Below the pieces are notes generated by a model. It worked only from the letters and a program-made list of their open reading frames with translations, had not been told where the DNA came from and did no database searches. Shown here piece by piece: positions 1 to 64,000 of a DNA stretch of 64,000 nucleotides. The stretch lies in contig OY727100.1 in NCBI GenBank assembly GCA_963402885.1, forward strand, positions 14,353,395 to 14,417,394. Reading direction: 5' to 3'. The position numbers and the translations under genes are program-made. Source of the stretch: Antedon bifida. Its lineage: Eukaryota; Echinodermata; Crinoidea; Comatulida; Antedonidae. How positions within the stretch are numbered: the first letter of the stretch is position 1; the number at the start of each line of letters is the position of its first letter.

Positions 1-520
1 CTGTCTTTATTTGTTTTAAATGATTATCACACGCTGAAGATGGTTTTAAATATATGCATTTGTATCTGAATTTTATATAATAATAAGTTTTTAACTCAAC
101 TTTTAACTGTCTTTTTCAAATTGTATTTTTTTATAAAATTGTAAAATATTTGATCGCCTTTATTTTATATAGTATATATAATAGTGTTTTTTTAATGTTT
201 TGTATCATTTTTTTATTTTTTAAACATTTGTAATTCCATATATATTTTTTTGTAAATCAACAATTTCAGCCTTGAGGCTACATGTTTTTACTATATAAAC
301 CTGAATAAATAAATTATGTAAATGCTTTATTATTAAGATTAGATTATCAAAATGTTCATTTCAAAGATCAATTTCATATTTTTGTTTTGTATGCGATATC
401 TGCAGTTTCAGGTGTAGATATATTAACTTAGTTGTGTTTTTAGGCATCCGTATTTAATGTTCCTATGTTGAGCTATATTTGAACCATCAAAAGAAGCATG
501 CTCAAACCAGGGAGGTATGC

Positions 521-660
521 TCAGACACTTAACACTAATCATAATGCTAATCCTAACACTAATCCCAACCCTAATCATAATCTCAATCCCAACCCTAATC
601 CCAACACTAGTCCGAACACTAATCCCAACACTAATCCCAATCATAATCATAATCATAATT
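521..660 (+). repeat. Degenerate CTAATCC/CCAACA microsatellite, copy A
   Basis: Imperfect short repeats of the type AATCCCAACACT and CCTAATCATAAT fill this stretch, about 100 bp upstream of the discoidin exon. It resembles degenerate telomere-like CCCTAA sequence. The duplicate at 42,757-42,900 is shorter by a few units, as expected of a slipping repeat. Both strands are open here by chance (Leu/Pro/Ile-rich or Ile/Gly-rich translations), which I do not consider coding. Confidence 0.8.
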
Positions 661-766
661 CTAAACAGCCATGAGCTTAAGAAACACTATTACTATTATG
701 TAAATACTCCTGTCTTCATTTTGATGGTCTAAATATATGTTATGTTTGTTGTCCTTTTATTTACAG

Positions 767-1074
767 GTTTGTGTACAAATCCCCTTGGAGTAGAAGACCG
801 TAGTATCACTGATGGCCAGATATCTGCTTCAAGCACATATAGTAATTATCATGGTCATAAAGGTAGATTAAACAGGAATAGCTGCTGGGCAGCAATACAT
901 GGTAACCACCAGTGGATTCAAGTTGATCTTGGAGTTCCTACGACAGTGTCTGGTGTGGCTACACAAGGCTATGGTGGGGATGTTTATTATCCTGAATGGA
1001 TCGAAACCTACCATGTTCAGTACAGTAATGATGGAACCAATTTTGACCAAGTTAATGTTAATGGTGCTGCTATA
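767..1074 (+). CDS. Exon: discoidin (F5/8C) domain, first part, unit 1
   Basis: Acceptor TTTACAG precedes 767 and donor GTAAGT follows 1074; enters in phase 1, leaves in phase 0. The translation has the family landmarks: PLGVEDRSITDGQISASS near the start, GRLN, then HQWIQVDLG and the WIETYHVQYSNDG strand. Discoidin domains bind glycans or phospholipids through loops at one end; the loop residues are those that differ most from the duplicate exon at 42,994. The domain is completed by 1341-1479. Confidence 0.9.
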
Positions 1075-1340
1075 GTAAGTTTTTTACATTTATTATTTTA
1101 ATAAACAAAACAACTCGATAAAGAGTTTTGTGTGTAAACATACATGTTTCGGGAAGCATTTCCCATCAGTGTGAAGCTATATTGCATGGTGCTTTTATTT
1201 ACACTCACTCGCACCGGTATTTAAATGAAGTTATTCATCGTGAAATTATGTTTGGTGAAAGACCTGCAGAACAGCATAGAAATAAATAGTACTGTATATT
1301 ACAATATTTTTAATTTATAAATTTGTAATTTTGTTTTCAG

Positions 1341-1479
1341 ATTTTTACCGCAAATTCTGATACAGACACTGTCATCCGAAATATGTTTCCTACGCCAGTG
1401 GATGCTCAATACATTCGTATTCAGCCACTAACATATCATGACTGGATTACTTTGAGGATGGAAATATATGGTTGTAAAG
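1341..1479 (+). CDS. Exon: discoidin domain, C-terminal part, unit 1
   Basis: Acceptor TTGTTTTCAG before 1341 and donor GTAAAT after 1479; phase 0 in, phase 1 out, 139 nt. It contains the typical end of the fold: AQYIRIQP, then LRMEIYGC with the closing cysteine. All three discoidin C-terminal exons that are not in this duplicated segment or its copy have exactly the same length and phase, which supports the boundaries. Confidence 0.9.
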
Positions 1480-2467
1480 GTAAATACTGTACAATATATT
1501 CTCTAGTATAATCCCACCCCCATAGAACATGAAATTGAGCCGATTACGGGAAAAGCCTGATTGAGGAAAAAAATTATTGGTAAGCATTTCTTGTAAAAAC
1601 TCATCAGAACTGGCTAGAAAAAGGCCTACAGATCAAAAGTCAATACTGGGACTATACCTGGAGATATGCATGTTTGTGAAATCAGACATAAAGTAGGGGT
1701 TGGGATTAGACCAGAAGTGGGATTATAGGTACCCGATGATTTATGTAACCGTTATTATCACACACAACATGTACAAAAGATGGTTTATTGTATGTTGCTC
1801 ACTATATATACAGTAAAATAGGATCAAGCCTTCTGACACTCATCATGAGGCCTGCTTACTTTGTCATAACAAAGAACCAGAATAAAAACCACACAAACAG
1901 TAATTTGTACAATACTGTAAAAAAGTATGTTTCCATTTCGCCCTAAATTTTAGGGCTATATGAGAGCAGTAAAAATTTTAAGCTTAAAACACTGAGCGGC
2001 ATATAGTTGTTAAAGACCGTAAACGATGGTATGACCTCTATTAAAGGATTCTCTTGACCTTTGTGTCAGACAGATGATGTTTATAAATACATGATAGATC
2101 CTGTATTCATTATAATAATGATATGGAATTACAGCGTTTGGGAAGTTTATATATGAGAGTACAGTGGAAATAATGAAAGAAAAGTGGGTAAGAACTGATG
2201 AATATGCAACAAGAAACATCCTGAAAGACGCACTTTCATTGTAACGATAAGTGTACGTTCCGTGGTTAAAAGCAACATTTTTTTCTCTGCGGTTTATAAT
2301 TTGACTTTTGTATTAACGTTGTACGCTAATATTCTATGGGTTTGAACATAGCCCAAGGCTCTGACTGCTAAAAACTAATATATATACCACATATATATTA
2401 GAATAGCTTGTTGACATATAATATATATTAGAAAACAAATTTTATAAGGACTTCATTTGTGTTTCAG
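1480..2467. other. Intron, no recognised content
   Basis: Intron of 988 bp between discoidin and EGF exons. I see no exon, RNA gene or mobile element. Its duplicate at 43,710-44,692 differs at roughly eleven substitutions and one small indel, which serves as a neutral yardstick for the exons. Confidence 0.7.
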
Positions 2468-2587
2468 ATTCAGTTAATCCATGTGACTCAGATCCCTGTC
2501 AGAATTCTGGTGTGTGTAGCCCAAGAGGTGCCGAGTATTTCTGTTTGTGTAGTAGTGGGTTTGAAGGGGATAGATGTGAAACGGAAG
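2468..2587 (+). CDS. Exon: EGF-like domain, unit 1
   Basis: Acceptor GTGTTTCAG and donor GTAAGT; phase 1-1, 120 nt. Six cysteines in EGF spacing (NPCDSDPCQNSGVC, then FCLCSSGFEGDRCE). The coding sequence is identical to that of the duplicate exon at 44,693, but the donor is GT here and GC there. Confidence 0.9.
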
Positions 2588-2651
2588 GTAAGTTTTTTAA
2601 GAAGATATTCCAAGCCCATTATTTTTAATATAGAATTGCTAACACAACTGA

Positions 2652-2785
2652 CTAAAGCTCTGTCTACACTATCAAACTAGCTTGATAAAAAAAGTGTGAC
2701 GTTCCCAAATATGATAGTGCTATTCTCACATATATGGGTACATCACTTTTTTTGTCAAAGTTTAATAGTGTAGACAAGGCTTTAG
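2652..2785. mobile_element. Short MITE (family T), internally deleted
   Basis: Ends with TAAAGCTCTGTCTACACT and an inverted TAGTGTAGACAAGGCTTTA. Members of this family are nearly palindromic, about 160 bp, with an inner CCCAAATATGG and CCATATATGGGCA. The middle is missing compared with 44,878-45,039. Confidence 0.75.
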
Positions 2786-3000
2786 TATATTCAGAACACA
2801 GTCTGTTAAATAAATACCTTATGCTTTTGGAAAAGTGACATATTCAGGATTTTTTATATAAAAATTTTTACTTAAAAATAGGTAAAAATAAAGTGCTGAA
2901 ACGAAGTAATTAATTTAATCAAATACAATGACAGTTTTTAAAATTAAACAATTTTCAAAATTTATATAATTATAGTGTTATTGATTTTATATTTTTACAG

Positions 3001-3042
3001 CAGAGTCAATGAACATGGAAAAGTCAAATTCTTCATATTGTG
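3001..3042 (+). CDS. Exon: 14-codon linker, unit 1
   Basis: Acceptor TATTTTTACAG and donor GTAACA flank 42 nt in phase 1-1 (about AESMNMEKSNSSYCG with neighbouring bases). It has no domain. The acceptor is a tandem ACAGCAG, so splicing three bases further on would be in frame. Conservation in both copies and matching phases support it, but such a short exon is less certain. Confidence 0.6.
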
Positions 3043-3338
3043 GTAACATTTTTAATATATTATACTGAATAATATGTGACACGAATTGTTTAGAAATATT
3101 AATAGAATAAATAATATTTTATTATGTAAATTGTCTCCAAATCCAATCCAAAAATTGAAAAAGATAAAACATTTTTTAGTGTAGAATAATATAAAGATAA
3201 AATGGTAATTAATTGAATTTAGGTTTAAATAAGCTCAGAAATTTACAGTCATGGTTGAGTGAGAGACCCACACTGATTATTTAGAAACTAAAACTTTTCT
3301 TTTTTTACTTCATCACAACAAAATTAATTGAATTTCAG

Positions 3339-3605
3339 AATGTTACGAAATGGAAAAAGGTGAGGATTACCGAGGCTCAAGAAGCACTACGATGTATGGT
3401 ACAATGTGTCACAGATGGCCGGGATCAAGTAACCCGCATTTATTCAATCCAGAAAATTCTCCAAATGCAGGTCTGGGAGACCACAACTTTTGTCGTAACC
3501 CTGAATCAGATTATACAGTATGGTGTTATACATCTACAGATTCAGAGGTTTGGGAGTACTGTGATATTGGAACTGCAAGTGAACTGTGTCCTAGCGTTGA
3601 GGATG
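3339..3605 (+). CDS. Exon: kringle domain, unit 1
   Basis: Acceptor GAATTTCAG and donor GTATGT; phase 1-1, 89 codons, the usual size of a kringle. Landmarks are ECYEMEKGEDYRGS, then CHRWPGSSNPHLFNPE, NFCRNPES and VWCYTSTD ending in YCDI and a final cysteine: six cysteines of the triple-disulphide fold. Compared with the duplicate at 45,595 it differs at four bases, all amino-acid-changing. A MITE begins 8 bases after the exon. Confidence 0.93.
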
Positions 3606-3612
3606 GTATGTA

Positions 3613-3779
3613 TAAAGCTCTGTCTAGACTATCAAACTTTATGTGACAACAAAACGTGATGTGCCCATATATGGACATGATGATGTCATATCGCTACCAT
3701 ATTTGGGCATATCACTACCATATTTGGGCACATCACACGTTTTTTGTCAAACTTGTTTGATAGTGTAGTAAGAGCCTAA
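3613..3779. mobile_element. Short MITE (family T)
   Basis: AAAGCTCTGTCTAGACTATC at the left and an inverted GTTTGATAGTGTAGTAAGAG at the right, with CATATATGGACATGATGATG inside. It lies immediately downstream of the kringle donor and is shared by copy B at 45,869-46,033, so it predates the duplication. Confidence 0.8.
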
Positions 3780-4315
3780 TATCAATGAACTGTTCGAATA
3801 TGAGATTTCAATTGTATACATAGAGTATTATACTCTGATGTCATGGTACCGCATCACATGCTTTGTTGCCATACGACTCAAGATTGTGGTTAATACCTTC
3901 ATACATGGTCAATGCGTTCTGAAGCCATATCCAGATGTCTATTGATTTCGATACCTTTGCCTTGCCTAGTTAAATAACAAATTTAACTGAAATAGTAACA
4001 CAAAACATGCACAAAACTCGTGTGTCAGTTCTCTGATATATCGATTACAGAAGTATTATAATTGAAATTATTAACTACAGTTACAGTAGCGAAACCAATA
4101 CAAAGCTAGCTATGAATTGACGACAATCTTAGTTGCATAGCAACAATGTCATGTAATACTGTACTTAACATCAGCTTTGTTTTTACTCTATAAGATACAA
4201 AACTGTCTCATAATTGCAATTGAACATTTATCTTAATTTTCAAATTACAAGAAGGATGATGAAAAAAATGTCTATATATCTATAATGTGTCCAGTATCAG
4301 ACAAATTGTGTATTA

Positions 4316-4379
4316 CAGTGTCACATATGTATCATGTGACGTCTGTATCATATGCCGCATGTGATACATAAGTGACACT
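4316..4379. repeat. Hairpin insertion specific to copy A
   Basis: CACATATGTATCATGTG is followed about 20 bases later by its near reverse complement CATGTGATACATAAGTG. In copy B the corresponding place has only the single short sequence TTACATATGTGACACTG. Confidence 0.65.
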
Positions 4380-4514
4380 GGACTACAGAATTTGCCTATG
4401 ATATTGGACATTAATGCCATACAGTACATTGGGTGCTTTCAGTATCAAATTCATTCATTCTCTAAACTTATAATATTTACCATGCAAAGATCACTATTTT
4501 ATCTATAATACACT

Positions 4515-4663
4515 TTAAGCCTAGTCTAGACTATCAAACTGTTTTGACAAAAAAGTGTGAGTGCCCAAATATGGTAGTGTGGATATGACATCATCGTGTC
4601 CATATATAGGCACATCACATTTTGGTTGTCACATAAAGTTTGATAGTGTAGACAGAGCTTTAA
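4515..4663. mobile_element. Short MITE (family T)
   Basis: Starts TTAAGCCTAGTCTAGACT, ends AGTGTAGACAGAGCTTTAA, nearly palindromic. Shared with copy B (46,669-46,816). Confidence 0.8.
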
Positions 4664-5486
4664 TATGTTAATTTTATGTGTTTTATTCCATAATGATTAT
4701 GCAATACTTTAAGTAAGTGTTTATTATGTTACATGTACTTGTTTAAATGTTTTCCAATTTTCGGTCACCCCCCACATAATATATATGCTGTGTTTTGTGT
4801 CTTCTTATTCTCTGATAAATGTTGTATTATTCTTGTTAAGGGTAATAATTTGAAGTTTTTGTGGTATAATATATTGTTATATATGCATAACATTTTCTCT
4901 TATCCAATGGACAGACACTTATATGGTATGTTATATCAACTACGAAGAAAGTTATTTTTACATTTTTTTTTTATTAATAATGCTAATTTATGTTATTTTA
5001 ACTAATTTTGTTTTTTCCACAGTTAATCATTTTTATTGTTAATTATGTTATCACCATCATTTCATTTTTAATCATTTCTCATTTCAGCTAACAGTACTAA
5101 TATTTGGATGAAATATTTTAAATAAATTAACAAGTTGAGTTTATTACGTTGTCGTTTTTTTTTTATCTGATATAATTGTTTACATCAATTTCATCACAAT
5201 AGAGAGCTTTTGATTTGGCCTAATTAGGTCATGTTGTCAACTTATCATGTGCATATGGGGATATATGTATGCTCCCCACCTCGACACAGTTTTGGTGGTT
5301 TCTAGGTCCAGGTGATTACTGACGACACAAGGATCGGCATAACCCAGCTTATTCCTAGTTTGTCGCAAATCGTAAGCTCTCTATTGACAATAATTTCACT
5401 CTTCCCTGATCTAACCAATCATAGACACACAGCCCAGGGTGGTCTAGGGGCTATACCATATCTCAATATGAAGTCAAGGCATATTG

Positions 5487-5640
5487 ACTGCGAACTATCA
5501 AACTTTATGTGACAAAAATGTGATGCCCATATATGGACATGATGATGCCATATGAATACCATATTTGGGCATAACACTAACATATTTGGGCACATTGCAC
5601 TTTTTTTGTCAAACTAGTTTGATAATGTAGACAGAGCTTA
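5487..5640. mobile_element. Short MITE (family T), left end eroded
   Basis: CGAACTATCAAACTTTATG at the left and AATGTAGACAGAGCTTA at the right. Shared with copy B (47,642-47,770). Confidence 0.7.
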
Positions 5641-5699
5641 AGAGTTGAGTTTGAACCATGTATAATATTAAAACCCCATGCAATATTTGTTTGATATGT

Positions 5700-6064
5700 A
5701 TACAGTCAACTCCCTCAATACCAGACTCTCTGAAAACCGGAAAAATTAAGATGTTGAGAGGGTTATTAAGTTCATCTTTGAAAACACAATTTGTTTAAGA
5801 TTTGACAATTCTCATATAGGAAATATTTCCTCCAGACCACCAACAATTTTGAAATGAATTTTAACAATAATTTTAATAATGAAACTGTATTCAATACAGT
5901 ATTTGTTATTTACAGTCAAATCTCCCAAAACCACACCTTTCTTGAAGTTCAAAAGATTTGAAATGTTTTCATACTATAAAAAACACATTCAGAATACCAG
6001 ACTTTCCATAAAACTGAACATATTAGGCAAGCCAAAGGGTGTCCGGTATTGAGAGAATTGACTG
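5700..6064. mobile_element. MITE with ACAGTCAACTC ends, two adjoining parts
   Basis: TACAGTCAACTCCCTCAATACC begins the stretch and GTCCGGTATTGAGAGAATTG closes it; an internal TACAGTCAAATCTCCCAAAA suggests two overlapping or nested copies. Related elements sit at 23,712-23,907, 39,847-39,993 and in copy B at 47,830-48,207. Confidence 0.55.
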
Positions 6065-8978
6065 ATGTATCACATACAAATATTGTAGATAACTATAGAT
6101 TAGATATTCATACCAGTGCATGTACATCAAATTATCATGTTCTTCTAAGCAATAAACTCCTAATATATGCATGACATTGTATGCAGCTAGCAGAGCATTG
6201 TTGTAATTATAGACTAGCTATTAACCAATCGGATTACTTTCGGAACGTGTTGCATTGGAATATTCTCCTTTTTTTTATCATCATGACTTTATCAAAACTT
6301 TATTGAAAATATTCGTAGCATAATTAATTATGCCTGGAATAAATAGAAAATTATTTTACAAACAAACTTGGAAATAGACTCATCAACCATTGTATGATTT
6401 TTATTTTCTGTTTGTGAACATTATTTTACTCTACCGGTGGATAGAAAAGTGCAGAAAGTGTGCAAATAATAATAATAATAGTTTATTCTTATATAGCAAG
6501 CTCTCAATGCGCTGCACATTATTACCCCGATCATTTTTTGGATCAAATAGAGAAGGTTCAATTGTTAAAAATTGTTATAATAATGAATGATGATGAGGAC
6601 ATTCAACTTTAATAACCTCCGCCAATGAGTGTAGGTTTTCACCCCTAAATCAAATCGTTATTGCCATCGTAATAAACAAAAAAAGCATGTTAAGATGGAG
6701 GACGTACAACAAAGGTAAGGGTAAAGGTAAGTTAAACACACAAACTGTCTGTGTTAATTTGGTTAGAAGCCACAGGTTTTATTGATTATATTTGAATACA
6801 AAAAATGTAAAAATTTAAAAGATATAATTTGTCATAATTCAGTCAAAATGTTAAGAAAATTAAATATACATTCCTGATGGACAGAAAATATAAGAATTTG
6901 GATATAATTAAAAATTGTTTTTGCTATTTTTAATTTATTATTACTTATTTGTATTATTTTTTCATAAACTCATAAACCTTTCAGAATTCTGGTAACAACT
7001 TTTATTGACAATACTGAGAAAAATGATAAGTTCGTTTAACTACTCCAAAATCAATAGTAATAAAATTCAAGTTTTTCTAATATTGTGGTCGTCGTGAATA
7101 TTTATATCATAATGATTTTGTAGTCACGTTATATATCTAATTTATTCATATAGGTAGTTTGACTCTTTTATGCTATTATACACAATGTACATTTATGCTA
7201 CATCACATAACTTGAGTACATTTACTTGCAATTATCATGGTCCATCATAATTATAAGTAATTATAATTCAAATTTGAGCCTCAACTTATAAATAATAATA
7301 ATACAGCTATTTTAGTGAATAAATTTGCACAAGACCAGAATTTTTACAGTGGGCACCTTTTTCACTAAAGGAAGCATTTTTCATAATTAGGCTAGCTAAG
7401 CATATTTATCATACTTCTGTTGCTTGTCTTCAGTTTAAAATGGGCACTTGGGAAAGCGGAGTTTGTTGAAACCTTCAGAGCCCTCTGACTTCGGGTTTGA
7501 CTCGGCCGCTTATCTGAACCATAGAGATATTGTATTGCAATCTCTGAACATAATCCAAAAATGGATCTTTCTGTCTCAAAGCCTAACAATAGTATTAGAG
7601 ACTAATTTATTCCAAGTTTAAGACGAAGGAGCGTGCAACCCAAGCGTTATCACCTCCACCCCACCCCTTTTTTTGGTTACAGTATTTTCATTTTCACCCA
7701 CTAGTATTATTTAAATTTTAAAATATTAATATTCAGATATCTATACCGAAACCAAAATAAAAAATAAATCATTGAAAAAATTTTTATATTAATTATCTAC
7801 ACACATTAGTAAACACAGTAAACAACTTTTAATTAAGTTTGTTCAAAATTTGGTTATAGTTATAATTAATATTCAAACATTTATTACCGAAACACAATTA
7901 TATGCACATGACATAAAACAAAATCAATATTTTCTAATGCCATCATCTTTTGAATTATGTATGTATTTAGAGCATGCACAAAAAAAAATATTCATACAGA
8001 TATTAAAATTTAAGCACGATTTTAAACAATATCAGTTTTAATACGCAGATGTTGCTTGATATAGTTAAGCGTCAGCATTTTCGTATGCATAACCGAGTTG
8101 GTCGTCTTACAGAACGGTTGTGATGGCTATTCAATTTCTGAAAAGTATGTGTTAGTAAAATCACCATGGCGTTATTGCAACCTGCTTTTCGTAATGTAAG
8201 TTTTTCTAATTTATATATTTGAAAAAGTATTTTTAACATTAAATATGTGTTAAAGATGTATTGTCCAAAAAAAAAATTCCTAAACAAATTGTGGTTGAAT
8301 ATGCCATTTTAATGTCACAATAGTTATCCACTTTGACCAAAAATGGATTGAAACAAAATGTATTTATCTGAAAAAAGATAAATTAAAGCAAAAAATAGTC
8401 AAATTGGCTGCCAGCCAATGGGTTTTTGGTTAAATTTAACCATTTATTTTGTTATTTTATAGGTGAAAACATTTTTTTCCATTTTTTTTCTATGGAAGTG
8501 ATTACATTTATTAAAACTACAAAATAACCTATTCAAAGTCTGATTGAATTAATCTTCATTTTTCATGTTTTTGGGGGACAATACATCTTTAAAGGAAAGT
8601 GGGAGACTCCAAGTTTACCAGCAGAATTAAAAGCATAAATTTTGGTTAATTTTCCTGTCTATGTATTTTCATGGATAATTCATTCCAATAAAATGTTTAA
8701 AACTGATAAACTATGAACAACAGGTCCATCCCTCTAAGTTCAGACAGGACTTCTATAAAATTGAATTTATTGCGAGGACCTGATACCCATTGATCCCCTA
8801 CCCACCAAAAATTGTATTTGTAATGCCACAATATTTGAGAAAAATTTTTGTATAACCTAGTAGTCAAAAGGCATATTCGACTGGGTTGTTTTGTGCAGAT
8901 AATCAGCAGATTTAGCTCCTCAAATCCCTCGCTTTTTATGCGAAACATGTATAGCTCACTGTGAGGTTTTTTTGCGAG
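6065..8978. other. AT-rich intron, no recognised content
   Basis: Part of the large intron after the kringle exon. I find no exon with good splice signals, RNA gene or complete mobile element. An open minus-strand frame at 8697-9059 (120 codons) crosses the duplication boundary, is shortened in copy B and has no recognised motif, so I do not call it a gene. Confidence 0.6.
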
Positions 8979-10386
8979 AGTTTGCGAAACTGTGTCATAC
9001 CCAATTTGCGTCAATTTAGTAATTAATCGTTTGTATTTTATTTCAGTTTTACCTTTCATTTTATAGTACTTTAGCTATTTTTACAACAGAATCCAAGACT
9101 GCTTCGGTTCGGTGCACCCGCGTCTCGCGAAAAATAGAACGACAAAGGAGGGGTCGAAAAACCGAAAGTAAAAGGTCAACTAAATAAGCCAATAGGCTAA
9201 CACGTGGTTTGTCCATTTAAATCACAGGGTACGCTAACGGAAAATAATGACGTGATGGAAATGTTTTGAAAAGCTACCCAAGGTTATAAAATAGCAGCAG
9301 GACTAGTCCATTTGTGCATAATACAATTTAATATATAGTTTATAGGGGTGTAAAATACGGTTAAAAAGTTGGCATTTAAACCCAATTTGCGTCACAGTGT
9401 AATTTTCCTATGTTTACTTATGTGTTTTTTAATATATACCTTTGTTTTTTAAATGATAATAAACATTTTTGTTACCAAAATGTGTCTATCATTAATGTGT
9501 TTTTTTCTGTGTGTTTATTTATTAATTTAAAAAATAAATGTGAATGTGCAGGGGTGGGGAGGGGGTTGGCAAAAATACAAAGACAATGTAATCAAACAAA
9601 GTTAGGCATTAATCCATGGTTTAGGCCTAGGCCTACATGCAATGCAGGTAAAATACATACAGAGTATTATTAAAATTCCCCTCCCCCCAATATTCAAACA
9701 ATTCAATTCAAATCGCGGGGGGACACGCGCGCGGTCACGTGAATAATCCGGGGGACACAGCGCGAACTCGGGGACATGGCACAGTGCATTATATTACTTG
9801 TATATTGTGCATAAAAAAAACCTACTTCCTTGTTTGTAAACTACTATACTTCATGATTGGCTGACTGTATTTATCTCTGATTGGTTCGTATAATTTATTA
9901 TCTATTAGGGGTGCCAGTGTAAAAAAATGGCGTTGATGGCAGTATTTAATTTATAAATATAATTTATTTTTGTTTTCATGGAGGAAATTTATTTTGTCCA
10001 TGGTATTACACTAACATGGTATAGGCCTATGCCTATATAATATATATAGGGCCTATATATATAAGTATTACAGTATCATTAGCGATAAAAACTTATTCAG
10101 TACATCTTTATTATAAGCCTCAATTATTGTTGTTAATAATACAAATAATATTAGATAATTATTTTTTGGTCTATTATTAGCCTACCATTTTAATAATATA
10201 ACATGCAGTTATATTTTTTGAATATCATTATTGAATTTGCCTTTTGATATTAATAGTGAATTATAATAAAAGTAGTTGCATAGACAGACTGGTAATAAAA
10301 AAGTATACACTAGAGTTTCGCTATCGCTATCTGTTCAGAGTTCCGTGTTTTTCGTTATCAAAACTTAGGTTAACGTATTATGTTAA
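8979..10386. other. Non-duplicated intron sequence beyond copy A, with a GC-rich patch
   Basis: Sequence unique to the A side. CCCAATTTGCGTCA occurs at 9000-9013 and 9381-9394 and reappears inverted at 20,356-20,369. A short GC-rich, CpG-bearing stretch at about 9,700-9,780 stands out in the AT-rich surroundings. No gene recognised. Confidence 0.5.
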
Positions 10387-12511
10387 ATGACATTAATTTT
10401 AGAAATGGCTCCACCAAGATTACCAGAAAAGGTAAAGCTTAAGAGACGTCGATATACCGACCCAGCACTTATTTTGCGTGCTATCGATCGTATAAAAAAG
10501 GGCGAAATATCGACAAGTCGAGCAGCAATGATATACAATATTCCATGGACAACTCTTTCCGATAAGTTGCATAATCGACGACCAATAACAGGCAAATCGG
10601 GCCCAAAAACAATTTTGACAGATGCCGAAGAGGATGTGAGTATTTTAAGTCACGACCAAACCAAAAATCCATAAAAACAATGATAATCAGGGTCGGATTT
10701 AGAAGAGGCTTGGAATGGCCCCTTCCGCCCTTTTGTATACTATAAAAACATAGGGGCCCGTGCCTTAAAATACTGTATCCTGGATCCGCCCCAAATATTT
10801 GTTACTACTTTGGTTGTATTTCAGTTATTATCAGACTGGTTAATTAAGATGTCAAGAATCGGGTATCCGTTGACGAGATGGCAGCTTCAAGATGAAGTAA
10901 AGCGTATAATAGACAAAGATGGAAGAGAAAATGTCTTTGTAAATAATCGGCCAGGAAAAAAGTGAACACTCTCTTTACAGAGTTTGAGATGTATGTTCAA
11001 GAACAGGGGTTGGAAGACATCTTACAAGACCCAAGACGTCTCTTTAATACAGATGAATCCGGATTCCCATTATGCATCAAGAGCGGGAGAGTGATAGCAG
11101 AACGTGGTGTTAAAGACGTTTATCAGGTCGGCAGCAGCACCAAGTCTCAAATCACGGTGTTAGCTTGTAGTAACGCCGATGGAGTTTACGTCCCTCCCAT
11201 GATGGTTTTCCCAGGGCAACGGTTCATCTATAACCCATTGTTGGGAGCACCAGAAGGAAGTTTTCTGGGACGTACTCATAATGGCTGGATGGACCAAGAG
11301 GTTTTTTTTGAATGGATGGCAAATCATTTTTTTAAAAGTGTATTCCTTTTCCGATTATTTTATTTGTTGACGGCCATTCCACACACATGAATTTAGAAAC
11401 ATGCAAGTTTTGCAGAGAGCATTCTATTTTACTTTATTGTTTTCCCAGTCATTGTAGTCACATTATTCAACCCCTTGATTTATCTCTTTTTTCTTCTTTA
11501 AAATCATCTTGGCGTCGTTCGGTACAAAAATTTCAATTTAGCAACCCAGGAGAAGCCGTCACGAAACAAACATTTTCCAGAGTTTTTGCCCCCGCATGGA
11601 TGGAGTCCGCTACGAAAAAGATTGCGGCAAGTGGTTTCCGGAAGGCTGGACTATTCCCTTTTTCGGTAGAAGCGATAGACAAGAAGAAAGTTCAACCTTC
11701 AAAAGTGTTCATAAGGCAGCAGATGGATGAAGATGTTTCAGCTGTAGGCGCTGACAATGTCGACACCGTTGTTCTTGCTATGGTTTCTACTGAGCACGCC
11801 ACTGATAAGAACGCCGTCGTGCCATCCACCCCAGCCGCAATACCAACAACGTCCGCTAAAGAACCAGAAAAGGATGATGCTGCTTTAAAATTGGCAACAT
11901 TTGAATCTGTCCTTGAACAGCAAAAGCTATCGTTCTTCGAACGCCGCTACGACAACGGGTATGACTGTGAAGACAATGAATACCAACAATGGAAGATTTT
12001 TAAAAACGCAGCGATTAAGTCATACTTTAAATCTATCACAGGTGAATCAGTCCCTCAACCAAAATTCAACGAAGAACCAATCCCAACAACATCAGACGTG
12101 TCACAAGTATTTAGGGACCACATAAGGTACCCCACCAAAGAAATAAAGGCCAAAGTGGTACACAACGCGATGCCCAAGGCGCTTTCTGGCGCGCAATTTA
12201 TTGCGTTCGCTGAGGCAAAGGCTAACAAAAGGGCAGAAGAAGATGCAGCGAAAGAAAAACGAAAGGAGGAACGGGAAGCAAAAAAGAAATCAAAGGACGC
12301 AGCTGCAAAATCAATTAGACAAAGCAAAATCAACAGCGACATTTGCAGTGGTTGCAAAAAGACATTTGACGACAACGATGACTGCCTTTGGATTGGAAGC
12401 GAATGTGGACGGTGGTTCCATTGCCTTGTTAGGTGTTGTGGGATTGACGACTGTGACGACATGACGGAGGACGAAGTACATGACCTGGAATGGCAATGTA
12501 ACTTATGCTAA
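10387..12511 (+). pseudogene. Tigger/pogo-like transposase with C-terminal PHD-like finger, broken
   Basis: Codons from about 10,405 encode a psq-type helix-turn-helix (RRRYTDPALILRAIDRIKKG, then STSRAAMIYNIPWTTLSDKL). A probable intron, 10,636-10,824 (GTGAGT...TTTCAG), leads to LLSDWLIKMSRIGYPLTRWQ. A stop/frame change at about 10,960 and an apparent deletion remove the usual CENP-B-like DNA-binding remainder. The DDE core follows: FNTDESGF (first Asp), a frameshift near 11,340, VDGHSTHMN in another frame (second Asp), then HIIQPLDLSLF (third Asp, 35 residues later). A Lys/Glu-rich stretch (about 12,228-12,330) precedes CSGCKKTF...CGRWFHC...WQCNLC, a C4HC3-like zinc finger. The family cuts and pastes DNA at TA sites; this copy should be inactive. 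No clear terminal repeats found. Confidence 0.85.
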
Positions 12512-13624
12512 AAAAAAAGACCCATTTCAGTGTGGGATGTGCGAGTCGCCAAATGACGTTAGTGTCCATGGCGGGTCTGATTACCTAATTTTGAAACTTT
12601 GGTATTTTTTTTAAAGGTTTTGATGTTTTCTGTCGAGCGCTTTGTACTAAAGCGCCATATAAATAAAATAAAAATAATGAATAGCGGCACTTTAAAAGTT
12701 GGTTTCCGATTTTTATTGAGTATATAGGCTAAATATTAGTAATCTACTACCCCATCATGATACTGCTGATTCATACATCCGTACGATATTACTACCAGGA
12801 GGAGGTATGCACTTATGCAGTCCAATATCTAAAGTTGCCGAGCCAACATAAATAATAAAAATATACAGTACATAGGCCTATATATATATATTAACATTAC
12901 CAAAGGTCATTCTAGAACATACATAGCACAAAAGGTTAGAAAAATTCGTAAAAGCACGTCATTATTTAACTAAACACATTTAATTTATTCAGCTATCATT
13001 ATACATGCATTTTACCAAAAATATCAATGTATTGAGACATTTTTTGCAAGACCCTTTTATTACATAGATGACAAAATGTATACAAAAAAATAGAAACGTC
13101 ATCAAATAATATAATGTGGATTTAATTATTTATTGTACATTTGGAGCTATATATCCAATACCAAATTGGCGAGTAAATCATGTTTTACTTTAAATTAAAT
13201 TTATACGCTCTTCCACAAGGTCAATTGTTAGTTATACATACAGACTATATTAAAACAATGATTTTGAACACGTAGGGCATTTCTTTGAATTCTTTCCTAT
13301 CGGCGTTTTGTGGTAATTTACAGCTTTTTTTATGTTTAACAAACGTACATAATCAATTGCGTCTGCATCATGCTAGACTACAACTTCCGGTAGTGACGTA
13401 ATCAGCACATTTTTGGTAATAAAACTTTTTCACTAAGCTAGGGAATCTTCTGATATCAATATTCATTAGACCGTACTTTAGTTAGCCTATCAAAATAAAC
13501 GTATAAACAATTTTGCGGTGATGTTAAAAAATACTTTGAGACTATTTGAGGTGTTTGTACAGTTACCCAGTTTTATTCTTAGTTCAGTCAGTCCCAACTA
13601 AGACTATGGTAAAAATTAAACCAT
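12512..13624. other. Intron, probable transposon 3' flank, nothing else recognised
   Basis: AT-rich sequence after the transposase. It may contain the 3' end of the element, but I could not define a terminal repeat. No exon or RNA gene recognised. Confidence 0.5.
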
Positions 13625-15830
13625 CTGGTTACAGTTAAACACAATTATAAAGAATAAGAATTTAATAATATGATATATGACATTTCCATAGCAATTTATC
13701 ACTGTGTTTTACTATAACCAATTTGGTTAGAGTAAAACACAATAATAAAGAATAGGAAACATTTAATAATATGATAAATGACATTTACATAACAATTTAT
13801 CACTGTGTTTTACTATAACCAATTTGGTTAGAGTAAAACACAATGATAAAGAATAGGAAACATTTAATAATATGATAATGACATTTACATAGCAATTTAT
13901 CACTGTGTTTTACTATAACCAATTTGGTTAGAGTAAAACACAATGATATAGAATAGGAATTTAATAATATGATAATGACATTTACATAGCAATTTATCAC
14001 TGTGTTTTACTATAACCAATTTGGTTAGAGTAAAACACAATGATATATAATAGGAATTTAATAATTTGATAAATTACATTTACATAGCAATTTATCACTG
14101 TGTTTTACTATAACCAATTTGGTTAGAGTAAAACAATAATAGGAAACATTTAATAATAATGATAAATGACATTAACATAGCAATTTATCACTGTGTTTTA
14201 CTATAACCAATTTGGTTAGAGTAAAACACAATGATATAGGAAACATTTAATAATATGATAAATGACATTTACATAACAATTTATCACTGTGTTTTACTAT
14301 AACCAATTTGTTTATAGTAAAACACAATAATAAAGAATAGGAAACATTTAATAATAATGATAAATGACATTTACATACCAATTTAGCACTGTGTTTTACT
14401 ATAACCAATTTGGTTAGAGTAAAACACAATGATAAATTGGTATGTAAATGTCATTTATCATTATTATTAAATGTTTCCTATTCTTTATTATTGTGTTTTA
14501 CTATAACGAATTTGGTTAGAGTAAAACACAATGATATAGAATAGGAATTTAATAATATGATAAATGACATTTACATAGCAATTTATCACTGTGTTTTACT
14601 ATAACTAATTTGGTTAGAGTAAAACACATTGATAAAGAATAGGAAACATTTAACTATGATAAATGATATTTACATAGCCATTTAGCACTGTGTTTTACTA
14701 TAACCAATTTGGTTAGAGTAAAACACAATGATAAAGAATATGAATTTAATAATATGATAAATGACATTTACATAGAAATTTATCACTGAGTTTTACTATA
14801 ACCAATTTGGTTAGAGTAAAACACAATGATAAAGAATAGGAAACATTTAATAATATGATAAATGACATTTACATAGCAATTTAGTACTGTGTTTTTTTTA
14901 TATAACCAATTTGGTTAGAGTAAAACACAATGATAAAGAATAGGAAACATTTAATAATATAATGCCATTTACATAGCAATTTAGCACTGTGTTTTACTAT
15001 AACCAATTTGGTTATAGTAAAACACAATGATAAAGAATAGGAAACATTTAATAATTTGATAAATGACATTTACATAGCAATTTAGCACTGTATTTTAATA
15101 TAACTAATTTGGTTAAACACAATTATAAAGAATAGGAAACATTTAATAATAATGATATTTACATGCAATTTAGCACTGTGTTTTACTGTAACCAATTTGG
15201 TTACGGTTGAACAAATGATAAAGAATATGAATTTAATAATATAAACATGATAAATTACATTTACATAGTGATTTATCATTGTGTTTTACTATAACCAATT
15301 TGGTTAGAGTAAAACACATTGATAAAGAATAGGAAACCTTTAACTATGATAAATGATATTTACATAGCCATTTAGCACTGTGTTTTACTATAACCAATTT
15401 GGTTAGAGTAAAACACATTGATAAAGAATAGGAAACATTTAACTATGATAAATGATATTTGCACAGCCATTTAGCACTGTGTTGGATCATAGAGATACAC
15501 TATAATATCTCTATGGTTAAATACAGTAAAACACAATTATAAAGAATAGGAAACATATAATAATATGATACATTTACATAAAAATTTAGTATTGTGTTTT
15601 ACTATAACCAATTTGGTTACACAGTAAAACACAATGATAATTAAACATTTATTATATGATGTTATTTACATAGCAAAATATTATATTAAGTATATCTTTT
15701 TATTATCTAAACGTTATGATAAAGAATAGGATACATATATTGTAATATAATAAATACAAGTTACATAGTTTATCATTGTGTTTTACAAAACCAATTTGGT
15801 TACACAGTTAAACACAGTGATAAAGAATAG
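13625..15830. repeat. Palindromic satellite, block 1
   Basis: About 20 tandem monomers of roughly 100 bp. Each carries a palindrome whose left half reads GTGTTTTACTATAACC, centred on AATT, followed by AATAGGAAACATTTAATAAT, GATAAATGACATTTACATAG and AATTTATCACT. Some monomers have decayed towards 15,500-15,800. One monomer near 14,440-14,500 is flipped. Random open frames in this block translate the repeat and are not genes. Confidence 0.95.
14322..14505. repeat. Near-perfect ~185-bp palindrome within the satellite
   Basis: ACACAATAATAAAGAATAGG...ATTTACATACCAATTTAG is followed, around a centre near 14,412, by its reverse complement ATTGGTATGTAAATGTC...CCTATTCTTTATTATTGTGT. This comes from two neighbouring monomers in head-to-head orientation with identical private variants. 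Confidence 0.85.
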
Positions 15831-15839
15831 ATAGTGTTT

Positions 15840-16250
15840 AGGTTATATAACCCTAACCCTAGTTTGAAGCGACATAATAAATTCATCACGAAAAAAATAC
15901 ATATCGTATTCAGAAACTTTTGAAATTTGGTAGATATGTTCAATAGGTTCTTACGTCTATAAAACAAACAAAAAATAAAAGTTTCACAAAAAATTCGTGA
16001 TTTTAATAATTTGCATTTCTAAAAATGTACACTTATGAAATACCATACATTTCCAACACATTTTTATTTCATTGATGATTACCAGAAATCAAAATAAAAC
16101 GAATATGATATTTTTTTTACATTATAGATGTAAAAACTTATATTGAACATATCTACCAAATTTGAAATGTTTTGTAAAACGATACATATTTTTAGCGATG
16201 AATTAAGTATGTGATGGCTTCAAACTAGGGTTAGGGTTAAATAACCTAAC
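15840..16250. repeat. Inverted repeat (hairpin) 1 with CCCTAACCCTAG ends
   Basis: AACCCTAACCCTAGTTTGAAG near 15,850 has an inverted partner CTTCAAACTAGGGTTAGGG near 16,220. Inside, ATCACGAAAAAAATACATAT and TAGATATGTTCAATAGG recur as inverted partners. Satellite monomers abut both ends. Arms about 170 bp, centre near 16,045. Confidence 0.75.
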
Positions 16251-16389
16251 AGTTCTATTCTTTATCACTGTGTTTAACTTTTAACCAAATTGGTTATAGT
16301 AAAACACAATGATAAACTTATCTGTAAATTTTATTTTTCATATTACATAAAATATTTGACATTCTTTATAATATGTTTATAATAGGATA

Positions 16390-16775
16390 TACTGTATTTA
16401 CTGCATCACGAAAAAATACCTCTGGTATTCAAAACGTTTTAAAACTCGGTAAACATGTTCTATGGGTTGCTCTGTGGTGATGATATTCTAATCGTTTTAT
16501 TGTATACTTTTGTGAGAATCATCAATGAAGTAAAACAAATATGTTGGAAATGTATGGTCTTTCATAAGTGCGAATTTTTAGAAATACGAATTATTGAAAT
16601 CATCGATTTGTCTTGTAATTTATAATTTTTTTTGTTTTATAAACGTAAGAACCTATATTGAACATATCTACAAAATGTGAAACGTTTCTGAATATGATAC
16701 GGTTTTTTCGCGATGAATTTATAATGTCACTTCAAACTAGCGTTAGGGTAAAGTAACCTAACAAGTATCTATATT
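16390..16775. repeat. Inverted repeat (hairpin) 2, diverged copy of hairpin 1
   Basis: GCATCACGAAAAAATACCTC at the left and TTTTTTCGCGATGAATTTAT at the right, with AACATGTTCTATGGGTT and ATTGAACATATCTAC between; it ends in TTCAAACTAGCGTTAGGG. It shares its sequence with hairpin 1. Confidence 0.65.
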
Positions 16776-17345
16776 CATTATCACTACCAAATTGGTTCTA
16801 ATAAAAACAATGATAAACTATGTAAATTGTATGTTTCATATTACGTTTTTGCAAAAAAAATCATTAGGAATGTCAAATTTCTTTTTCATGACCATCATGA
16901 TCATATTATATCTACAAATTTCGTAAACTTTTGAATACGAGTATTTTACGCGATGTTTCTTCGTGAATTATCCTCATTTTAATATTTTTGTAATTTAATT
17001 CACATGCACAAAGTTTTGTATTCAAACATTTGTTATTCTTGGTAGAAATGAGAAAATAAATAGTAGGCCTATTCCTGTTTTTATCAATAATAAAATATAA
17101 AAAAAGTGTTAAATAATATCGCCACACATTTTTTGTTTTGTATTTCGAAAGCATTTATTCTAAAGAATAATTGATGCAAACATCAACTGCGTATTTTATT
17201 TCATTAATTAATTATATTAATTATAATTTGGCGATTACTCATCACATTATTCATTTATTATTGCGCACACTGTTTACGCGCCTCAACAATAAACGGTGAA
17301 TATGCGATTCGTCACTAATTATGGAACACCGTTTACGCTAGTTTT

Positions 17346-17640
17346 TGGCGATGATGAAATTGCATCGATAATGAAAATTGCGTCGATGAAAATTGCATCG
17401 ATGCAATGAAAATTGCGTCGATGCAATGAAAATTGCGTCGATGCAATGAAAATTGCGTCGATACAATGAAAACTGCATCAATGAAAATTGCGTCGATGTA
17501 ATTAAAATTGCGTCGATGAAAATTGCATCGATGTAATTAAAATTGCGTCGATGAAAATTGCATCGATGAAAACTACATCGATGAAAATTGCGTCGATGAA
17601 AACTGCATCGATGAAAATTGCATCGATGTGATGAATTGAA
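17346..17640. repeat. Minisatellite of GATGAAAATTGCGTC units
   Basis: About 16 units of 15 or 20-21 bp, alternating GATGAAAATTGCGTC with GATGCAATGAAAATTGCGTC, with frequent ATCGAT/GTCGAT junctions. Its CG content is higher than that of the surroundings. It lies between the two satellite blocks. Confidence 0.85.
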
Positions 17641-18199
17641 TTGATTATGAAAATTCCATTAATGGTTTTAATTCAATCAATGATGAATATTACTACTTGG
17701 CCTACTAGTAAAGTAAATGATGATGTTAATAATGATGTTAATAATGTTATTATGTTGCTAAAAATTGACGGTTTTTGAATATTTTGAAATGATAAACATG
17801 TTTACCGCTATCATCGCCTAAACTGACGTTCCATACTAATTGCATGTGATCTGATTGGTGTATTATCAATAAATTCATTGCGATGAATTTTTCAGTAGAT
17901 GTAATGAGACAGTTCAGTAGATGTAATGAGACAGTTAATTTAATTGTTCTGCTCTTTTTGTACAAATCTATACTACTGTATGTTATGGATGTTGTAGTAC
18001 TGTTAAAATCATAACATCTCTTGAAGTGTGTTTTACGAGTATGTCCGCAAATTTATGCGTTTACGGTTTTAAAATGTGAATTTTAAATAGCAAACATGAT
18101 CTTGTTAGGTGCACTACGCACGCAGTATCCCAAAATATCTTCACTAATTAGGAGAAAATCATATTGTATCATATCATATCCATTCTTTATTAGTGTGCT

Positions 18200-19830
18200 A
18201 TAGAAAATAAATTACTATTTAAATGTCTTTTATCATAATTAATTTTATCCTATTTGTTATCATTGTGTGTAACTGTAACCATGCTGTAACCAAATTGGTT
18301 ATAGTAAAACACAGTGATAAATTGCTATGTAAATGTCATTATCATATTATTAAATGTTTCCTATTCTTTATCATTGTGTTTTACTCTAACCAAATTGGTT
18401 ATAGTAAAACACAGTGATAAATTGCTATGTAAATGTAATTTATCAAATTATTAAATTTCTATTCTTTATCATTGTGTTTTACTCTAACCAAATTGGTTAT
18501 ATAAAAAAACACAGTACTAAATTGCTACGTAAATGTAATTTATCATATTATTAAATTCCTATTCTATATCATTGTGTTTTACTCTAACCAAATTGGTTAT
18601 GGTAAAACACAGTGCTAAATTGTTATGTAAATGTAATTTATCATATTATTAAATGTTTCCTATTCTTTATCATTGTGTTTTACTCTAACCAAATTGGTTA
18701 TAGTAAAACACAGTGATAAATTGCTATGTAAATGTAATTTATTATATTATTAAACTCCTATTCTATATCATTGTGTTTTACTCTAACCAAATTGGTTATA
18801 GTAAAACACAGTGATAAATTGCTATGTAAATGTCATTTATCAAATTATTAAATTCCTATTCTATATCATTGTGTTTTACTATAACCAAATTGGTTATAGT
18901 AAAACACAGTGATAAATTGCAATGTTAATGTCATTATCATATTATTAAATGTTTCCTATTAATTATCATTGTGTTTTACTCTAACCAAATTGGTTATAGT
19001 AAAACACAGTGCTAAATTGCTATGTAAATGTCATATATCATATTATTAAATTCCTATTCTTTATCATTGTGTTTAACCGTAACCAAATTGGTTATAGTAA
19101 AACACAGTGCTAAATTGATATGTAAATGTAATTTATCATATTATTAAATGTTTCCTATTCTTTATCATTGTGTTTTACTCTAACCAAATTGGTTATAGTA
19201 AAACACAGTGATAAATTGCTATGTAAATGTAATTTATCAAATTATTAAATGTTTCCTATTCTTTATCATTGTGTTTTACTCTAACCAAATTGGTTATAGT
19301 AAAACACAGTGATAAATTGCTATGTAAATGTAATTTATTATATTATTAAACTCCTATTCTATATCATTGTGTTTTACTCTAACCAAATTGGTTATAGTAA
19401 AACACAGTGATAAATTGCTATGTAAATGTCATTTATCAAATTATTAAATTCCTATTGTATATCATTGTGTTTTACTATAACCAAATTGGTTATAGTAAAA
19501 CACAGTGATAAATTGCAATGTTAATGTCATTATCATATTATTAAATGTTTCCTATTAATTATCATTGTGTTTTACTCTAACCAAATTGTTATAGTAAAAC
19601 ACAGTGCTAAATTGCTATGTAAATGTCATATATCATATTATTAAATTCTTTATCATTGTGTTTAACCGTAACCAAATTGGTTATAGTAAAACACAGTGCT
19701 AAATTGCTATGTAAATGTAATTTATCATATTATTAAATGTTTCCTATTCTTTATCATTGTGTTTTACTCTAACCAAATTGGTTATAATTTATATAGTAAA
19801 ACACTGTGCTAAATTGCTATTGTATTATGG
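18200..19830. repeat. Palindromic satellite, block 2 (opposite orientation)
   Basis: About 16 monomers of ~100 bp that are the reverse complement of block 1: TGCTATGTAAATGTAATTTA, then TATTAAATGTTTCCTATTC, then the GTGTTTTACTCTAACC palindrome and AAAACACAGTGATAAAT. A six-monomer higher-order unit is duplicated (18,661-19,200 against 19,257-19,790, offset about 596). Confidence 0.95.
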
Positions 19831-20796
19831 ACGAGTTCCAAGAAGAAGTATTCAAAGCTACAACCAATCAGAACAGTGTTAATCAATATAATCTATGGCT
19901 ACAACCAATCAGAAACGTCCAAATCGCAATAACCCCTAGGCTAATAGCAATTATTGGTCCAAGTAGCCTTTTAAACCAGACGTTGCGAGGTTTAAAAAGT
20001 AAAACATGATTTACTCGCCAGTTTGGTATAGTTTATATACCTGACATTTGTATAAAATATGTGAGCTATTTATACATGCTTAAATGTCCTAAATTGACCC
20101 CTAAACAAGTCAACCGAATCCATTTCCGGGTATCTGGATTGTTGACGCTAATTGGGTGACGCAAATTGGAGCTCGCCTGATTTGTTACGTAGGTTGACTA
20201 CCTATTTAATTTTAATTAAAAACAATTAATTAACAATCGATTGTTCATTTTCATGTGAATGTAAATAATTTTGAATATTTAAAATATACGTTGGAAAAAA
20301 AAAATGCTTAATAGATACATAATTTCACAGTTTTTTAACGAATATCTACTTGACCTGACGCAAATTGGGTCACCTACCCTAGCTAGACAATCTTTACTCC
20401 TACCATGCCATGGACCATGACTATTTTTAATTAGGCTAAATAACCCAACCTACTAAGGGGTCTACTAAGTTCTAAGCTAATCTGGTACTATACTTAGTTA
20501 GCCTCTAACCATACCTAGCCCAGGTAGCATAGGCCTATATAGGCTATTTTTTTATATTTGCATATATAATTTATTATTCATTTTACATTTCAGACACATT
20601 TTCTTTACATTGGCGTTGTAGGCCTATTATTACAATTCTTAATCAAAACTGGTAAGTCATAATATAATAATTGACAAATTAACTAGGAATTACTAAATAA
20701 AGTAGTATACATTTATTCCTTTGGATAAATTTAACATTTGCCATGCCAAGTAGATCTTGATTGGAGGAAATCAAGAATTTACACTTACACTTACAC
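19831..20796. other. Intron with inverted CCCAATTTGCGTCA motifs
   Basis: TGACGCAAATTGG at about 20,157 and TGACGCAAATTGGG at 20,356-20,369 are reverse complements of motifs at 9000 and 9381. The rest is AT-rich and unrecognised. Confidence 0.5.
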
Positions 20797-20800
20797 TTAA

Positions 20801-21414
20801 AGACACCTTCCCTACGTTTTTTAGATCTATTTTAAGATCACAAACTATATTTAATGTAAAAATAATACTATATGGTCCTATTGCGATAACTTTTTTCGTC
20901 TTTAAATGGTTAAAAATGTGAAAAATAAGTTGATTCTAATAATTATAGCGGCTCGCTATAAATCCCAAAATGCATTGCGCTCAGATTGATATTTTTCTTC
21001 TGTAATTCACCCACTTTTCGATCGATCGTGAGGCCAAAAAAAATGGAAGACTCCTAACTTTTCAGCGAAAATACAGAGTTTTCCCCAATTTGTATCAACG
21101 GAGTCTGGCAAAAATAGAAAGACAATTAATGCAGCAACTATACAACGTCAGGCTAGGTATATAGCTAGCGTACGATGTTCGTACGTTACCGATGTTTACC
21201 AGCTAGGCCTACAAAACTAAGCCTAGCCTAAACCGTCCACGAGAGGTCAGTCGCCGCGAGCTACTTAGGTAGTGCATTGTTTCTCACTTTGTATCATAAT
21301 TTACCATAAAACGTACATTTAAGACAAGGAATGACCTGGTTTAATGTTTTTAAAGTAATATATATGTTACTGTATTATTTTTACAAAACGTCACAAATTG
21401 TACGGAAGGTGTCT
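20801..21414 (+). mobile_element. piggyBac-type MITE (TTAA target), copy 1
   Basis: Flanked by TTAA on both sides (20,797-20,800 and 21,415-21,418), with inverted ends AGACACCTTCC and GGAAGGTGTCT. No transposase is encoded. The element at 30,590-31,214 is the same family in reverse orientation, sharing TATGGTCCTATTGCGATAAC and ACAACGTCAGGCTAGG. Confidence 0.85.
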
Positions 21415-21457
21415 TTAATGATGGAAATAGTTTAGGCTAGTGCCTATTAGATTCCAT

Positions 21458-21916
21458 TTATAGCCGAAAATAGTTGTCAAGTCTAGACTTAAAGATGTTC
21501 ACTGAAGAGGCTTGTATTACATATTCAGGCAGAGAATTCCAGTGATGTATGACTCTGATGGTAAAAAAGTTGACCCTGCACATAAGATTTCCTCTAAGTT
21601 TTGGACGATATAGTTTTAAGCTGTGTCCCCTGGTTCTGATGTTGTGAGACAATTTAAATAAATCTTTTGGGTCAATATCCTCAAAGCCTTTCAAAATTTT
21701 GAAAGCTTCAATCAAATGTCCTCGTAGTCTTCTTGTCTCTAATGGTTGAAGATCAAGATATTCTAGCCTTTTTTCATATGGTAGATCACTTATTGACTTG
21801 AACATCTTTGTAGCTCTTCTCTGCACCTTCTCCAAGATTTCTTTGTCTTTGTTATAGTAAGGAGACCAGGACTGTATACAGTATTCCATATGTGGACGGA
21901 TGTATGCCTTGTACAT
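21458..21916 (-). pseudogene. Non-LTR retrotransposon reverse transcriptase, 3' fragment (CR1/jockey-like)
   Basis: The minus strand encodes 152 residues with the recurrent C-terminal region of LINE reverse transcriptases: YIRPHMEYCIQSWSPYYNKD, LEKVQRRATKMF, LPYEKRLEYLDLQPLETRR, then FKSRLDNYF. Only this end is present; the endonuclease and catalytic RT core are missing, as is usual for 5'-truncated LINE copies. It lies in the same intron as the Tigger element. The clade is inferred from motif wording only. Confidence 0.85.
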
Positions 21917-22269
21917 GACCTGAAAACTTTCTTTGTCAATATTTTTGAATGTTATTTCGACATACTATTCGTCACTCTAGCTGCTGCTGCAGCACACTGT
22001 CGGCTTGGCTTGCAGTCAATTTAGTTTAGATATATTTTTGTTATATAAAACAAATAGTGAATGTTTATAATCTGTGCAATAGAACTGTACAAATATTTTC
22101 ATTTGAGACTGATGAAATGTTTAATTTTCACCTCATGAACATATTTATACTATTGCACTCATAAACCTTCATTATTTGTATCCATATAATATACAGTGGA
22201 TAGATTTAGTATAATCTTGATTCGCTCCTGTTGTTTAACAACAAACATTGTCTGTTTATTTCGTTGCAG

Positions 22270-22518
22270 TTGGATCAGAAGAGGTTGTATTTGGAAGTAG
22301 CGTATATGAATTTGATGGTACTGATTCATATTCAAGAGACGAGATTGACTCCTACTGTAGTACTACTAAGTTTTCCTTGATCCTCAACATTCTGACACAA
22401 GATGAGGTGCAGTTTGTCACCAACAACCTTCCTGACAACACTATCATAGACTTGTCAAAGGAGTCTGGAGAATGGAAGTGGAGACGCCTCAACAAGAAGC
22501 TCTCAGATACTTACTCAA
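22270..22518 (+). CDS. Exon: C-type lectin domain a, N-terminal part, unit 1
   Basis: Acceptor CGTTGCAG and donor GTAAGA; phase 1-1, 83 codons. Compare the exon at 54,253, with the same shape (VFGSSVYEF against VFGNSLYIF, and a Cys about 30 residues in). The usual first CTLD cysteine pair is absent, so it is a divergent short-form domain. Completed by 22,891-22,998. Confidence 0.8.
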
Positions 22519-22890
22519 GTAAGAAAAAATGTTGTTGCGGCCCGGTCGCACTTCAAATTTGCTGTGATTTTTATAGACCCTACAGTACATACAAAAAAAA
22601 AGTGTACTTCTGTATTGTATGCAAAAGAGAAATTTTTTAGAACAACAAAATATCACATTATAGCTACGAACAAATTAAGAAACTTTAATGATAAGTACCA
22701 ACATGAGTTTTCAGGCTATATAAAGTTTCTGCAAAATTCTTAGTATTCTCTCTAACAATGTTGGGCCAAATTTCCGCTTTTGAAGGGTCTTTTTTAAGCA
22801 AAGGTATACATCTTCCGAGGTTTTTATACTTTGAGTAGCCATATAAATTAAAAGAGTTCTTGTTAACTATTTTTTCTGGGTATTTTTCAG

Positions 22891-22998
22891 ACTGGGCAAA
22901 AAATCATCCAAACAGTGATAACAAGTGTGCAAAAATTAAAAATGGAAAGTTTGTGTCAATTTCTTGTAACAAAAAATTCAATTGGGCTTGTAAAAGAA
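22891..22998 (+). CDS. Exon: C-type lectin domain a, C-terminal part, unit 1
   Basis: Acceptor TATTTTTCAG and donor GTAAGT; phase 1-1, 36 codons. WAKNHPNSDNKCAKIKNGKF then ISCNKKFNWACKR gives the last cysteines of the fold. No EPN/QPD and no WND calcium motif, so calcium-dependent sugar binding is not predicted. Confidence 0.8.
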
Positions 22999-23091
22999 GT
23001 AAGTGTGTTTTAACAAAGTTGCTGTGCCTAGAATAAATCAAACAAACTTGGTGTAAGGTCTAACACTACACATATGTTCCTAATAAGTCCA

Positions 23092-23540
23092 ATTTGTATT
23101 AAACTGTGGAGTAGCTTTGCGTCGGGGAGTTGAGTAATTGGTCAGATGTTTTGCCCTACTCTGATGTAATTTTGTACTTCATACTAAGTATATTGGAGAA
23201 TACTTGTGAAAAAATTCGCAAGTAATTCTCGGCCACTATCCTGGCGTTCATACCTCTAGACCACCAAGCTTGCGTTGATGGCTAGTGGTTAGATTCGAGC
23301 CCAAGTAAGCAGCGGGTACTGCACCAACAGGGTTATAATTGTATTAAACTACTGTGGAGTAGCTTTGCATCAGGGAGTTAAATAATTGGTCAGATGTTTT
23401 GCCCTACTCCCCTGTGTAATTTTGTACAAAACATCTGACCAATTTCTCAATTCCCTGACGCAAAAGCAAAGTATTCTCAAATGTACTTAGTATGAAGTAC
23501 AAAATTACGTAGGGCAAAACATCTGACCAATTAAGTCCAA
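23092..23540. repeat. Inverted/direct repeat cluster in intron
   Basis: GTGGAGTAGCTTTGC followed by TAATTGGTCAGATGTTTTGC occurs twice directly (about 23,105 and 23,355) and twice inverted (ACAAAACATCTGACCAATT about 23,425 and again about 23,515). It looks like nested copies of a foldback element. Confidence 0.6.
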
Positions 23541-23711
23541 TTTGGCTACTCATTTGTGTTCCTAAGCACAAGTTATTCCAGGTGGCTCACTTTGGATCTT
23601 GACCTTGAAGGCCAGTTACAGTTGTAAAGCCATGTGAATGTGTCCTCAAAAGTTATTACTGTAGTAGTAAAATGACGTAATTAAGTTTGTGTTACATTGA
23701 CAACTAAGGCA

Positions 23712-23907
23712 ATACAGTCAACTCTCCCAATAATACCGGACACCGTTGGGCTTGCTAAATATGTCTGGTTTTCCATAAATTCTGGTATTCAGAATGTGTT
23801 TTTAATTTTTAAAATGAATTTGGGACCTTTTGGACTTCAAGAAAAGTTTAGTTTTGGGAAAGTTTCCGGTTTTCAGAAAGTCCGGTATTGGGAGAGTTGA
23901 CTGTATC
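23712..23907. mobile_element. MITE with ACAGTCAACTC ends
   Basis: ATACAGTCAACTCTCCCAAT at the left and ATTGGGAGAGTTGACTGTAT at the right form a nearly perfect terminal inverted repeat; about 195 bp. Confidence 0.8.
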
Positions 23908-24333
23908 TGGCCCTACATGTTCTGGCACAGAATTAGTACCACAACCTTTGGTGTGTCTATTACCTTTATTAATGGATTTATACTAAATTTATGTTTGTTG
24001 TGCTATGCCCACCTGGGCCATAACTTAATTTACTATAGGCTACCATACTTACCTGTTTGTAGAGTATCTTTGACTGAGGCATTATTTAATTTGTATAACT
24101 ATTTATTATGAGCTGTCTATACTAAATTTATAAGAGATACTTTGTTGGTTCAGTTGAATTAGCTTAATGAATTGATGAGAATAAAAGAATTGCATTAACA
24201 TGTGCATACAGTTTAAGTGATTTGACCAGAACATTTGGCAATGTTTTGTTTTTCCAATTAATAAAGAGATGATGTACAAAAACAGAATGATGTCCAGTGA
24301 AAAGTTTAAATTCTATTATATTTTATGTTTTAG

Positions 24334-24603
24334 CACGTTGCCCTGAAAACTGGAAACTTGAAGGTGATGTTTGCAGGCATTACTTTAATTACAGTGGTTC
24401 TTGGGCCGAGCAGAATGAATACTGTCAGAGGGAAGGAGCTACTTTACCCATCCTAAGGGCATCAACAGATTTCGAAAGCCTGCGTGCCTCTGTCGCAAAC
24501 TCTGATAAACACAGAATGTTCTTGGGGTACTCAGATGAAGGACATGAAGGTATATTTACCGAAATAACTTGCAATGGAGAGAAACAGACAACTTCTTTGG
24601 AGG
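24334..24603 (+). CDS. Exon: C-type lectin domain b, N-terminal part, unit 1
   Basis: Acceptor ATGTTTTAG and donor GTGAGT; phase 1-1, 90 codons. RCPENWKLEGDVCRHYF is the classic CTLD opening, then SWAEQNEYCQREGATLPIL and FLGYSDEGHEGIFTEI. The counterpart in unit 2 is 56,806-57,069. Completed by 25,282-25,407. Confidence 0.88.
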
Positions 24604-25281
24604 GTGAGTGTCTAAAAACTAAAACAACATATGAAGCAATTCATTTTTTATATTACCACGAAGCAACATTACTCCATGATATTACATAAAGCATTTGTAT
24701 TCGTTCTGTGTGAATTTATTGTATGCATTGTATTTCATTGTTTGTTAGACATGAGGATAGTCAGATGCTCACATCATTATGACACTTGTGAATAAATAGC
24801 TAGCTTGTCTTGACAAGTTAGTGAAACAGTGTGGTGATGTGAGACTAGGTTTTGTTGTCTTGGTCAATTTGTTCGGTTTATTAGGCTTTTTCCTGGTTTA
24901 TTCAACAATAACACTTTCTTTCTTTTTACACTTGTTTAAACAGTGCATAGAGACTATTTGTATTTTGCGCTATACAAATTTAAAACCATTAGGTTATTTG
25001 CATAATATAACTCAACAACTCTAGAAATTGTCAACAGTGTGGTACCTTTTAAATTATAATATTATTTGTGCAAAACAATTTCATCTGGATTCAACGTAGT
25101 AAAAGATAAAGGTCAATAAAATATAAACCAAAGATTTGTTTGGCTAACCAGCTAGACTTTGTCAGCTGGTCTGCTTTTAAGTCTAGCTTGATGAAACTGT
25201 TTCGACGTAAGTTTATTATCGGTTTATGTTTGAATCAACATTACTAATTATGATAATATTGTTTTTTGTGTACGGTGATAG

Positions 25282-25407
25282 AAATCTGGAAACAGCCTGA
25301 GCCTAACAACGCTGGAACTGGAGAAAATTGTGTTGAAATTACTTCTTGGTCTTTAAATGATCGGAAATGTAACACAAACTATGATGTTATCGCTGCTTGT
25401 CAAGAAG
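25282..25407 (+). CDS. Exon: C-type lectin domain b, C-terminal part with EPN motif, unit 1
   Basis: Acceptor GGTGATAG and donor GTAAGA; phase 1-1, 42 codons. IWKQPEPNNAGTGENCVEI followed by SLNDRKC and AACQE matches the calcium site of mannose-type lectins: EPN, a following Glu/Asn, and an ND pair before the cysteine. It is the only lectin domain in the window where I see the full set. Mannose-type, calcium-dependent binding is predicted from that motif. Confidence 0.85.
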
Positions 25408-25644
25408 GTAAGAAAATTCAATATCCAATTTATTCATCAAAGTAACAAAATAACTGTGGCGCAATGTGCTGGACGTTGGATTACTGATTGTGAGTTTGAA
25501 TCCAACTCTCGCCACATTGCTTATCCTTAGGCAAAATGGTTTACTTACATTTGCATACATGTTGGATCTAAAAAATGACCGGGGTAATAATGTGAAGTGC
25601 TTAGACGTATTATGCAATAAGCACTGTATAAGAACGAATATTAT

Positions 25645-26165
25645 TAATATAACTAGACATGTAACTCGTCACTTTGACGAGTTAGTTATCCGCACGACAA
25701 ACGCCACGTGCACGTCATATACGTTGGAATATTGCATGACATGCTCTAAATGACATGAAACGCGTAGAAAGTTGATTAGAAATTGTTTTTTTCCCATTTT
25801 CAAATTTTAAATGCGCGTGCGCGCGTAAATTTGTGTAAACTCGCAATTTTTTTTCCAGAGAAAGTTAGCGCATGATATAAATTAAACTTCTGCAAAGTTT
25901 CAATTTAAAATGTTATTTGGTTTTTGACCTATGTTAAATACGCGAAATTCATAAAATCGTGCGTAAGTCACGTTGCGCAACTCTGACATCATTCATGTTG
26001 TCAAAGTTATGAAATGTTATGTTTACACATGTTAGAGAAATGCTCTACACAAAAATGGAAGGAAAGAAATAAGAATAATACAGAAAAAAAAAAAAATGAT
26101 GATCCCATACAATTACAAGGAGTTATCCGTCAAGTGCGGATAACTAATGAGAAGGTACATTTTTA
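25645..26165. mobile_element. Inverted-repeat element with AGTTATCCGCAC ends
   Basis: GTTAGTTATCCGCACGAC (about 25,680) and GTGCGGATAACTAATGAG (about 26,132) are inverted partners. The interior has no coding region and contains GCGCGTGCGCGCG. Confidence 0.5.
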
Positions 26166-26470
26166 GAAACCATACATAGCTATTCTATCAAAACCTCATA
26201 TCCCCAATGTTTTTCCTAAATTTGTTTTTTTGTGCCCAATATGTGCAAATAATGGCAACATTTTTATAGCAACAACCAATCAGAAAGTAGAGAATGTTGT
26301 GTTTTTGGACAAAACATGCACAAGGTTTTGATATCATAATCAGAGTTAATTCCAAGAAAAAAGTCACCGCAATCACGAAAAAATTCAAATTACATATTTA
26401 AAAATGTATTACACGCTATTCGTTTCAAATGTCACAATCAATTAAATACTCTGACTTTTATATTCCGCAG

Positions 26471-26710
26471 ATGCTTGCCCAGAAAATTTCATGTACCTGG
26501 GTGACTCGTGTTATCATTTGACAAGTTTGAAGCATAATTACATAAGTGGCAACAACATCTGTGAGGAGCTTGATTCCAGTATATTGGTCCTTGATTCAGA
26601 AGAAGAACTAAATTTTATACAACTTAGCGTATGGCTTGGGTACAACCAAATTAACGTTGATGGGTTCTTTGAAATGGCAGCTAAATATCATAAATGGATT
26701 GATGTAGAAG
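26471..26710 (+). CDS. Exon: C-type lectin domain c, N-terminal part, unit 1
   Basis: Acceptor TATTCCGCAG and donor GTAGAA; phase 1-1, 80 codons. ACPENFMYLGDSCYHL, then ICEELDSSILVLDSEEEL and VWLGYNQINVDGFFEM. Homologue at 57,997 (ACPNNFMYFQHSCYYH). Completed by 27,073-27,207. Confidence 0.87.
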
Positions 26711-27072
26711 GTAGAATACTCTTACACTTTTGAGGACAATATTTTTATCAGTATGATTTGACTTCTATTTTTATATTCACTTAAATTTTATGGTACAATT
26801 TCATCAAGATCATTTTCATCTCTTTATTATTATTTATTGACCTTTTTATAATTTTTTTTTATGTTTTAATGATGATGAATAAAGTATGTTTGATTTGATT
26901 TGACACTCCTCTATCAGCATGTAAGTCCTGTTTCTGGTTTTTAAAGAGTTATCTCTGATACCATGCACATGATGGTGTTTTTTCTTCCTGTATCAAAATA
27001 AAATAAAACATCAATCATATCATTGTCAATATTGTCATTATATGATTAATTCAGCAATATTTTTCTTCATAG

Positions 27073-27207
27073 ACTCTCTGAATAAATTAATTGGTACCCC
27101 CGAAGAAAACGAGTGTACTGAAAATTGTAATGCTGTAAAATTTAACTACCCATTCTCTTGGGAAATTAAAAATGCTGAGGAAGACCTGAACGTTATTTGT
27201 GAAAGAG
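27073..27207 (+). CDS. Exon: C-type lectin domain c, C-terminal part, unit 1
   Basis: Acceptor TTCTTCATAG and donor GTATGT; phase 1-1, 45 codons. PEENECTENCNAVKF then LNVICERG supplies the closing cysteines. The calcium motifs are absent. Ends in ICERG, as does the unit 2 homologue at 58,576. Confidence 0.8.
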
Positions 27208-27737
27208 GTATGTCAATAGACAAAAGCATAGGCATATATAGGTGCGTCCCTTACATTTTGAAAATTGTGATGCCAAAATAGAACTTTAGGTTGTTGAGTT
27301 CCACAGTTTTTATGCCCCGCTGTATTTCAAAATATAGACCCGCCACTGCCAAGTTATTAGTTGAATGGGGATAATATTTTCATGGGTTGAAATATCTTTT
27401 CCATTCAATGCAAAGTTTACTAATAATTGTAGTGCATAGACTTTGTAAAGGAATATTTTAGTAAACAATACAACAGATTGATACATAAATAAAACAATAA
27501 ATAAAACAAGTGCCTTAAGCACCTTTGGTGGTGAAGTGCGCTCTAGAAATCTGTATTATTATTAAACGATTGAAACAGTGTTTGCACAAATCAAGATATC
27601 AGTATCGTTTTGGGTTCTGATGTCGATTCACAACAAAAATTATTTGTAAAGGCTCATAGTATAGGTTATCTAGGTTTTCAAAGAAGCATTTTATAGTCAT
27701 TACTTCCAATTGTAAATAAATAAATATTTTATTACAG

Positions 27738-27782
27738 GCAGCATTGTCACTGAAACGTTGCATTCAACTTCAGAAATATATG
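27738..27782 (+). CDS. Exon: 15-codon linker, unit 1
   Basis: Acceptor TTTATTACAG and donor GTGAGT; phase 1-1, 45 nt, reading SIVTETLHSTSEIYG. The unit 2 exon at 58,859 has identical length and phase and shares HTSEVFG at its end, so it is a conserved spacer and not a chance ORF. Confidence 0.7.
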
Positions 27783-27983
27783 GTGAGTTGCCATAATAAC
27801 ACTCTAGATCAATGTATTTGGTTTGGTTTGACAGTAAAGCATCTATACTTAGGAACATGGCAAAACCATTCCTTATAGTACCATATCCCTCTCTTCATAT
27901 ACCCCTTTCACAACAAAACTTTGGACTGATCTCCGGAGACACCCCAGGGTTTATGATCATTCAAAACGTTGAGAAACACCGGA

Positions 27984-28347
27984 GATACCCCTTTCACACC
28001 AACCTAGCAACACCAGGGTTTATAAAGGAAAATTGTAAATGTCGCCCTCTATTTTGTTTGTTTACTTAGCGCCGATCATTAGAATTGACAATATTTTTAA
28101 TTTAATAATTATTTACAAAAGTCTCAGAAGTCTTATAATGTTTTATTGATACTACTTATTATTTTTTAGACTCGCTATATATTTTGTACAAATATTTAAA
28201 GTATTTTGAAATAAAACTAAAGCAATGAGTGATTGTGTGAGGATGACCTTGTGACCTAAAACTCAAGAGTTTGATGTTGGTACTGCTGTACTTTTCACAC
28301 CAAAACACCGTGTCTCCGTAGTTTTGCTTTTGGTGTGAAAGGGGTAA
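27984..28347. mobile_element. MITE with TACCCCTTTCACACCAA ends
   Basis: TACCCCTTTCACACCAA at the left and TTGGTGTGAAAGGGGTA at the right are exact inverted partners. A second left end (ATACCCCTTTCACAACAA) at about 27,896 suggests a nested or partial copy. Confidence 0.7.
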
Positions 28348-28648
28348 TACACAGCATGCAGGTTCCACTTTGGCAAGACGGTGGTACAGACTGTGCCTTC
28401 TGCCAGTTCACTTTCAATTTATTTCGCCATAATATTTAAAATTATAACAATTTATAACAATTGTTAGTGGGGGTCGCCATAAGAGCAATGCTCATTTTCC
28501 GGGTCACTGTCTGTTGATAAGACAATTAACAACAGGAAAACTAGATTAAACTAGACTAGATATTCAATACAGAACAAGAATTAGTGAGTACAGTATGTTC
28601 AATTCCTTGCCAGTGTGCCATACCCCTGCAAAGTGACCACCAAACAAT

Positions 28649-28802
28649 TAAACTCTGTCTACACTATCAAACTAGAAAACAAGTGTGATGTGCCCAAATA
28701 TGGTAGTTATTTGCCCAAATATGGAAGTGATATGACATCATCACGTCCATATATGGGCATATCACTTTTTTTGTCATATAAAGTTTGAAAGTGTAGACCG
28801 AG
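28649..28802. mobile_element. Short MITE (family T)
   Basis: AACTCTGTCTACACTATCAA at the left and AAAGTTTGAAAGTGTAGAC at the right, with AAATATGGTAG and CCATATATGGGCA inside. It ends about 58 bp before the next exon. Confidence 0.8.
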
Positions 28803-28860
28803 TAGACACTTGGGATTGTATAGTTTGTATTAAATTGACAACATTTATCTCCTTTTCCAG

Positions 28861-29208
28861 ATCGTCTTATTGATTTTGTTGTATATACAGCACTACCTAT
28901 AGCTTCATCATCAAGTCATTTAGGTATACGGTTAGTATACTTTGGGAATGATACTACATCAGAAATGTACATTGGATCTTCACTATCTTTGGCAACATAC
29001 AGTACAGAAGGAGCTGAGATACTGCCATCAGCTACAACTGGAGAGAACTCGGACCTTCCTGATGCAATAAAAATAACCATGATTAATGAGAACTACAAAA
29101 AGATGTACTTGGATACTAACGATATTTCCTTGCGGATTGGGGAATATTACGGCCGTGTGGAAGTTGGCAGCGGACAGATGCAAAATCATATTGTAATACT
29201 GAAAGAAG
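28861..29208 (+). CDS. Exon: unrecognised domain preceding Ig, unit 1
   Basis: Acceptor CCTTTTCCAG; donor GTTGTA is weak, but phase 1 is supported by the unit 2 homologue ending the same way. 116 codons, one exon, no cysteines (unit 2 has two or three), beta-rich look: FVVYTALPIASSSSHLG, SSLSLATYSTEGAEI, then YYGRVEVGSGQMQNHIVIL. Position before Ig and EGF recalls the first Ig-like region of Tie-type receptors, but I cannot assign it. Confidence 0.75.
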
Positions 29209-29449
29209 GTTGTAAGTAAAAAGATGAAAAAAACAACAATTTTGATAATAGCCGGTTGACATGCATTATGTAGCGGTAGAAGCTTTGGTCCCCACTTGGT
29301 CGCAACGCTTGGAAGTACAGTATTTTGATATGATTGATCATTCAAATGTTTGCTTGCGATTGGTCACTTGTGTTGTGCCTATGCGTTATAAGTGGGAACC
29401 AAGCCTTCGTCTACACCCTCTGAATAATAATGGAACGATCCATTTGATA

Positions 29450-29590
29450 ATCTGAGTTTTCTAGTTCCATTCTGGAAAACTCAGATCTTGATATCTGAGT
29501 TTACTAGATCTAGAAAAGTCAGATATCTGAGTTTTCTAGATCTAAAAAACTCAGATATCTGAGTTTTCTAGATCTGAGTTTTCTAGACAC
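29450..29590. repeat. Tandem palindromic AGATATCTGAGTTTTCTAGA repeat
   Basis: GATATCTGAGTTTTCTAGATC and its reverse complement alternate about six times, so the stretch can fold on itself at several registers. Confidence 0.8.
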
Positions 29591-29593
29591 CCT

Positions 29594-29720
29594 ATAAAAC
29601 TTTCTGTGACAACAAAATGTGATGATGTCATATCAATACCATATTTAAGCATATCACTACCATATTTGGGCACATCACACTTAAAACTAAACTAGTTTGA
29701 TAGTGCAGACAGAGCATTAA
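29594..29720. mobile_element. Short MITE (family T), left end lost
   Basis: Interior CATATTTGGGCACATCACAC and right end TTGATAGTGCAGACAGAGC are recognisable. The left terminal repeat is missing; it joins the AGATATCTGAG repeat directly. Confidence 0.7.
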
Positions 29721-29786
29721 TTTCTGAAATTTATAGAGAGTCTGGTATCGTTTATTTAATTGTTAATAACTTTTCATTCTAATTAG

Positions 29787-30044
29787 CTGAAATAAAAGTT
29801 GAGCCATCTCGGAGATCTGTAACCGTTGGTCTTGGAGAAACTGTTACACTGACTGTAAATGCACCCTCTGCTACAAATCTTCGTTGGCGACATAACAACA
29901 TGTTTGTGTACGGTGAAGGAATGCATGATACCAAAACATTGACCATTTTAAATGCTCGACTTGAAGATGAGGGAGTGTACGAGTGTTATTATCAAGGTCA
30001 ACGACATTTAGGAAAACATACATTTATGTACTTATATGTCACAG
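29787..30044 (+). CDS. Exon: immunoglobulin domain, unit 1
   Basis: Acceptor TTCTAATTAG and donor GTATGC; phase 1-1, 86 codons. RSVTVGLGETVTLTVNA, then NLRWRHNN (Ig tryptophan), LTILNARLEDEGVYECYY (the D-x-G-x-Y-x-C strand F). The first core cysteine is replaced (valine region), so the canonical disulphide is missing. Unit 2 homologue at 60,034 has the same length. Confidence 0.88.
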
Positions 30045-30439
30045 GTATGCGACCAAGGATTTGCTTATTGTTCTTTATACTAGATGACACACTGGGAGAT
30101 GATACAATAAGTGGAGTGTGACAGTGGTTATTTGTGAACTAGTACATGGGATACGCGTTAATACGATGTATTGGTTCTTTAAAGTGCACACATGCATGTT
30201 GCGGTTTATAGTCCTTATCTGGGAAGACTTGTTCTACCACCAGAACCATGGAGTGAGTGAGCTTCGAAACCTTTCCACTGTCTTAACCGCTCGGCCAACC
30301 ACTCACAAGGTTATGTTTTCACCTGACTTTTGTTTATCTGTACAAGATCTGGATGAATCTACAGCCACACGAAACAATCATATCAGTTGTTTCCCTAATA
30401 TAAAAATATTTTACTTTAAAATTATTCCTGTCTTTACAG

Positions 30440-30574
30440 AATGTCCAACTTCTTATTGTGGGATCCCGTCCTGTGCTCTTAATTGTCCAGTTTGTTACAA
30501 TGGTGGACGTTGTCATGCCAGATCTTGCACTTGTGTCTGTCCACCTGGATTTCGTGGTACATTCTGCGAAGAAG
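30440..30574 (+). CDS. Exon: EGF-like domain following Ig, unit 1
   Basis: Acceptor TGTCTTTACAG and donor GTAAGT; phase 1-1, 45 codons, cysteine-dense: CGIPSCALNCPVCYNGGRC, then CTCVCPPGFRGTFCEE. Ig followed by such an EGF resembles the Tie/Tek extracellular layout. Strongly conserved in unit 2 (60,522), about five residue differences. Confidence 0.88.
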
Positions 30575-30589
30575 GTAAGTTACTGTTAA

Positions 30590-31214
30590 AGACCCCTTCC
30601 CTGCAATTTTGGACGTTTTTTGGAAAATAATACATATATATCACTTTTAAAACATTAAACCATGTCATTCCTTGTCTTAAATGTACGTTTTATGGTAAAT
30701 TATGATAAAAAGTGAGAAACAATGCACTACCTAAGTAGCTCGCGACGTTCGACCTCTCGTGGACGGTCTTAGGCCTAGCCTAGCTAGGGCTTAGTTTTGT
30801 AGGCCTAGCTGGTAAACATCGGTAACGTACGAACATCGTACGCTAGCTATATACCTAGCCTGACGTTGTATAGTTGCTGCATTAATTGTCTTTCTATTTT
30901 TGCCAGACTCCGTTGATACAAATTGGGGAAAACCCGGTATTTTCGCTGAAAAGTTAGGAGTCTTCCATTTGTTTTGGCTACACGATCGATCAAAAAGTGG
31001 GCGAATTACAGGTGAAAAACAAAAATATCAATTCGCGCAATGCATTTTGGGATTTATAGCGGGCCGCTACAATTATTAGAATCGACGTGTTTTTTACATT
31101 TTTAACCGTTTAAAGACGAAAAAAGTTATCGCAATAGGACCATATAGTATTATTTTTACATTAAATATAGTTTGTGATCTTAAATTAGATCTAAAAAACG
31201 TAGAGAAGGGGGCT
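30590..31214 (-). mobile_element. piggyBac-type MITE (TTAA target), copy 2
   Basis: TTAA flanks at 30,586-30,589 and 31,215-31,218, ends AGACCCCTTCC and GAAGGGGGCT. Reverse orientation relative to 20,801-21,414 and clearly homologous along its length. It inserted about 12 bp after the EGF exon's donor without disturbing it. Confidence 0.85.
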
Positions 31215-31774
31215 TTAAGCATGGCATAATATGTAATTAATTTAATTGGGCTTGAATCTCAACTCCAGCCATTAAATGCTAGCTCTGGTATTATACAGGC
31301 TAGTTATATTGTTTGGTTTCAAGTTAACCATTTAAAATTATTTTGTAGTCATTCTCTTACTATATATATACTATCTACATTTCATTTCAGGTTTTGACAC
31401 ACTCAAACTCTATTGCACTGTTTTAAAAAATGTGTGCCCTAAATGATTATGCAATTGAAAAAACAGGTTACACATGTAATATGCATTCAGTTCCTTTACA
31501 CTTAAAACCATTCTGTAATGCATGGATTGGTTTTGCCCTAATGGCATATGCACATGCATATTATTCTGATTTTCAGTGTCTGTTTATTTTTTCCCATTCA
31601 GTCTTCTACTTTAAATCAGAAATTGTGCTTCCTGTCTATTATAGGTGATAATGTCCACATGGGCAAATCCCTGGCACGCTCCCAAATTACCACATGAATA
31701 ATGATGGTCTAAAGCAACATAGCACATCGCAACTTTTCTATATGTTCATTAATAATTTGTAATTTAAATTTCAG

Positions 31775-31915
31775 GATTAACTGATTGTTCTAAAATTGAG
31801 GATTGTTACAAATATTCATGTTCGTCTGAAGCATGTAGTGGCAGATTGTTTAGTTACACATCTCCAGTTGGAAACACTTGTGCAGCAGGATGGTCAGGTT
31901 ATCAATGCCAAAAAG
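31775..31915 (+). CDS. Exon: cysteine-rich EGF-like segment, unit 1
   Basis: Acceptor TTAAATTTCAG and donor GTAAAA; phase 1-1, 47 codons. TDCSKIEDCYKYSCSSEAC, then NTCAAGWSGYQCQK: EGF ending of the laminin/MEGF type. No counterpart in unit 2. Confidence 0.8.
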
Positions 31916-32248
31916 GTAAAAAATATTACATATGTAGTTAGCCCCTCACCTTCCTTCCAGGTCAGTTTAAATGTAGTTTAAAACCGTACATTTCTGGTCA
32001 TTTTGAGGCCCTAATGACACCAACCCCAGCATCACATCCTCTCCCAAAGCCGAAAAGACGCCATTTTGGCCGCTATATTGGATCTAAAGTTATGATAAAT
32101 ATGATGTCATAGACGTAAAGCCTGTTTTACACTAAGCCATTAATTTCACATAGTAACAATCTTTTACACTTGCATATAGTGTATGTATGAAACGGTACAT
32201 CTCTAATTTTGTGAAAATTATCAATACACTGTATACTTTATTTAACAG

Positions 32249-32380
32249 AATGCGAGTACCCATATTACGGAGCCAACTGTTTACAGAAGTGTCACTGTCC
32301 ATCATCGTTCTGTCACGTTGCCATAGGATGCACCCCTGAAGCAGAATGCCATGATGGGTTTACAGGGAGTTCATGCTTAG
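32249..32380 (+). CDS. Exon: laminin-type EGF, unit 1
   Basis: Acceptor TTTAACAG and donor GTATTT; phase 1-1, 44 codons. ECEYPYYGANCLQKCHCPS, then AECHDGFTGSSC: the YG..C...C.C pattern of MEGF/Tie-like EGF repeats. Confidence 0.85.
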
Positions 32381-32530
32381 GTATTTACAGAAAAAGATTA
32401 TTCTTCGACAGTACATAAAATATCTGTTTAGTTACATCCTAGAAAGAAATGTTACTGTTATCATTCTGTGACAGCATTGCTGTATGCCCCTTTGAATGCC
32501 TTAATGGTTTTACAGTGTTCTCATACTTAA

Positions 32531-32736
32531 AGCGTGGTTCCCACTAGCGATGCAACACAACGCAGAGACATGTTGATGCAAAGTGCTGTATTGCGTAATC
32601 ACAAGTCGGAACCGACGACGCAACAGTGCTGCAAACATCGCATGATTTCACGCAGGCGGGGACAAATACAATTATTGGAAGGCCATTTCTTGCATTGGTA
32701 TATTGTGTTACGTTGCGTCAATAGTGGGAACCAAGC
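32531..32736. mobile_element. Second TTAA-flanked MITE family
   Basis: TTAA at both edges (32,527-32,530 and 32,737-32,740); ends AGCGTGGTTCCCACTA and TAGTGGGAACCAAGC. A related but decayed copy lies at about 29,260-29,412. Confidence 0.8.
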
Positions 32737-32920
32737 TTAAGTACAGTATTTAGAAAGAGATTATTCCATGTACAGTACATACAGTAGCGATATCCTAAAA
32801 AGAAATGCCACTGAAACAAATTTGTATTTAGGGACTATATCACCTTTTGAAACAATAAATTCTCCTTTTATCATATCAATTTGGAAGGTTAGGTATTAAA
32901 TTGGTTTTGTGTTTAAATAG

Positions 32921-33073
32921 AATATGAATCTGAAATGGTTTGTCCTGCTGGTTATTTTGGTGATCAATGTCACAAAAAATGCCATTGCTTCGACCAAGAC
33001 AACTGCAACAAGGCCAGTGGGGACTGTCAAACTGGATGTGAGATGGGCTGGGGAGGACAAGACTGTCAATTGG
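32921..33073 (+). CDS. Exon: laminin-type EGF, unit 1
   Basis: Acceptor TTTAAATAG and donor GTATGG; phase 1-1, 51 codons. CPAGYFGDQCHKKCHC, NCNKASGDCQTGC and MGWGGQDC follow the laminin/MEGF EGF pattern exactly. Third in a row after the Ig-EGF pair. Confidence 0.88.
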
Positions 33074-33539
33074 GTATGGGAAGCAGGTTGTTTTGGTTGT
33101 TAAATACTGCCTGAAATGAGGTTGCAGAAAATGTAGAGAAGCTGTAACATGCTTGCCTTCCAATACCAGGACTTAATCCTGACCTAGTGTCAGGGTTGTA
33201 ACTCATGACACAACTCCACTCCCTAAGTCTGACATGTTTTTTAATTGGTTCTCTTGCTCAAATTTGCATTAACATTGTAGATGGAGCTTGTTCACAATCA
33301 CAGGATCCTGGGTTTAATACTGACCTAGTGCCAGGGTTGAAAACTCATGACTGAAGCCTGAAATAAGAATTAGTTTATAATCTAATTTAAAAAAAAGGAA
33401 GAAAAAAAAATTTCTGAACAAACCTGATGTAAATGTTCCCTTGTGGTGGTTATGGAAATACAGTACACATATGCTTTACATATACAGTACAGTACACTAT
33501 GTATTCTTTATTTTTTGAAAAAAAAAACACTTTTTATAG

Positions 33540-33857
33540 CTTTGCCAGCCATATTTGATACACCCTGGATTGTGGATCGTTATCCAGACCGTGTCATCAT
33601 TGAATGGAGAGACTGGACATATGGACATGACTTTGGTGTTGGACCGATTGTCAACTATAACATCTACCTCTGGAATTCTTTGCATCCAGATCGTAATGCA
33701 GCTCCAGCGTTGGTTGGTGTCACCAGTGGTAATACATGGGAAATCAAAGGTTTACAGGAGAAGTCAGAATATTCAATCATGGTTAAAGTTACTAGACGAG
33801 TTGATGGTTTTCTTGTTGTTGGCAAACCAAGTCCAATTCTCTCGATCATAGTGTTTG
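33540..33857 (+). CDS. Exon: fibronectin type III domain, unit 1
   Basis: Acceptor TTTTTATAG and donor GTAAAT; phase 1-1, 106 codons. DRVIIEWRDW carries the strand B tryptophan; GPIVNYNIYLW and LQEKSEYSIMVKVTR give the conserved tyrosine and leucine of FN3. Whole domain in one exon. Confidence 0.85.
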
Positions 33858-33942
33858 GTAAATTGAAACTATTAGATAATACAAGTAGAATTTGATAAAA
33901 TATAGGGTTGCATGATATTGGTTTTCCGGCGTAATGTTTTTC

Positions 33943-34073
33943 TCTAAAACTCTGTCAATACTATCAAACTAGTTTGACAAAAAATGTGATGTGCCCATAT
34001 ATGGACACTGTGATGTCATATCACTATCATATTTGTGCATGTTTCTACCATATTTGGGCACATCACAAGATGT
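33943..34073. mobile_element. Short MITE (family T), right end lost
   Basis: AAAACTCTGTCAATACTATC at the left and CATATTTGGGCACATCACAA at the right interior, no right terminal repeat. It stops about 30 bp before the next lectin exon. Confidence 0.7.
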
Positions 34074-34102
34074 ACATGTAGAAAACTATTTTTCTCTTCT
34101 AG

Positions 34103-34387
34103 GTCAATGCTCACGTGGTTGGATGAGTTTTGAGAATCATTGTTTTCACATTAATAATGAAAGGATGTCTTGGAATGAGGCAGATGAATACTGTAAAGCA
34201 AGACAATCACATTTAGCTCATATCACATCCATCGACATTAAAAACTTTGTACTACACATGCTACAAGCCCAGAAAATGGAAGAGGCCAATCGGTTATTTG
34301 TTGGTATGAAAAAAGATGATGAGGACGCTTTATTCTGGATTGGATATGAATATACAATCCCTTTAATTGAACCATCTGATTTACCAG
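34103..34387 (+). CDS. Exon: C-type lectin domain d, N-terminal part, unit 1
   Basis: Acceptor TTCTCTTCTAG and donor GTAGGT; phase 1-1, 95 codons. CSRGWMSFENHCFHI, SWNEADEYCKARQSHLAHI, then ALFWIGYEY: textbook CTLD. Completed by 34,681-34,803. Confidence 0.9.
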
Positions 34388-34542
34388 GTAGGTAAATACT
34401 TTAAAGATGGATACAGGTGCACCCCATTCAGGCGAACCCTTATTTAGGGGCACCCCTATTATAAGGACACTTTACAGTTGAACAAACAAAGGGAGACTAT
34501 AGCCAATCCCTTTGTATGTTCTCTCAAAGTATTTACTTTTCA

Positions 34543-34663
34543 TAAGCTCTGTCTACACTATCAAACTTTATGTGACAAAAAAATGTGATGTTCCCATATA
34601 TGGACATTTGGAAACATTACACTTTTTTGTCACATTAAATTTGATAGTGTAGACAGAGTTTTA
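34543..34663. mobile_element. Short MITE (family T) abutting an acceptor
   Basis: TAAGCTCTGTCTACACTATC at the left and TTTGATAGTGTAGACAGAG at the right. Ends 17 bp before exon 34,681, so the branch-point region of that intron probably lies in MITE sequence. Confidence 0.8.
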
Positions 34664-34680
34664 TTGTATGTTATTAATAG

Positions 34681-34803
34681 ATTGGCATTACAACTATGCA
34701 TCGGTGGACAAAGATTGTGTTTATGTAGATATTGAAGCCGATTTCTCCCTAGTAAACATCTCTTGTGAAGATCCCAGTTTAGGATGCCCAATCTGCCAGG
34801 AAG
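34681..34803 (+). CDS. Exon: C-type lectin domain d, C-terminal part, unit 1
   Basis: Acceptor TTATTAATAG and donor GTAATT; phase 1-1, 41 codons. WHYNYASVDKDCVYVDI, then VNISCEDPSLGCPICQE. No EPN or WND motif. The acceptor lies just after a MITE. Confidence 0.8.
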
Positions 34804-34985
34804 GTAATTTGTTAAATAAACATCTTATATAGTTGCGATATAGACTTGCAATCCAGTTAGATTCAGAAAGACAAAACGTCAATTTGGCATTTAGTAGATA
34901 TCTGTTCTTTATTTCCGTTTACATTTCTGAAAGTAAATTATGCAATATCTTTAACAAAAACAATATTAATGTATACGGTTATCAG

Positions 34986-35311
34986 AAAATCCCTGTGTCC
35001 ATCGTCTTGGAATTGAAGATGGAACTATACTAGATGAGCAGTTGATGGCATCAAGTGAATTTGGTGATTACTTTTCTGCTAAGTACGGTAGACTGAACTC
35101 AATAAGTGGTAGTGGAGCGTGGTGTAGTGGTGTGTTGGACAATAACCAATGGCTACAAGTTGATCTTGGTTCTTTAACAAAAGTGACTGGGGTGATAACC
35201 CAAGGTCGTATCCATACTACTTTCTCTCAGTGGGTTACATTCTTCAGCATTCATTACAGTTTTGATGGAAGTACATTCATAGGAATACTTGATGAAAGTG
35301 ATAATGTTAAA
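34986..35311 (+). CDS. Exon: discoidin domain 2, first part, unit 1
   Basis: Acceptor GGTTATCAG and donor GTAAGT; phase 1 in, 0 out. HRLGIEDGTILDEQLMASS, then NNQWLQVDLGSLTKVTGVI and FSIHYSFDG. Completed by 35,763-35,901. Confidence 0.9.
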
Positions 35312-35331
35312 GTAAGTTTTTCTATTTTTTA

Positions 35332-35460
35332 AGCCCTGGTTTACATACACTATCAAACTTTATGTGACAAAACAAATGTGGTGTGCACACGAACATGAGA
35401 TGATGTCATATCACTACGATATTTGTGCATATCACGCTTTTTAAATTTAGATCAATTTGA
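35332..35460. mobile_element. Short MITE (family T), decayed
   Basis: ACACTATCAAACTTTATGTG and a decayed interior; the right terminal repeat is not recognisable. Begins about 20 bp after the discoidin donor. Confidence 0.5.
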
Positions 35461-35762
35461 ATATGGGTATTATTAAGTTTAGAAGGATAAATATATTCAA
35501 CTAGAGTTATTTGGTAATACAACAACGTTTCACGACCTAACCCTAACCCATGTCATTAGACTGAATGATGGAATCAAGCCGTTTGGTCAGTGACCTTTGG
35601 TCAAGGAGCTATTAAAAAAACGTCTGGGGATTTTTTCCTTTTTTTTTATTATGGACAATAAAAAAAAGAGAATATCAGTATCAATATGAACAAATTTTAC
35701 CTTTAAAATGTTTGTCAACACAGATGAGTTTTCATGCTAATAGTTCTTATGATATGTATTAG

Positions 35763-35901
35763 GTTTTTACAGGAAATGTTGATAGAAGCAGTCTTGTAAC
35801 CAATCTGTTTGATGTTCCTATATATGCACAGTTCATCCGCATTCAACCATTAGAGTGGAATTCTCGCATTAGCATGCGGTTTGAGGTTCTTGGTTGTGTC
35901 G
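35763..35901 (+). CDS. Exon: discoidin domain 2, C-terminal part, unit 1
   Basis: Acceptor ATGTATTAG and donor GTAAGT; phase 0 in, 1 out, 139 nt like the others. AQFIRIQPLEW, then SMRFEVLGC. Confidence 0.88.
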
Positions 35902-36014
35902 GTAAGTTTTGTTTTGTACATATTCATCATTCAGTCTTTTTCTGTGCATGTGTTTTGACACACAGTCACACCGATACATACAGTAGCTTTTTATTTTCGT
36001 TTGTTATTTTCCAG

Positions 36015-36281
36015 ATTTCACTGGCTCTGATCCACCTGGATGGGTTTTCAATAACAATTCCTACTATCGCTTTGATCCAACTCCTAGAACATGGAATGAA
36101 TCAGAACAGTATTGTTCGGGAAACATGGCAATAATCAGCTCTATAGAAGAAAATGAGTTTATAATTCAATCATTCCACAAATTAGATATTCATGTGGAAC
36201 ACATTTCAATCGGATACCATCATAAAAACATTGAAAATGTTTTTGAATGGGTTGGAACCAATGAATGGAGTGAATTTGAAA
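36015..36281 (+). CDS. Exon: C-type lectin domain e, N-terminal part, unit 1
   Basis: Acceptor TTATTTTCCAG and donor GTATGT; phase 1-1, 89 codons. DPPGWVFNNNSYYRF, TWNESEQYCSGNMAIISSI, then FEWVGTNEWSEF. The opening cysteine pair is missing. Completed by 36,712-36,825. Confidence 0.85.
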
Positions 36282-36711
36282 GTATGTAGTAATTATACAT
36301 AATTTATCCGTTAAGGTTTAGTTTATATATTTATGTTTATATATAGTAGAGAGGAGTGGCCAAGCATTTAAGGCAATGGCACTGAAAACAAATGTCTTTG
36401 CGACCATTGTGCTGGTGGTCTTCTCTGTCTTGTGTATATTTCTGGCTTGTGTGTACTTTAAAGAAATCAGTGCATCTTTTTCTTAAAGAGTATGGGTTAC
36501 CCTGGTCCATATATCCCCTGACGTTCATGGTAGTCACTGTGCTGTCGCTGTTGTGGCTGCCATAGAGGGCGTATAATCCAAATTTCCTCATATGAGGATA
36601 AAGATGTTAACAGACAAATAACAAAATACTGGTCATTGGCTATAAACTTATCTCAAAATATATTTTTTACCTTATATTCTGAACAATAGTAATTATTCTT
36701 TATTAAATTAG

Positions 36712-36825
36712 ATTTTGGGTCTGATTTTGCATCTGATGACCATTGTGTTGCACTGTCTATAGAAAATGGAAAATGGTTTACAGTGCCATGCAGTGCATCC
36801 CCTGGAGGAGTTGTCTGTGAAATAC
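36712..36825 (+). CDS. Exon: C-type lectin domain e, C-terminal part, unit 1
   Basis: Acceptor TTAAATTAG and donor GTAAGC; phase 1-1, 38 codons. SDDHCVALSIENGKWFTVPC then VVCEI. No calcium motif. Confidence 0.85.
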
Positions 36826-37120
36826 GTAAGCACTGTTTGTCAATTTTACACCGTGTTTCATAACTTATATTTTTTGTGCAATTATGTGTGTGTACATAAT
36901 ATATTATATTGTATATCTATTTATTATTGTACTAATAATTGTCAATCTTCAAGAAGAATTTCTGTTGTTATTTTATGATGATGATGGACAAATAAAGCAT
37001 TTCAGTATTCAGTATTGCGTCAGCAACTGTGACTGGAGGAGTAGGCTTAATTAGTTTATTTTAAAAATGTAAACAGTTCTCAAATCAAAGCATTGTTATT
37101 TTTACCCATTTTATGTTTAG

Positions 37121-37159
37121 ATTATAAAGATTTTGAGCAAGATGGTCCTACCTTGACAG
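37121..37159 (+). CDS. Exon: 13-codon linker, unit 1
   Basis: Acceptor TTATGTTTAG and donor GTATAA; phase 1-1, 39 nt (YKDFEQDGPTLTG). Similar in size and setting to the other linkers, but no second copy in the window confirms it. Confidence 0.5.
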
Positions 37160-37556
37160 GTATAATAATTAGTATTATTACTTTTTCACAAATACAATAT
37201 TGAATCAGATAATTTGACGCATGATTGGTATCAAATGTAAACAGCCTGTTCAATTGTATTTTCACGTTTTCGTGGTTCCTAGCATTCACATATATGTGTG
37301 CTATTTTTTAATGGGTACTTGACCCACAATATGACATGACAAGCAAAAAATACTTTATTTTCTTTTGAAAACACATGGTATACTGCAAACCGAACTTTAC
37401 TAGTGTTTTTTTCGCAATGCAAACCATTATTGCATACACTGTTTCCTACTCTATTTTTAGTCCAATAATGTTTGGATTTGCGAGAGTTACTATATCTATA
37501 GTCTTTTGTTTTAACAATAAAATTGATTTAATTTAAATCAGTTCCACTCTTTACAG

Positions 37557-37931
37557 AATGTAAAAATGGATATGACACACTGACAGATGATCCGTATGCT
37601 TGTTACAAAATTCATTCATCGGATGCAAATAAATGTAATGGGTCACACCTCGTCATGTTCGAGACGAAAACAGAATCTAATGATATTTTGGAAGCTACAA
37701 GATACTTAGATATTCAAGAGAGTGTATACATTGGGTTGTACTTTGTGAATGGTGTAGACCTAGTATGGGTAGATGGTAGGAAGCCAGACTTTGATTTGCC
37801 TTGGGCATCTGGTCAGCCAATAAGCCTTCAGCACGGTACCACTGAATGCGTTGTGATGGATGTTGATTTTGAATATGACTTGAGTATTGTAAACTGTAAT
37901 GGTGATAATCAATTTATGTGTGAATACTATA
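37557..37931 (+). CDS. Exon: complete C-type lectin domain f in a single exon, unit 1
   Basis: Acceptor TCTTTACAG and donor GTACGT; phase 1-1, 125 codons. CKNGYDTLTDDPYACYKI, VYIGLYFVNGVDLVWVDG, WASGQPISLQ (QPI where sugar-binding lectins have QPD or EPN), ECVVMD and NCNGDNQFMCEY. Unlike the other lectin domains here it has no internal intron. Confidence 0.9.
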
Positions 37932-38295
37932 GTACGTATCATTTATTGTTTATATTTTATTATGTTGATAAACAATTAATGTGATTGTTAATTATAGATA
38001 AAAACTCTTAATTGTGGAGATCTTTTTAGAGAGTTGGTGATGTTTTTAATGATGTAATGTAAATAGTTACTCACTTTGAACAAAAACCTGTAGAAAAAAA
38101 AATTGAAAAATACCATAATTTAAACGATAGGTCTAGGATTAAAATTTCTATTGTTTATTACAAAATATAAACCTTTGCAACAACATTGATAGTAACCCCA
38201 CTTATTTTTCGTCAGCAGTAAAACAGAATGGGTATGAAATAAGCCTTTTTCAATATAACAGTAAAGTAAATTCATAATTTAATTTAATCAAACAG

Positions 38296-38586
38296 ATTTA
38301 CCGAAAATGAATGAAGCACCTATTGCAGAGTGGGTTGGATCAGAAGTGAATTTAAATTGGAAAGCTTGGAAGGAAACATATTTTTCTGGTTACGGTCCAG
38401 TAGAAAATTATCGAGTTATGATGCACCTGCCATTAACGGCAGCATATGCAGTTGTTGCACAGACTACTGACACAACCATAAGGATCACAACTGTGGATCC
38501 AAATCTTTCACCTGTATTTGCAGTCAGTGCTGGAAAGAGGTTCAGCCCATCTGAAACAATCTACGGACCACTTTCTCCAGAAGCTG
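38296..38586 (+). CDS. Exon: fibronectin type III domain 2, unit 1
   Basis: Acceptor ATCAAACAG and donor GTTTGT; phase 1-1, 97 codons. SEVNLNWKAW, GYGPVENYRVMM, then FAVSAGKRFSPSETIYGPLS. Related to the FN3 at 33,540 (GxGPxxNY in both). Confidence 0.82.
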
Positions 38587-39016
38587 GTTTGTGGTTCAAA
38601 TCCTTTTTCTTTTTTTTCCACAATATTTTGCAAAATACAGTAGTAAAAACCTGTTCCACCACCAGTTTTGAATAATGTTAAATGTTACATGTATTATTCT
38701 TGGTCCTCAAGCTTAACTGGAAACTGAGGAAATTTGGATTAGGCCCTCCACGGACCCACAGCAGCCAGAAGTCCAAGTTCTTTAACATGCACTATTAAGT
38801 ACACAGGACCAACAGCTTTACATCCCATCCGAAGGACGAGGCAATGAGAGTAAATTAGTATGGTACAGATGCTAGTCTGATATTATCATTACACCATCAC
38901 TCTCTGGTATATACAGCACCCGCTGCTATTCCTAGACAGTCTCCCATCCAGAATGCAACCAGGCCCAATGTTGAAAGAAACACATTATAACTGTTTGTTA
39001 ATTGTTTACTTTTTAG

Positions 39017-39363
39017 AAAATGAAAAATGCACCTCAGTACCTCTTGGATTAGAAGATGGAACAGTTTCTACAGATCAACTCTCAGCTTCAAGTGCTTATA
39101 ATAATGACATGCATCGGTCTGGGCCTGATCGAGGTCGATTAAACACAGAAGCTACCAACTCTCAATTTGGATCCTGGAGTTCACTTACAAATGACTTAAA
39201 CCAATGGATACAGGTTGACTTTGGAGCTATAGTAGAAGTAACTGGTGTGATTCTACAAGGAGGTAGTGAATATAATCAGTGGGTGACATCATATGAAGTC
39301 CTTCACAGTCTTGATGGCATCAACTTCAACACAATTATCGACAATAACACTTGTGAAGTTATA
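39017..39363 (+). CDS. Exon: discoidin domain 3, first part, unit 1
   Basis: Acceptor TACTTTTTAG and donor GTAAGT; phase 1 in, 0 out, 347 nt. TSVPLGLEDGTVSTDQLSASS, DRGRLN, NQWIQVDFGAIVEVTGVILQ and SYEVLHSLDG. Completed by 40,364-40,502. Confidence 0.92.
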
Positions 39364-40363
39364 GTAAGTTCAAGTAATAAATATTAAAATATACATTCAA
39401 GTATGGTCACGAACTCCTATTACGTATGTTTCTGAGCGGTTGAAAATACTCTAGGAACTCCCTTGTGACATAAAAGTATACACAAAAAATCCACAAGGTT
39501 GTAGAAATAACTCAAAACAAAGCTTTAATTTCAATCAACTTCAACTTTCATCAATCCACTATACACAACTTCACAAAAACTTTACTATCCAAAATCCAAC
39601 AACTCTACAATAGTTTTACATCCCTTATATACATTATGGTCATAACCTTCTAGATAATTCCTTACACTTATTCTATTGGATTACAGTTTCTATTAATAGT
39701 ATACTTCTGGAATGTTCCTGATTGTTCTTACATTAATTACATTATTTCTTAATTCTAAACATACCCTTATTCTAGAATGTTCATATAGATATGCTATGTT
39801 ACTGCATAGGTTAAGGAATGGTAATTTATTACAGTATGAACTTCAATACAGGCGACTCTCCTAATACCGAACTCTCTGAAAACCAGGAATCTCCCAAAAC
39901 CTTTTTACCATTAAAAACATATTCCAAATACTAGACTTTTCGGAAAACCAGACATATTTGGCCAGTATTCCCGGTATTCGGAGAGTTGAATGCATCTGGA
40001 TGGCTTGAGTATAAGAAAGATATTTTTCTAGGCACCATAAAATAATTTTCTAAGAAAATGAATGTGTGTGGAGGGACAGATTGCAACAGCCGCACCTTGC
40101 TCAGAGCTGAGGTTAGAATAGTTGACAGCTTTATATGTGGCACTCACAGAAAAAGCCTTTACTGCAAAACCAGATTTTGTTGTTTAAGTTTTGACAGGTA
40201 CAACTTTTGAATGGAGGTTTTTATCTGTGTCAGTTGATTTTTTAAAAAAAGTAAAAAAAATTTGAAAGTTTTTTAATTAATATTCTATGTTAATCTTGAG
40301 ATTTGTTATTCTTGTTTATGTCGTTTTTATTTCTAAATATTCAAGTAATTTTATTTTTGTTAG
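39364..40363. other. Intron with one MITE
   Basis: A MITE of the ACAGTCAACTC family lies at about 39,847-39,993 (ACAGGCGACTCTCCTAATAC to GTATTCGGAGAGTTGAATG). Nothing else recognised. Confidence 0.6.
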
Positions 40364-40502
40364 ATATTTCCTGGCAATGAAGATAAACATACTCATGTGA
40401 CCAGTATGTTTCCTGCTTCTGTCAAAACTCAATTTATTCGTATTCATCCCATCGCTTGGCATAGTTATATAAGTTTAAGATTTGAAGTTCTTGGTTGTAA
40501 AA
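40364..40502 (+). CDS. Exon: discoidin domain 3, C-terminal part, unit 1
   Basis: Acceptor ATTTTTGTTAG and donor GTATGT; phase 0 in, 1 out, 139 nt. TQFIRIHPIAWHSYISLRFE then VLGC. Confidence 0.9.
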
Positions 40503-40713
40503 GTATGTAATTTTCAGTTTGTTCTGCAATCCAACTGTAGTTTTGTTTCTTTTGCAGGCCCACTCACACCAGAGCAACACCTTGATATGTCAAATTGCAC
40601 TATGTTTCTCACACTGAAACTACATAGGAAATAATTTAACTTGATAAAATTGTTCATCTTATGTCATTCAGAAATGTGCATGATTTGAAGACCAACAAAT
40701 AGTGAACGATATC

Positions 40714-40876
40714 CTAAAGCTCTGTCTACACTATCAAACTTTATGTGACAAAAAAATGTGATGTGCCCATATATGAACATGATGATGTCATATCACTACC
40801 ATATTTAAGCATATCACTACCATATTTGGGCACATTTTTTTGTCGCGTAAAGTTTGATAGTGTAGCCAGAGCATAA
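40714..40876. mobile_element. Short MITE (family T)
   Basis: TAAAGCTCTGTCTACACTAT at the left and AAGTTTGATAGTGTAGCCAG at the right. Confidence 0.85.
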
Positions 40877-41229
40877 GACTACGATACCTCATATAGTACT
40901 AGCAAATATATACCCACACCAGAGCAATTACTTCATCAGGGCTACTTAAAAACATTTCCGGTCATTCTCATACCCCATATTTGTATTGTAGGGATGTGTG
41001 CATTAGCACAAATTTGTATAACGAATGAACATAAAAACACAGCCTACAGTAATAGGGTAAAAGTTCGGAATTTAGACACCTTGGTTGCCATACTGGATCC
41101 AAGATGGCAGATGATTTTTGATTTTTGAAATGTATTTTCAAACCTTACCAGTCCATTTCCAGTCATTTTGATGCCCCCATGTGTATGGCTGTGTGCAATA
41201 GAAATTATTTGTATACCAAACAAATGTAC

Positions 41230-41394
41230 AAAGCTTTGTCTACACTATCAAACTAGTTTGATGAAAAAAGTCTGATGTGCCCAAATATGGTATTGATATG
41301 CCCAAATATGGTAGTAATATGACATCATCATGTCCATATATGGGCACATCTCATTTTGTCACATAAAATTTGATAGTGTAGACAGAGCTTTATA
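41230..41394. mobile_element. Short MITE (family T)
   Basis: AAAGCTTTGTCTACACTATC at the left and ATTTGATAGTGTAGACAGAG at the right; interior full length, among the best-preserved copies. Confidence 0.88.
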
Positions 41395-41549
41395 ATATAG
41401 ATATTTTCCACAGAATAATGAAGTCGCTCCGCTAAAGTTTATCACTAGTCTGTGACCAGACTCAGCAGTATTGACTGCCTTTGACTGTATCTATGCTCTT
41501 GTATAAAAATATGGTATTATTTATATTTGTATATTTTCTCTTGCAATAG

Positions 41550-41660
41550 ACAAGTGTATGCCTAACCCATGTTACAATTCTGGTGTGTGTACGTTGATAG
41601 AAGATGATTTTCTCTGCAAATGTACTAGTGCGTTTGAAGGTGAAAGATGTGTAACACCAG
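41550..41660 (+). CDS. Exon: EGF-like domain, unit 1
   Basis: Acceptor TTGCAATAG and donor GTAAGA; phase 1-1, 37 codons. KCMPNPCYNSGVC, then FLCKCTSAFEGERC. Confidence 0.88.
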
Positions 41661-42073
41661 GTAAGATGGCGACAGTTGTCATTTTGGCTTCCAAAGGTGA
41701 CCTTTCAATTTTTTTTTTACACCAAGCAGTGAACCATGTTTAGGCACTTAAGAGGGCTTAAGTTTGCCTAGCCTCAATCCTAGAACTTGACCTTGCTGTT
41801 TTCAGGCGTAATGGCTATGAGCGCTCACTGGCTAAACCCAGGGCCCTGTACCTTAGGGGGCCTGAGCAGTGCTCAGAGGAACAGGCACTAAAATAGGGCT
41901 ATGTACAAACCACTGGTTTGTCAGGAGAATGGTGAGGCTAACTAGCTATAATGTGAACAAAGTATATATTTACTACAATATCCAACCCAGAACATTCCCT
42001 CTCCCACCTTGTGTCCATTAAGTCCTTAAAATCATCAATATATAAAAATTTACATTTGTATCTATTTTTTTAG

Positions 42074-42187
42074 TGGATCATTGTGTTTCTAACCCATGTC
42101 AGAATTCAGGGGTATGTAACCCTATAGATGGGGGTTTTACCTGCTCTTGTGTAGCTGGATTTACAGGTGGTATATGCGAGACGACAA
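42074..42187 (+). CDS. Exon: EGF-like domain, last of unit 1
   Basis: Acceptor TATTTTTTTAG and donor GTAAGT; phase 1-1, 38 codons. DHCVSNPCQNSGVC, then FTCSCVAGFTGGICE. The copy B duplication is recognisable from 47 bp after this exon; whether it includes the EGF cannot be judged because the A side is cut by the window. Confidence 0.9.
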
Positions 42188-42756
42188 GTAAGTATGCAAA
42201 ACTGTAATGTGGGTATTTTTGGGCAGCAAAGGCTCTGTCTTTATTTGTTTTAAATGATTATCACCTGCTGAAGATGGTTTTAAATATATGCATTTGTATC
42301 TGAATTTTATATAATAATAAGTTTTTAACTCAACTTTTAACTGTCTTTTTCAAATTGTAATTTTTTATAAAATTGTAAAATATTTGATCGACTTTGTTTT
42401 ATATAGTATATATAATAGTGTTTTTTTAATGTTTTGTATCAATTTTAATTTTTTAAACATTTGTAATTCCATATATATTTTTTTGTAAATCAACAATTTC
42501 AGCCTTGAGGCTGCATGTTTTTACTATATAAACCTGAATAAATAAATTATGTAAATGCTTTATTATTAAGATTAGATTATCAAAACGTTCATTTCAAAGA
42601 TCAATTTCATATTTTTGTTTTGTATGCGATATCTGCAGTTTCAGGTGTAGATATATTAACTTAGTTGTGTTTTTAGGCATCCGTATTTAATGTTCCTATG
42701 TTGAGCTATATTTGAACCATCAAAAGAAGCATGCTCAGACCAGGGAGGTATGCTCA

Positions 42757-42900
42757 GACACTTAACACTAATCATAATGCTAATCCTAACACTAATCCCA
42801 ACCCTAATCATAATCTCAATCCCAATCCTAATCCCAACACTAGTCCGAACACTAATCCCAACACTAATCCCAATCATAATCATAATTCTAAACAGCCATG
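42757..42900 (+). repeat. Degenerate CTAATCC/CCAACA microsatellite, copy B
   Basis: Counterpart of 521-660, with fewer CATAAT units and a few substitutions. Confidence 0.8.
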
Positions 42901-42993
42901 AGCTTAAGAAACACTATTACTATTATGTAAATGCTCCTGTCTTCATTTTGATGGTCTAAATATATGTTATGTTTGTTGTCCTTTTATTTACAG

Positions 42994-43304
42994 GTTTGTG
43001 TACAAATCCCCTTGGAGTAGAAGACCGTAGTATTACTGATGGCCAGATATCTGCTTCAAGCACATATAGTAATTATCATAAAGGTCATAAAGGTAGATTA
43101 AACAGGAATAGCTGCTGGGCAGCAAAACATGATGATAACCACCAGTGGATTCAAGTTGATCTTGAAGTTCCTAAGACAGTGTCTGGTGTGGCTACACAAG
43201 GCTATTGGTACGGTTATTATCTTGCATGGATCGAAACCTACCATGTTCAATACAGTAATGATGGAACCAATTTTGACCAAGTTAATGTTAATGGTGTTGC
43301 TATA
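42994..43304 (+). CDS. Exon: discoidin domain, first part, unit 2
   Basis: Acceptor TATTTACAG and donor GTAAGT; phase 1 in, 0 out. Duplicate of 767-1074, one codon longer. Against that copy it has two silent changes, but about ten residue changes and three in-frame indels, mainly around HKGHKG, AAKHDDNHQ, LEVPKT and GYWYGYYLAW. These regions correspond to the variable loops of the discoidin fold. Confidence 0.9.
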
Positions 43305-43570
43305 GTAAGTTTTTTACATTTATTATTTTAATAAACAAAACAACTCGATAAAGAGTTTTGTGTGTAAACATACATGTTTCGGGAAGCATTTCCCATCAGT
43401 GTGAAGCTATATTGCATGGTGCTTTTATTTACACTCACTGGCACCGGTATTTAAATGAAGTTATTCATTGTGAAGTTATGTTTGGTGAAAGACCTGCAGA
43501 ACAGCATAGAAATAAATAGTACTGTATATTACAATGTTTTTAATTTATAAATTTGTAATTTTGTTTTCAG

Positions 43571-43709
43571 ATTTTTACCGGAAATTCTGATACAGACACT
43601 GTCATCCAAAATATGTTTCCTACGCCAGTGGATGCTCAATACATTCGTATTCAGCCACTAACATATCATTACTGGATTACTTTGAGGATGGAAATATATG
43701 GTTGTAAAG
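43571..43709 (+). CDS. Exon: discoidin domain, C-terminal part, unit 2
   Basis: Duplicate of 1341-1479, same signals and length. Three substitutions, all residue-changing (Ala/Gly, Arg/Gln, Asp/Tyr). Confidence 0.9.
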
Positions 43710-44692
43710 GTAAATACTGTACAGTATATTCTCTAGTATAATCCCACCCCCATAGAACATGAAATTGAGCCGATTACGGGAAAAGCCTGATTGAGGAAAA
43801 CAATTATTGGTAAGCATTTCTTGTAAAAACTCATCAGAACTGGCTAGAAAAAGGCCTACAGATCAAAAGTCAATACTGGGACTATACCTGGGGATATGCA
43901 TGTTTGTGAAATCAGACTTAAAGTAGGGGTTGGAATTAGACCAGAAGTGGGATTATAGGTACCTGATGATTTATGTAACCGTTATTATCACACACAACAT
44001 GTACAAAAGATGGTTTATTGTATGTTGCTCACTATATATACAGTAAAATAGGATCAAGCCTTCTGACACTCGTCATGAGGCCTGCTTACTTTGTCATAAC
44101 AAAGAACCAGAATAAAAACCACACAAACAGTAATTTGTACAATACTGTAAAAAAGTATGTTTCCATTTCGCCCTAAATTTTAGGGCTATATGAGAGCAGT
44201 AGAAATTTTAAGCTTAAAACACTGAGCGGCATATAGTTGTTAAAGACCGTAAACGATGGTATGACCTCTATTAAAGGATTCTCTTGACCTTTGTGTCAGA
44301 CAGATGATGTTTATAAATACATGACAGATCCTGTATTCATTATAATAATGATATAGAATTACAGCGTTTGGGAAGTTTATATATGAGAGTACAGTGGAAA
44401 TAATGAAAGAAAAGTGGGTAAGAACTGATGAATATGCAACAAGAAACATCCTGAAAGACGCACTTTCATTGTAACGATAAATGTACGTTCCGTGGTTAAA
44501 AGCAACATTTTTTTCTCTGCGGTTTATAATTTGACTTTTGTATTAACGTTGTACGCTAATATTCTATGGGTTTGAACATAGCCCAAGGCTCTGACTGCTA
44601 AAAACTAATATATATACCACATATATATTAGAATAGCTTGTTGACATATATATTAGAAAACAAATTTTATAAGGACTTCATTTGTGTTTCAG

Positions 44693-44812
44693 ATTCAGTT
44701 AATCCATGTGACTCAGATCCCTGTCAGAATTCTGGTGTGTGTAGCCCAAGAGGTGCCGAGTATTTCTGTTTGTGTAGTAGTGGGTTTGAAGGGGATAGAT
44801 GTGAAACGGAAG
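44693..44812 (+). CDS. Exon: EGF-like domain with GC donor, unit 2
   Basis: Duplicate of 2468-2587 with identical coding sequence. The donor has changed from GTAAGT to GCAAGT; the exon ends AAG, so AG|GCAAGT is the accepted consensus for GC-AG introns and splicing can be expected to continue, perhaps less efficiently. No competing in-phase GT lies nearby. Confidence 0.88.
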
Positions 44813-44877
44813 GCAAGTTTTTTAAGAAGATATTCCAAGCCCATTATTTTTAATATAGAATTGCTAACACAACTGAC

Positions 44878-45039
44878 TAAAGCTCTGTCTACACTATCAA
44901 ACTAGCTTGACAAAAAAAGTGTGACGTTCCCAAATATGATAGTGCTATTCTCAAATATAGTAGTGATATGACATCATCATGTCCATATATGGGTACATCA
45001 CTTTTTTTGTCAAAGTTTAATAGTGTAGACAAGGCTTTA
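44878..45039. mobile_element. Short MITE (family T), full length
   Basis: Complete counterpart of the deleted copy at 2652-2785, with TAAAGCTCTGTCTACACTAT and an interior TGATATGACATCATCATGTC. Confidence 0.85.
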
Positions 45040-45255
45040 GTATATTCAGAACACAGTCTGTTAAATAAATACCTTATGCTTTTGGAAAAGTGGCATATTC
45101 AGGATTTTTTATATAAAAATTTTTACTTAAAAATAGGTAAAAATAAAGTGCTGAAACGAAGTAATTAATTTAATCAAATACAATGACAGTTTTTAAAATT
45201 AAACAATTTTCAAAATTAATATAATTATAGTGTTATTGATTTTATATTTTTACAG

Positions 45256-45297
45256 CAGAGTCAATGAACTTGGAAAAGTCAAATTCTTCATATTGTG
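45256..45297 (+). CDS. Exon: 14-codon linker, unit 2
   Basis: Duplicate of 3001-3042, same tandem ACAGCAG acceptor; one substitution (Met to Leu). Confidence 0.6.
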
Positions 45298-45594
45298 GTA
45301 ACATTTTTATTATATTATACTGAATAATATGTGACACGAATTGTTTAGAAATATTTTAGAATAGAATAAATAATATTTTATTATGTAAATTGTCTCCAAA
45401 TCCAATCCAAAAATTGAAAAAGATAAAACATTTTTTAGTGTAGAATAATATAAAGATAAAATGGTAATTAATTGAATTTAAGTTTAAATAAGCTCAGAAA
45501 TTTACAGTCATGGTTGAGTGAGAGACCCACACTGATTATTTAGAAACTAAAACTTTTCTTCTTTTACATCACAACAAAATTAATTGAATTTCAG

Positions 45595-45861
45595 AATGTT
45601 ACGAAATGGAAAAAGGTGAGGATTACCGAGGCTCAAGAAGCACTACGATGTATGGTACAATGTGTCACAGATGGCCGGGATCAAGTAACCCGCATTTATT
45701 CAATCCAGAAACTTCTCCAGATGCAGGTCTGGGAGACCACAACTTTTGTCGTAACCCTGAATCACATTATACAGTATGGTGTTATACATCTACAGATTCA
45801 GGGGTTTGGGAGTACTGTGATATTGGAACTGCAAGTGAACTGTGTCCTAGCGTTGAGGATG
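45595..45861 (+). CDS. Exon: kringle domain, unit 2
   Basis: Duplicate of 3339-3605 with all six cysteines. Four substitutions, each changing a residue: Asn/Thr and Asn/Asp in the NPE...P segment, Asp/His before YTVWCY and Glu/Gly before VWEYC. These lie on the loops that form the ligand-binding side in known kringles. Confidence 0.93.
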
Positions 45862-45868
45862 GTATGTA

Positions 45869-46033
45869 TAAAGCTCTGTCTAGACTATCAAACTTTATGT
45901 GACAACAAAACGTGATGTGCCCATATATGGACATGATGATGTCATATCGCTACCATATTTGGGCATATCACTACCATATTTGGGCACATCACACGTTTTT
46001 TGTCAAACTTGTTTGATAGTGTAGTAAGAGCCT
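45869..46033. mobile_element. Short MITE (family T)
   Basis: Duplicate of 3613-3779. Confidence 0.8.
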
Positions 46034-46668
46034 AATATCAATGAACTGTTCGAATATGAGATTTCAATTGTATACATAGAGTATTATACTCTGATGTCAT
46101 GGTACCGCATCACATGCTTTGTTGCCATACAACTTACGGTTAATACCTTCGTACATGGTCAATGCGTTCTGAAGCCATATCCAGATGTCTATTGATTTCG
46201 ATACCTTACAAAACATGCACAAAACTTGTGTGTCAGTTCTCTGATATATCGATTACAGAAGTATTATAATTGAAATTATTAACTACAGTTACAGTAGCGA
46301 AACCAATACAAAGCTAGCTATGAATGACGACAATCTTAGTTGCATAGCAACAAGGTCATGTCATACTGTACTTAACATCAGCTTTTTTTTTACTCTATAA
46401 GATACAAAACTGTCTCATAATTGCAATTGAACATTTATCTTACTTTTCAAATTACAAGAAGGATGATGAAAAAAATGTCTATATATCTATAATGTGTCCA
46501 GTATCAGACAAATTGTGTATTACATATGTGACACTGTACTACAGAATTTGCCTATGATATTGGACATTAATGCCATACAGTACATTGGGTGCTTTTAGTA
46601 TCAAATTCATTCATTCTCTAAACTTATAATAATTACCATGCAAAGATCACTATTTTATCTATAATACA

Positions 46669-46816
46669 CAAGCCTAGTCTAGACTATCAAACTGTTTTGA
46701 CAAAAAAGTGTGAGTGCCCAAATATGGTAGTGTGGATATGACATCATCGTGTACATATATAGGCACATCACATTTTGGTTGTCACATAAAGTTTGATAGT
46801 GTAGACAGAGCTTTAA
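46669..46816. mobile_element. Short MITE (family T)
   Basis: Duplicate of 4515-4663. Confidence 0.8.
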
Positions 46817-47641
46817 TACGTTAATTTTATGTGTTTTATTCCATAATGATTGTGCAATACTTTAAGTAAGTGTTTATTATGTTACATGTACTTGTTTAAA
46901 TGTTTTCCAATTTTCGGTCACCCCCTACATAATATACATGCTGTGTTTTGTGTCTTCTTATTCTCTGATAAATGTTGTATTATTCTTGTTAAGGGTAATA
47001 ATTTGAAGTTTTTGTGGTATAATATATTGTTATATATGCATAACATTTTCTCTTATCCAATGGACAGACTCTTATATGTATGTATGTTAACTATGAAGAA
47101 GGTTATTTTTAAATGTTTTTTTTATTAATAATGCTAATTTATGTTATTTTAACTAATTTTGTTTTTTCCACAGTTGATCATTTTTATTGTTAATATGTTA
47201 TCACCATCATTTCATTTTTAATCATTTCTCATTTCAGCTAACAGTACTAATATTTGGATGAAATATTTTAAATAAATTAACAAGTTGAGTTTATTACGTT
47301 GTGGTTTTTTTTTTATCTGATATAATTGTTTACATCAATTTCATCAAAATAGAGAGCTTTTGATTTGGCCTAATTAGGTCATGTTGTCAACTTATCATGT
47401 GCATATGGGGATATATGTATGCTCCCCACCTCGACACAGTTTTGGTGGTTTCTAGGTCCAGGTGACGTCCAGCTGACGACACAGTGATCGACATAACCCA
47501 GCTTATTCCTAGTTTGTCGCAAATCGTAAGCTCTCTATTGACAATAATTTCACTCTTCCCTGATCTAACCAATCATAGACACACAGCCCAGGGTGGTCTA
47601 GGGGCTATACCATATCTCAATATGAAGTCAAGGCATATTGA

Positions 47642-47770
47642 CTGCGAACTATCAAACTTTATGTGACAAAAATGTGATGCCCATATATGGACATGATGCC
47701 ATACCACTACCATATTTGGGCACATCGCACTTTTTTTGTCAAACTAGTTTGATAATGTAGACAGAGCTTA
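47642..47770. mobile_element. Short MITE (family T), shortened
   Basis: Duplicate of 5487-5640 with part of the interior missing. Confidence 0.7.
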
Positions 47771-47829
47771 AGAGTTGAGTTTGAATCATGTATAATATTA
47801 AAACCCCATGCAATATTTGTTTGATATGT

Positions 47830-48207
47830 ATACAGTCAACTCCCTCAATACCAACTCTCTGAAAACCGGAACAATTAAGATGTTGAGAGGGTTATTAAGT
47901 TCATCTTTGAAAACACAATTTGTTTAAGATTTGACAATTCTCATATAGGAAATAAAATATTTCCTCCAGACCACCAACAATTTTGAAATGAATTTTAACA
48001 ATAATTTTAATAATGAAACTGTATTCAATACAGTATTTGTTATTTGAATACAGTCAAATCTCCCAAAACCACACCTTTCTTGAAGTTCAAAAGATTTGAA
48101 ATGTTTTCATACTATAAAAAACACATTCAGAATACCAGACTTTCCATAAAACTGAACATATTAGGCAAGCCAAAGGGTGTCCGGTATTGAGAGAATTGAC
48201 TGATGTA
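47830..48207. mobile_element. MITE with ACAGTCAACTC ends, copy B
   Basis: Duplicate of 5700-6064. Confidence 0.55.
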
Positions 48208-51128
48208 TCACATACAAATATTGTAGATAACTACTGTATAGATTAGATATTCATACCAGTGCATGTACATCAAATTATCATGTTCTTCTAAGCAATAAAC
48301 TCCTAATATATGCATGACATTGTATGCAGCTAGCAGAGCATTGTTGTAATTATAGACTAGCTATTAACCAATCGGATTACTTTCGGAACGTGTTGCATTG
48401 GAATATTCTCCTTTTTTTTATCATCATGACTTTATCAAAACTTTATTGAAAATATTCGTAGCATAATTAATTATGCCTGGAATAAATAGAAAATTATTTT
48501 ACAAACAAACTTGGAAATAGACTCATCAACCATTGTATGATTTTTATTTTCTGTTTGTGAACATTATTTTACTCTACCGGTGGATAGAAAAGTGCAGAAA
48601 GTGTGCAAATAATAATAATAATAGTTTATTCTTATATAGCAAGCTCTCAATGCGCTGCACATTATTACCCCGATCATTTTTTGGATCAAATAGAGAAGGT
48701 TCAATTGTTAAAAATTGTTATAATAATGAATGATGATGAGGACATTCAACTTTAATAACCTCCGCCAATGAGTGTAGGTTTTCACCCCTAAATCAAATCG
48801 TTATTGCCATCGTAATAAACAAAAAAAGCATGTTAAGATGGAGGACGTACAACAAAGGTAAGGGTAAAGGTAAGTTAAACACACAAACTGTCTGTGTTAA
48901 TTTGGTTAGAAGCCACAGGTTTTATTGATTATATTTGAATACAAAAAATTTAAAAATTTAAAAGATATAATTTGTCATAATTCAGTCAAAATGTTAAGAA
49001 AATTAAATATACATTCCTGATGGACAGAAAATATAAGAATTTGGATATAATTAAAAATTGTTTTTGCTATTTTTAATTTATTATTACTTATTTGTATTAT
49101 TTTTTCATAAACTCATAAACCTTTTTAGAATTCTGGTAACAAGTTTTATTGACAATACTGAGAAAAATAATAATTTCGTTTAACTACCACAAAATCAATA
49201 GTAATAAAATTCAAGTTTTTCTAATATTGTGGTCGTCGTGAATATTTATATCATAATAATTTTGTAGTCACGTTATATATCTAATTTATTCATATAGGTA
49301 GTTTGACTCTTTTATGCTATTATACACAATGTACATTTATGCTACATCACATAACTTGAGTACATTTACTTGCAATTATCATGGTCCATCATAATTATAA
49401 GTAATTATAATTCAAATTCGAGCCTCAACTTATAAATAATAATAATACAGCTATTTTAGTGAATAAATTTGCACAAGACCAGAATTTTTACAGTGGGCAC
49501 CTTTTTCACTAAAGAAAGCATTTTTCATAATTTAGGCTAGTTAAGCATATTTATCATACTTCTGTTGCTAGTCTTCAGTTTAAAATGGGCACCTGGGAAA
49601 GCGGAGTTTGTTGAAACCTTCAGAACCCTCTGACTTCGGGTTTGACTCGGCCGCTTATCTGAACCATAGAGATATTGTATTGCAATCTCTGAACATAATC
49701 CAAAAATGGATCTTTCTGTCTCAAAGCCTAACAATAGTATTAGAGACTAAATTATTCCAAGTTTAAGACGAAGGAGCGTGCAACCCAAGCGTTATCACCT
49801 CCACCCCACCCCTTTTTTTGGTTACAGTATAATAATTTTTACCCACTAGTATTATTTAAATTTTAAAATATTAATATTCAGATATCTATACCGAAACCAA
49901 AATAAAAAATAAATAATCATTAAAAAAAATTTTTATATTAATTATCTACACACATTAGTAAACACAGTAAACAACTTTTAATTAAGTTTGTTCAAAATTT
50001 GATTATAGTTATAATTAATATTCAAACATTTATTACCGAAACACAATTATATGCACATGACATAAAACAAAATCAATATTTTCTAATGCCATCATCTTTT
50101 GAATTATGTATGTATTTAGAGCATGCACAAAAAAAAAATATTCATACAGATATTAAAATTTAAGCACGATTTTAAACAATATCAGTTTTAATACGCAGAT
50201 GTTGCTTGATATAGTTAAGCGTCAGCATTTTCGTATGCATAACCGAGTTGGTCGTCTTACAGAACGGTTGTGATGGCTATTCAATTTCTGAAAAGTATGT
50301 GTTAGTAAAATCACCATGGCGTTATTGCAACCTGCTTTTCGTAATGTAAGTTTTTCTAATTTATATATTTGAAAAAGTATTTTTAACATTAAATATGTGT
50401 TAAAGATGTATTGTCCAAAAAAAAATTCCTAAACAAATTGTGGTTGAATATGCCATTTTAATGTCACAATAGTTATCCACTTTGACCAAAAAATGGATTG
50501 AAACAAAATGTATTTACCTGAAAAAAGATAAATTAAAGCAAAAAATAGTCAAATTGGCTGCCAGCCAATGGGTTTTTGATTAAATTTAACCATTTATTTT
50601 GTTATTTTATAGGTGAAAACATTTTTTTCCATTTTTTTTCTATGGAAGTGATTACATTTATTAAAACTACAAAATAACCTATTCAAAGTCTGATTGAATT
50701 AATCTTCATTTTTCATGTTTTTGGGGGACAATACATCTTTAAAGGAAAGTGGGAGACTCCAAGTTTACCAGCAGAATTAAAAGCATAAATTTTGGTTAAT
50801 TTTCCTGTCTATGTATTTTCATGGACAATTCATTCCAATAAAATGTTTAAAACTGATAAACTATGAACAACAGGTCCATCCCCCTAAGTTCAGACAGGAC
50901 TTCTATAAAATTGAATTTATTGCGAGGACCTGATACCCATTGATCCCCTACCCACCAAAAATTGTATTTGTAATGCCACAATATTTGAGGAAAATTTTTG
51001 TATAACCTAGTAGTCAAAAGGCATATTCGACTGGGTTGTTTTGTGCAGATAATCAGCAGATTTAGCTCCTCAAATCCCTCGCTTTTTATGCGAAACATGT
51101 ATAGCTCACTGTGAGGTTTTTTTGCGAG
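48208..51128. other. AT-rich intron, no recognised content
   Basis: Duplicate of 6065-8978; no exon, RNA gene or further mobile element recognised. Confidence 0.6.
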
Positions 51129-51137
51129 TGACCAGTC

Positions 51138-51300
51138 TAAAGCCTTGTCTACACTATCAAACTTAATGTGACAAAAAATGTGATGTGCCCATATATGGAC
51201 ATGATGATGTCATATCACTACCATATTTGATCATATCACTACCATATTTTGAGCACATCACACATTTTTTGACAAACTAGTTTGATTGTAGACAGCTTTA
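51138..51300. mobile_element. Short MITE (family T) at the duplication breakpoint
   Basis: TAAAGCCTTGTCTACACTAT begins about ten bases after the last base shared with copy A; the right end reads AGTTTGATTGTAGACAGCTT. Confidence 0.85.
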
Positions 51301-53675
51301 TACGCCTAAAGTGTAAGTTCCTATATACTAGTAGGCTTCAAAGTAGTAGGCTAAGCTAGTACGACTTTATATACTGTATGACAGCATGCAATATTTTTAG
51401 TTAATAGCAGAACAGAAATCTTGTATCGTTATCTTGATTTGGTTCCACTAAGAAGTTTAAAGATATATTTTGTACACCCTGAAAAAATAATTACAACTTT
51501 ATGTTGTTAAATAGGCCATATTTAATGTTGGATAATAAATTTTAACTTTAAGAAAAAAATGAGATCTCGAAAAAACCATTTAACTGTAATTTAAAAATAA
51601 AAAATAAATGGTAAAACTAATAATTAATAATAAACTGGTATTTTTATATTTTGTTTTTTTTTTATAAACATACTTTTTTTCTTAAAATTACAAAATTTGT
51701 AATGCCACAAAGTTTGATTTTATTCATTCTTATTTTTTATTTTTTTGGGAACAATACATTTTTAAGAATTTGAAAAATTACTTTAACTAGGTCATGCCCA
51801 CAGTAATTTAAGCGTAAATAAAACTGCCAATTTTCAAATGCATGCAATGCTCAGTTGGGTACTGCAGGACTATAATACCTATCGTTTACAGGAACAAATA
51901 TTATAGACACAGTGATTTATGTAGTCAAATAAAATTAGCACCCTGGGAATTACTTCACAAAATGAGTCCAAATTTGAATTGAATTGAATTCCAAAAATGA
52001 AATTTAAACAAACCCAATCTGTGTTTTGTATGTATTGAGGGTTGAGGGATGTGAGACAGATGCAAAGAGGAATAATTTTTAAATATATTCTTTATCAACT
52101 CGGAAATTTATTTGTTTTCATGTTTTATAAATAATGTACCCAGTAAACACAGTAAAACATTTGTGATTTAATACTTTGTTGAAACTGTCACTGTCAGTTG
52201 ATATGAAAAAGTACAGTAGCATGTTACGATACACCACTACAACTTTTTTTTGTAATTATTAATTAATACAAACATTGAGAAGCAACTGTCAGTAATAAAG
52301 TTTATTTGTATATGTGTTTATGTATCTAACAGTACCCACACAAATTTTCACTTCAAATGGTGACCAAAATGGTTTATGTATTTATTGTCGAGATTTGTTA
52401 TACACTACTTTATAACTTTATCTACTATTAAAATGTAGACCTAGGCTAGAGGTTTTAAGTTTATCCTGCAAGGGCCCATAAATTTACCTACTTGTGTTAT
52501 ACCAAATAACTATGGTGACTATAAAGACTGAGAGATTGGAATGTTCCATTCATCGCCAAACAATACGTTTGTATAAACGTATATTAAATCTATATTTAAA
52601 TAAAGAAAGAAAGAAAGTTGGTTTGTCTTCAACATTATGATGCTGTACTCGAACTGTTTAACCAGTTTTCAGCTATCAAACGAACCAACTTTATATACCA
52701 TCAAGTAATGCGTGATTTTGTACACAATTTTTCCCCTAAATTATATATCTATCTGTTCTTACCTATAAAAAAACCTGAACAATAGTGGATAATTCCACCT
52801 ATGTGTCTAATGGTATACCCTTTCTTTTATTGGCAAATTAATGACAGCTTGTTACTGGCTGATTTCATGAGTCGGTGACTCTATCCTGATTGGTTAAACT
52901 AGAGTCCTTCTATTCTATCATTGGCTAGGTATCTCTTCCTTATAAGCCAATAGAAATAGTCAACTTAATTTACCATTGCATGTCACTGTTAAAATCATAA
53001 TTACAAAGATGTTTTTATTATTTGTTTATTGCTTGTCAATTTAAGTGTTCATGTTTATTCAGAGGGTTTTATTACATTAATGTTTTTTATTTCAGGTTTG
53101 GTTGGCATTGAATGTCATTGCAACATTATTTGTAAATGCAGTTGGTAAGTATATTTATTTTAAAGTTCTCAATTGTTTGGAGTTTAATATTGTGCGTTTA
53201 TTTAATAGTGCACAACCACCAGGAGCGGATCCAGCATTAGCACAAACAATGGCCTGGGGCCTGATTGTGAATTTTGTTACATATGTTTGGGATTTGTTGC
53301 TCATGAGATTCGAACCCCATACATCGACAGTCCATAGTCTAAACCAATCGACTACACAGTCGGCTCGATAGCATTTGCATAGCGAATTGTAGCCAGTTCA
53401 ATTTTTACATCAAACCTTATACATGTATAAGTGAATGAATGACTTATTCATGTTTATTTTGTGATGTTTCATGAGAAAAAATTGAAAATACAAAAACGAG
53501 GCCAAAAGGTGTGTACGCACCTGATGCACTCTCTCTAAATCCGCCTCTGACAATTTACAAAGTGCTAAAAGGGAATTGGCATTTGTATATATGAATGCCT
53601 TTTTATATGATGTTATGAAATGATCTTGTATTGGAATTGCAGGATCTATGCCAGTAGATTTGTTGCCTGTGTGAG
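51301..53675. other. AT-rich intron, no firm content
   Basis: No convincing exon. A small segment at 53,096-53,144 has good splice signals (TTATTTCAG and GTAAGT) and would read Cys-rich (ECHCNIICKC), but its 49 nt would break the reading frame, so it is not included. Confidence 0.5.
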
Positions 53676-53835
53676 TAAAGCTTTGTCTACACTATCAAAC
53701 TAGTTTGTCAAAAAAGTGTGATGTGCCCAAATATGGTAATGATATGCTTAAATATGGTAGTGATTTGACATCATCATGTCCATATATGGGCACATCACAC
53801 TTTTTTTTCACATAAAATTTGATGACAGAGCTTTA
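53676..53835. mobile_element. Short MITE (family T)
   Basis: TAAAGCTTTGTCTACACTAT at the left; right end ATTTGATGACAGAGCTTTA with a small deletion. Confidence 0.85.
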
Positions 53836-54252
53836 CTCTAAATCAGGATTACCAGCTGTTGTTCACATTAGAATCGTTCCCGCCCCCTGAGATAAATATC
53901 GCGAGCGTTGACCATGCCTTCATATTGAGCACAAATGTGGTTATCTGTTGTCCTGCGAGGTCATTCATACTCAGAATACAAATGGCTTCCTGATCCATCA
54001 CTATGAATTCGGAGCCCGAATCAGGTACGAATTTGGTGTGAACGATTTTATGCTTTACCACTGAACTCATTTTCCACGATATTTTTTTCCGGACCGAGTC
54101 CGGGCGCGATTTGAAAGTAGCTTGAATATTGTCTCTGTTTGTTTCACATTAGAAAGTCCTCTTAATAAAGTTCCCTGAATAGAGTGTCCTAAAAGAAGGG
54201 TGAGATGAATTGTACATAAAATGATTTTTAACATATTCCTCTTTTTGTTTAG

Positions 54253-54498
54253 CATTGGAAAAGCAGGAAGTGTTTGGCAATAGTCTGTACATTTTTGGGA
54301 ATGATACCAAAACTAAAGAAGAAATTACAACCATTTGTGCTGAAAAACATTCGTTTATGGTCTACATTGAATCAGAAATGGAACATGATTTTATTGCAGG
54401 GAACAGGTATCAACAATCATCCACCATCTTGGGACTCTATAACTCATCAGATGGGATTATGAAATGGGATGGAGTTGACATAGATCTTGACTACGAAG
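54253..54498 (+). CDS. Exon: C-type lectin domain a, N-terminal part, unit 2
   Basis: Acceptor TTTTTGTTTAG and donor GTAAGT; phase 1-1, 82 codons. EVFGNSLYIFGNDTKTKEE, ICAEKHSFMVYIESEME, ILGLYNSSDGIMKWDG. Old paralogue of 22,270. Completed by 55,466-55,579. Confidence 0.82.
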
Positions 54499-54589
54499 GT
54501 AAGTACCAAAAAAAAACTAAAGAGACAAAATATTACCTATACCTTGTCTATACCTATGCCTTGTCATCTGCCTATTGGTAGACAGTAAT

Positions 54590-55130
54590 TTTCTCTTCAA
54601 CCTTTAGATCTGCAGCAAACTCTTCCAGATATTCTTTCCATTGTCTTATTTCATTATTATCAGTTAGTAATTTATTTTCTTTATTTAATACTGTGTGTAC
54701 CCTTACGTCTTTTAGTGTTAATTCCTGATAGTTCCTTTATTACTTTATATATGTCACTCCGTCCAGCCTTCTGTAGATTATCTATTACATTTATTACTAA
54801 TCCAGTCTTCTTTTGCCTTATCTGTTTTTCTTCTTAGTTGATTATTTAGTCTTCTGTATTCCTTTCTTCATTCTTCTGTAATTATAATTTTCCATTTCCT
54901 CCTTTGTTCCATTTGTGTTATCATCTCATCTGTGATCCATGGTTTTTTAGTCTTTTCCCTCTTCTATTTTTGACATGTTTGTTTGCACTGTCAATAATCA
55001 CTTTCTTTATCTGTAACCATCTTTTTTCAACATCCGCATCTTCTTTATCAACAATATCTGTATCTATTTGATCTCTAAATAGTTCCTGTACATTGTTGCT
55101 ATTTTGTAAAACCAATAGCTGCACTGATTA
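54590..55130 (-). pseudogene. Non-LTR retrotransposon fragment (RTE-like linker region)
   Basis: The minus strand at 54,921-55,124 reads VEKRWLQIKKVIIDSANKHV followed by a basic run, the pattern found between endonuclease and reverse transcriptase in RTE-like LINEs. Further along the same strand, in broken frames, come IRQWKEYLEEF-like and TGLVINVIDN-like pieces. Only the linker is left; the assignment rests on motif resemblance. Confidence 0.6.
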
Positions 55131-55465
55131 TGTTTAAAAAACATAGTATAAAACTCCAAATAACGAGAGGCAATGATTCAACGTTTCGATCTTTATTTGA
55201 TCATAACCAATATGTTCATCATAAATAAACAATTGTATGTTGTTGACATAAACAGAAATATAGTATAATAATAATAATGATAAAGATAAAAAAAAAAATG
55301 ATGATAATAAGAGCTAAAATATTTTGTTGTTACTGCTGACCCATACCTATATGCCATCGTAGTCAACAGGTCTCTGGAAATTTCCTTCACACTACATAAA
55401 CATGGTTGCAACTTGAAATGAGATTTGATAAGGATAACTCCTCAGTTTCTTTTTTTTTCTTTCAG

Positions 55466-55579
55466 ACTGGAAGAGCAATAATCCAGTACAGCACAAAACC
55501 TGTACAGCTATGGAAAGGACGAACAAACACTGGTATTCGATTGATTGTAGTGAAGAGGGGAATTGGGTCTGTAAAGTCG
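55466..55579 (+). CDS. Exon: C-type lectin domain a, C-terminal part, unit 2
   Basis: Acceptor TTTCTTTCAG and donor GTAAGT; phase 1-1, 38 codons. WKSNNPVQHKTCTAME, then WYSIDCSEEGNWVCKV. No calcium motif. Confidence 0.85.
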
Positions 55580-56805
55580 GTAAGTCATGGTAGAACAAAA
55601 AAAAAGGTCTATGTGATATAGTATAAAAACAGTGTCATATGACTATGTCTTATGTTAGAGTTGTCACATATTTTGCCTAGATTACAGTACAAGAATCAAG
55701 ATACAGAAAAGACTATCTCTCATAAACCAAAACACTGGCTTGTGAACTGTAGCAATAATACTTTACACCACTTTATGTCGCACAATTTGTGTTTCCAGAA
55801 GAACTGAACATAAATAAAAATTACTGGAAAAGGTTGCCAAAACTGACACTCAAACCAATACTAACTGCTAATATGCAGACACTTAAGATTATTTAACTAG
55901 TATATTCTCATGGCAAAAACAATTCAATACAAAAAATTGGTTTATAGTTCAGCACTTTTTTGATTTTAATCCTTGGACCAAAATCCTGGCTCCACCATTG
56001 GGGATATTAGGACAGTAATAGTTAAACCAATATATGATATATAGATATGCTGTAAACTGACACAGGGTATGTTCAGATCCATGGAGTTATGCTTTTGTAT
56101 CGCAAGCAATGTCATATTATAATTAGCGTCGTAACAGCAAAGTGTTCAGATTTGCCTACCTAACGCTTTCATTTCAAACTGAATTGTCACCGATTTGGGT
56201 GAACAGCTGGTATGCAGGAGTAAATTTGATTGGTTACAGGTCAAAATCGTTGATGCATGACTTTTGTATCCTAAGTGGAGTTCACTAATCCTGTACCTTG
56301 AGCTGTAGTAACGAATGAAAGATCAGTATCGTACGAGGTGGCTTCCACTAATCTTTTCCTGGTTCAGACCCATGGAGTTGTACGTCACGTACAATACGAA
56401 AGCATAACTCTGTAGGTCTGAACAGGCCCTGCATCTACAAACATATGCTACTAATAATAATAATATGAAAAACAGTGAGAAAATCTTAATCTTCAAAAAT
56501 AGTTATATTAATTCATCTTTGAATTTGGAATTCCCATCCTTAAAGATAGCACAGAATTTTATATAAATATATATGAAAATCAATCTAACAATACAGAATT
56601 TCATTCCAGGTTAAGCAAGGGGTTTTTTAAAGTCTGAGAATAAGGCTAAAAGAAGTCTTATGTATTCTTGGAGAGAAGGAACATTGTCAAAACATAGCAC
56701 TACAATTAGATAGAGATATTGAAATCTACAAGAGAGAAAAAGTAATAGTTGAAAGGTAACCCTAATAAATGACAGCATTTTTATTTTATTTTTAACTAAT
56801 TTTAG
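55580..56805. other. Intron, no recognised content
   Basis: 1.2 kb between lectin domains a and b. A GTTCAGATCCATGGAGTTATG-like segment (about 56,071) recurs as GTTCAGACCCATGGAGTTG (about 56,364), suggesting a small repeat; otherwise nothing seen. Confidence 0.5.
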
Positions 56806-57069
56806 AACGTTGTCCTAAAACATGGACACTTCAGGGAGACGTATGCAGGAAGAAATTTAATAACAGTCGAAACCGAAACTGGCACGAGTCTAACCAATTT
56901 TGTCAAAGTGAGTATGGAGCTACCTTACCGATCTTCAAGAATGCAGAGGATATGGCTATTCTTAAAGAATATCATAACAAGATACCATTAGGTTACTCTG
57001 ATAAAGGTCACAAAGATACATTTACAGAGATCACTTGTGATGGAGAAAAGCTGCCCCAGTATTTAGATG
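56806..57069 (+). CDS. Exon: C-type lectin domain b, N-terminal part, unit 2
   Basis: Acceptor CTAATTTTAG and donor GTGAGT; phase 1-1, 88 codons. RCPKTWTLQGDVCRKKF, WHESNQFCQSEYGATLPIF, LGYSDKGHKDTFTEITCDG. Clear paralogue of 24,334. Confidence 0.9.
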
Positions 57070-57223
57070 GTGAGTTTCTATTTTCAAACTTGGTTTCATC
57101 AAGATATCTAACATTTTATTGGTATAAAATCTAAATTAAAAGCTAATCAAATATTTTTTTGTAAATTTTCTATGCATCATATTTATCATTGTATTGATTG
57201 TTAACAATATTTGCTTTAATCAG

Positions 57224-57337
57224 GATGGGCCACAAATCAACAAACTCATGAGAAACAAGATTGTGTGTTTTTGAGTCAAAGTGTTCTTTATAAACATCAC
57301 TGTGACCACAACAGTTCTGTAACTCTGTGTCAAATAA
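57224..57337 (+). CDS. Exon: C-type lectin domain b, C-terminal part, unit 2
   Basis: Acceptor CTTTAATCAG and donor GTAAGT; phase 1-1, 38 codons. WATNQQTHEKQDCVFLSQ, then HHCDHNSSVTLCQI. The EPN and ND calcium residues seen in the unit 1 partner (25,282) are gone. Confidence 0.85.
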
Positions 57338-57996
57338 GTAAGTTGGTATATTAATAGTAGATATCTTGAAAGCACTGACGAACATCCAAGAGTCAATTTA
57401 TAACACACCTGAGTGTATTCTTTCATTACATGCCATTCGGTTGTAGTTCTACTAAAAATTCTAATTTTAATAATTAATAGTTTTAAACATGTTCAGCTTT
57501 TTGTAAGTATTTAGATAATTTTTTGCCACCAGACGTCATTGACTGAGTTACGTTAAAAAATCAACCTGTAGTGCACGTTATCTATAACATCTCTATACTC
57601 CATTATGTTAGAACAGTAGGTGTGTTAAAAAATAAATAATGTATCTACTGTCTATTTATCTATTTAATCTTTTTAATCTTGGCTCCATCAATTCAACTCA
57701 TGAAATATTCTCACCATCCAGCTCATAAATATTCATTATTTGTATACTGTCCTGGTACAGTTTTAAAGACAATCACAGTTGTTCTGGACGGCAGCTGAAA
57801 TATACCTTTATTAGGACAATGCAAGAACATACATGCATGCAAGTAATTTGACCAATCACAAGTGATGTATCATCCAAACATTTATTGTAATAAAATTGGA
57901 TTTTAGTTCATTCACCTACAATTGCCATCTGGCTTTGTAAGCAACTTTTTATATGTAGTAAACTTTTTTTAAAAATCAATTCTTTCATAATTATAG
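57338..57996. other. Intron, no recognised content
   Basis: 660 bp, AT-rich; nothing recognised. Confidence 0.5.
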
Positions 57997-58239
57997 ATGC
58001 CTGCCCAAATAATTTCATGTACTTTCAACATTCCTGCTACTACCATCATGATAATGAGTTAAATTATGACAATGCAATAGAAGTTTGCCGACAGCTTGAT
58101 TCTAGCTTACTTGTCATTAATACTCAACTTGATACACTGATGCCATATCTGAAGAACAACTATTTCATTGGCTATCATAGACGAAATGTAAAAGAATTCT
58201 ATGAGATGGATATTAGACACAGTCCATGGAGTGCTCTGA
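57997..58239 (+). CDS. Exon: C-type lectin domain c, N-terminal part, unit 2
   Basis: Acceptor CATAATTATAG and donor GTAAGG; phase 1-1, 81 codons. ACPNNFMYFQHSCYYHH, VCRQLDSSLLVINTQLD, YFIGYHRRNVKEFYEMDI. Paralogue of 26,471. Confidence 0.88.
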
Positions 58240-58575
58240 GTAAGGAAGTTTGTTACCATGCCAAAGAATATAGTACTTGCTTTGTTTTTTTGTTTGTTTA
58301 CACGACACAATCCATCCACAATTTATAAGATATCGTTCTGAATTTCGTAATGATAATAGAACATGCCTATTTATTTTCAGGGAAATTTATATATTGATGA
58401 CTTCACAAAAGCTTATTATATTAAGTTGAGTTGAGTTACCTGTATCTTCAATATTATTTAAAATATTAAATAGTATTCCCCCTATTTTGCCAAGTATTTT
58501 GCGTAGTTCCTGAGCGCCATGGCTACCACACTGTGAAGGATTGCAGAATAGATATCATTATTATTATTACTACAG

Positions 58576-58683
58576 AAATATCAACCATGGAAGGTGATGA
58601 AGCCTTTGATTGTGTAGTGTTTACTGGATCTTCTTTGAAAAGATCGTCTTGTGATTCTGAAGTACATTTCATATGTGAGAGAG
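58576..58683 (+). CDS. Exon: C-type lectin domain c, C-terminal part with GC donor, unit 2
   Basis: Acceptor TTATTACTACAG with a poor pyrimidine tract; exon of 36 codons in phase 1-1, FDCVVFTGSSLKRSSC and VHFICER. It ends GAG|GCAAGT, a second GC-type donor; the nearest GT would shift the phase. The unit 1 partner (27,073) has a GT donor. Confidence 0.78.
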
Positions 58684-58858
58684 GCAAGTATACAAATGAT
58701 GGGCAATGTAACCCTTTCATCATCCTTCCTCTACCTGGGTCTCTACCATAATAAATTTGATATCTTCATAAGGAAAACCTACTTTGTACATACTGTACAT
58801 TGACAGATTTTCCCAAATAAGATAATTTAAATAAATAATGATATTTATCTCTTTTCAG

Positions 58859-58903
58859 CATATATGATTACACCTGTGCAACATCATACATCTGAAGTCT
58901 TTG
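58859..58903 (+). CDS. Exon: 15-codon linker, unit 2
   Basis: Acceptor CTCTTTTCAG and donor GTGAGT; phase 1-1 (YMITPVQHHTSEVFG). Same length as 27,738-27,782. Confidence 0.7.
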
Positions 58904-59342
58904 GTGAGTATATTTTTATGGTCGACTTACTTGATATTTTATAGTAATATTTTTGTTATTTTATTTACTCATTTCAGTATAACTCTAAGAAAAATGTTCA
59001 ATAACAAATGTTATCACTTTTAAATGTGACCTCATTTTGTCAACTTTTCAAAAACTCTTTTGTTAAACTGGTTCTACAAGACTTTACCAAAATTTAATAA
59101 AATGGACTGTTACATACTTTTCAAATTGTTTGTGGAATTCTTCATAAAACTAATTTAAATCAAAACAAGGTTAAATTAAAATAAAATATTTATAATTCTT
59201 TACCAGGTTAAGAATCAAACTTTCCTATTTTTAAAGAAAGGTGGAAACTTTGTCAGATTGAGACTGAAAACGTTTAAAAAAATCCTTGTTTTTAGTGTTT
59301 TTGATTATAACTTTTCAATGTATTTATTTTTTTTTTTTTTAG

Positions 59343-59642
59343 ACCCACCATTAAATGTTCATTGCTCAGTATTATATTCTGAAAACTCAGTAAGGTGTTA
59401 TAAGCATGAAGACAGTAATGTTTACATTAGTTCATTACTATCTTTGACAAGCTACACATCGGACACAGCTGAGATTTCCTCTTCGGAGACAAATTTCCTG
59501 AATATGAATGTTGAAACAAACAGTCAAAAGACAATGGTCACGATCGAAATGACATCTGAGGAGCCTGTTGGTGTCTTTCAATTTCAAATTGAATTGAATC
59601 GTGTTAATACAACTGTACAATGGATGGTTTTAAAGGCAACTG
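59343..59642 (+). CDS. Exon: unrecognised domain preceding Ig, unit 2
   Basis: Poly-T acceptor ending TTTAG and donor GTAAGT; phase 1-1, 100 codons against 116 in unit 1. Shared core SSLLSLTSYTSDTAEISSS; the rest is strongly diverged (VGVFQFQIELNRVNTTVQW). No family recognised. Confidence 0.78.
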
Positions 59643-59689
59643 GTAAGTACAAACTAATTATTTTTTGTGGTCAACTTCTATACAAATTA

Positions 59690-59875
59690 CTGTAGAATCG
59701 ATCCTTTGTGACACCTCTATAAAAGGGACAATATCCCATAAAATGAACAAGGGGCAATATATATTTTAACACTACAAACATCCCCTCTTCACGAGACACC
59801 CCTATTAAGAGGACACTTTGTTCAGTTCTAAGGGTGTCCCATTAATAGAGGTTCTTCTGTACAGTATTTGTATAC
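59690..59875. repeat. Decayed element with CCCTATTAAGAGGACAC motif
   Basis: ACTGTAGAATCGATCC at the left and TAATAGAGGTTCTTCTGTAC at the right, with CACCCCTATTAAGAGGACAC inside. The same motif occurs at about 34,411-34,490 and 61,868-62,002, so it is a dispersed small inverted-repeat element. Confidence 0.55.
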
Positions 59876-60033
59876 AATTTAAGAGACTCAAAAAAGTGCA
59901 CCCTTAAAAAAGGATTCCCTGATTTCCAATCGCATTGATAAAGCCCCACATTTTTCAATCACCACTAGCATGTGTTAGATTTGTTCTACCAGACTTTTAC
60001 ATAAATAAAAACAATATCCATGTTATTTTCAAG

Positions 60034-60291
60034 CAATCGTTGAGGTAGAGCCATCCCAGAGATCTGTGACTGTTGGTCTTGGAGAGACAGTAACACTGAC
60101 TGTGATTGCATCCACTGCAAACAATCTTCGTTGGAGACATAACAACAAACTTATATACAGCGACTCATCACATGATGTGAAAAACCTGACCATTGCCAAT
60201 GCTCGTCGTGAAGATGAGGGCGTGTACGAGTGTTATTACCAGGGAGAACGGCATTTAGGAATGCATCATTTTATGTATTTATATGTCACAG
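60034..60291 (+). CDS. Exon: immunoglobulin domain, unit 2
   Basis: Acceptor TTATTTTCAAG and donor GTACGG; phase 1-1, 86 codons. RSVTVGLGETVTLTVIA, NNLRWRHNNKLIY, LTIANARREDEGVYECYY. As in unit 1, the strand B cysteine is not present. Confidence 0.9.
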
Positions 60292-60521
60292 GTACGGTAC
60301 TGTATTTATTTATTTTTTAGATGCTTTATTCTCTTATTCTCAGGACCTGAATGTTTCTATTATTTTAAAACAATCAAGAAGAAGTGAAATATAATTTTAT
60401 ATTGAAATATGCTGATATCGATTCAGGTGTTAGGGACTGGGTTTAATTCCCTGAATATTTTTGCCTCATTGTGTTGTCCAATTTTTTTTTTATGTACTGT
60501 GAATTATTCCTGTCTTTACAG

Positions 60522-60656
60522 AATGTCCGACTTCTTATTGTGGTATCCCGTCCTGTGCTCTTAATTGTCCAGTTTGTCACAATGGTGGACGTTGTCATGC
60601 CAGATCTTGCACCTGTGTCTGTCCACCTGAATTTAGTGGTACCCACTGTGAAAATG
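60522..60656 (+). CDS. Exon: EGF-like domain following Ig, unit 2
   Basis: Acceptor TCCTGTCTTTACAG, identical to unit 1 for 19 bases; donor GTAAGA; phase 1-1, 45 codons. CGIPSCALNCPVCHNGGRC, then CVCPPEFSGTHCEN. No laminin-EGF exons follow in unit 2. Confidence 0.9.
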
Positions 60657-61112
60657 GTAAGAAAACTATTAAAATTGTAAATCAGGCAATGTTGAGTTAT
60701 AGCTCATATACCTTTTGATCAATTCCCTATTCCCTGCAACTTTCTTCAAAGTAAGTAAATAAATGGCAAAAACAACACAGCTTTCATATTATTGATAAAA
60801 TTGTTTAATCCTGTCGTTTTATCCTGGAGATTTTAGGGATCACCATCTGGGACTATGTATACTCCTTAAACACATGGTCCATATGACATTAAGGTCCAAC
60901 TTCAGTACCTTCAGTACATTAGTGTGCTGTGCAGTGACAACTCAGACTTGCAAAGTCCAGAATTGCAGGACAACACTGAAATGCATAGAGAGTGTTTCCC
61001 AAAATAGAATTAAAAGGTTTCTTTTTCTGTTAATAATGATGATGACTAGACTGTAAGCATAAACAGAATGAATGTCGTTATTATAAATGACATTTCTTTT
61101 CTTTTTTTTCAG

Positions 61113-61313
61113 TTTCTTGTAGCAGATTTGATGATTGGGAGACTGGTTTTGAAGGCTCGTGCTACCGATTTGTCACGTCGTCCACGCCAATTACATGGAA
61201 AGATGCTAGATTGGAATGTATGAAAGTTAAAAATGGAGATTTAGCCCTAATTAAAACACAGGCTGAAATTGAGTACATCCAGAGAAGAACTAATAATAAT
61301 AAGTATTGGATAG
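61113..61313 (+). CDS. Exon: C-type lectin domain g, N-terminal part, unit 2
   Basis: Acceptor CTTTTTTTTCAG and donor GTATGC; phase 1-1, 67 codons. FEGSCYRFVTSSTPITW, KDARLECMKVKNGDLALI, AEIEYIQRRTNNNKYWI. Split at WIG, a different intron position from domains a-c. Confidence 0.88.
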
Positions 61314-61634
61314 GTATGCTACAGTACTTTTTTTTATAAGCCAATGAGGGTTCTGCTTTCCTAGCACTCTATAAATCATTTCTAATATATTAAGTGAAAA
61401 TCACAAAAAAAAGATTTCAGAGCAAAGATTGCAGGCTCTTTGACTATTCTGTGTTAGTATTTCATGAAAATAGTAATAGTGCAACTGAAGAGTCCTTTCT
61501 GGTTTTAAAATTTCCCTCATCCACTATTGAGACACCTAAAAATGGTACAATTTTGTACAATATAATTTTAAGTTTTTCCTTAAGGCTTGGTAATAATTAC
61601 ATTAAATTAAATACCTCCTGTATTTTGCTTGAAG

Positions 61635-61799
61635 GAAGTTTTGATAATGGTATTTGGCGTTGGTTAGACTGTAGCCAAACCTCATTTTCGCTCGACTACT
61701 CACAAAAAAAATGCGGGTATTTTCTGAATAATCGGAATCAATACTTCGGACAGGATACTTGTTCTTCTGAATATACGCAATATGTTTGTGAAATATCAG
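61635..61799 (+). CDS. Exon: C-type lectin domain g, C-terminal part, unit 2
   Basis: Acceptor TTTTGCTTGAAG (weak) and donor GTTTGT; phase 1-1, 55 codons. Joined to 61,313 it reads YWIGGSFDNGIWRWLDC, an ideal CTLD core, then KCGYFLNN and QDTCSSEYTQYVCEI. The start is inferred from that join; upstream AGs are possible but would add unlike sequence. No EPN/WND. Confidence 0.8.
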
Positions 61800-61867
61800 G
61801 TTTGTTACATTTTACTTTTCAAATTTGTTGAAACAATTAAATTTCTTATACAATATATATATAAATT

Positions 61868-62002
61868 TTAGGACTTTTGGAACCCAACAAAGTGTCCCCT
61901 TAATAGGGGTTGTTTGTAGTGTTAACACATATATTGCCCCTCATTCGTTTTACAGGATGTTGTCCCCTTAATAGGGGTGTCCCAAAAGAGGGGTTCTACT
62001 GT
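61868..62002. repeat. Small repeat with CCCCTTAATAGGGG twice
   Basis: GTGTCCCCTTAATAGGGG and TTGTCCCCTTAATAGGGG occur about 60 bp apart, ending in GGGGTTCTACTGTA. Same family as 59,690-59,875. Confidence 0.6.
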
Positions 62003-62503
62003 ATAAGAATTTCGAGACAAGAGAGCCGAGTTAAATTGAACAATAAATCTTTCAATAAAATGATATTCTCTCCATTTGACAAATACAAAATATTTGTGAT
62101 TTGTTTATATGCTTACTGTACTGAAGTAAATTATTTGATTATTTCGGCAACAAAACCAGTCACTTTCATCTAGGATTGGATGTCAAAGACACGCCACACA
62201 AAACTAGGCTGTTGACTAATTGCATTCATTCAACTGTCAAATTGTTCTACTCCACCTCCAAATTTGGTGCGCTGCCTTTTTAAATTTGTTTAAGCATTAA
62301 CGTAGCTGCTCGTTTTAGCAGAAATATCTAAATAAAAGTAGGTGTTATGTTATAAAACAAATAATGAATGCAATGGAACAAATAATTTAATTCAGTGAAA
62401 GATGAAATGTTTTTTTTACACTTCATGAAATTATTTGTTACATTGCACTCATAAATATTTGCTATTTTTATATTAAATATCATTATGTATTCATACCTGA
62501 CAG

Positions 62504-62797
62504 AATATGATCCTGATCAAGCCAACCCATCTATGTTCAATGGATCAGCAATAAGCTCAAGCACAGTTGAGTTGACCTGGCAAGTATCTGATGTAAATTG
62601 TGATGTTCTCGGCTACAAGATCAAATACGTTGGTTCTTCAAAAGTGACTGTTGATGTACATGGATCTTTAGTTAATAGCGTACAGATTAACAGACTTATA
62701 GAAAACACAGAATACACATTCTCAATTGCAGCATACAATCAAAGACAAGTGTTGACCTTTAACTTGAATACAACTGTTCGAACACATGAATTTGTAG
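62504..62797 (+). CDS. Exon: fibronectin type III domain, unit 2
   Basis: Acceptor ACCTGACAG and donor GTATGT; phase 1-1, 98 codons. SSTVELTWQVSD, VLGYKIKYVGS, LIENTEYTFSIAAYNQRQV: canonical FN3 tryptophan, tyrosine and leucine. Confidence 0.9.
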
Positions 62798-63519
62798 GTA
62801 TGTATCCACATTAAATAGATTCTAATCATCCTATTTTAAAGTATTTATAAATGCTTAAATATACCTAATTGCTTCTTGTAATATACAAACAATTAATGTT
62901 TATGTGTGCAATGGGGCACACTGCATGTAAAACGTAAACAGATTGCGCTAGGCTCGCTGCACGATTCAAAAACAGAACAAACACACACCACTTACCTTGA
63001 ATTCTGCTACACGACGGATTTGCTAGGCCTTGGCTAAGAGGTGAATTTGCCGCCGAGCAGTGGAGCGTGGTAAGCCTAGCTTCTTTCTAGACTAGGCCAA
63101 GGTGTATTCACCCAAAATGGCAAGTGAGAATATTTCAAAGACCCATGTTATGAAACAAATAATGCACAAGTCTCAATTCGTACGTTAGTGGAGATGTGGC
63201 GCACTCTCTGGTATTCACAATGTCATGCAACATGCACTCGGTTGCGCCTTGTACATGTCGCACCATTGTAGATACCCTCAAGTGCGGCGCATCTCCACTA
63301 ACACCTGTGCATTATTTGTATATTAATGTTGATGTTTATTCTCTATCTTGTTCATTGTTTTTGGTTCACTTTTACAAAAAACTTTTATTATTATTATTTT
63401 AAAGATTTATTTAAATAATTTCTTTAAAAAAAAATCATTTCAGTAAAATTTATTGCTTTATTTTGTGTCATTTTTAATTTGTTTGTGGTCAATATGCTAA
63501 AGTACTTTTTACTTTATAG
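62798..63519. other. Intron with an inverted-repeat element
   Basis: ACAAATAATGCACAAG (about 63,156) and TGTGCATTATTTGTA (about 63,306) enclose GAGATGTGGCGCACTC and its inverted partner TGCGGCGCATCTCC, about 165 bp. Nothing else recognised. Confidence 0.55.
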
Positions 63520-63705
63520 AGAGGGCGGGATGCCCAAGTGGATGGAAACAGGAAAACAATGCATGCTATAAATTTGTTTTCAACCAGAAACGTTGGCATG
63601 ATGCAAGATCTGACTGTCAGGCCACACCAGGTGGTGATCTGGCTATTGTTGATACAGAAGCAGAACTGAATTATATAAAACAAAATGTCAGGTTTGGATG
63701 GATTG
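63520..63705 (+). CDS. Exon: C-type lectin domain h, N-terminal part, unit 2
   Basis: Acceptor TACTTTATAG and donor GTAAGT; phase 1-1, 62 codons. CPSGWKQENNACYKFVF, RWHDARSDCQATPGGDLAIV, then FGWIG at the junction, the same split position as domain g. Confidence 0.9.
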
Positions 63706-63998
63706 GTAAGTAAAATTCATCTTTCATTTTTAGATATATAGATATATACAGTACACGTTCACAATACAGAAACTTGTTTCTTCTTGATTTCACTATAATA
63801 ATAATCAGTGCTCTTAGAAAAAACTGCATGCCTTGCACACTTATAATTCATGTTGTGCAATCCCCAACAGAATTTGTTAGAAATTTTTGTATTTGTACAA
63901 TGTGATGAATTGTTTCTAAACGATGAGTAACAGCCTGTATGTACAATGCCAATGATAATAATGAGCCAATATTATGAACTGCCAACATTGTTTTACAG

Positions 63999-64000
63999 GT
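63999..64000 (+). CDS. Probable start of lectin domain h C-terminal exon (cut by window)
   Basis: ATTGTTTTACAG ends at 63,998 and the window closes with GT. With the preceding G this would give the Gly expected after WIG. Only the acceptor can be seen. Confidence 0.45.

What the first reader, a model, noticed from the sequence alone, without database searches (positions are those of the whole stretch)
767..64000. Tandemly repeated 42-kb module of a mosaic lectin/kringle/Ig protein
The order discoidin, EGF, linker, kringle, three C-type lectins, linker, unknown domain, Ig, EGF occurs twice (767-30,574 and 42,994-60,656). All exons are phase-compatible and no gene end separates the units. I know of no described protein family with kringle, discoidin, several C-type lectins and a Tie-like Ig/EGF/FN3 core in one chain. 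It may be an undescribed recognition receptor, either one giant repeated protein or a tandem gene family.
Basis: partly seen in the sequence, partly recalled or inferred. Interest (0 to 1): 0.88.

Follow-up and report, generated by a model that had tools for sequence, protein, structure and literature searches.

The report
Crinoid tandem lectin-kringle mosaic genes
In a feather star, a row of neighbouring genes encodes large proteins, apparently secreted, that string together sugar-binding, clotting-type and immune-type domains in an order that seems undescribed; they look like multi-pronged recognition or glue molecules, not one giant receptor.

Summary
The domains and the 42-kb repetition are real, but the units are out of register and the one-giant-protein option is not supported. 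The genome is a feather star (crinoid) at or near Antedon mediterranea. With 200 kb of flanks I find four head-to-tail modules: A (about -21.6 to 3.6 kb), B (about 20.4-45.9 kb), C (about 53.1-89.6 kb) and D (about 94-112 kb). A and B share a recently duplicated 30.6-kb segment. Annotated crinoid proteins place gene starts before the first lectin (A/B/C type) or first discoidin domain (D type). 42,187-42,994 is an ordinary phase-1 intron inside gene B; the gene gaps are 3.6-22.3 kb and 45.9-53.1 kb. Gene B encodes 6 C-type lectin, 2 Ig-like (one tentative), 7 EGF, 2 FN3, 3 F5/8C and 1 kringle domains; no kinase or membrane anchor was found. The Ig-EGF core is homologous to the Tie2 ectodomain. 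In my searches only Antedon and Anneissia proteins combine this core with lectins and F5/8C. Exon-sized high-identity patches suggest gene conversion. Most likely a crinoid family of secreted multivalent recognition or adhesive proteins; no function is shown.

The parts
767..1479 (+). gene A, 3' part: F5/8C (discoidin) domain, exons 767-1074 and 1341-1479
   Evidence: P0004 residues 1697-1847
2468..2587 (+). gene A: EGF exon
3339..3605 (+). gene A: kringle exon, last recognisable coding exon of A
   Evidence: kringle match (C13:14356744-14356962 = window 3350-3568)
3606..22269 (+). gap between genes A and B: 18.7 kb in which I recognise no domain exon of the family; holds a DDE transposon and satellite arrays; the 5' end of gene B probably lies in its last 2 kb
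   Evidence: longest intron counted in gene B is 1335 b, median 430
20594..20651 (+). candidate hydrophobic (signal-peptide) exon of gene B, phase 0 to 1; tentative
   Evidence: chose the same stretch in copy A as phase 0-1, in copy B in another phase; no relative covers it
22270..22998 (+). gene B: C-type lectin 1 (exons 22270-22518, 22891-22998)
   Evidence: (P0003 N-terminus)
24334..25407 (+). gene B: C-type lectin 2 (exons 24334-24603, 25282-25407), with EPN and LND
26471..27207 (+). gene B: C-type lectin 3 (exons 26471-26710, 27073-27207)
27738..27782 (+). gene B: 45-b linker exon, phase 1-1, counterparts in A, C and D
   Evidence: no Pfam or relevant PDB match; model pLDDT 51; the D and P0002 copies have two cysteines, the second in G-E-[YF]-x-C
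29787..30044 (+). gene B: Ig domain (Ig_3)
   Evidence: Tie2 match
30440..33073 (+). gene B: four EGF exons (30440-30574, 31775-31915, 32249-32380, 32921-33073), Tie-like
33540..33857 (+). gene B: FN3 domain 1
   Evidence: weak, 0.027
34103..34803 (+). gene B: C-type lectin 4 (two exons)
34986..35901 (+). gene B: F5/8C domain 1 (two exons)
   Evidence: factor VIII/neuropilin matches for P0004
36015..36825 (+). gene B: C-type lectin 5 (two exons)
37121..37159 (+). gene B: 39-b linker exon
   Evidence: present in P0004 by eye
37557..37931 (+). gene B: C-type lectin 6 (one exon)
38296..38586 (+). gene B: FN3 domain 2 (FN3 assigned by eye and by likeness to D)
   Evidence: (98% to P0004)
39017..40502 (+). 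gene B: F5/8C domain 2 (two exons)
41550..42187 (+). gene B: EGF exons 5 and 6
42994..43709 (+). gene B: F5/8C domain 3 (two exons); joined to the preceding EGF by a normal phase-1 intron
44693..44812 (+). gene B: EGF exon 7 (GC donor)
45255..45296 (+). gene B: small linker exon, borders approximate; left out of the 2055-aa translation
   Evidence: P0004 1892-1905, 100%
45595..45861 (+). gene B: kringle exon, last domain of gene B
   Evidence: (C13:14399000-14399218)
53096..53144 (+). gene C: probable signal-peptide exon (VWLALNVIATLFVNAV), phase 0 to 1; no start codon found for it; the P0004 model reads it out of frame as its tail
54253..58272 (+). gene C: C-type lectins 1, 2 and first exon of lectin 3
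   Evidence: exon borders of lectin 3 uncertain
59343..60656 (+). gene C: unknown domain (59343-59642), Ig (60034-60291), EGF (60522-60656)
61113..64000 (+). gene C: extra lectin, FN3 and lectin exons not present in A/B; the gene goes on beyond the window to about 89.6 kb

Best explanation
A tandem array of four crinoid genes (A-D), each coding for a large protein that appears to be secreted, built from mostly phase-1 exon cassettes of C-type lectin, F5/8C, EGF, FN3 and sometimes kringle domains around a Tie2-ectodomain-like Ig-EGF-FN3 core. Proposed mechanism (inferred): lectin and F5/8C domains bind glycans or membranes on microbes or surfaces, the core spaces them, and the molecule works as a soluble multivalent recognition, opsonising or agglutinating protein. 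Parts of the core are homogenised by exon-sized gene conversion while outer domains diverge. Shown: domains, gene order, one annotated chain, recent duplication of A/B in this assembly, Tie2-like core, patchy identity. Inferred: secretion, ligands, role, conversion as the cause.
For: Gene borders: P0001 (A. mediterranea, = D) starts with a signal-like stretch then F5/8C, and our sequence has the matching exon at 94,046; P0003 (Anneissia) starts with a signal-like stretch then the first lectin; P0004 maps to A and B over most exons and ends after the kringle. The tail of P0004 equals an out-of-frame read of gene C's first two exons; read in frame they give VWLALNVIATLFVNAV-ALEKQEVFG, and in B's frame they meet a stop. 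No anchor seen in P0001-P0004 (one weak segment in P0002). Tie2 match E = 3e-19. Lectin 2 of B has EPN plus LND, one lectin of D EPN plus FND, one of C QPN plus FND. Patchy identity: EGF4 of C and D 95.6% over 183 b against about 66% in neighbouring aligned blocks; EGF1 90.7% (B-C) and 91.7% (B-D); lectin 4a of B and C 87%. Anneissia P0002 and P0003 EGF4 98% aa, while lectin 3a follows architecture (D-P0002 62%, B-P0003 45%, P0002-P0003 38%); their cores group together, 90/95.
Against: No expression, protein or binding data. The P0004 model is imperfect at both ends, the signal peptides of A and B are not identified, and 3' ends are uncertain, so an anchor could have been missed. Of the lectins checked for the recalled sugar-binding motif only 3 of 15 have it. 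In one search the P0002/P0003 fork is below the tool's star threshold and several rows are long branches. EGF3 is not homogenised (P0002-P0003 51%, D-P0002 57%, B-P0003 58%). Copies A and B differ by 1.1% in exons and 1.4% elsewhere (Fisher p = 0.15) and dN/dS is 0.73 on 18 synonymous and 50 other changes: no constraint is visible between them, and such a difference would also fit a haplotype-duplication artefact.
Confidence: 0.55

Rival explanations
1. Same gene family, but the products are extracellular-matrix or temporary-adhesive proteins (tube foot, cirrus or epidermal secretion) rather than immune recognition molecules.
For: EGF, F5/8C and lectin mosaics recur in temporary-adhesive proteins; sea-urchin Nectin has six F5/8C repeats (PMC10057474, passages). 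A matrix-metalloproteinase-like array (by eye) lies just upstream.
Against: The vWD and SUEL-lectin domains named in those passages beside EGF and F5/8C are absent from the Pfam scans of P0001-P0004 and of the gene B translation. Nothing on tissue or secretion is known.
Confidence: 0.33
2. Transmembrane recognition receptors whose anchor and cytoplasmic exons are missed by the gene models.
For: Relatives with the same core are anchored: P0008/P0009 carry tyrosine-phosphatase domains and P0010 has a transmembrane stretch.
Against: No convincing transmembrane stretch in four annotated relatives; no tyrosine-kinase match listed at C13:14.28-14.55 Mb (131 of 778 candidates scored, list truncated).
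Confidence: 0.15
3. One giant protein of repeated modules spanning A to D.
For: The kringle exon of B (phase 1) can be joined in phase to the lectin exon 54,253 of C if 53,096-53,144 is skipped; most exons are phase 1-1.
Against: Signal-like stretches at the start of D-type and first-lectin-type relatives, separate annotated proteins in two crinoids, large gaps, out-of-frame junction through 53,096.
Confidence: 0.05
4. The A/B duplication is an assembly artefact (two haplotypes placed in tandem).
For: Substitution difference 1.1-1.4%, which could be allelic; only one A/B-type protein appeared for A. mediterranea.
Against: No N in the 264 kb; an 11-kb unshared stretch lies between the copies; A and B group apart from P0004, though only with 85/80.
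Confidence: 0.2

Closest known systems
Uncharacterised proteins of Antedon mediterranea (P0001, P0004) and Anneissia japonica (P0002 LOC117117232, P0003 LOC117117144)
   Same: Same family: same core, same lectin and F5/8C cassettes; P0004 has the kringle; the members of each pair lie on contigs of the same length
   Different: Unnamed, gene models incomplete; no functional description found
Tie2 (angiopoietin-1 receptor) ectodomain
   Same: Ig followed by EGF repeats aligned over residues 35-220 of the core, E = 3e-19
   Different: No kinase, no anchor found; lectins, F5/8C and kringle added
Echinoderm receptor tyrosine phosphatases and a Tie-1-like protein with the same core (P0008, P0009, P0010)
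   Same: 35-36% identity over 72-74% of the core query
   Different: Transmembrane stretch; P0008 and P0009 with phosphatase domains; no lectin, F5/8C or kringle
Nectin and other echinoderm adhesive proteins
   Same: F5/8C domains in a protein with a signal peptide (PMC10057474 passages)
   Different: Nectin is six F5/8C repeats; no Ig, lectin or kringle
SpTransformer (Sp185/333) genes
   Same: Works-like analogy only: clustered genes with segmental duplication; gene conversion discussed (PMC5103432 abstract)
   Different: No sequence relation tested; the search listing of PMC5491942 calls them small genes and mentions the second of two exons, here 32 exons are counted

Membership tests
Tie receptor tyrosine kinases | Ig-EGF ectodomain homologous to Tie2 | tested here: met
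   E = 3e-19 over part of Ig and the following EGF repeats
Tie receptor tyrosine kinases | transmembrane segment | tested here: not met
   hydropathy of P0001-P0004 (one weak segment, 1.65, in P0002); gene 3' ends uncertain
Tie receptor tyrosine kinases | tyrosine-kinase domain | tested here: not met
   no kinase in Pfam scans, none listed at C13:14.28-14.55 Mb (131 of 778 candidates scored, list truncated)
One giant repeated protein | no signal peptide or gene end between modules | tested here: not met
   from annotated relatives and reading frames, without transcripts
Tandem gene family | several paralogous genes head to tail | tested here: met
   modules A-D, separate relatives P0001 and P0004 on contigs of the same length; complete start and end exons not shown for any of the four
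Mannose-receptor family | FN2 and ricin-type domains, about eight lectin domains, membrane anchor (recalled) | tested here: not met
   no FN2 or ricin match; no anchor
Canonical Ca-dependent sugar-binding C-type lectins | EPN or QPD motif plus WND-type motif (recalled) | tested here: inconclusive
   5 of 6 lectins of B scanned, 1 with EPN and LND (lectin 6 read by eye, none); 7 of C, 1 with QPN and FND; 3 of D, 1 with EPN and FND; not every lectin of C was scanned
Nectin | six tandem F5/8C domains | tested here: not met
   three separate F5/8C in gene B
Immune effector or adhesive protein | expression in coelomocytes or adhesive glands | not testable with these tools
   no expression data on hand

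The most novel reading that the evidence does not exclude
Crinoids turned a Tie-like receptor ectodomain into a soluble, kinase-free scaffold for sugar- and membrane-binding domains, and keep a tandem set of such molecules whose core is homogenised by exon-scale gene conversion while their lectin ends diversify: an undescribed echinoderm recognition repertoire.
Probability: 0.3. Interest if true: 0.7.

Novelty: new variant of a known kind. Interest (0 to 1): 0.45.

Why it matters
Crinoids are the sister group of all other living echinoderms (recalled) and their recognition molecules are little studied. A family that joins a Tie-like core to lectins, F5/8C and kringle in one apparently secreted chain would show how a receptor ectodomain can be reused as a soluble binder, and gives a compact locus in which exon shuffling, recent duplication and exon-sized conversion can be studied together. 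It also warns that automatic gene models cut or join such genes wrongly.

Tried and rejected
One giant protein: rejected on relatives and frames. 42,187-42,994 as gene border: rejected. Tie receptor kinase: no kinase or convincing anchor. The unknown domain as Ig: profile comparison with the Ig2 exon gave nothing (probability 0.2%), the PDB profile search gave two hits to a nucleolar protein at E 0.27 and 0.36, model pLDDT 51, so no fold search was made; left open. A signal-peptide scan that asked for a phase-1 donor gave four doubtful lines. Selection between A and B: too few differences. Search for an annotated orthologue of C: only P0003, P0004, P0001 returned. Comparison of the last FN3 with P0003 is void: P0003 is partial and the match fell on its other FN3. 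My gene predictor makes mistakes in repeats and at gene ends (it cut A near -9.9 kb and used transposon ORFs), and the first module translations contained stops from wrong exon ends; only exons backed by relatives or paralogues are used, save the tentative ones marked so. The survey of the own genome with the core, PF00059 and PF00754 got no answer.
Full report
Setting. The window is G000:C13:14,353,395-14,417,394 of a 315.6-Mb genome in 27 contigs. I fetched 70 kb upstream and 130 kb downstream and use window coordinates throughout, negative upstream. The best protein match to module D is 97% identical over the queried part and annotated from Antedon mediterranea; the kringle-bearing match, P0004, is also A. 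mediterranea, and its matches to A and B that I listed (75% or more) are 79-100% identical. The organism is therefore a feather star of or near that species; contig lengths differ (24.0 against 28.6 Mb), so it may be another species or assembly.

Observation. Self-comparison shows a recent duplication of -21,580..8,978 onto 20,379..51,128, aligned blocks 95.8-98.5%. In between, 9.0-20.4 kb holds a DDE-transposon ORF (11.3-12.5 kb) and inverted arrays of a 98-base satellite. Beyond 51.1 kb the sequence is an older paralogue. ORF comparison and a home-made splice/codon model give four modules. A/B order: lectin x3, linker, unknown domain, Ig, EGF x4, FN3, lectin, F5/8C, lectin x2, FN3, F5/8C, EGF x2, F5/8C, EGF, kringle. 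C has additional lectin and FN3 domains and two kringles (one search lists kringles at window 87,564 and 87,992). D starts with F5/8C and EGF repeats and ends with FN3 near 112 kb. The 31 gene B exons joined give 2055 aa without a stop (in one search the first three were read in a wrong starting phase and the fourth had wrong borders, put right). Pfam finds six lectin, three F5/8C and one kringle stretch.

Gene borders. P0001 (1901 aa) matches D and begins with a signal-like stretch followed by F5/8C. P0002 (Anneissia) has a similar, shorter layout. P0003 (Anneissia, partial) begins with a signal-like stretch followed by the first lectin of the A/B/C type. P0004 (2025 aa) runs from lectin 2 to the kringle and maps to both A and B; its own first 40 or so residues read the lectin 1 region in another frame. 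Its last residues, GLVGIECHCNIICKCSCIGK..., are what one gets by joining the kringle exon to 53,096-53,144 and 54,253 in the wrong frame; in our sequence that path stops inside the 54,253 exon. In the other frame these exons read VWLALNVIATLFVNAVALEKQEVFGNSLYIFG, a signal-like stretch running into lectin 1 of gene C, though I found no start codon for it. Gaps of 18.7 kb (3,605-22,270) and 7.2 kb (45,861-53,096) compare with a longest intron of 1.3 kb in B; gene C has one gap of about 3.5 kb between accepted exons (75.5-79.0 kb). The first exons of A and B and the 3' ends of the genes remain unknown.

What the protein is. P0001-P0003 have an N-terminal hydrophobic stretch; the only other segment over the threshold in P0001-P0004 is a weak one (1.65) at 370 of P0002, inside the unknown domain. 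F5/8C domains of P0004 match coagulation factors V/VIII and neuropilins, its kringle matches plasminogen. The Ig-EGF core matches the Tie2 ectodomain, E = 3e-19. No kinase match is listed in the fetched interval (131 of 778 candidates scored and the list is truncated). Relatives with the same core but other partners are echinoderm receptor phosphatases, a Tie-1-like protein and others. Of 19 hits to the core only P0001-P0004 carry lectin plus F5/8C (precomputed domains). Of 40 hits to the F5/8C-kringle part, P0004 itself included, only P0004 lists kringle together with F5/8C and lectin. So the full combination is seen in one crinoid annotation only, and the lectin-F5/8C-core combination in two, within these searches and their length limits.

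Evolution. Between A and B, 32 exons have no stop or frameshift; only one has gaps (9 columns). Substitutions are 70 in 6204 exon bases and 325 in 23,800 other bases, p = 0.15; dN 0.0104, dS 0.0143. This shows a close pair but no detectable constraint between them, and does not exclude an assembly artefact. Across paralogues identity is patchy: EGF4 of C and D 95.6% over 183 b while neighbouring aligned blocks are near 66%; EGF1 90.7% (B-C) and 91.7% (B-D); lectin 4a of B and C 87%. In Anneissia EGF4 is 98% identical between P0002 and P0003 although their layouts differ, and their cores group together with 90/95, below the tool's star threshold; lectin 3a follows layout. EGF3 is not homogenised. 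Exon-sized gene conversion is the simplest account; exon duplication would do as well.

Function. Not shown. One lectin of B and one of D keep EPN plus a xND motif, one of C QPN plus FND (motif meaning recalled), so some sugar binding is plausible. I favour a soluble multivalent recognition protein over a matrix or adhesive protein, narrowly. Literature: PMC10057474 (passages) on adhesive mosaics, PMC5103432 (abstract and section list) on Sp185/333 clusters, PMC5460417 (passages) on skeletal C-type lectins, PMC10381214 (passages; the terms C-type lectin, kringle and discoidin do not occur in its text); other papers were seen in search listings only. I saw no description of this family there (searches; an open-access library only).

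Noticed in passing
window 10,981-12,508: ORFs of a DDE (Tigger/pogo-like, by eye) transposon ending in a cysteine-rich PHD-like stretch, inside the A/B gap.
   Followed up: no
window 13,594-15,830 and 18,207-19,824: Two arrays of a 98-base satellite in opposite orientation, about 75-92% alike between the arrays.
   Followed up: no
window 3,615, 34,544, 40,717, 41,231, 44,880, 45,871, 51,140 and others: Short dispersed repeat (AAGCTCTGTCTACACTATCAAACT..., also inverted). A translated piece like it forms the tail of the Anneissia gene model P0002, so crinoid annotations can run into it.
   Followed up: partly
window 17,350-17,656: Tandem ATGAAAATTGCGTCG-type simple repeat.
   Followed up: no
upstream -48.5 to -23.8 kb (L011-L013): Array of matrix-metalloproteinase-like genes (HEFGHSLGLFH motif, hemopexin-like repeats, by eye), with its own 98.8-99.8% duplication between -37.7 and -24.2 kb.
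   Followed up: no
upstream about -60.4 and -46.9 kb (L009-L011): Reverse-transcriptase-like ORFs, 37-38% alike (by eye).
   Followed up: no
downstream 162-173 kb (L025-L026): Tandem GPCR-like ORFs (by eye).
   Followed up: no
G000:C11:18,217,146-18,221,180 and C11:1,523,310-1,525,181: Kringle exons followed by tyrosine-kinase exons, as in ROR-type receptors.
   Followed up: no
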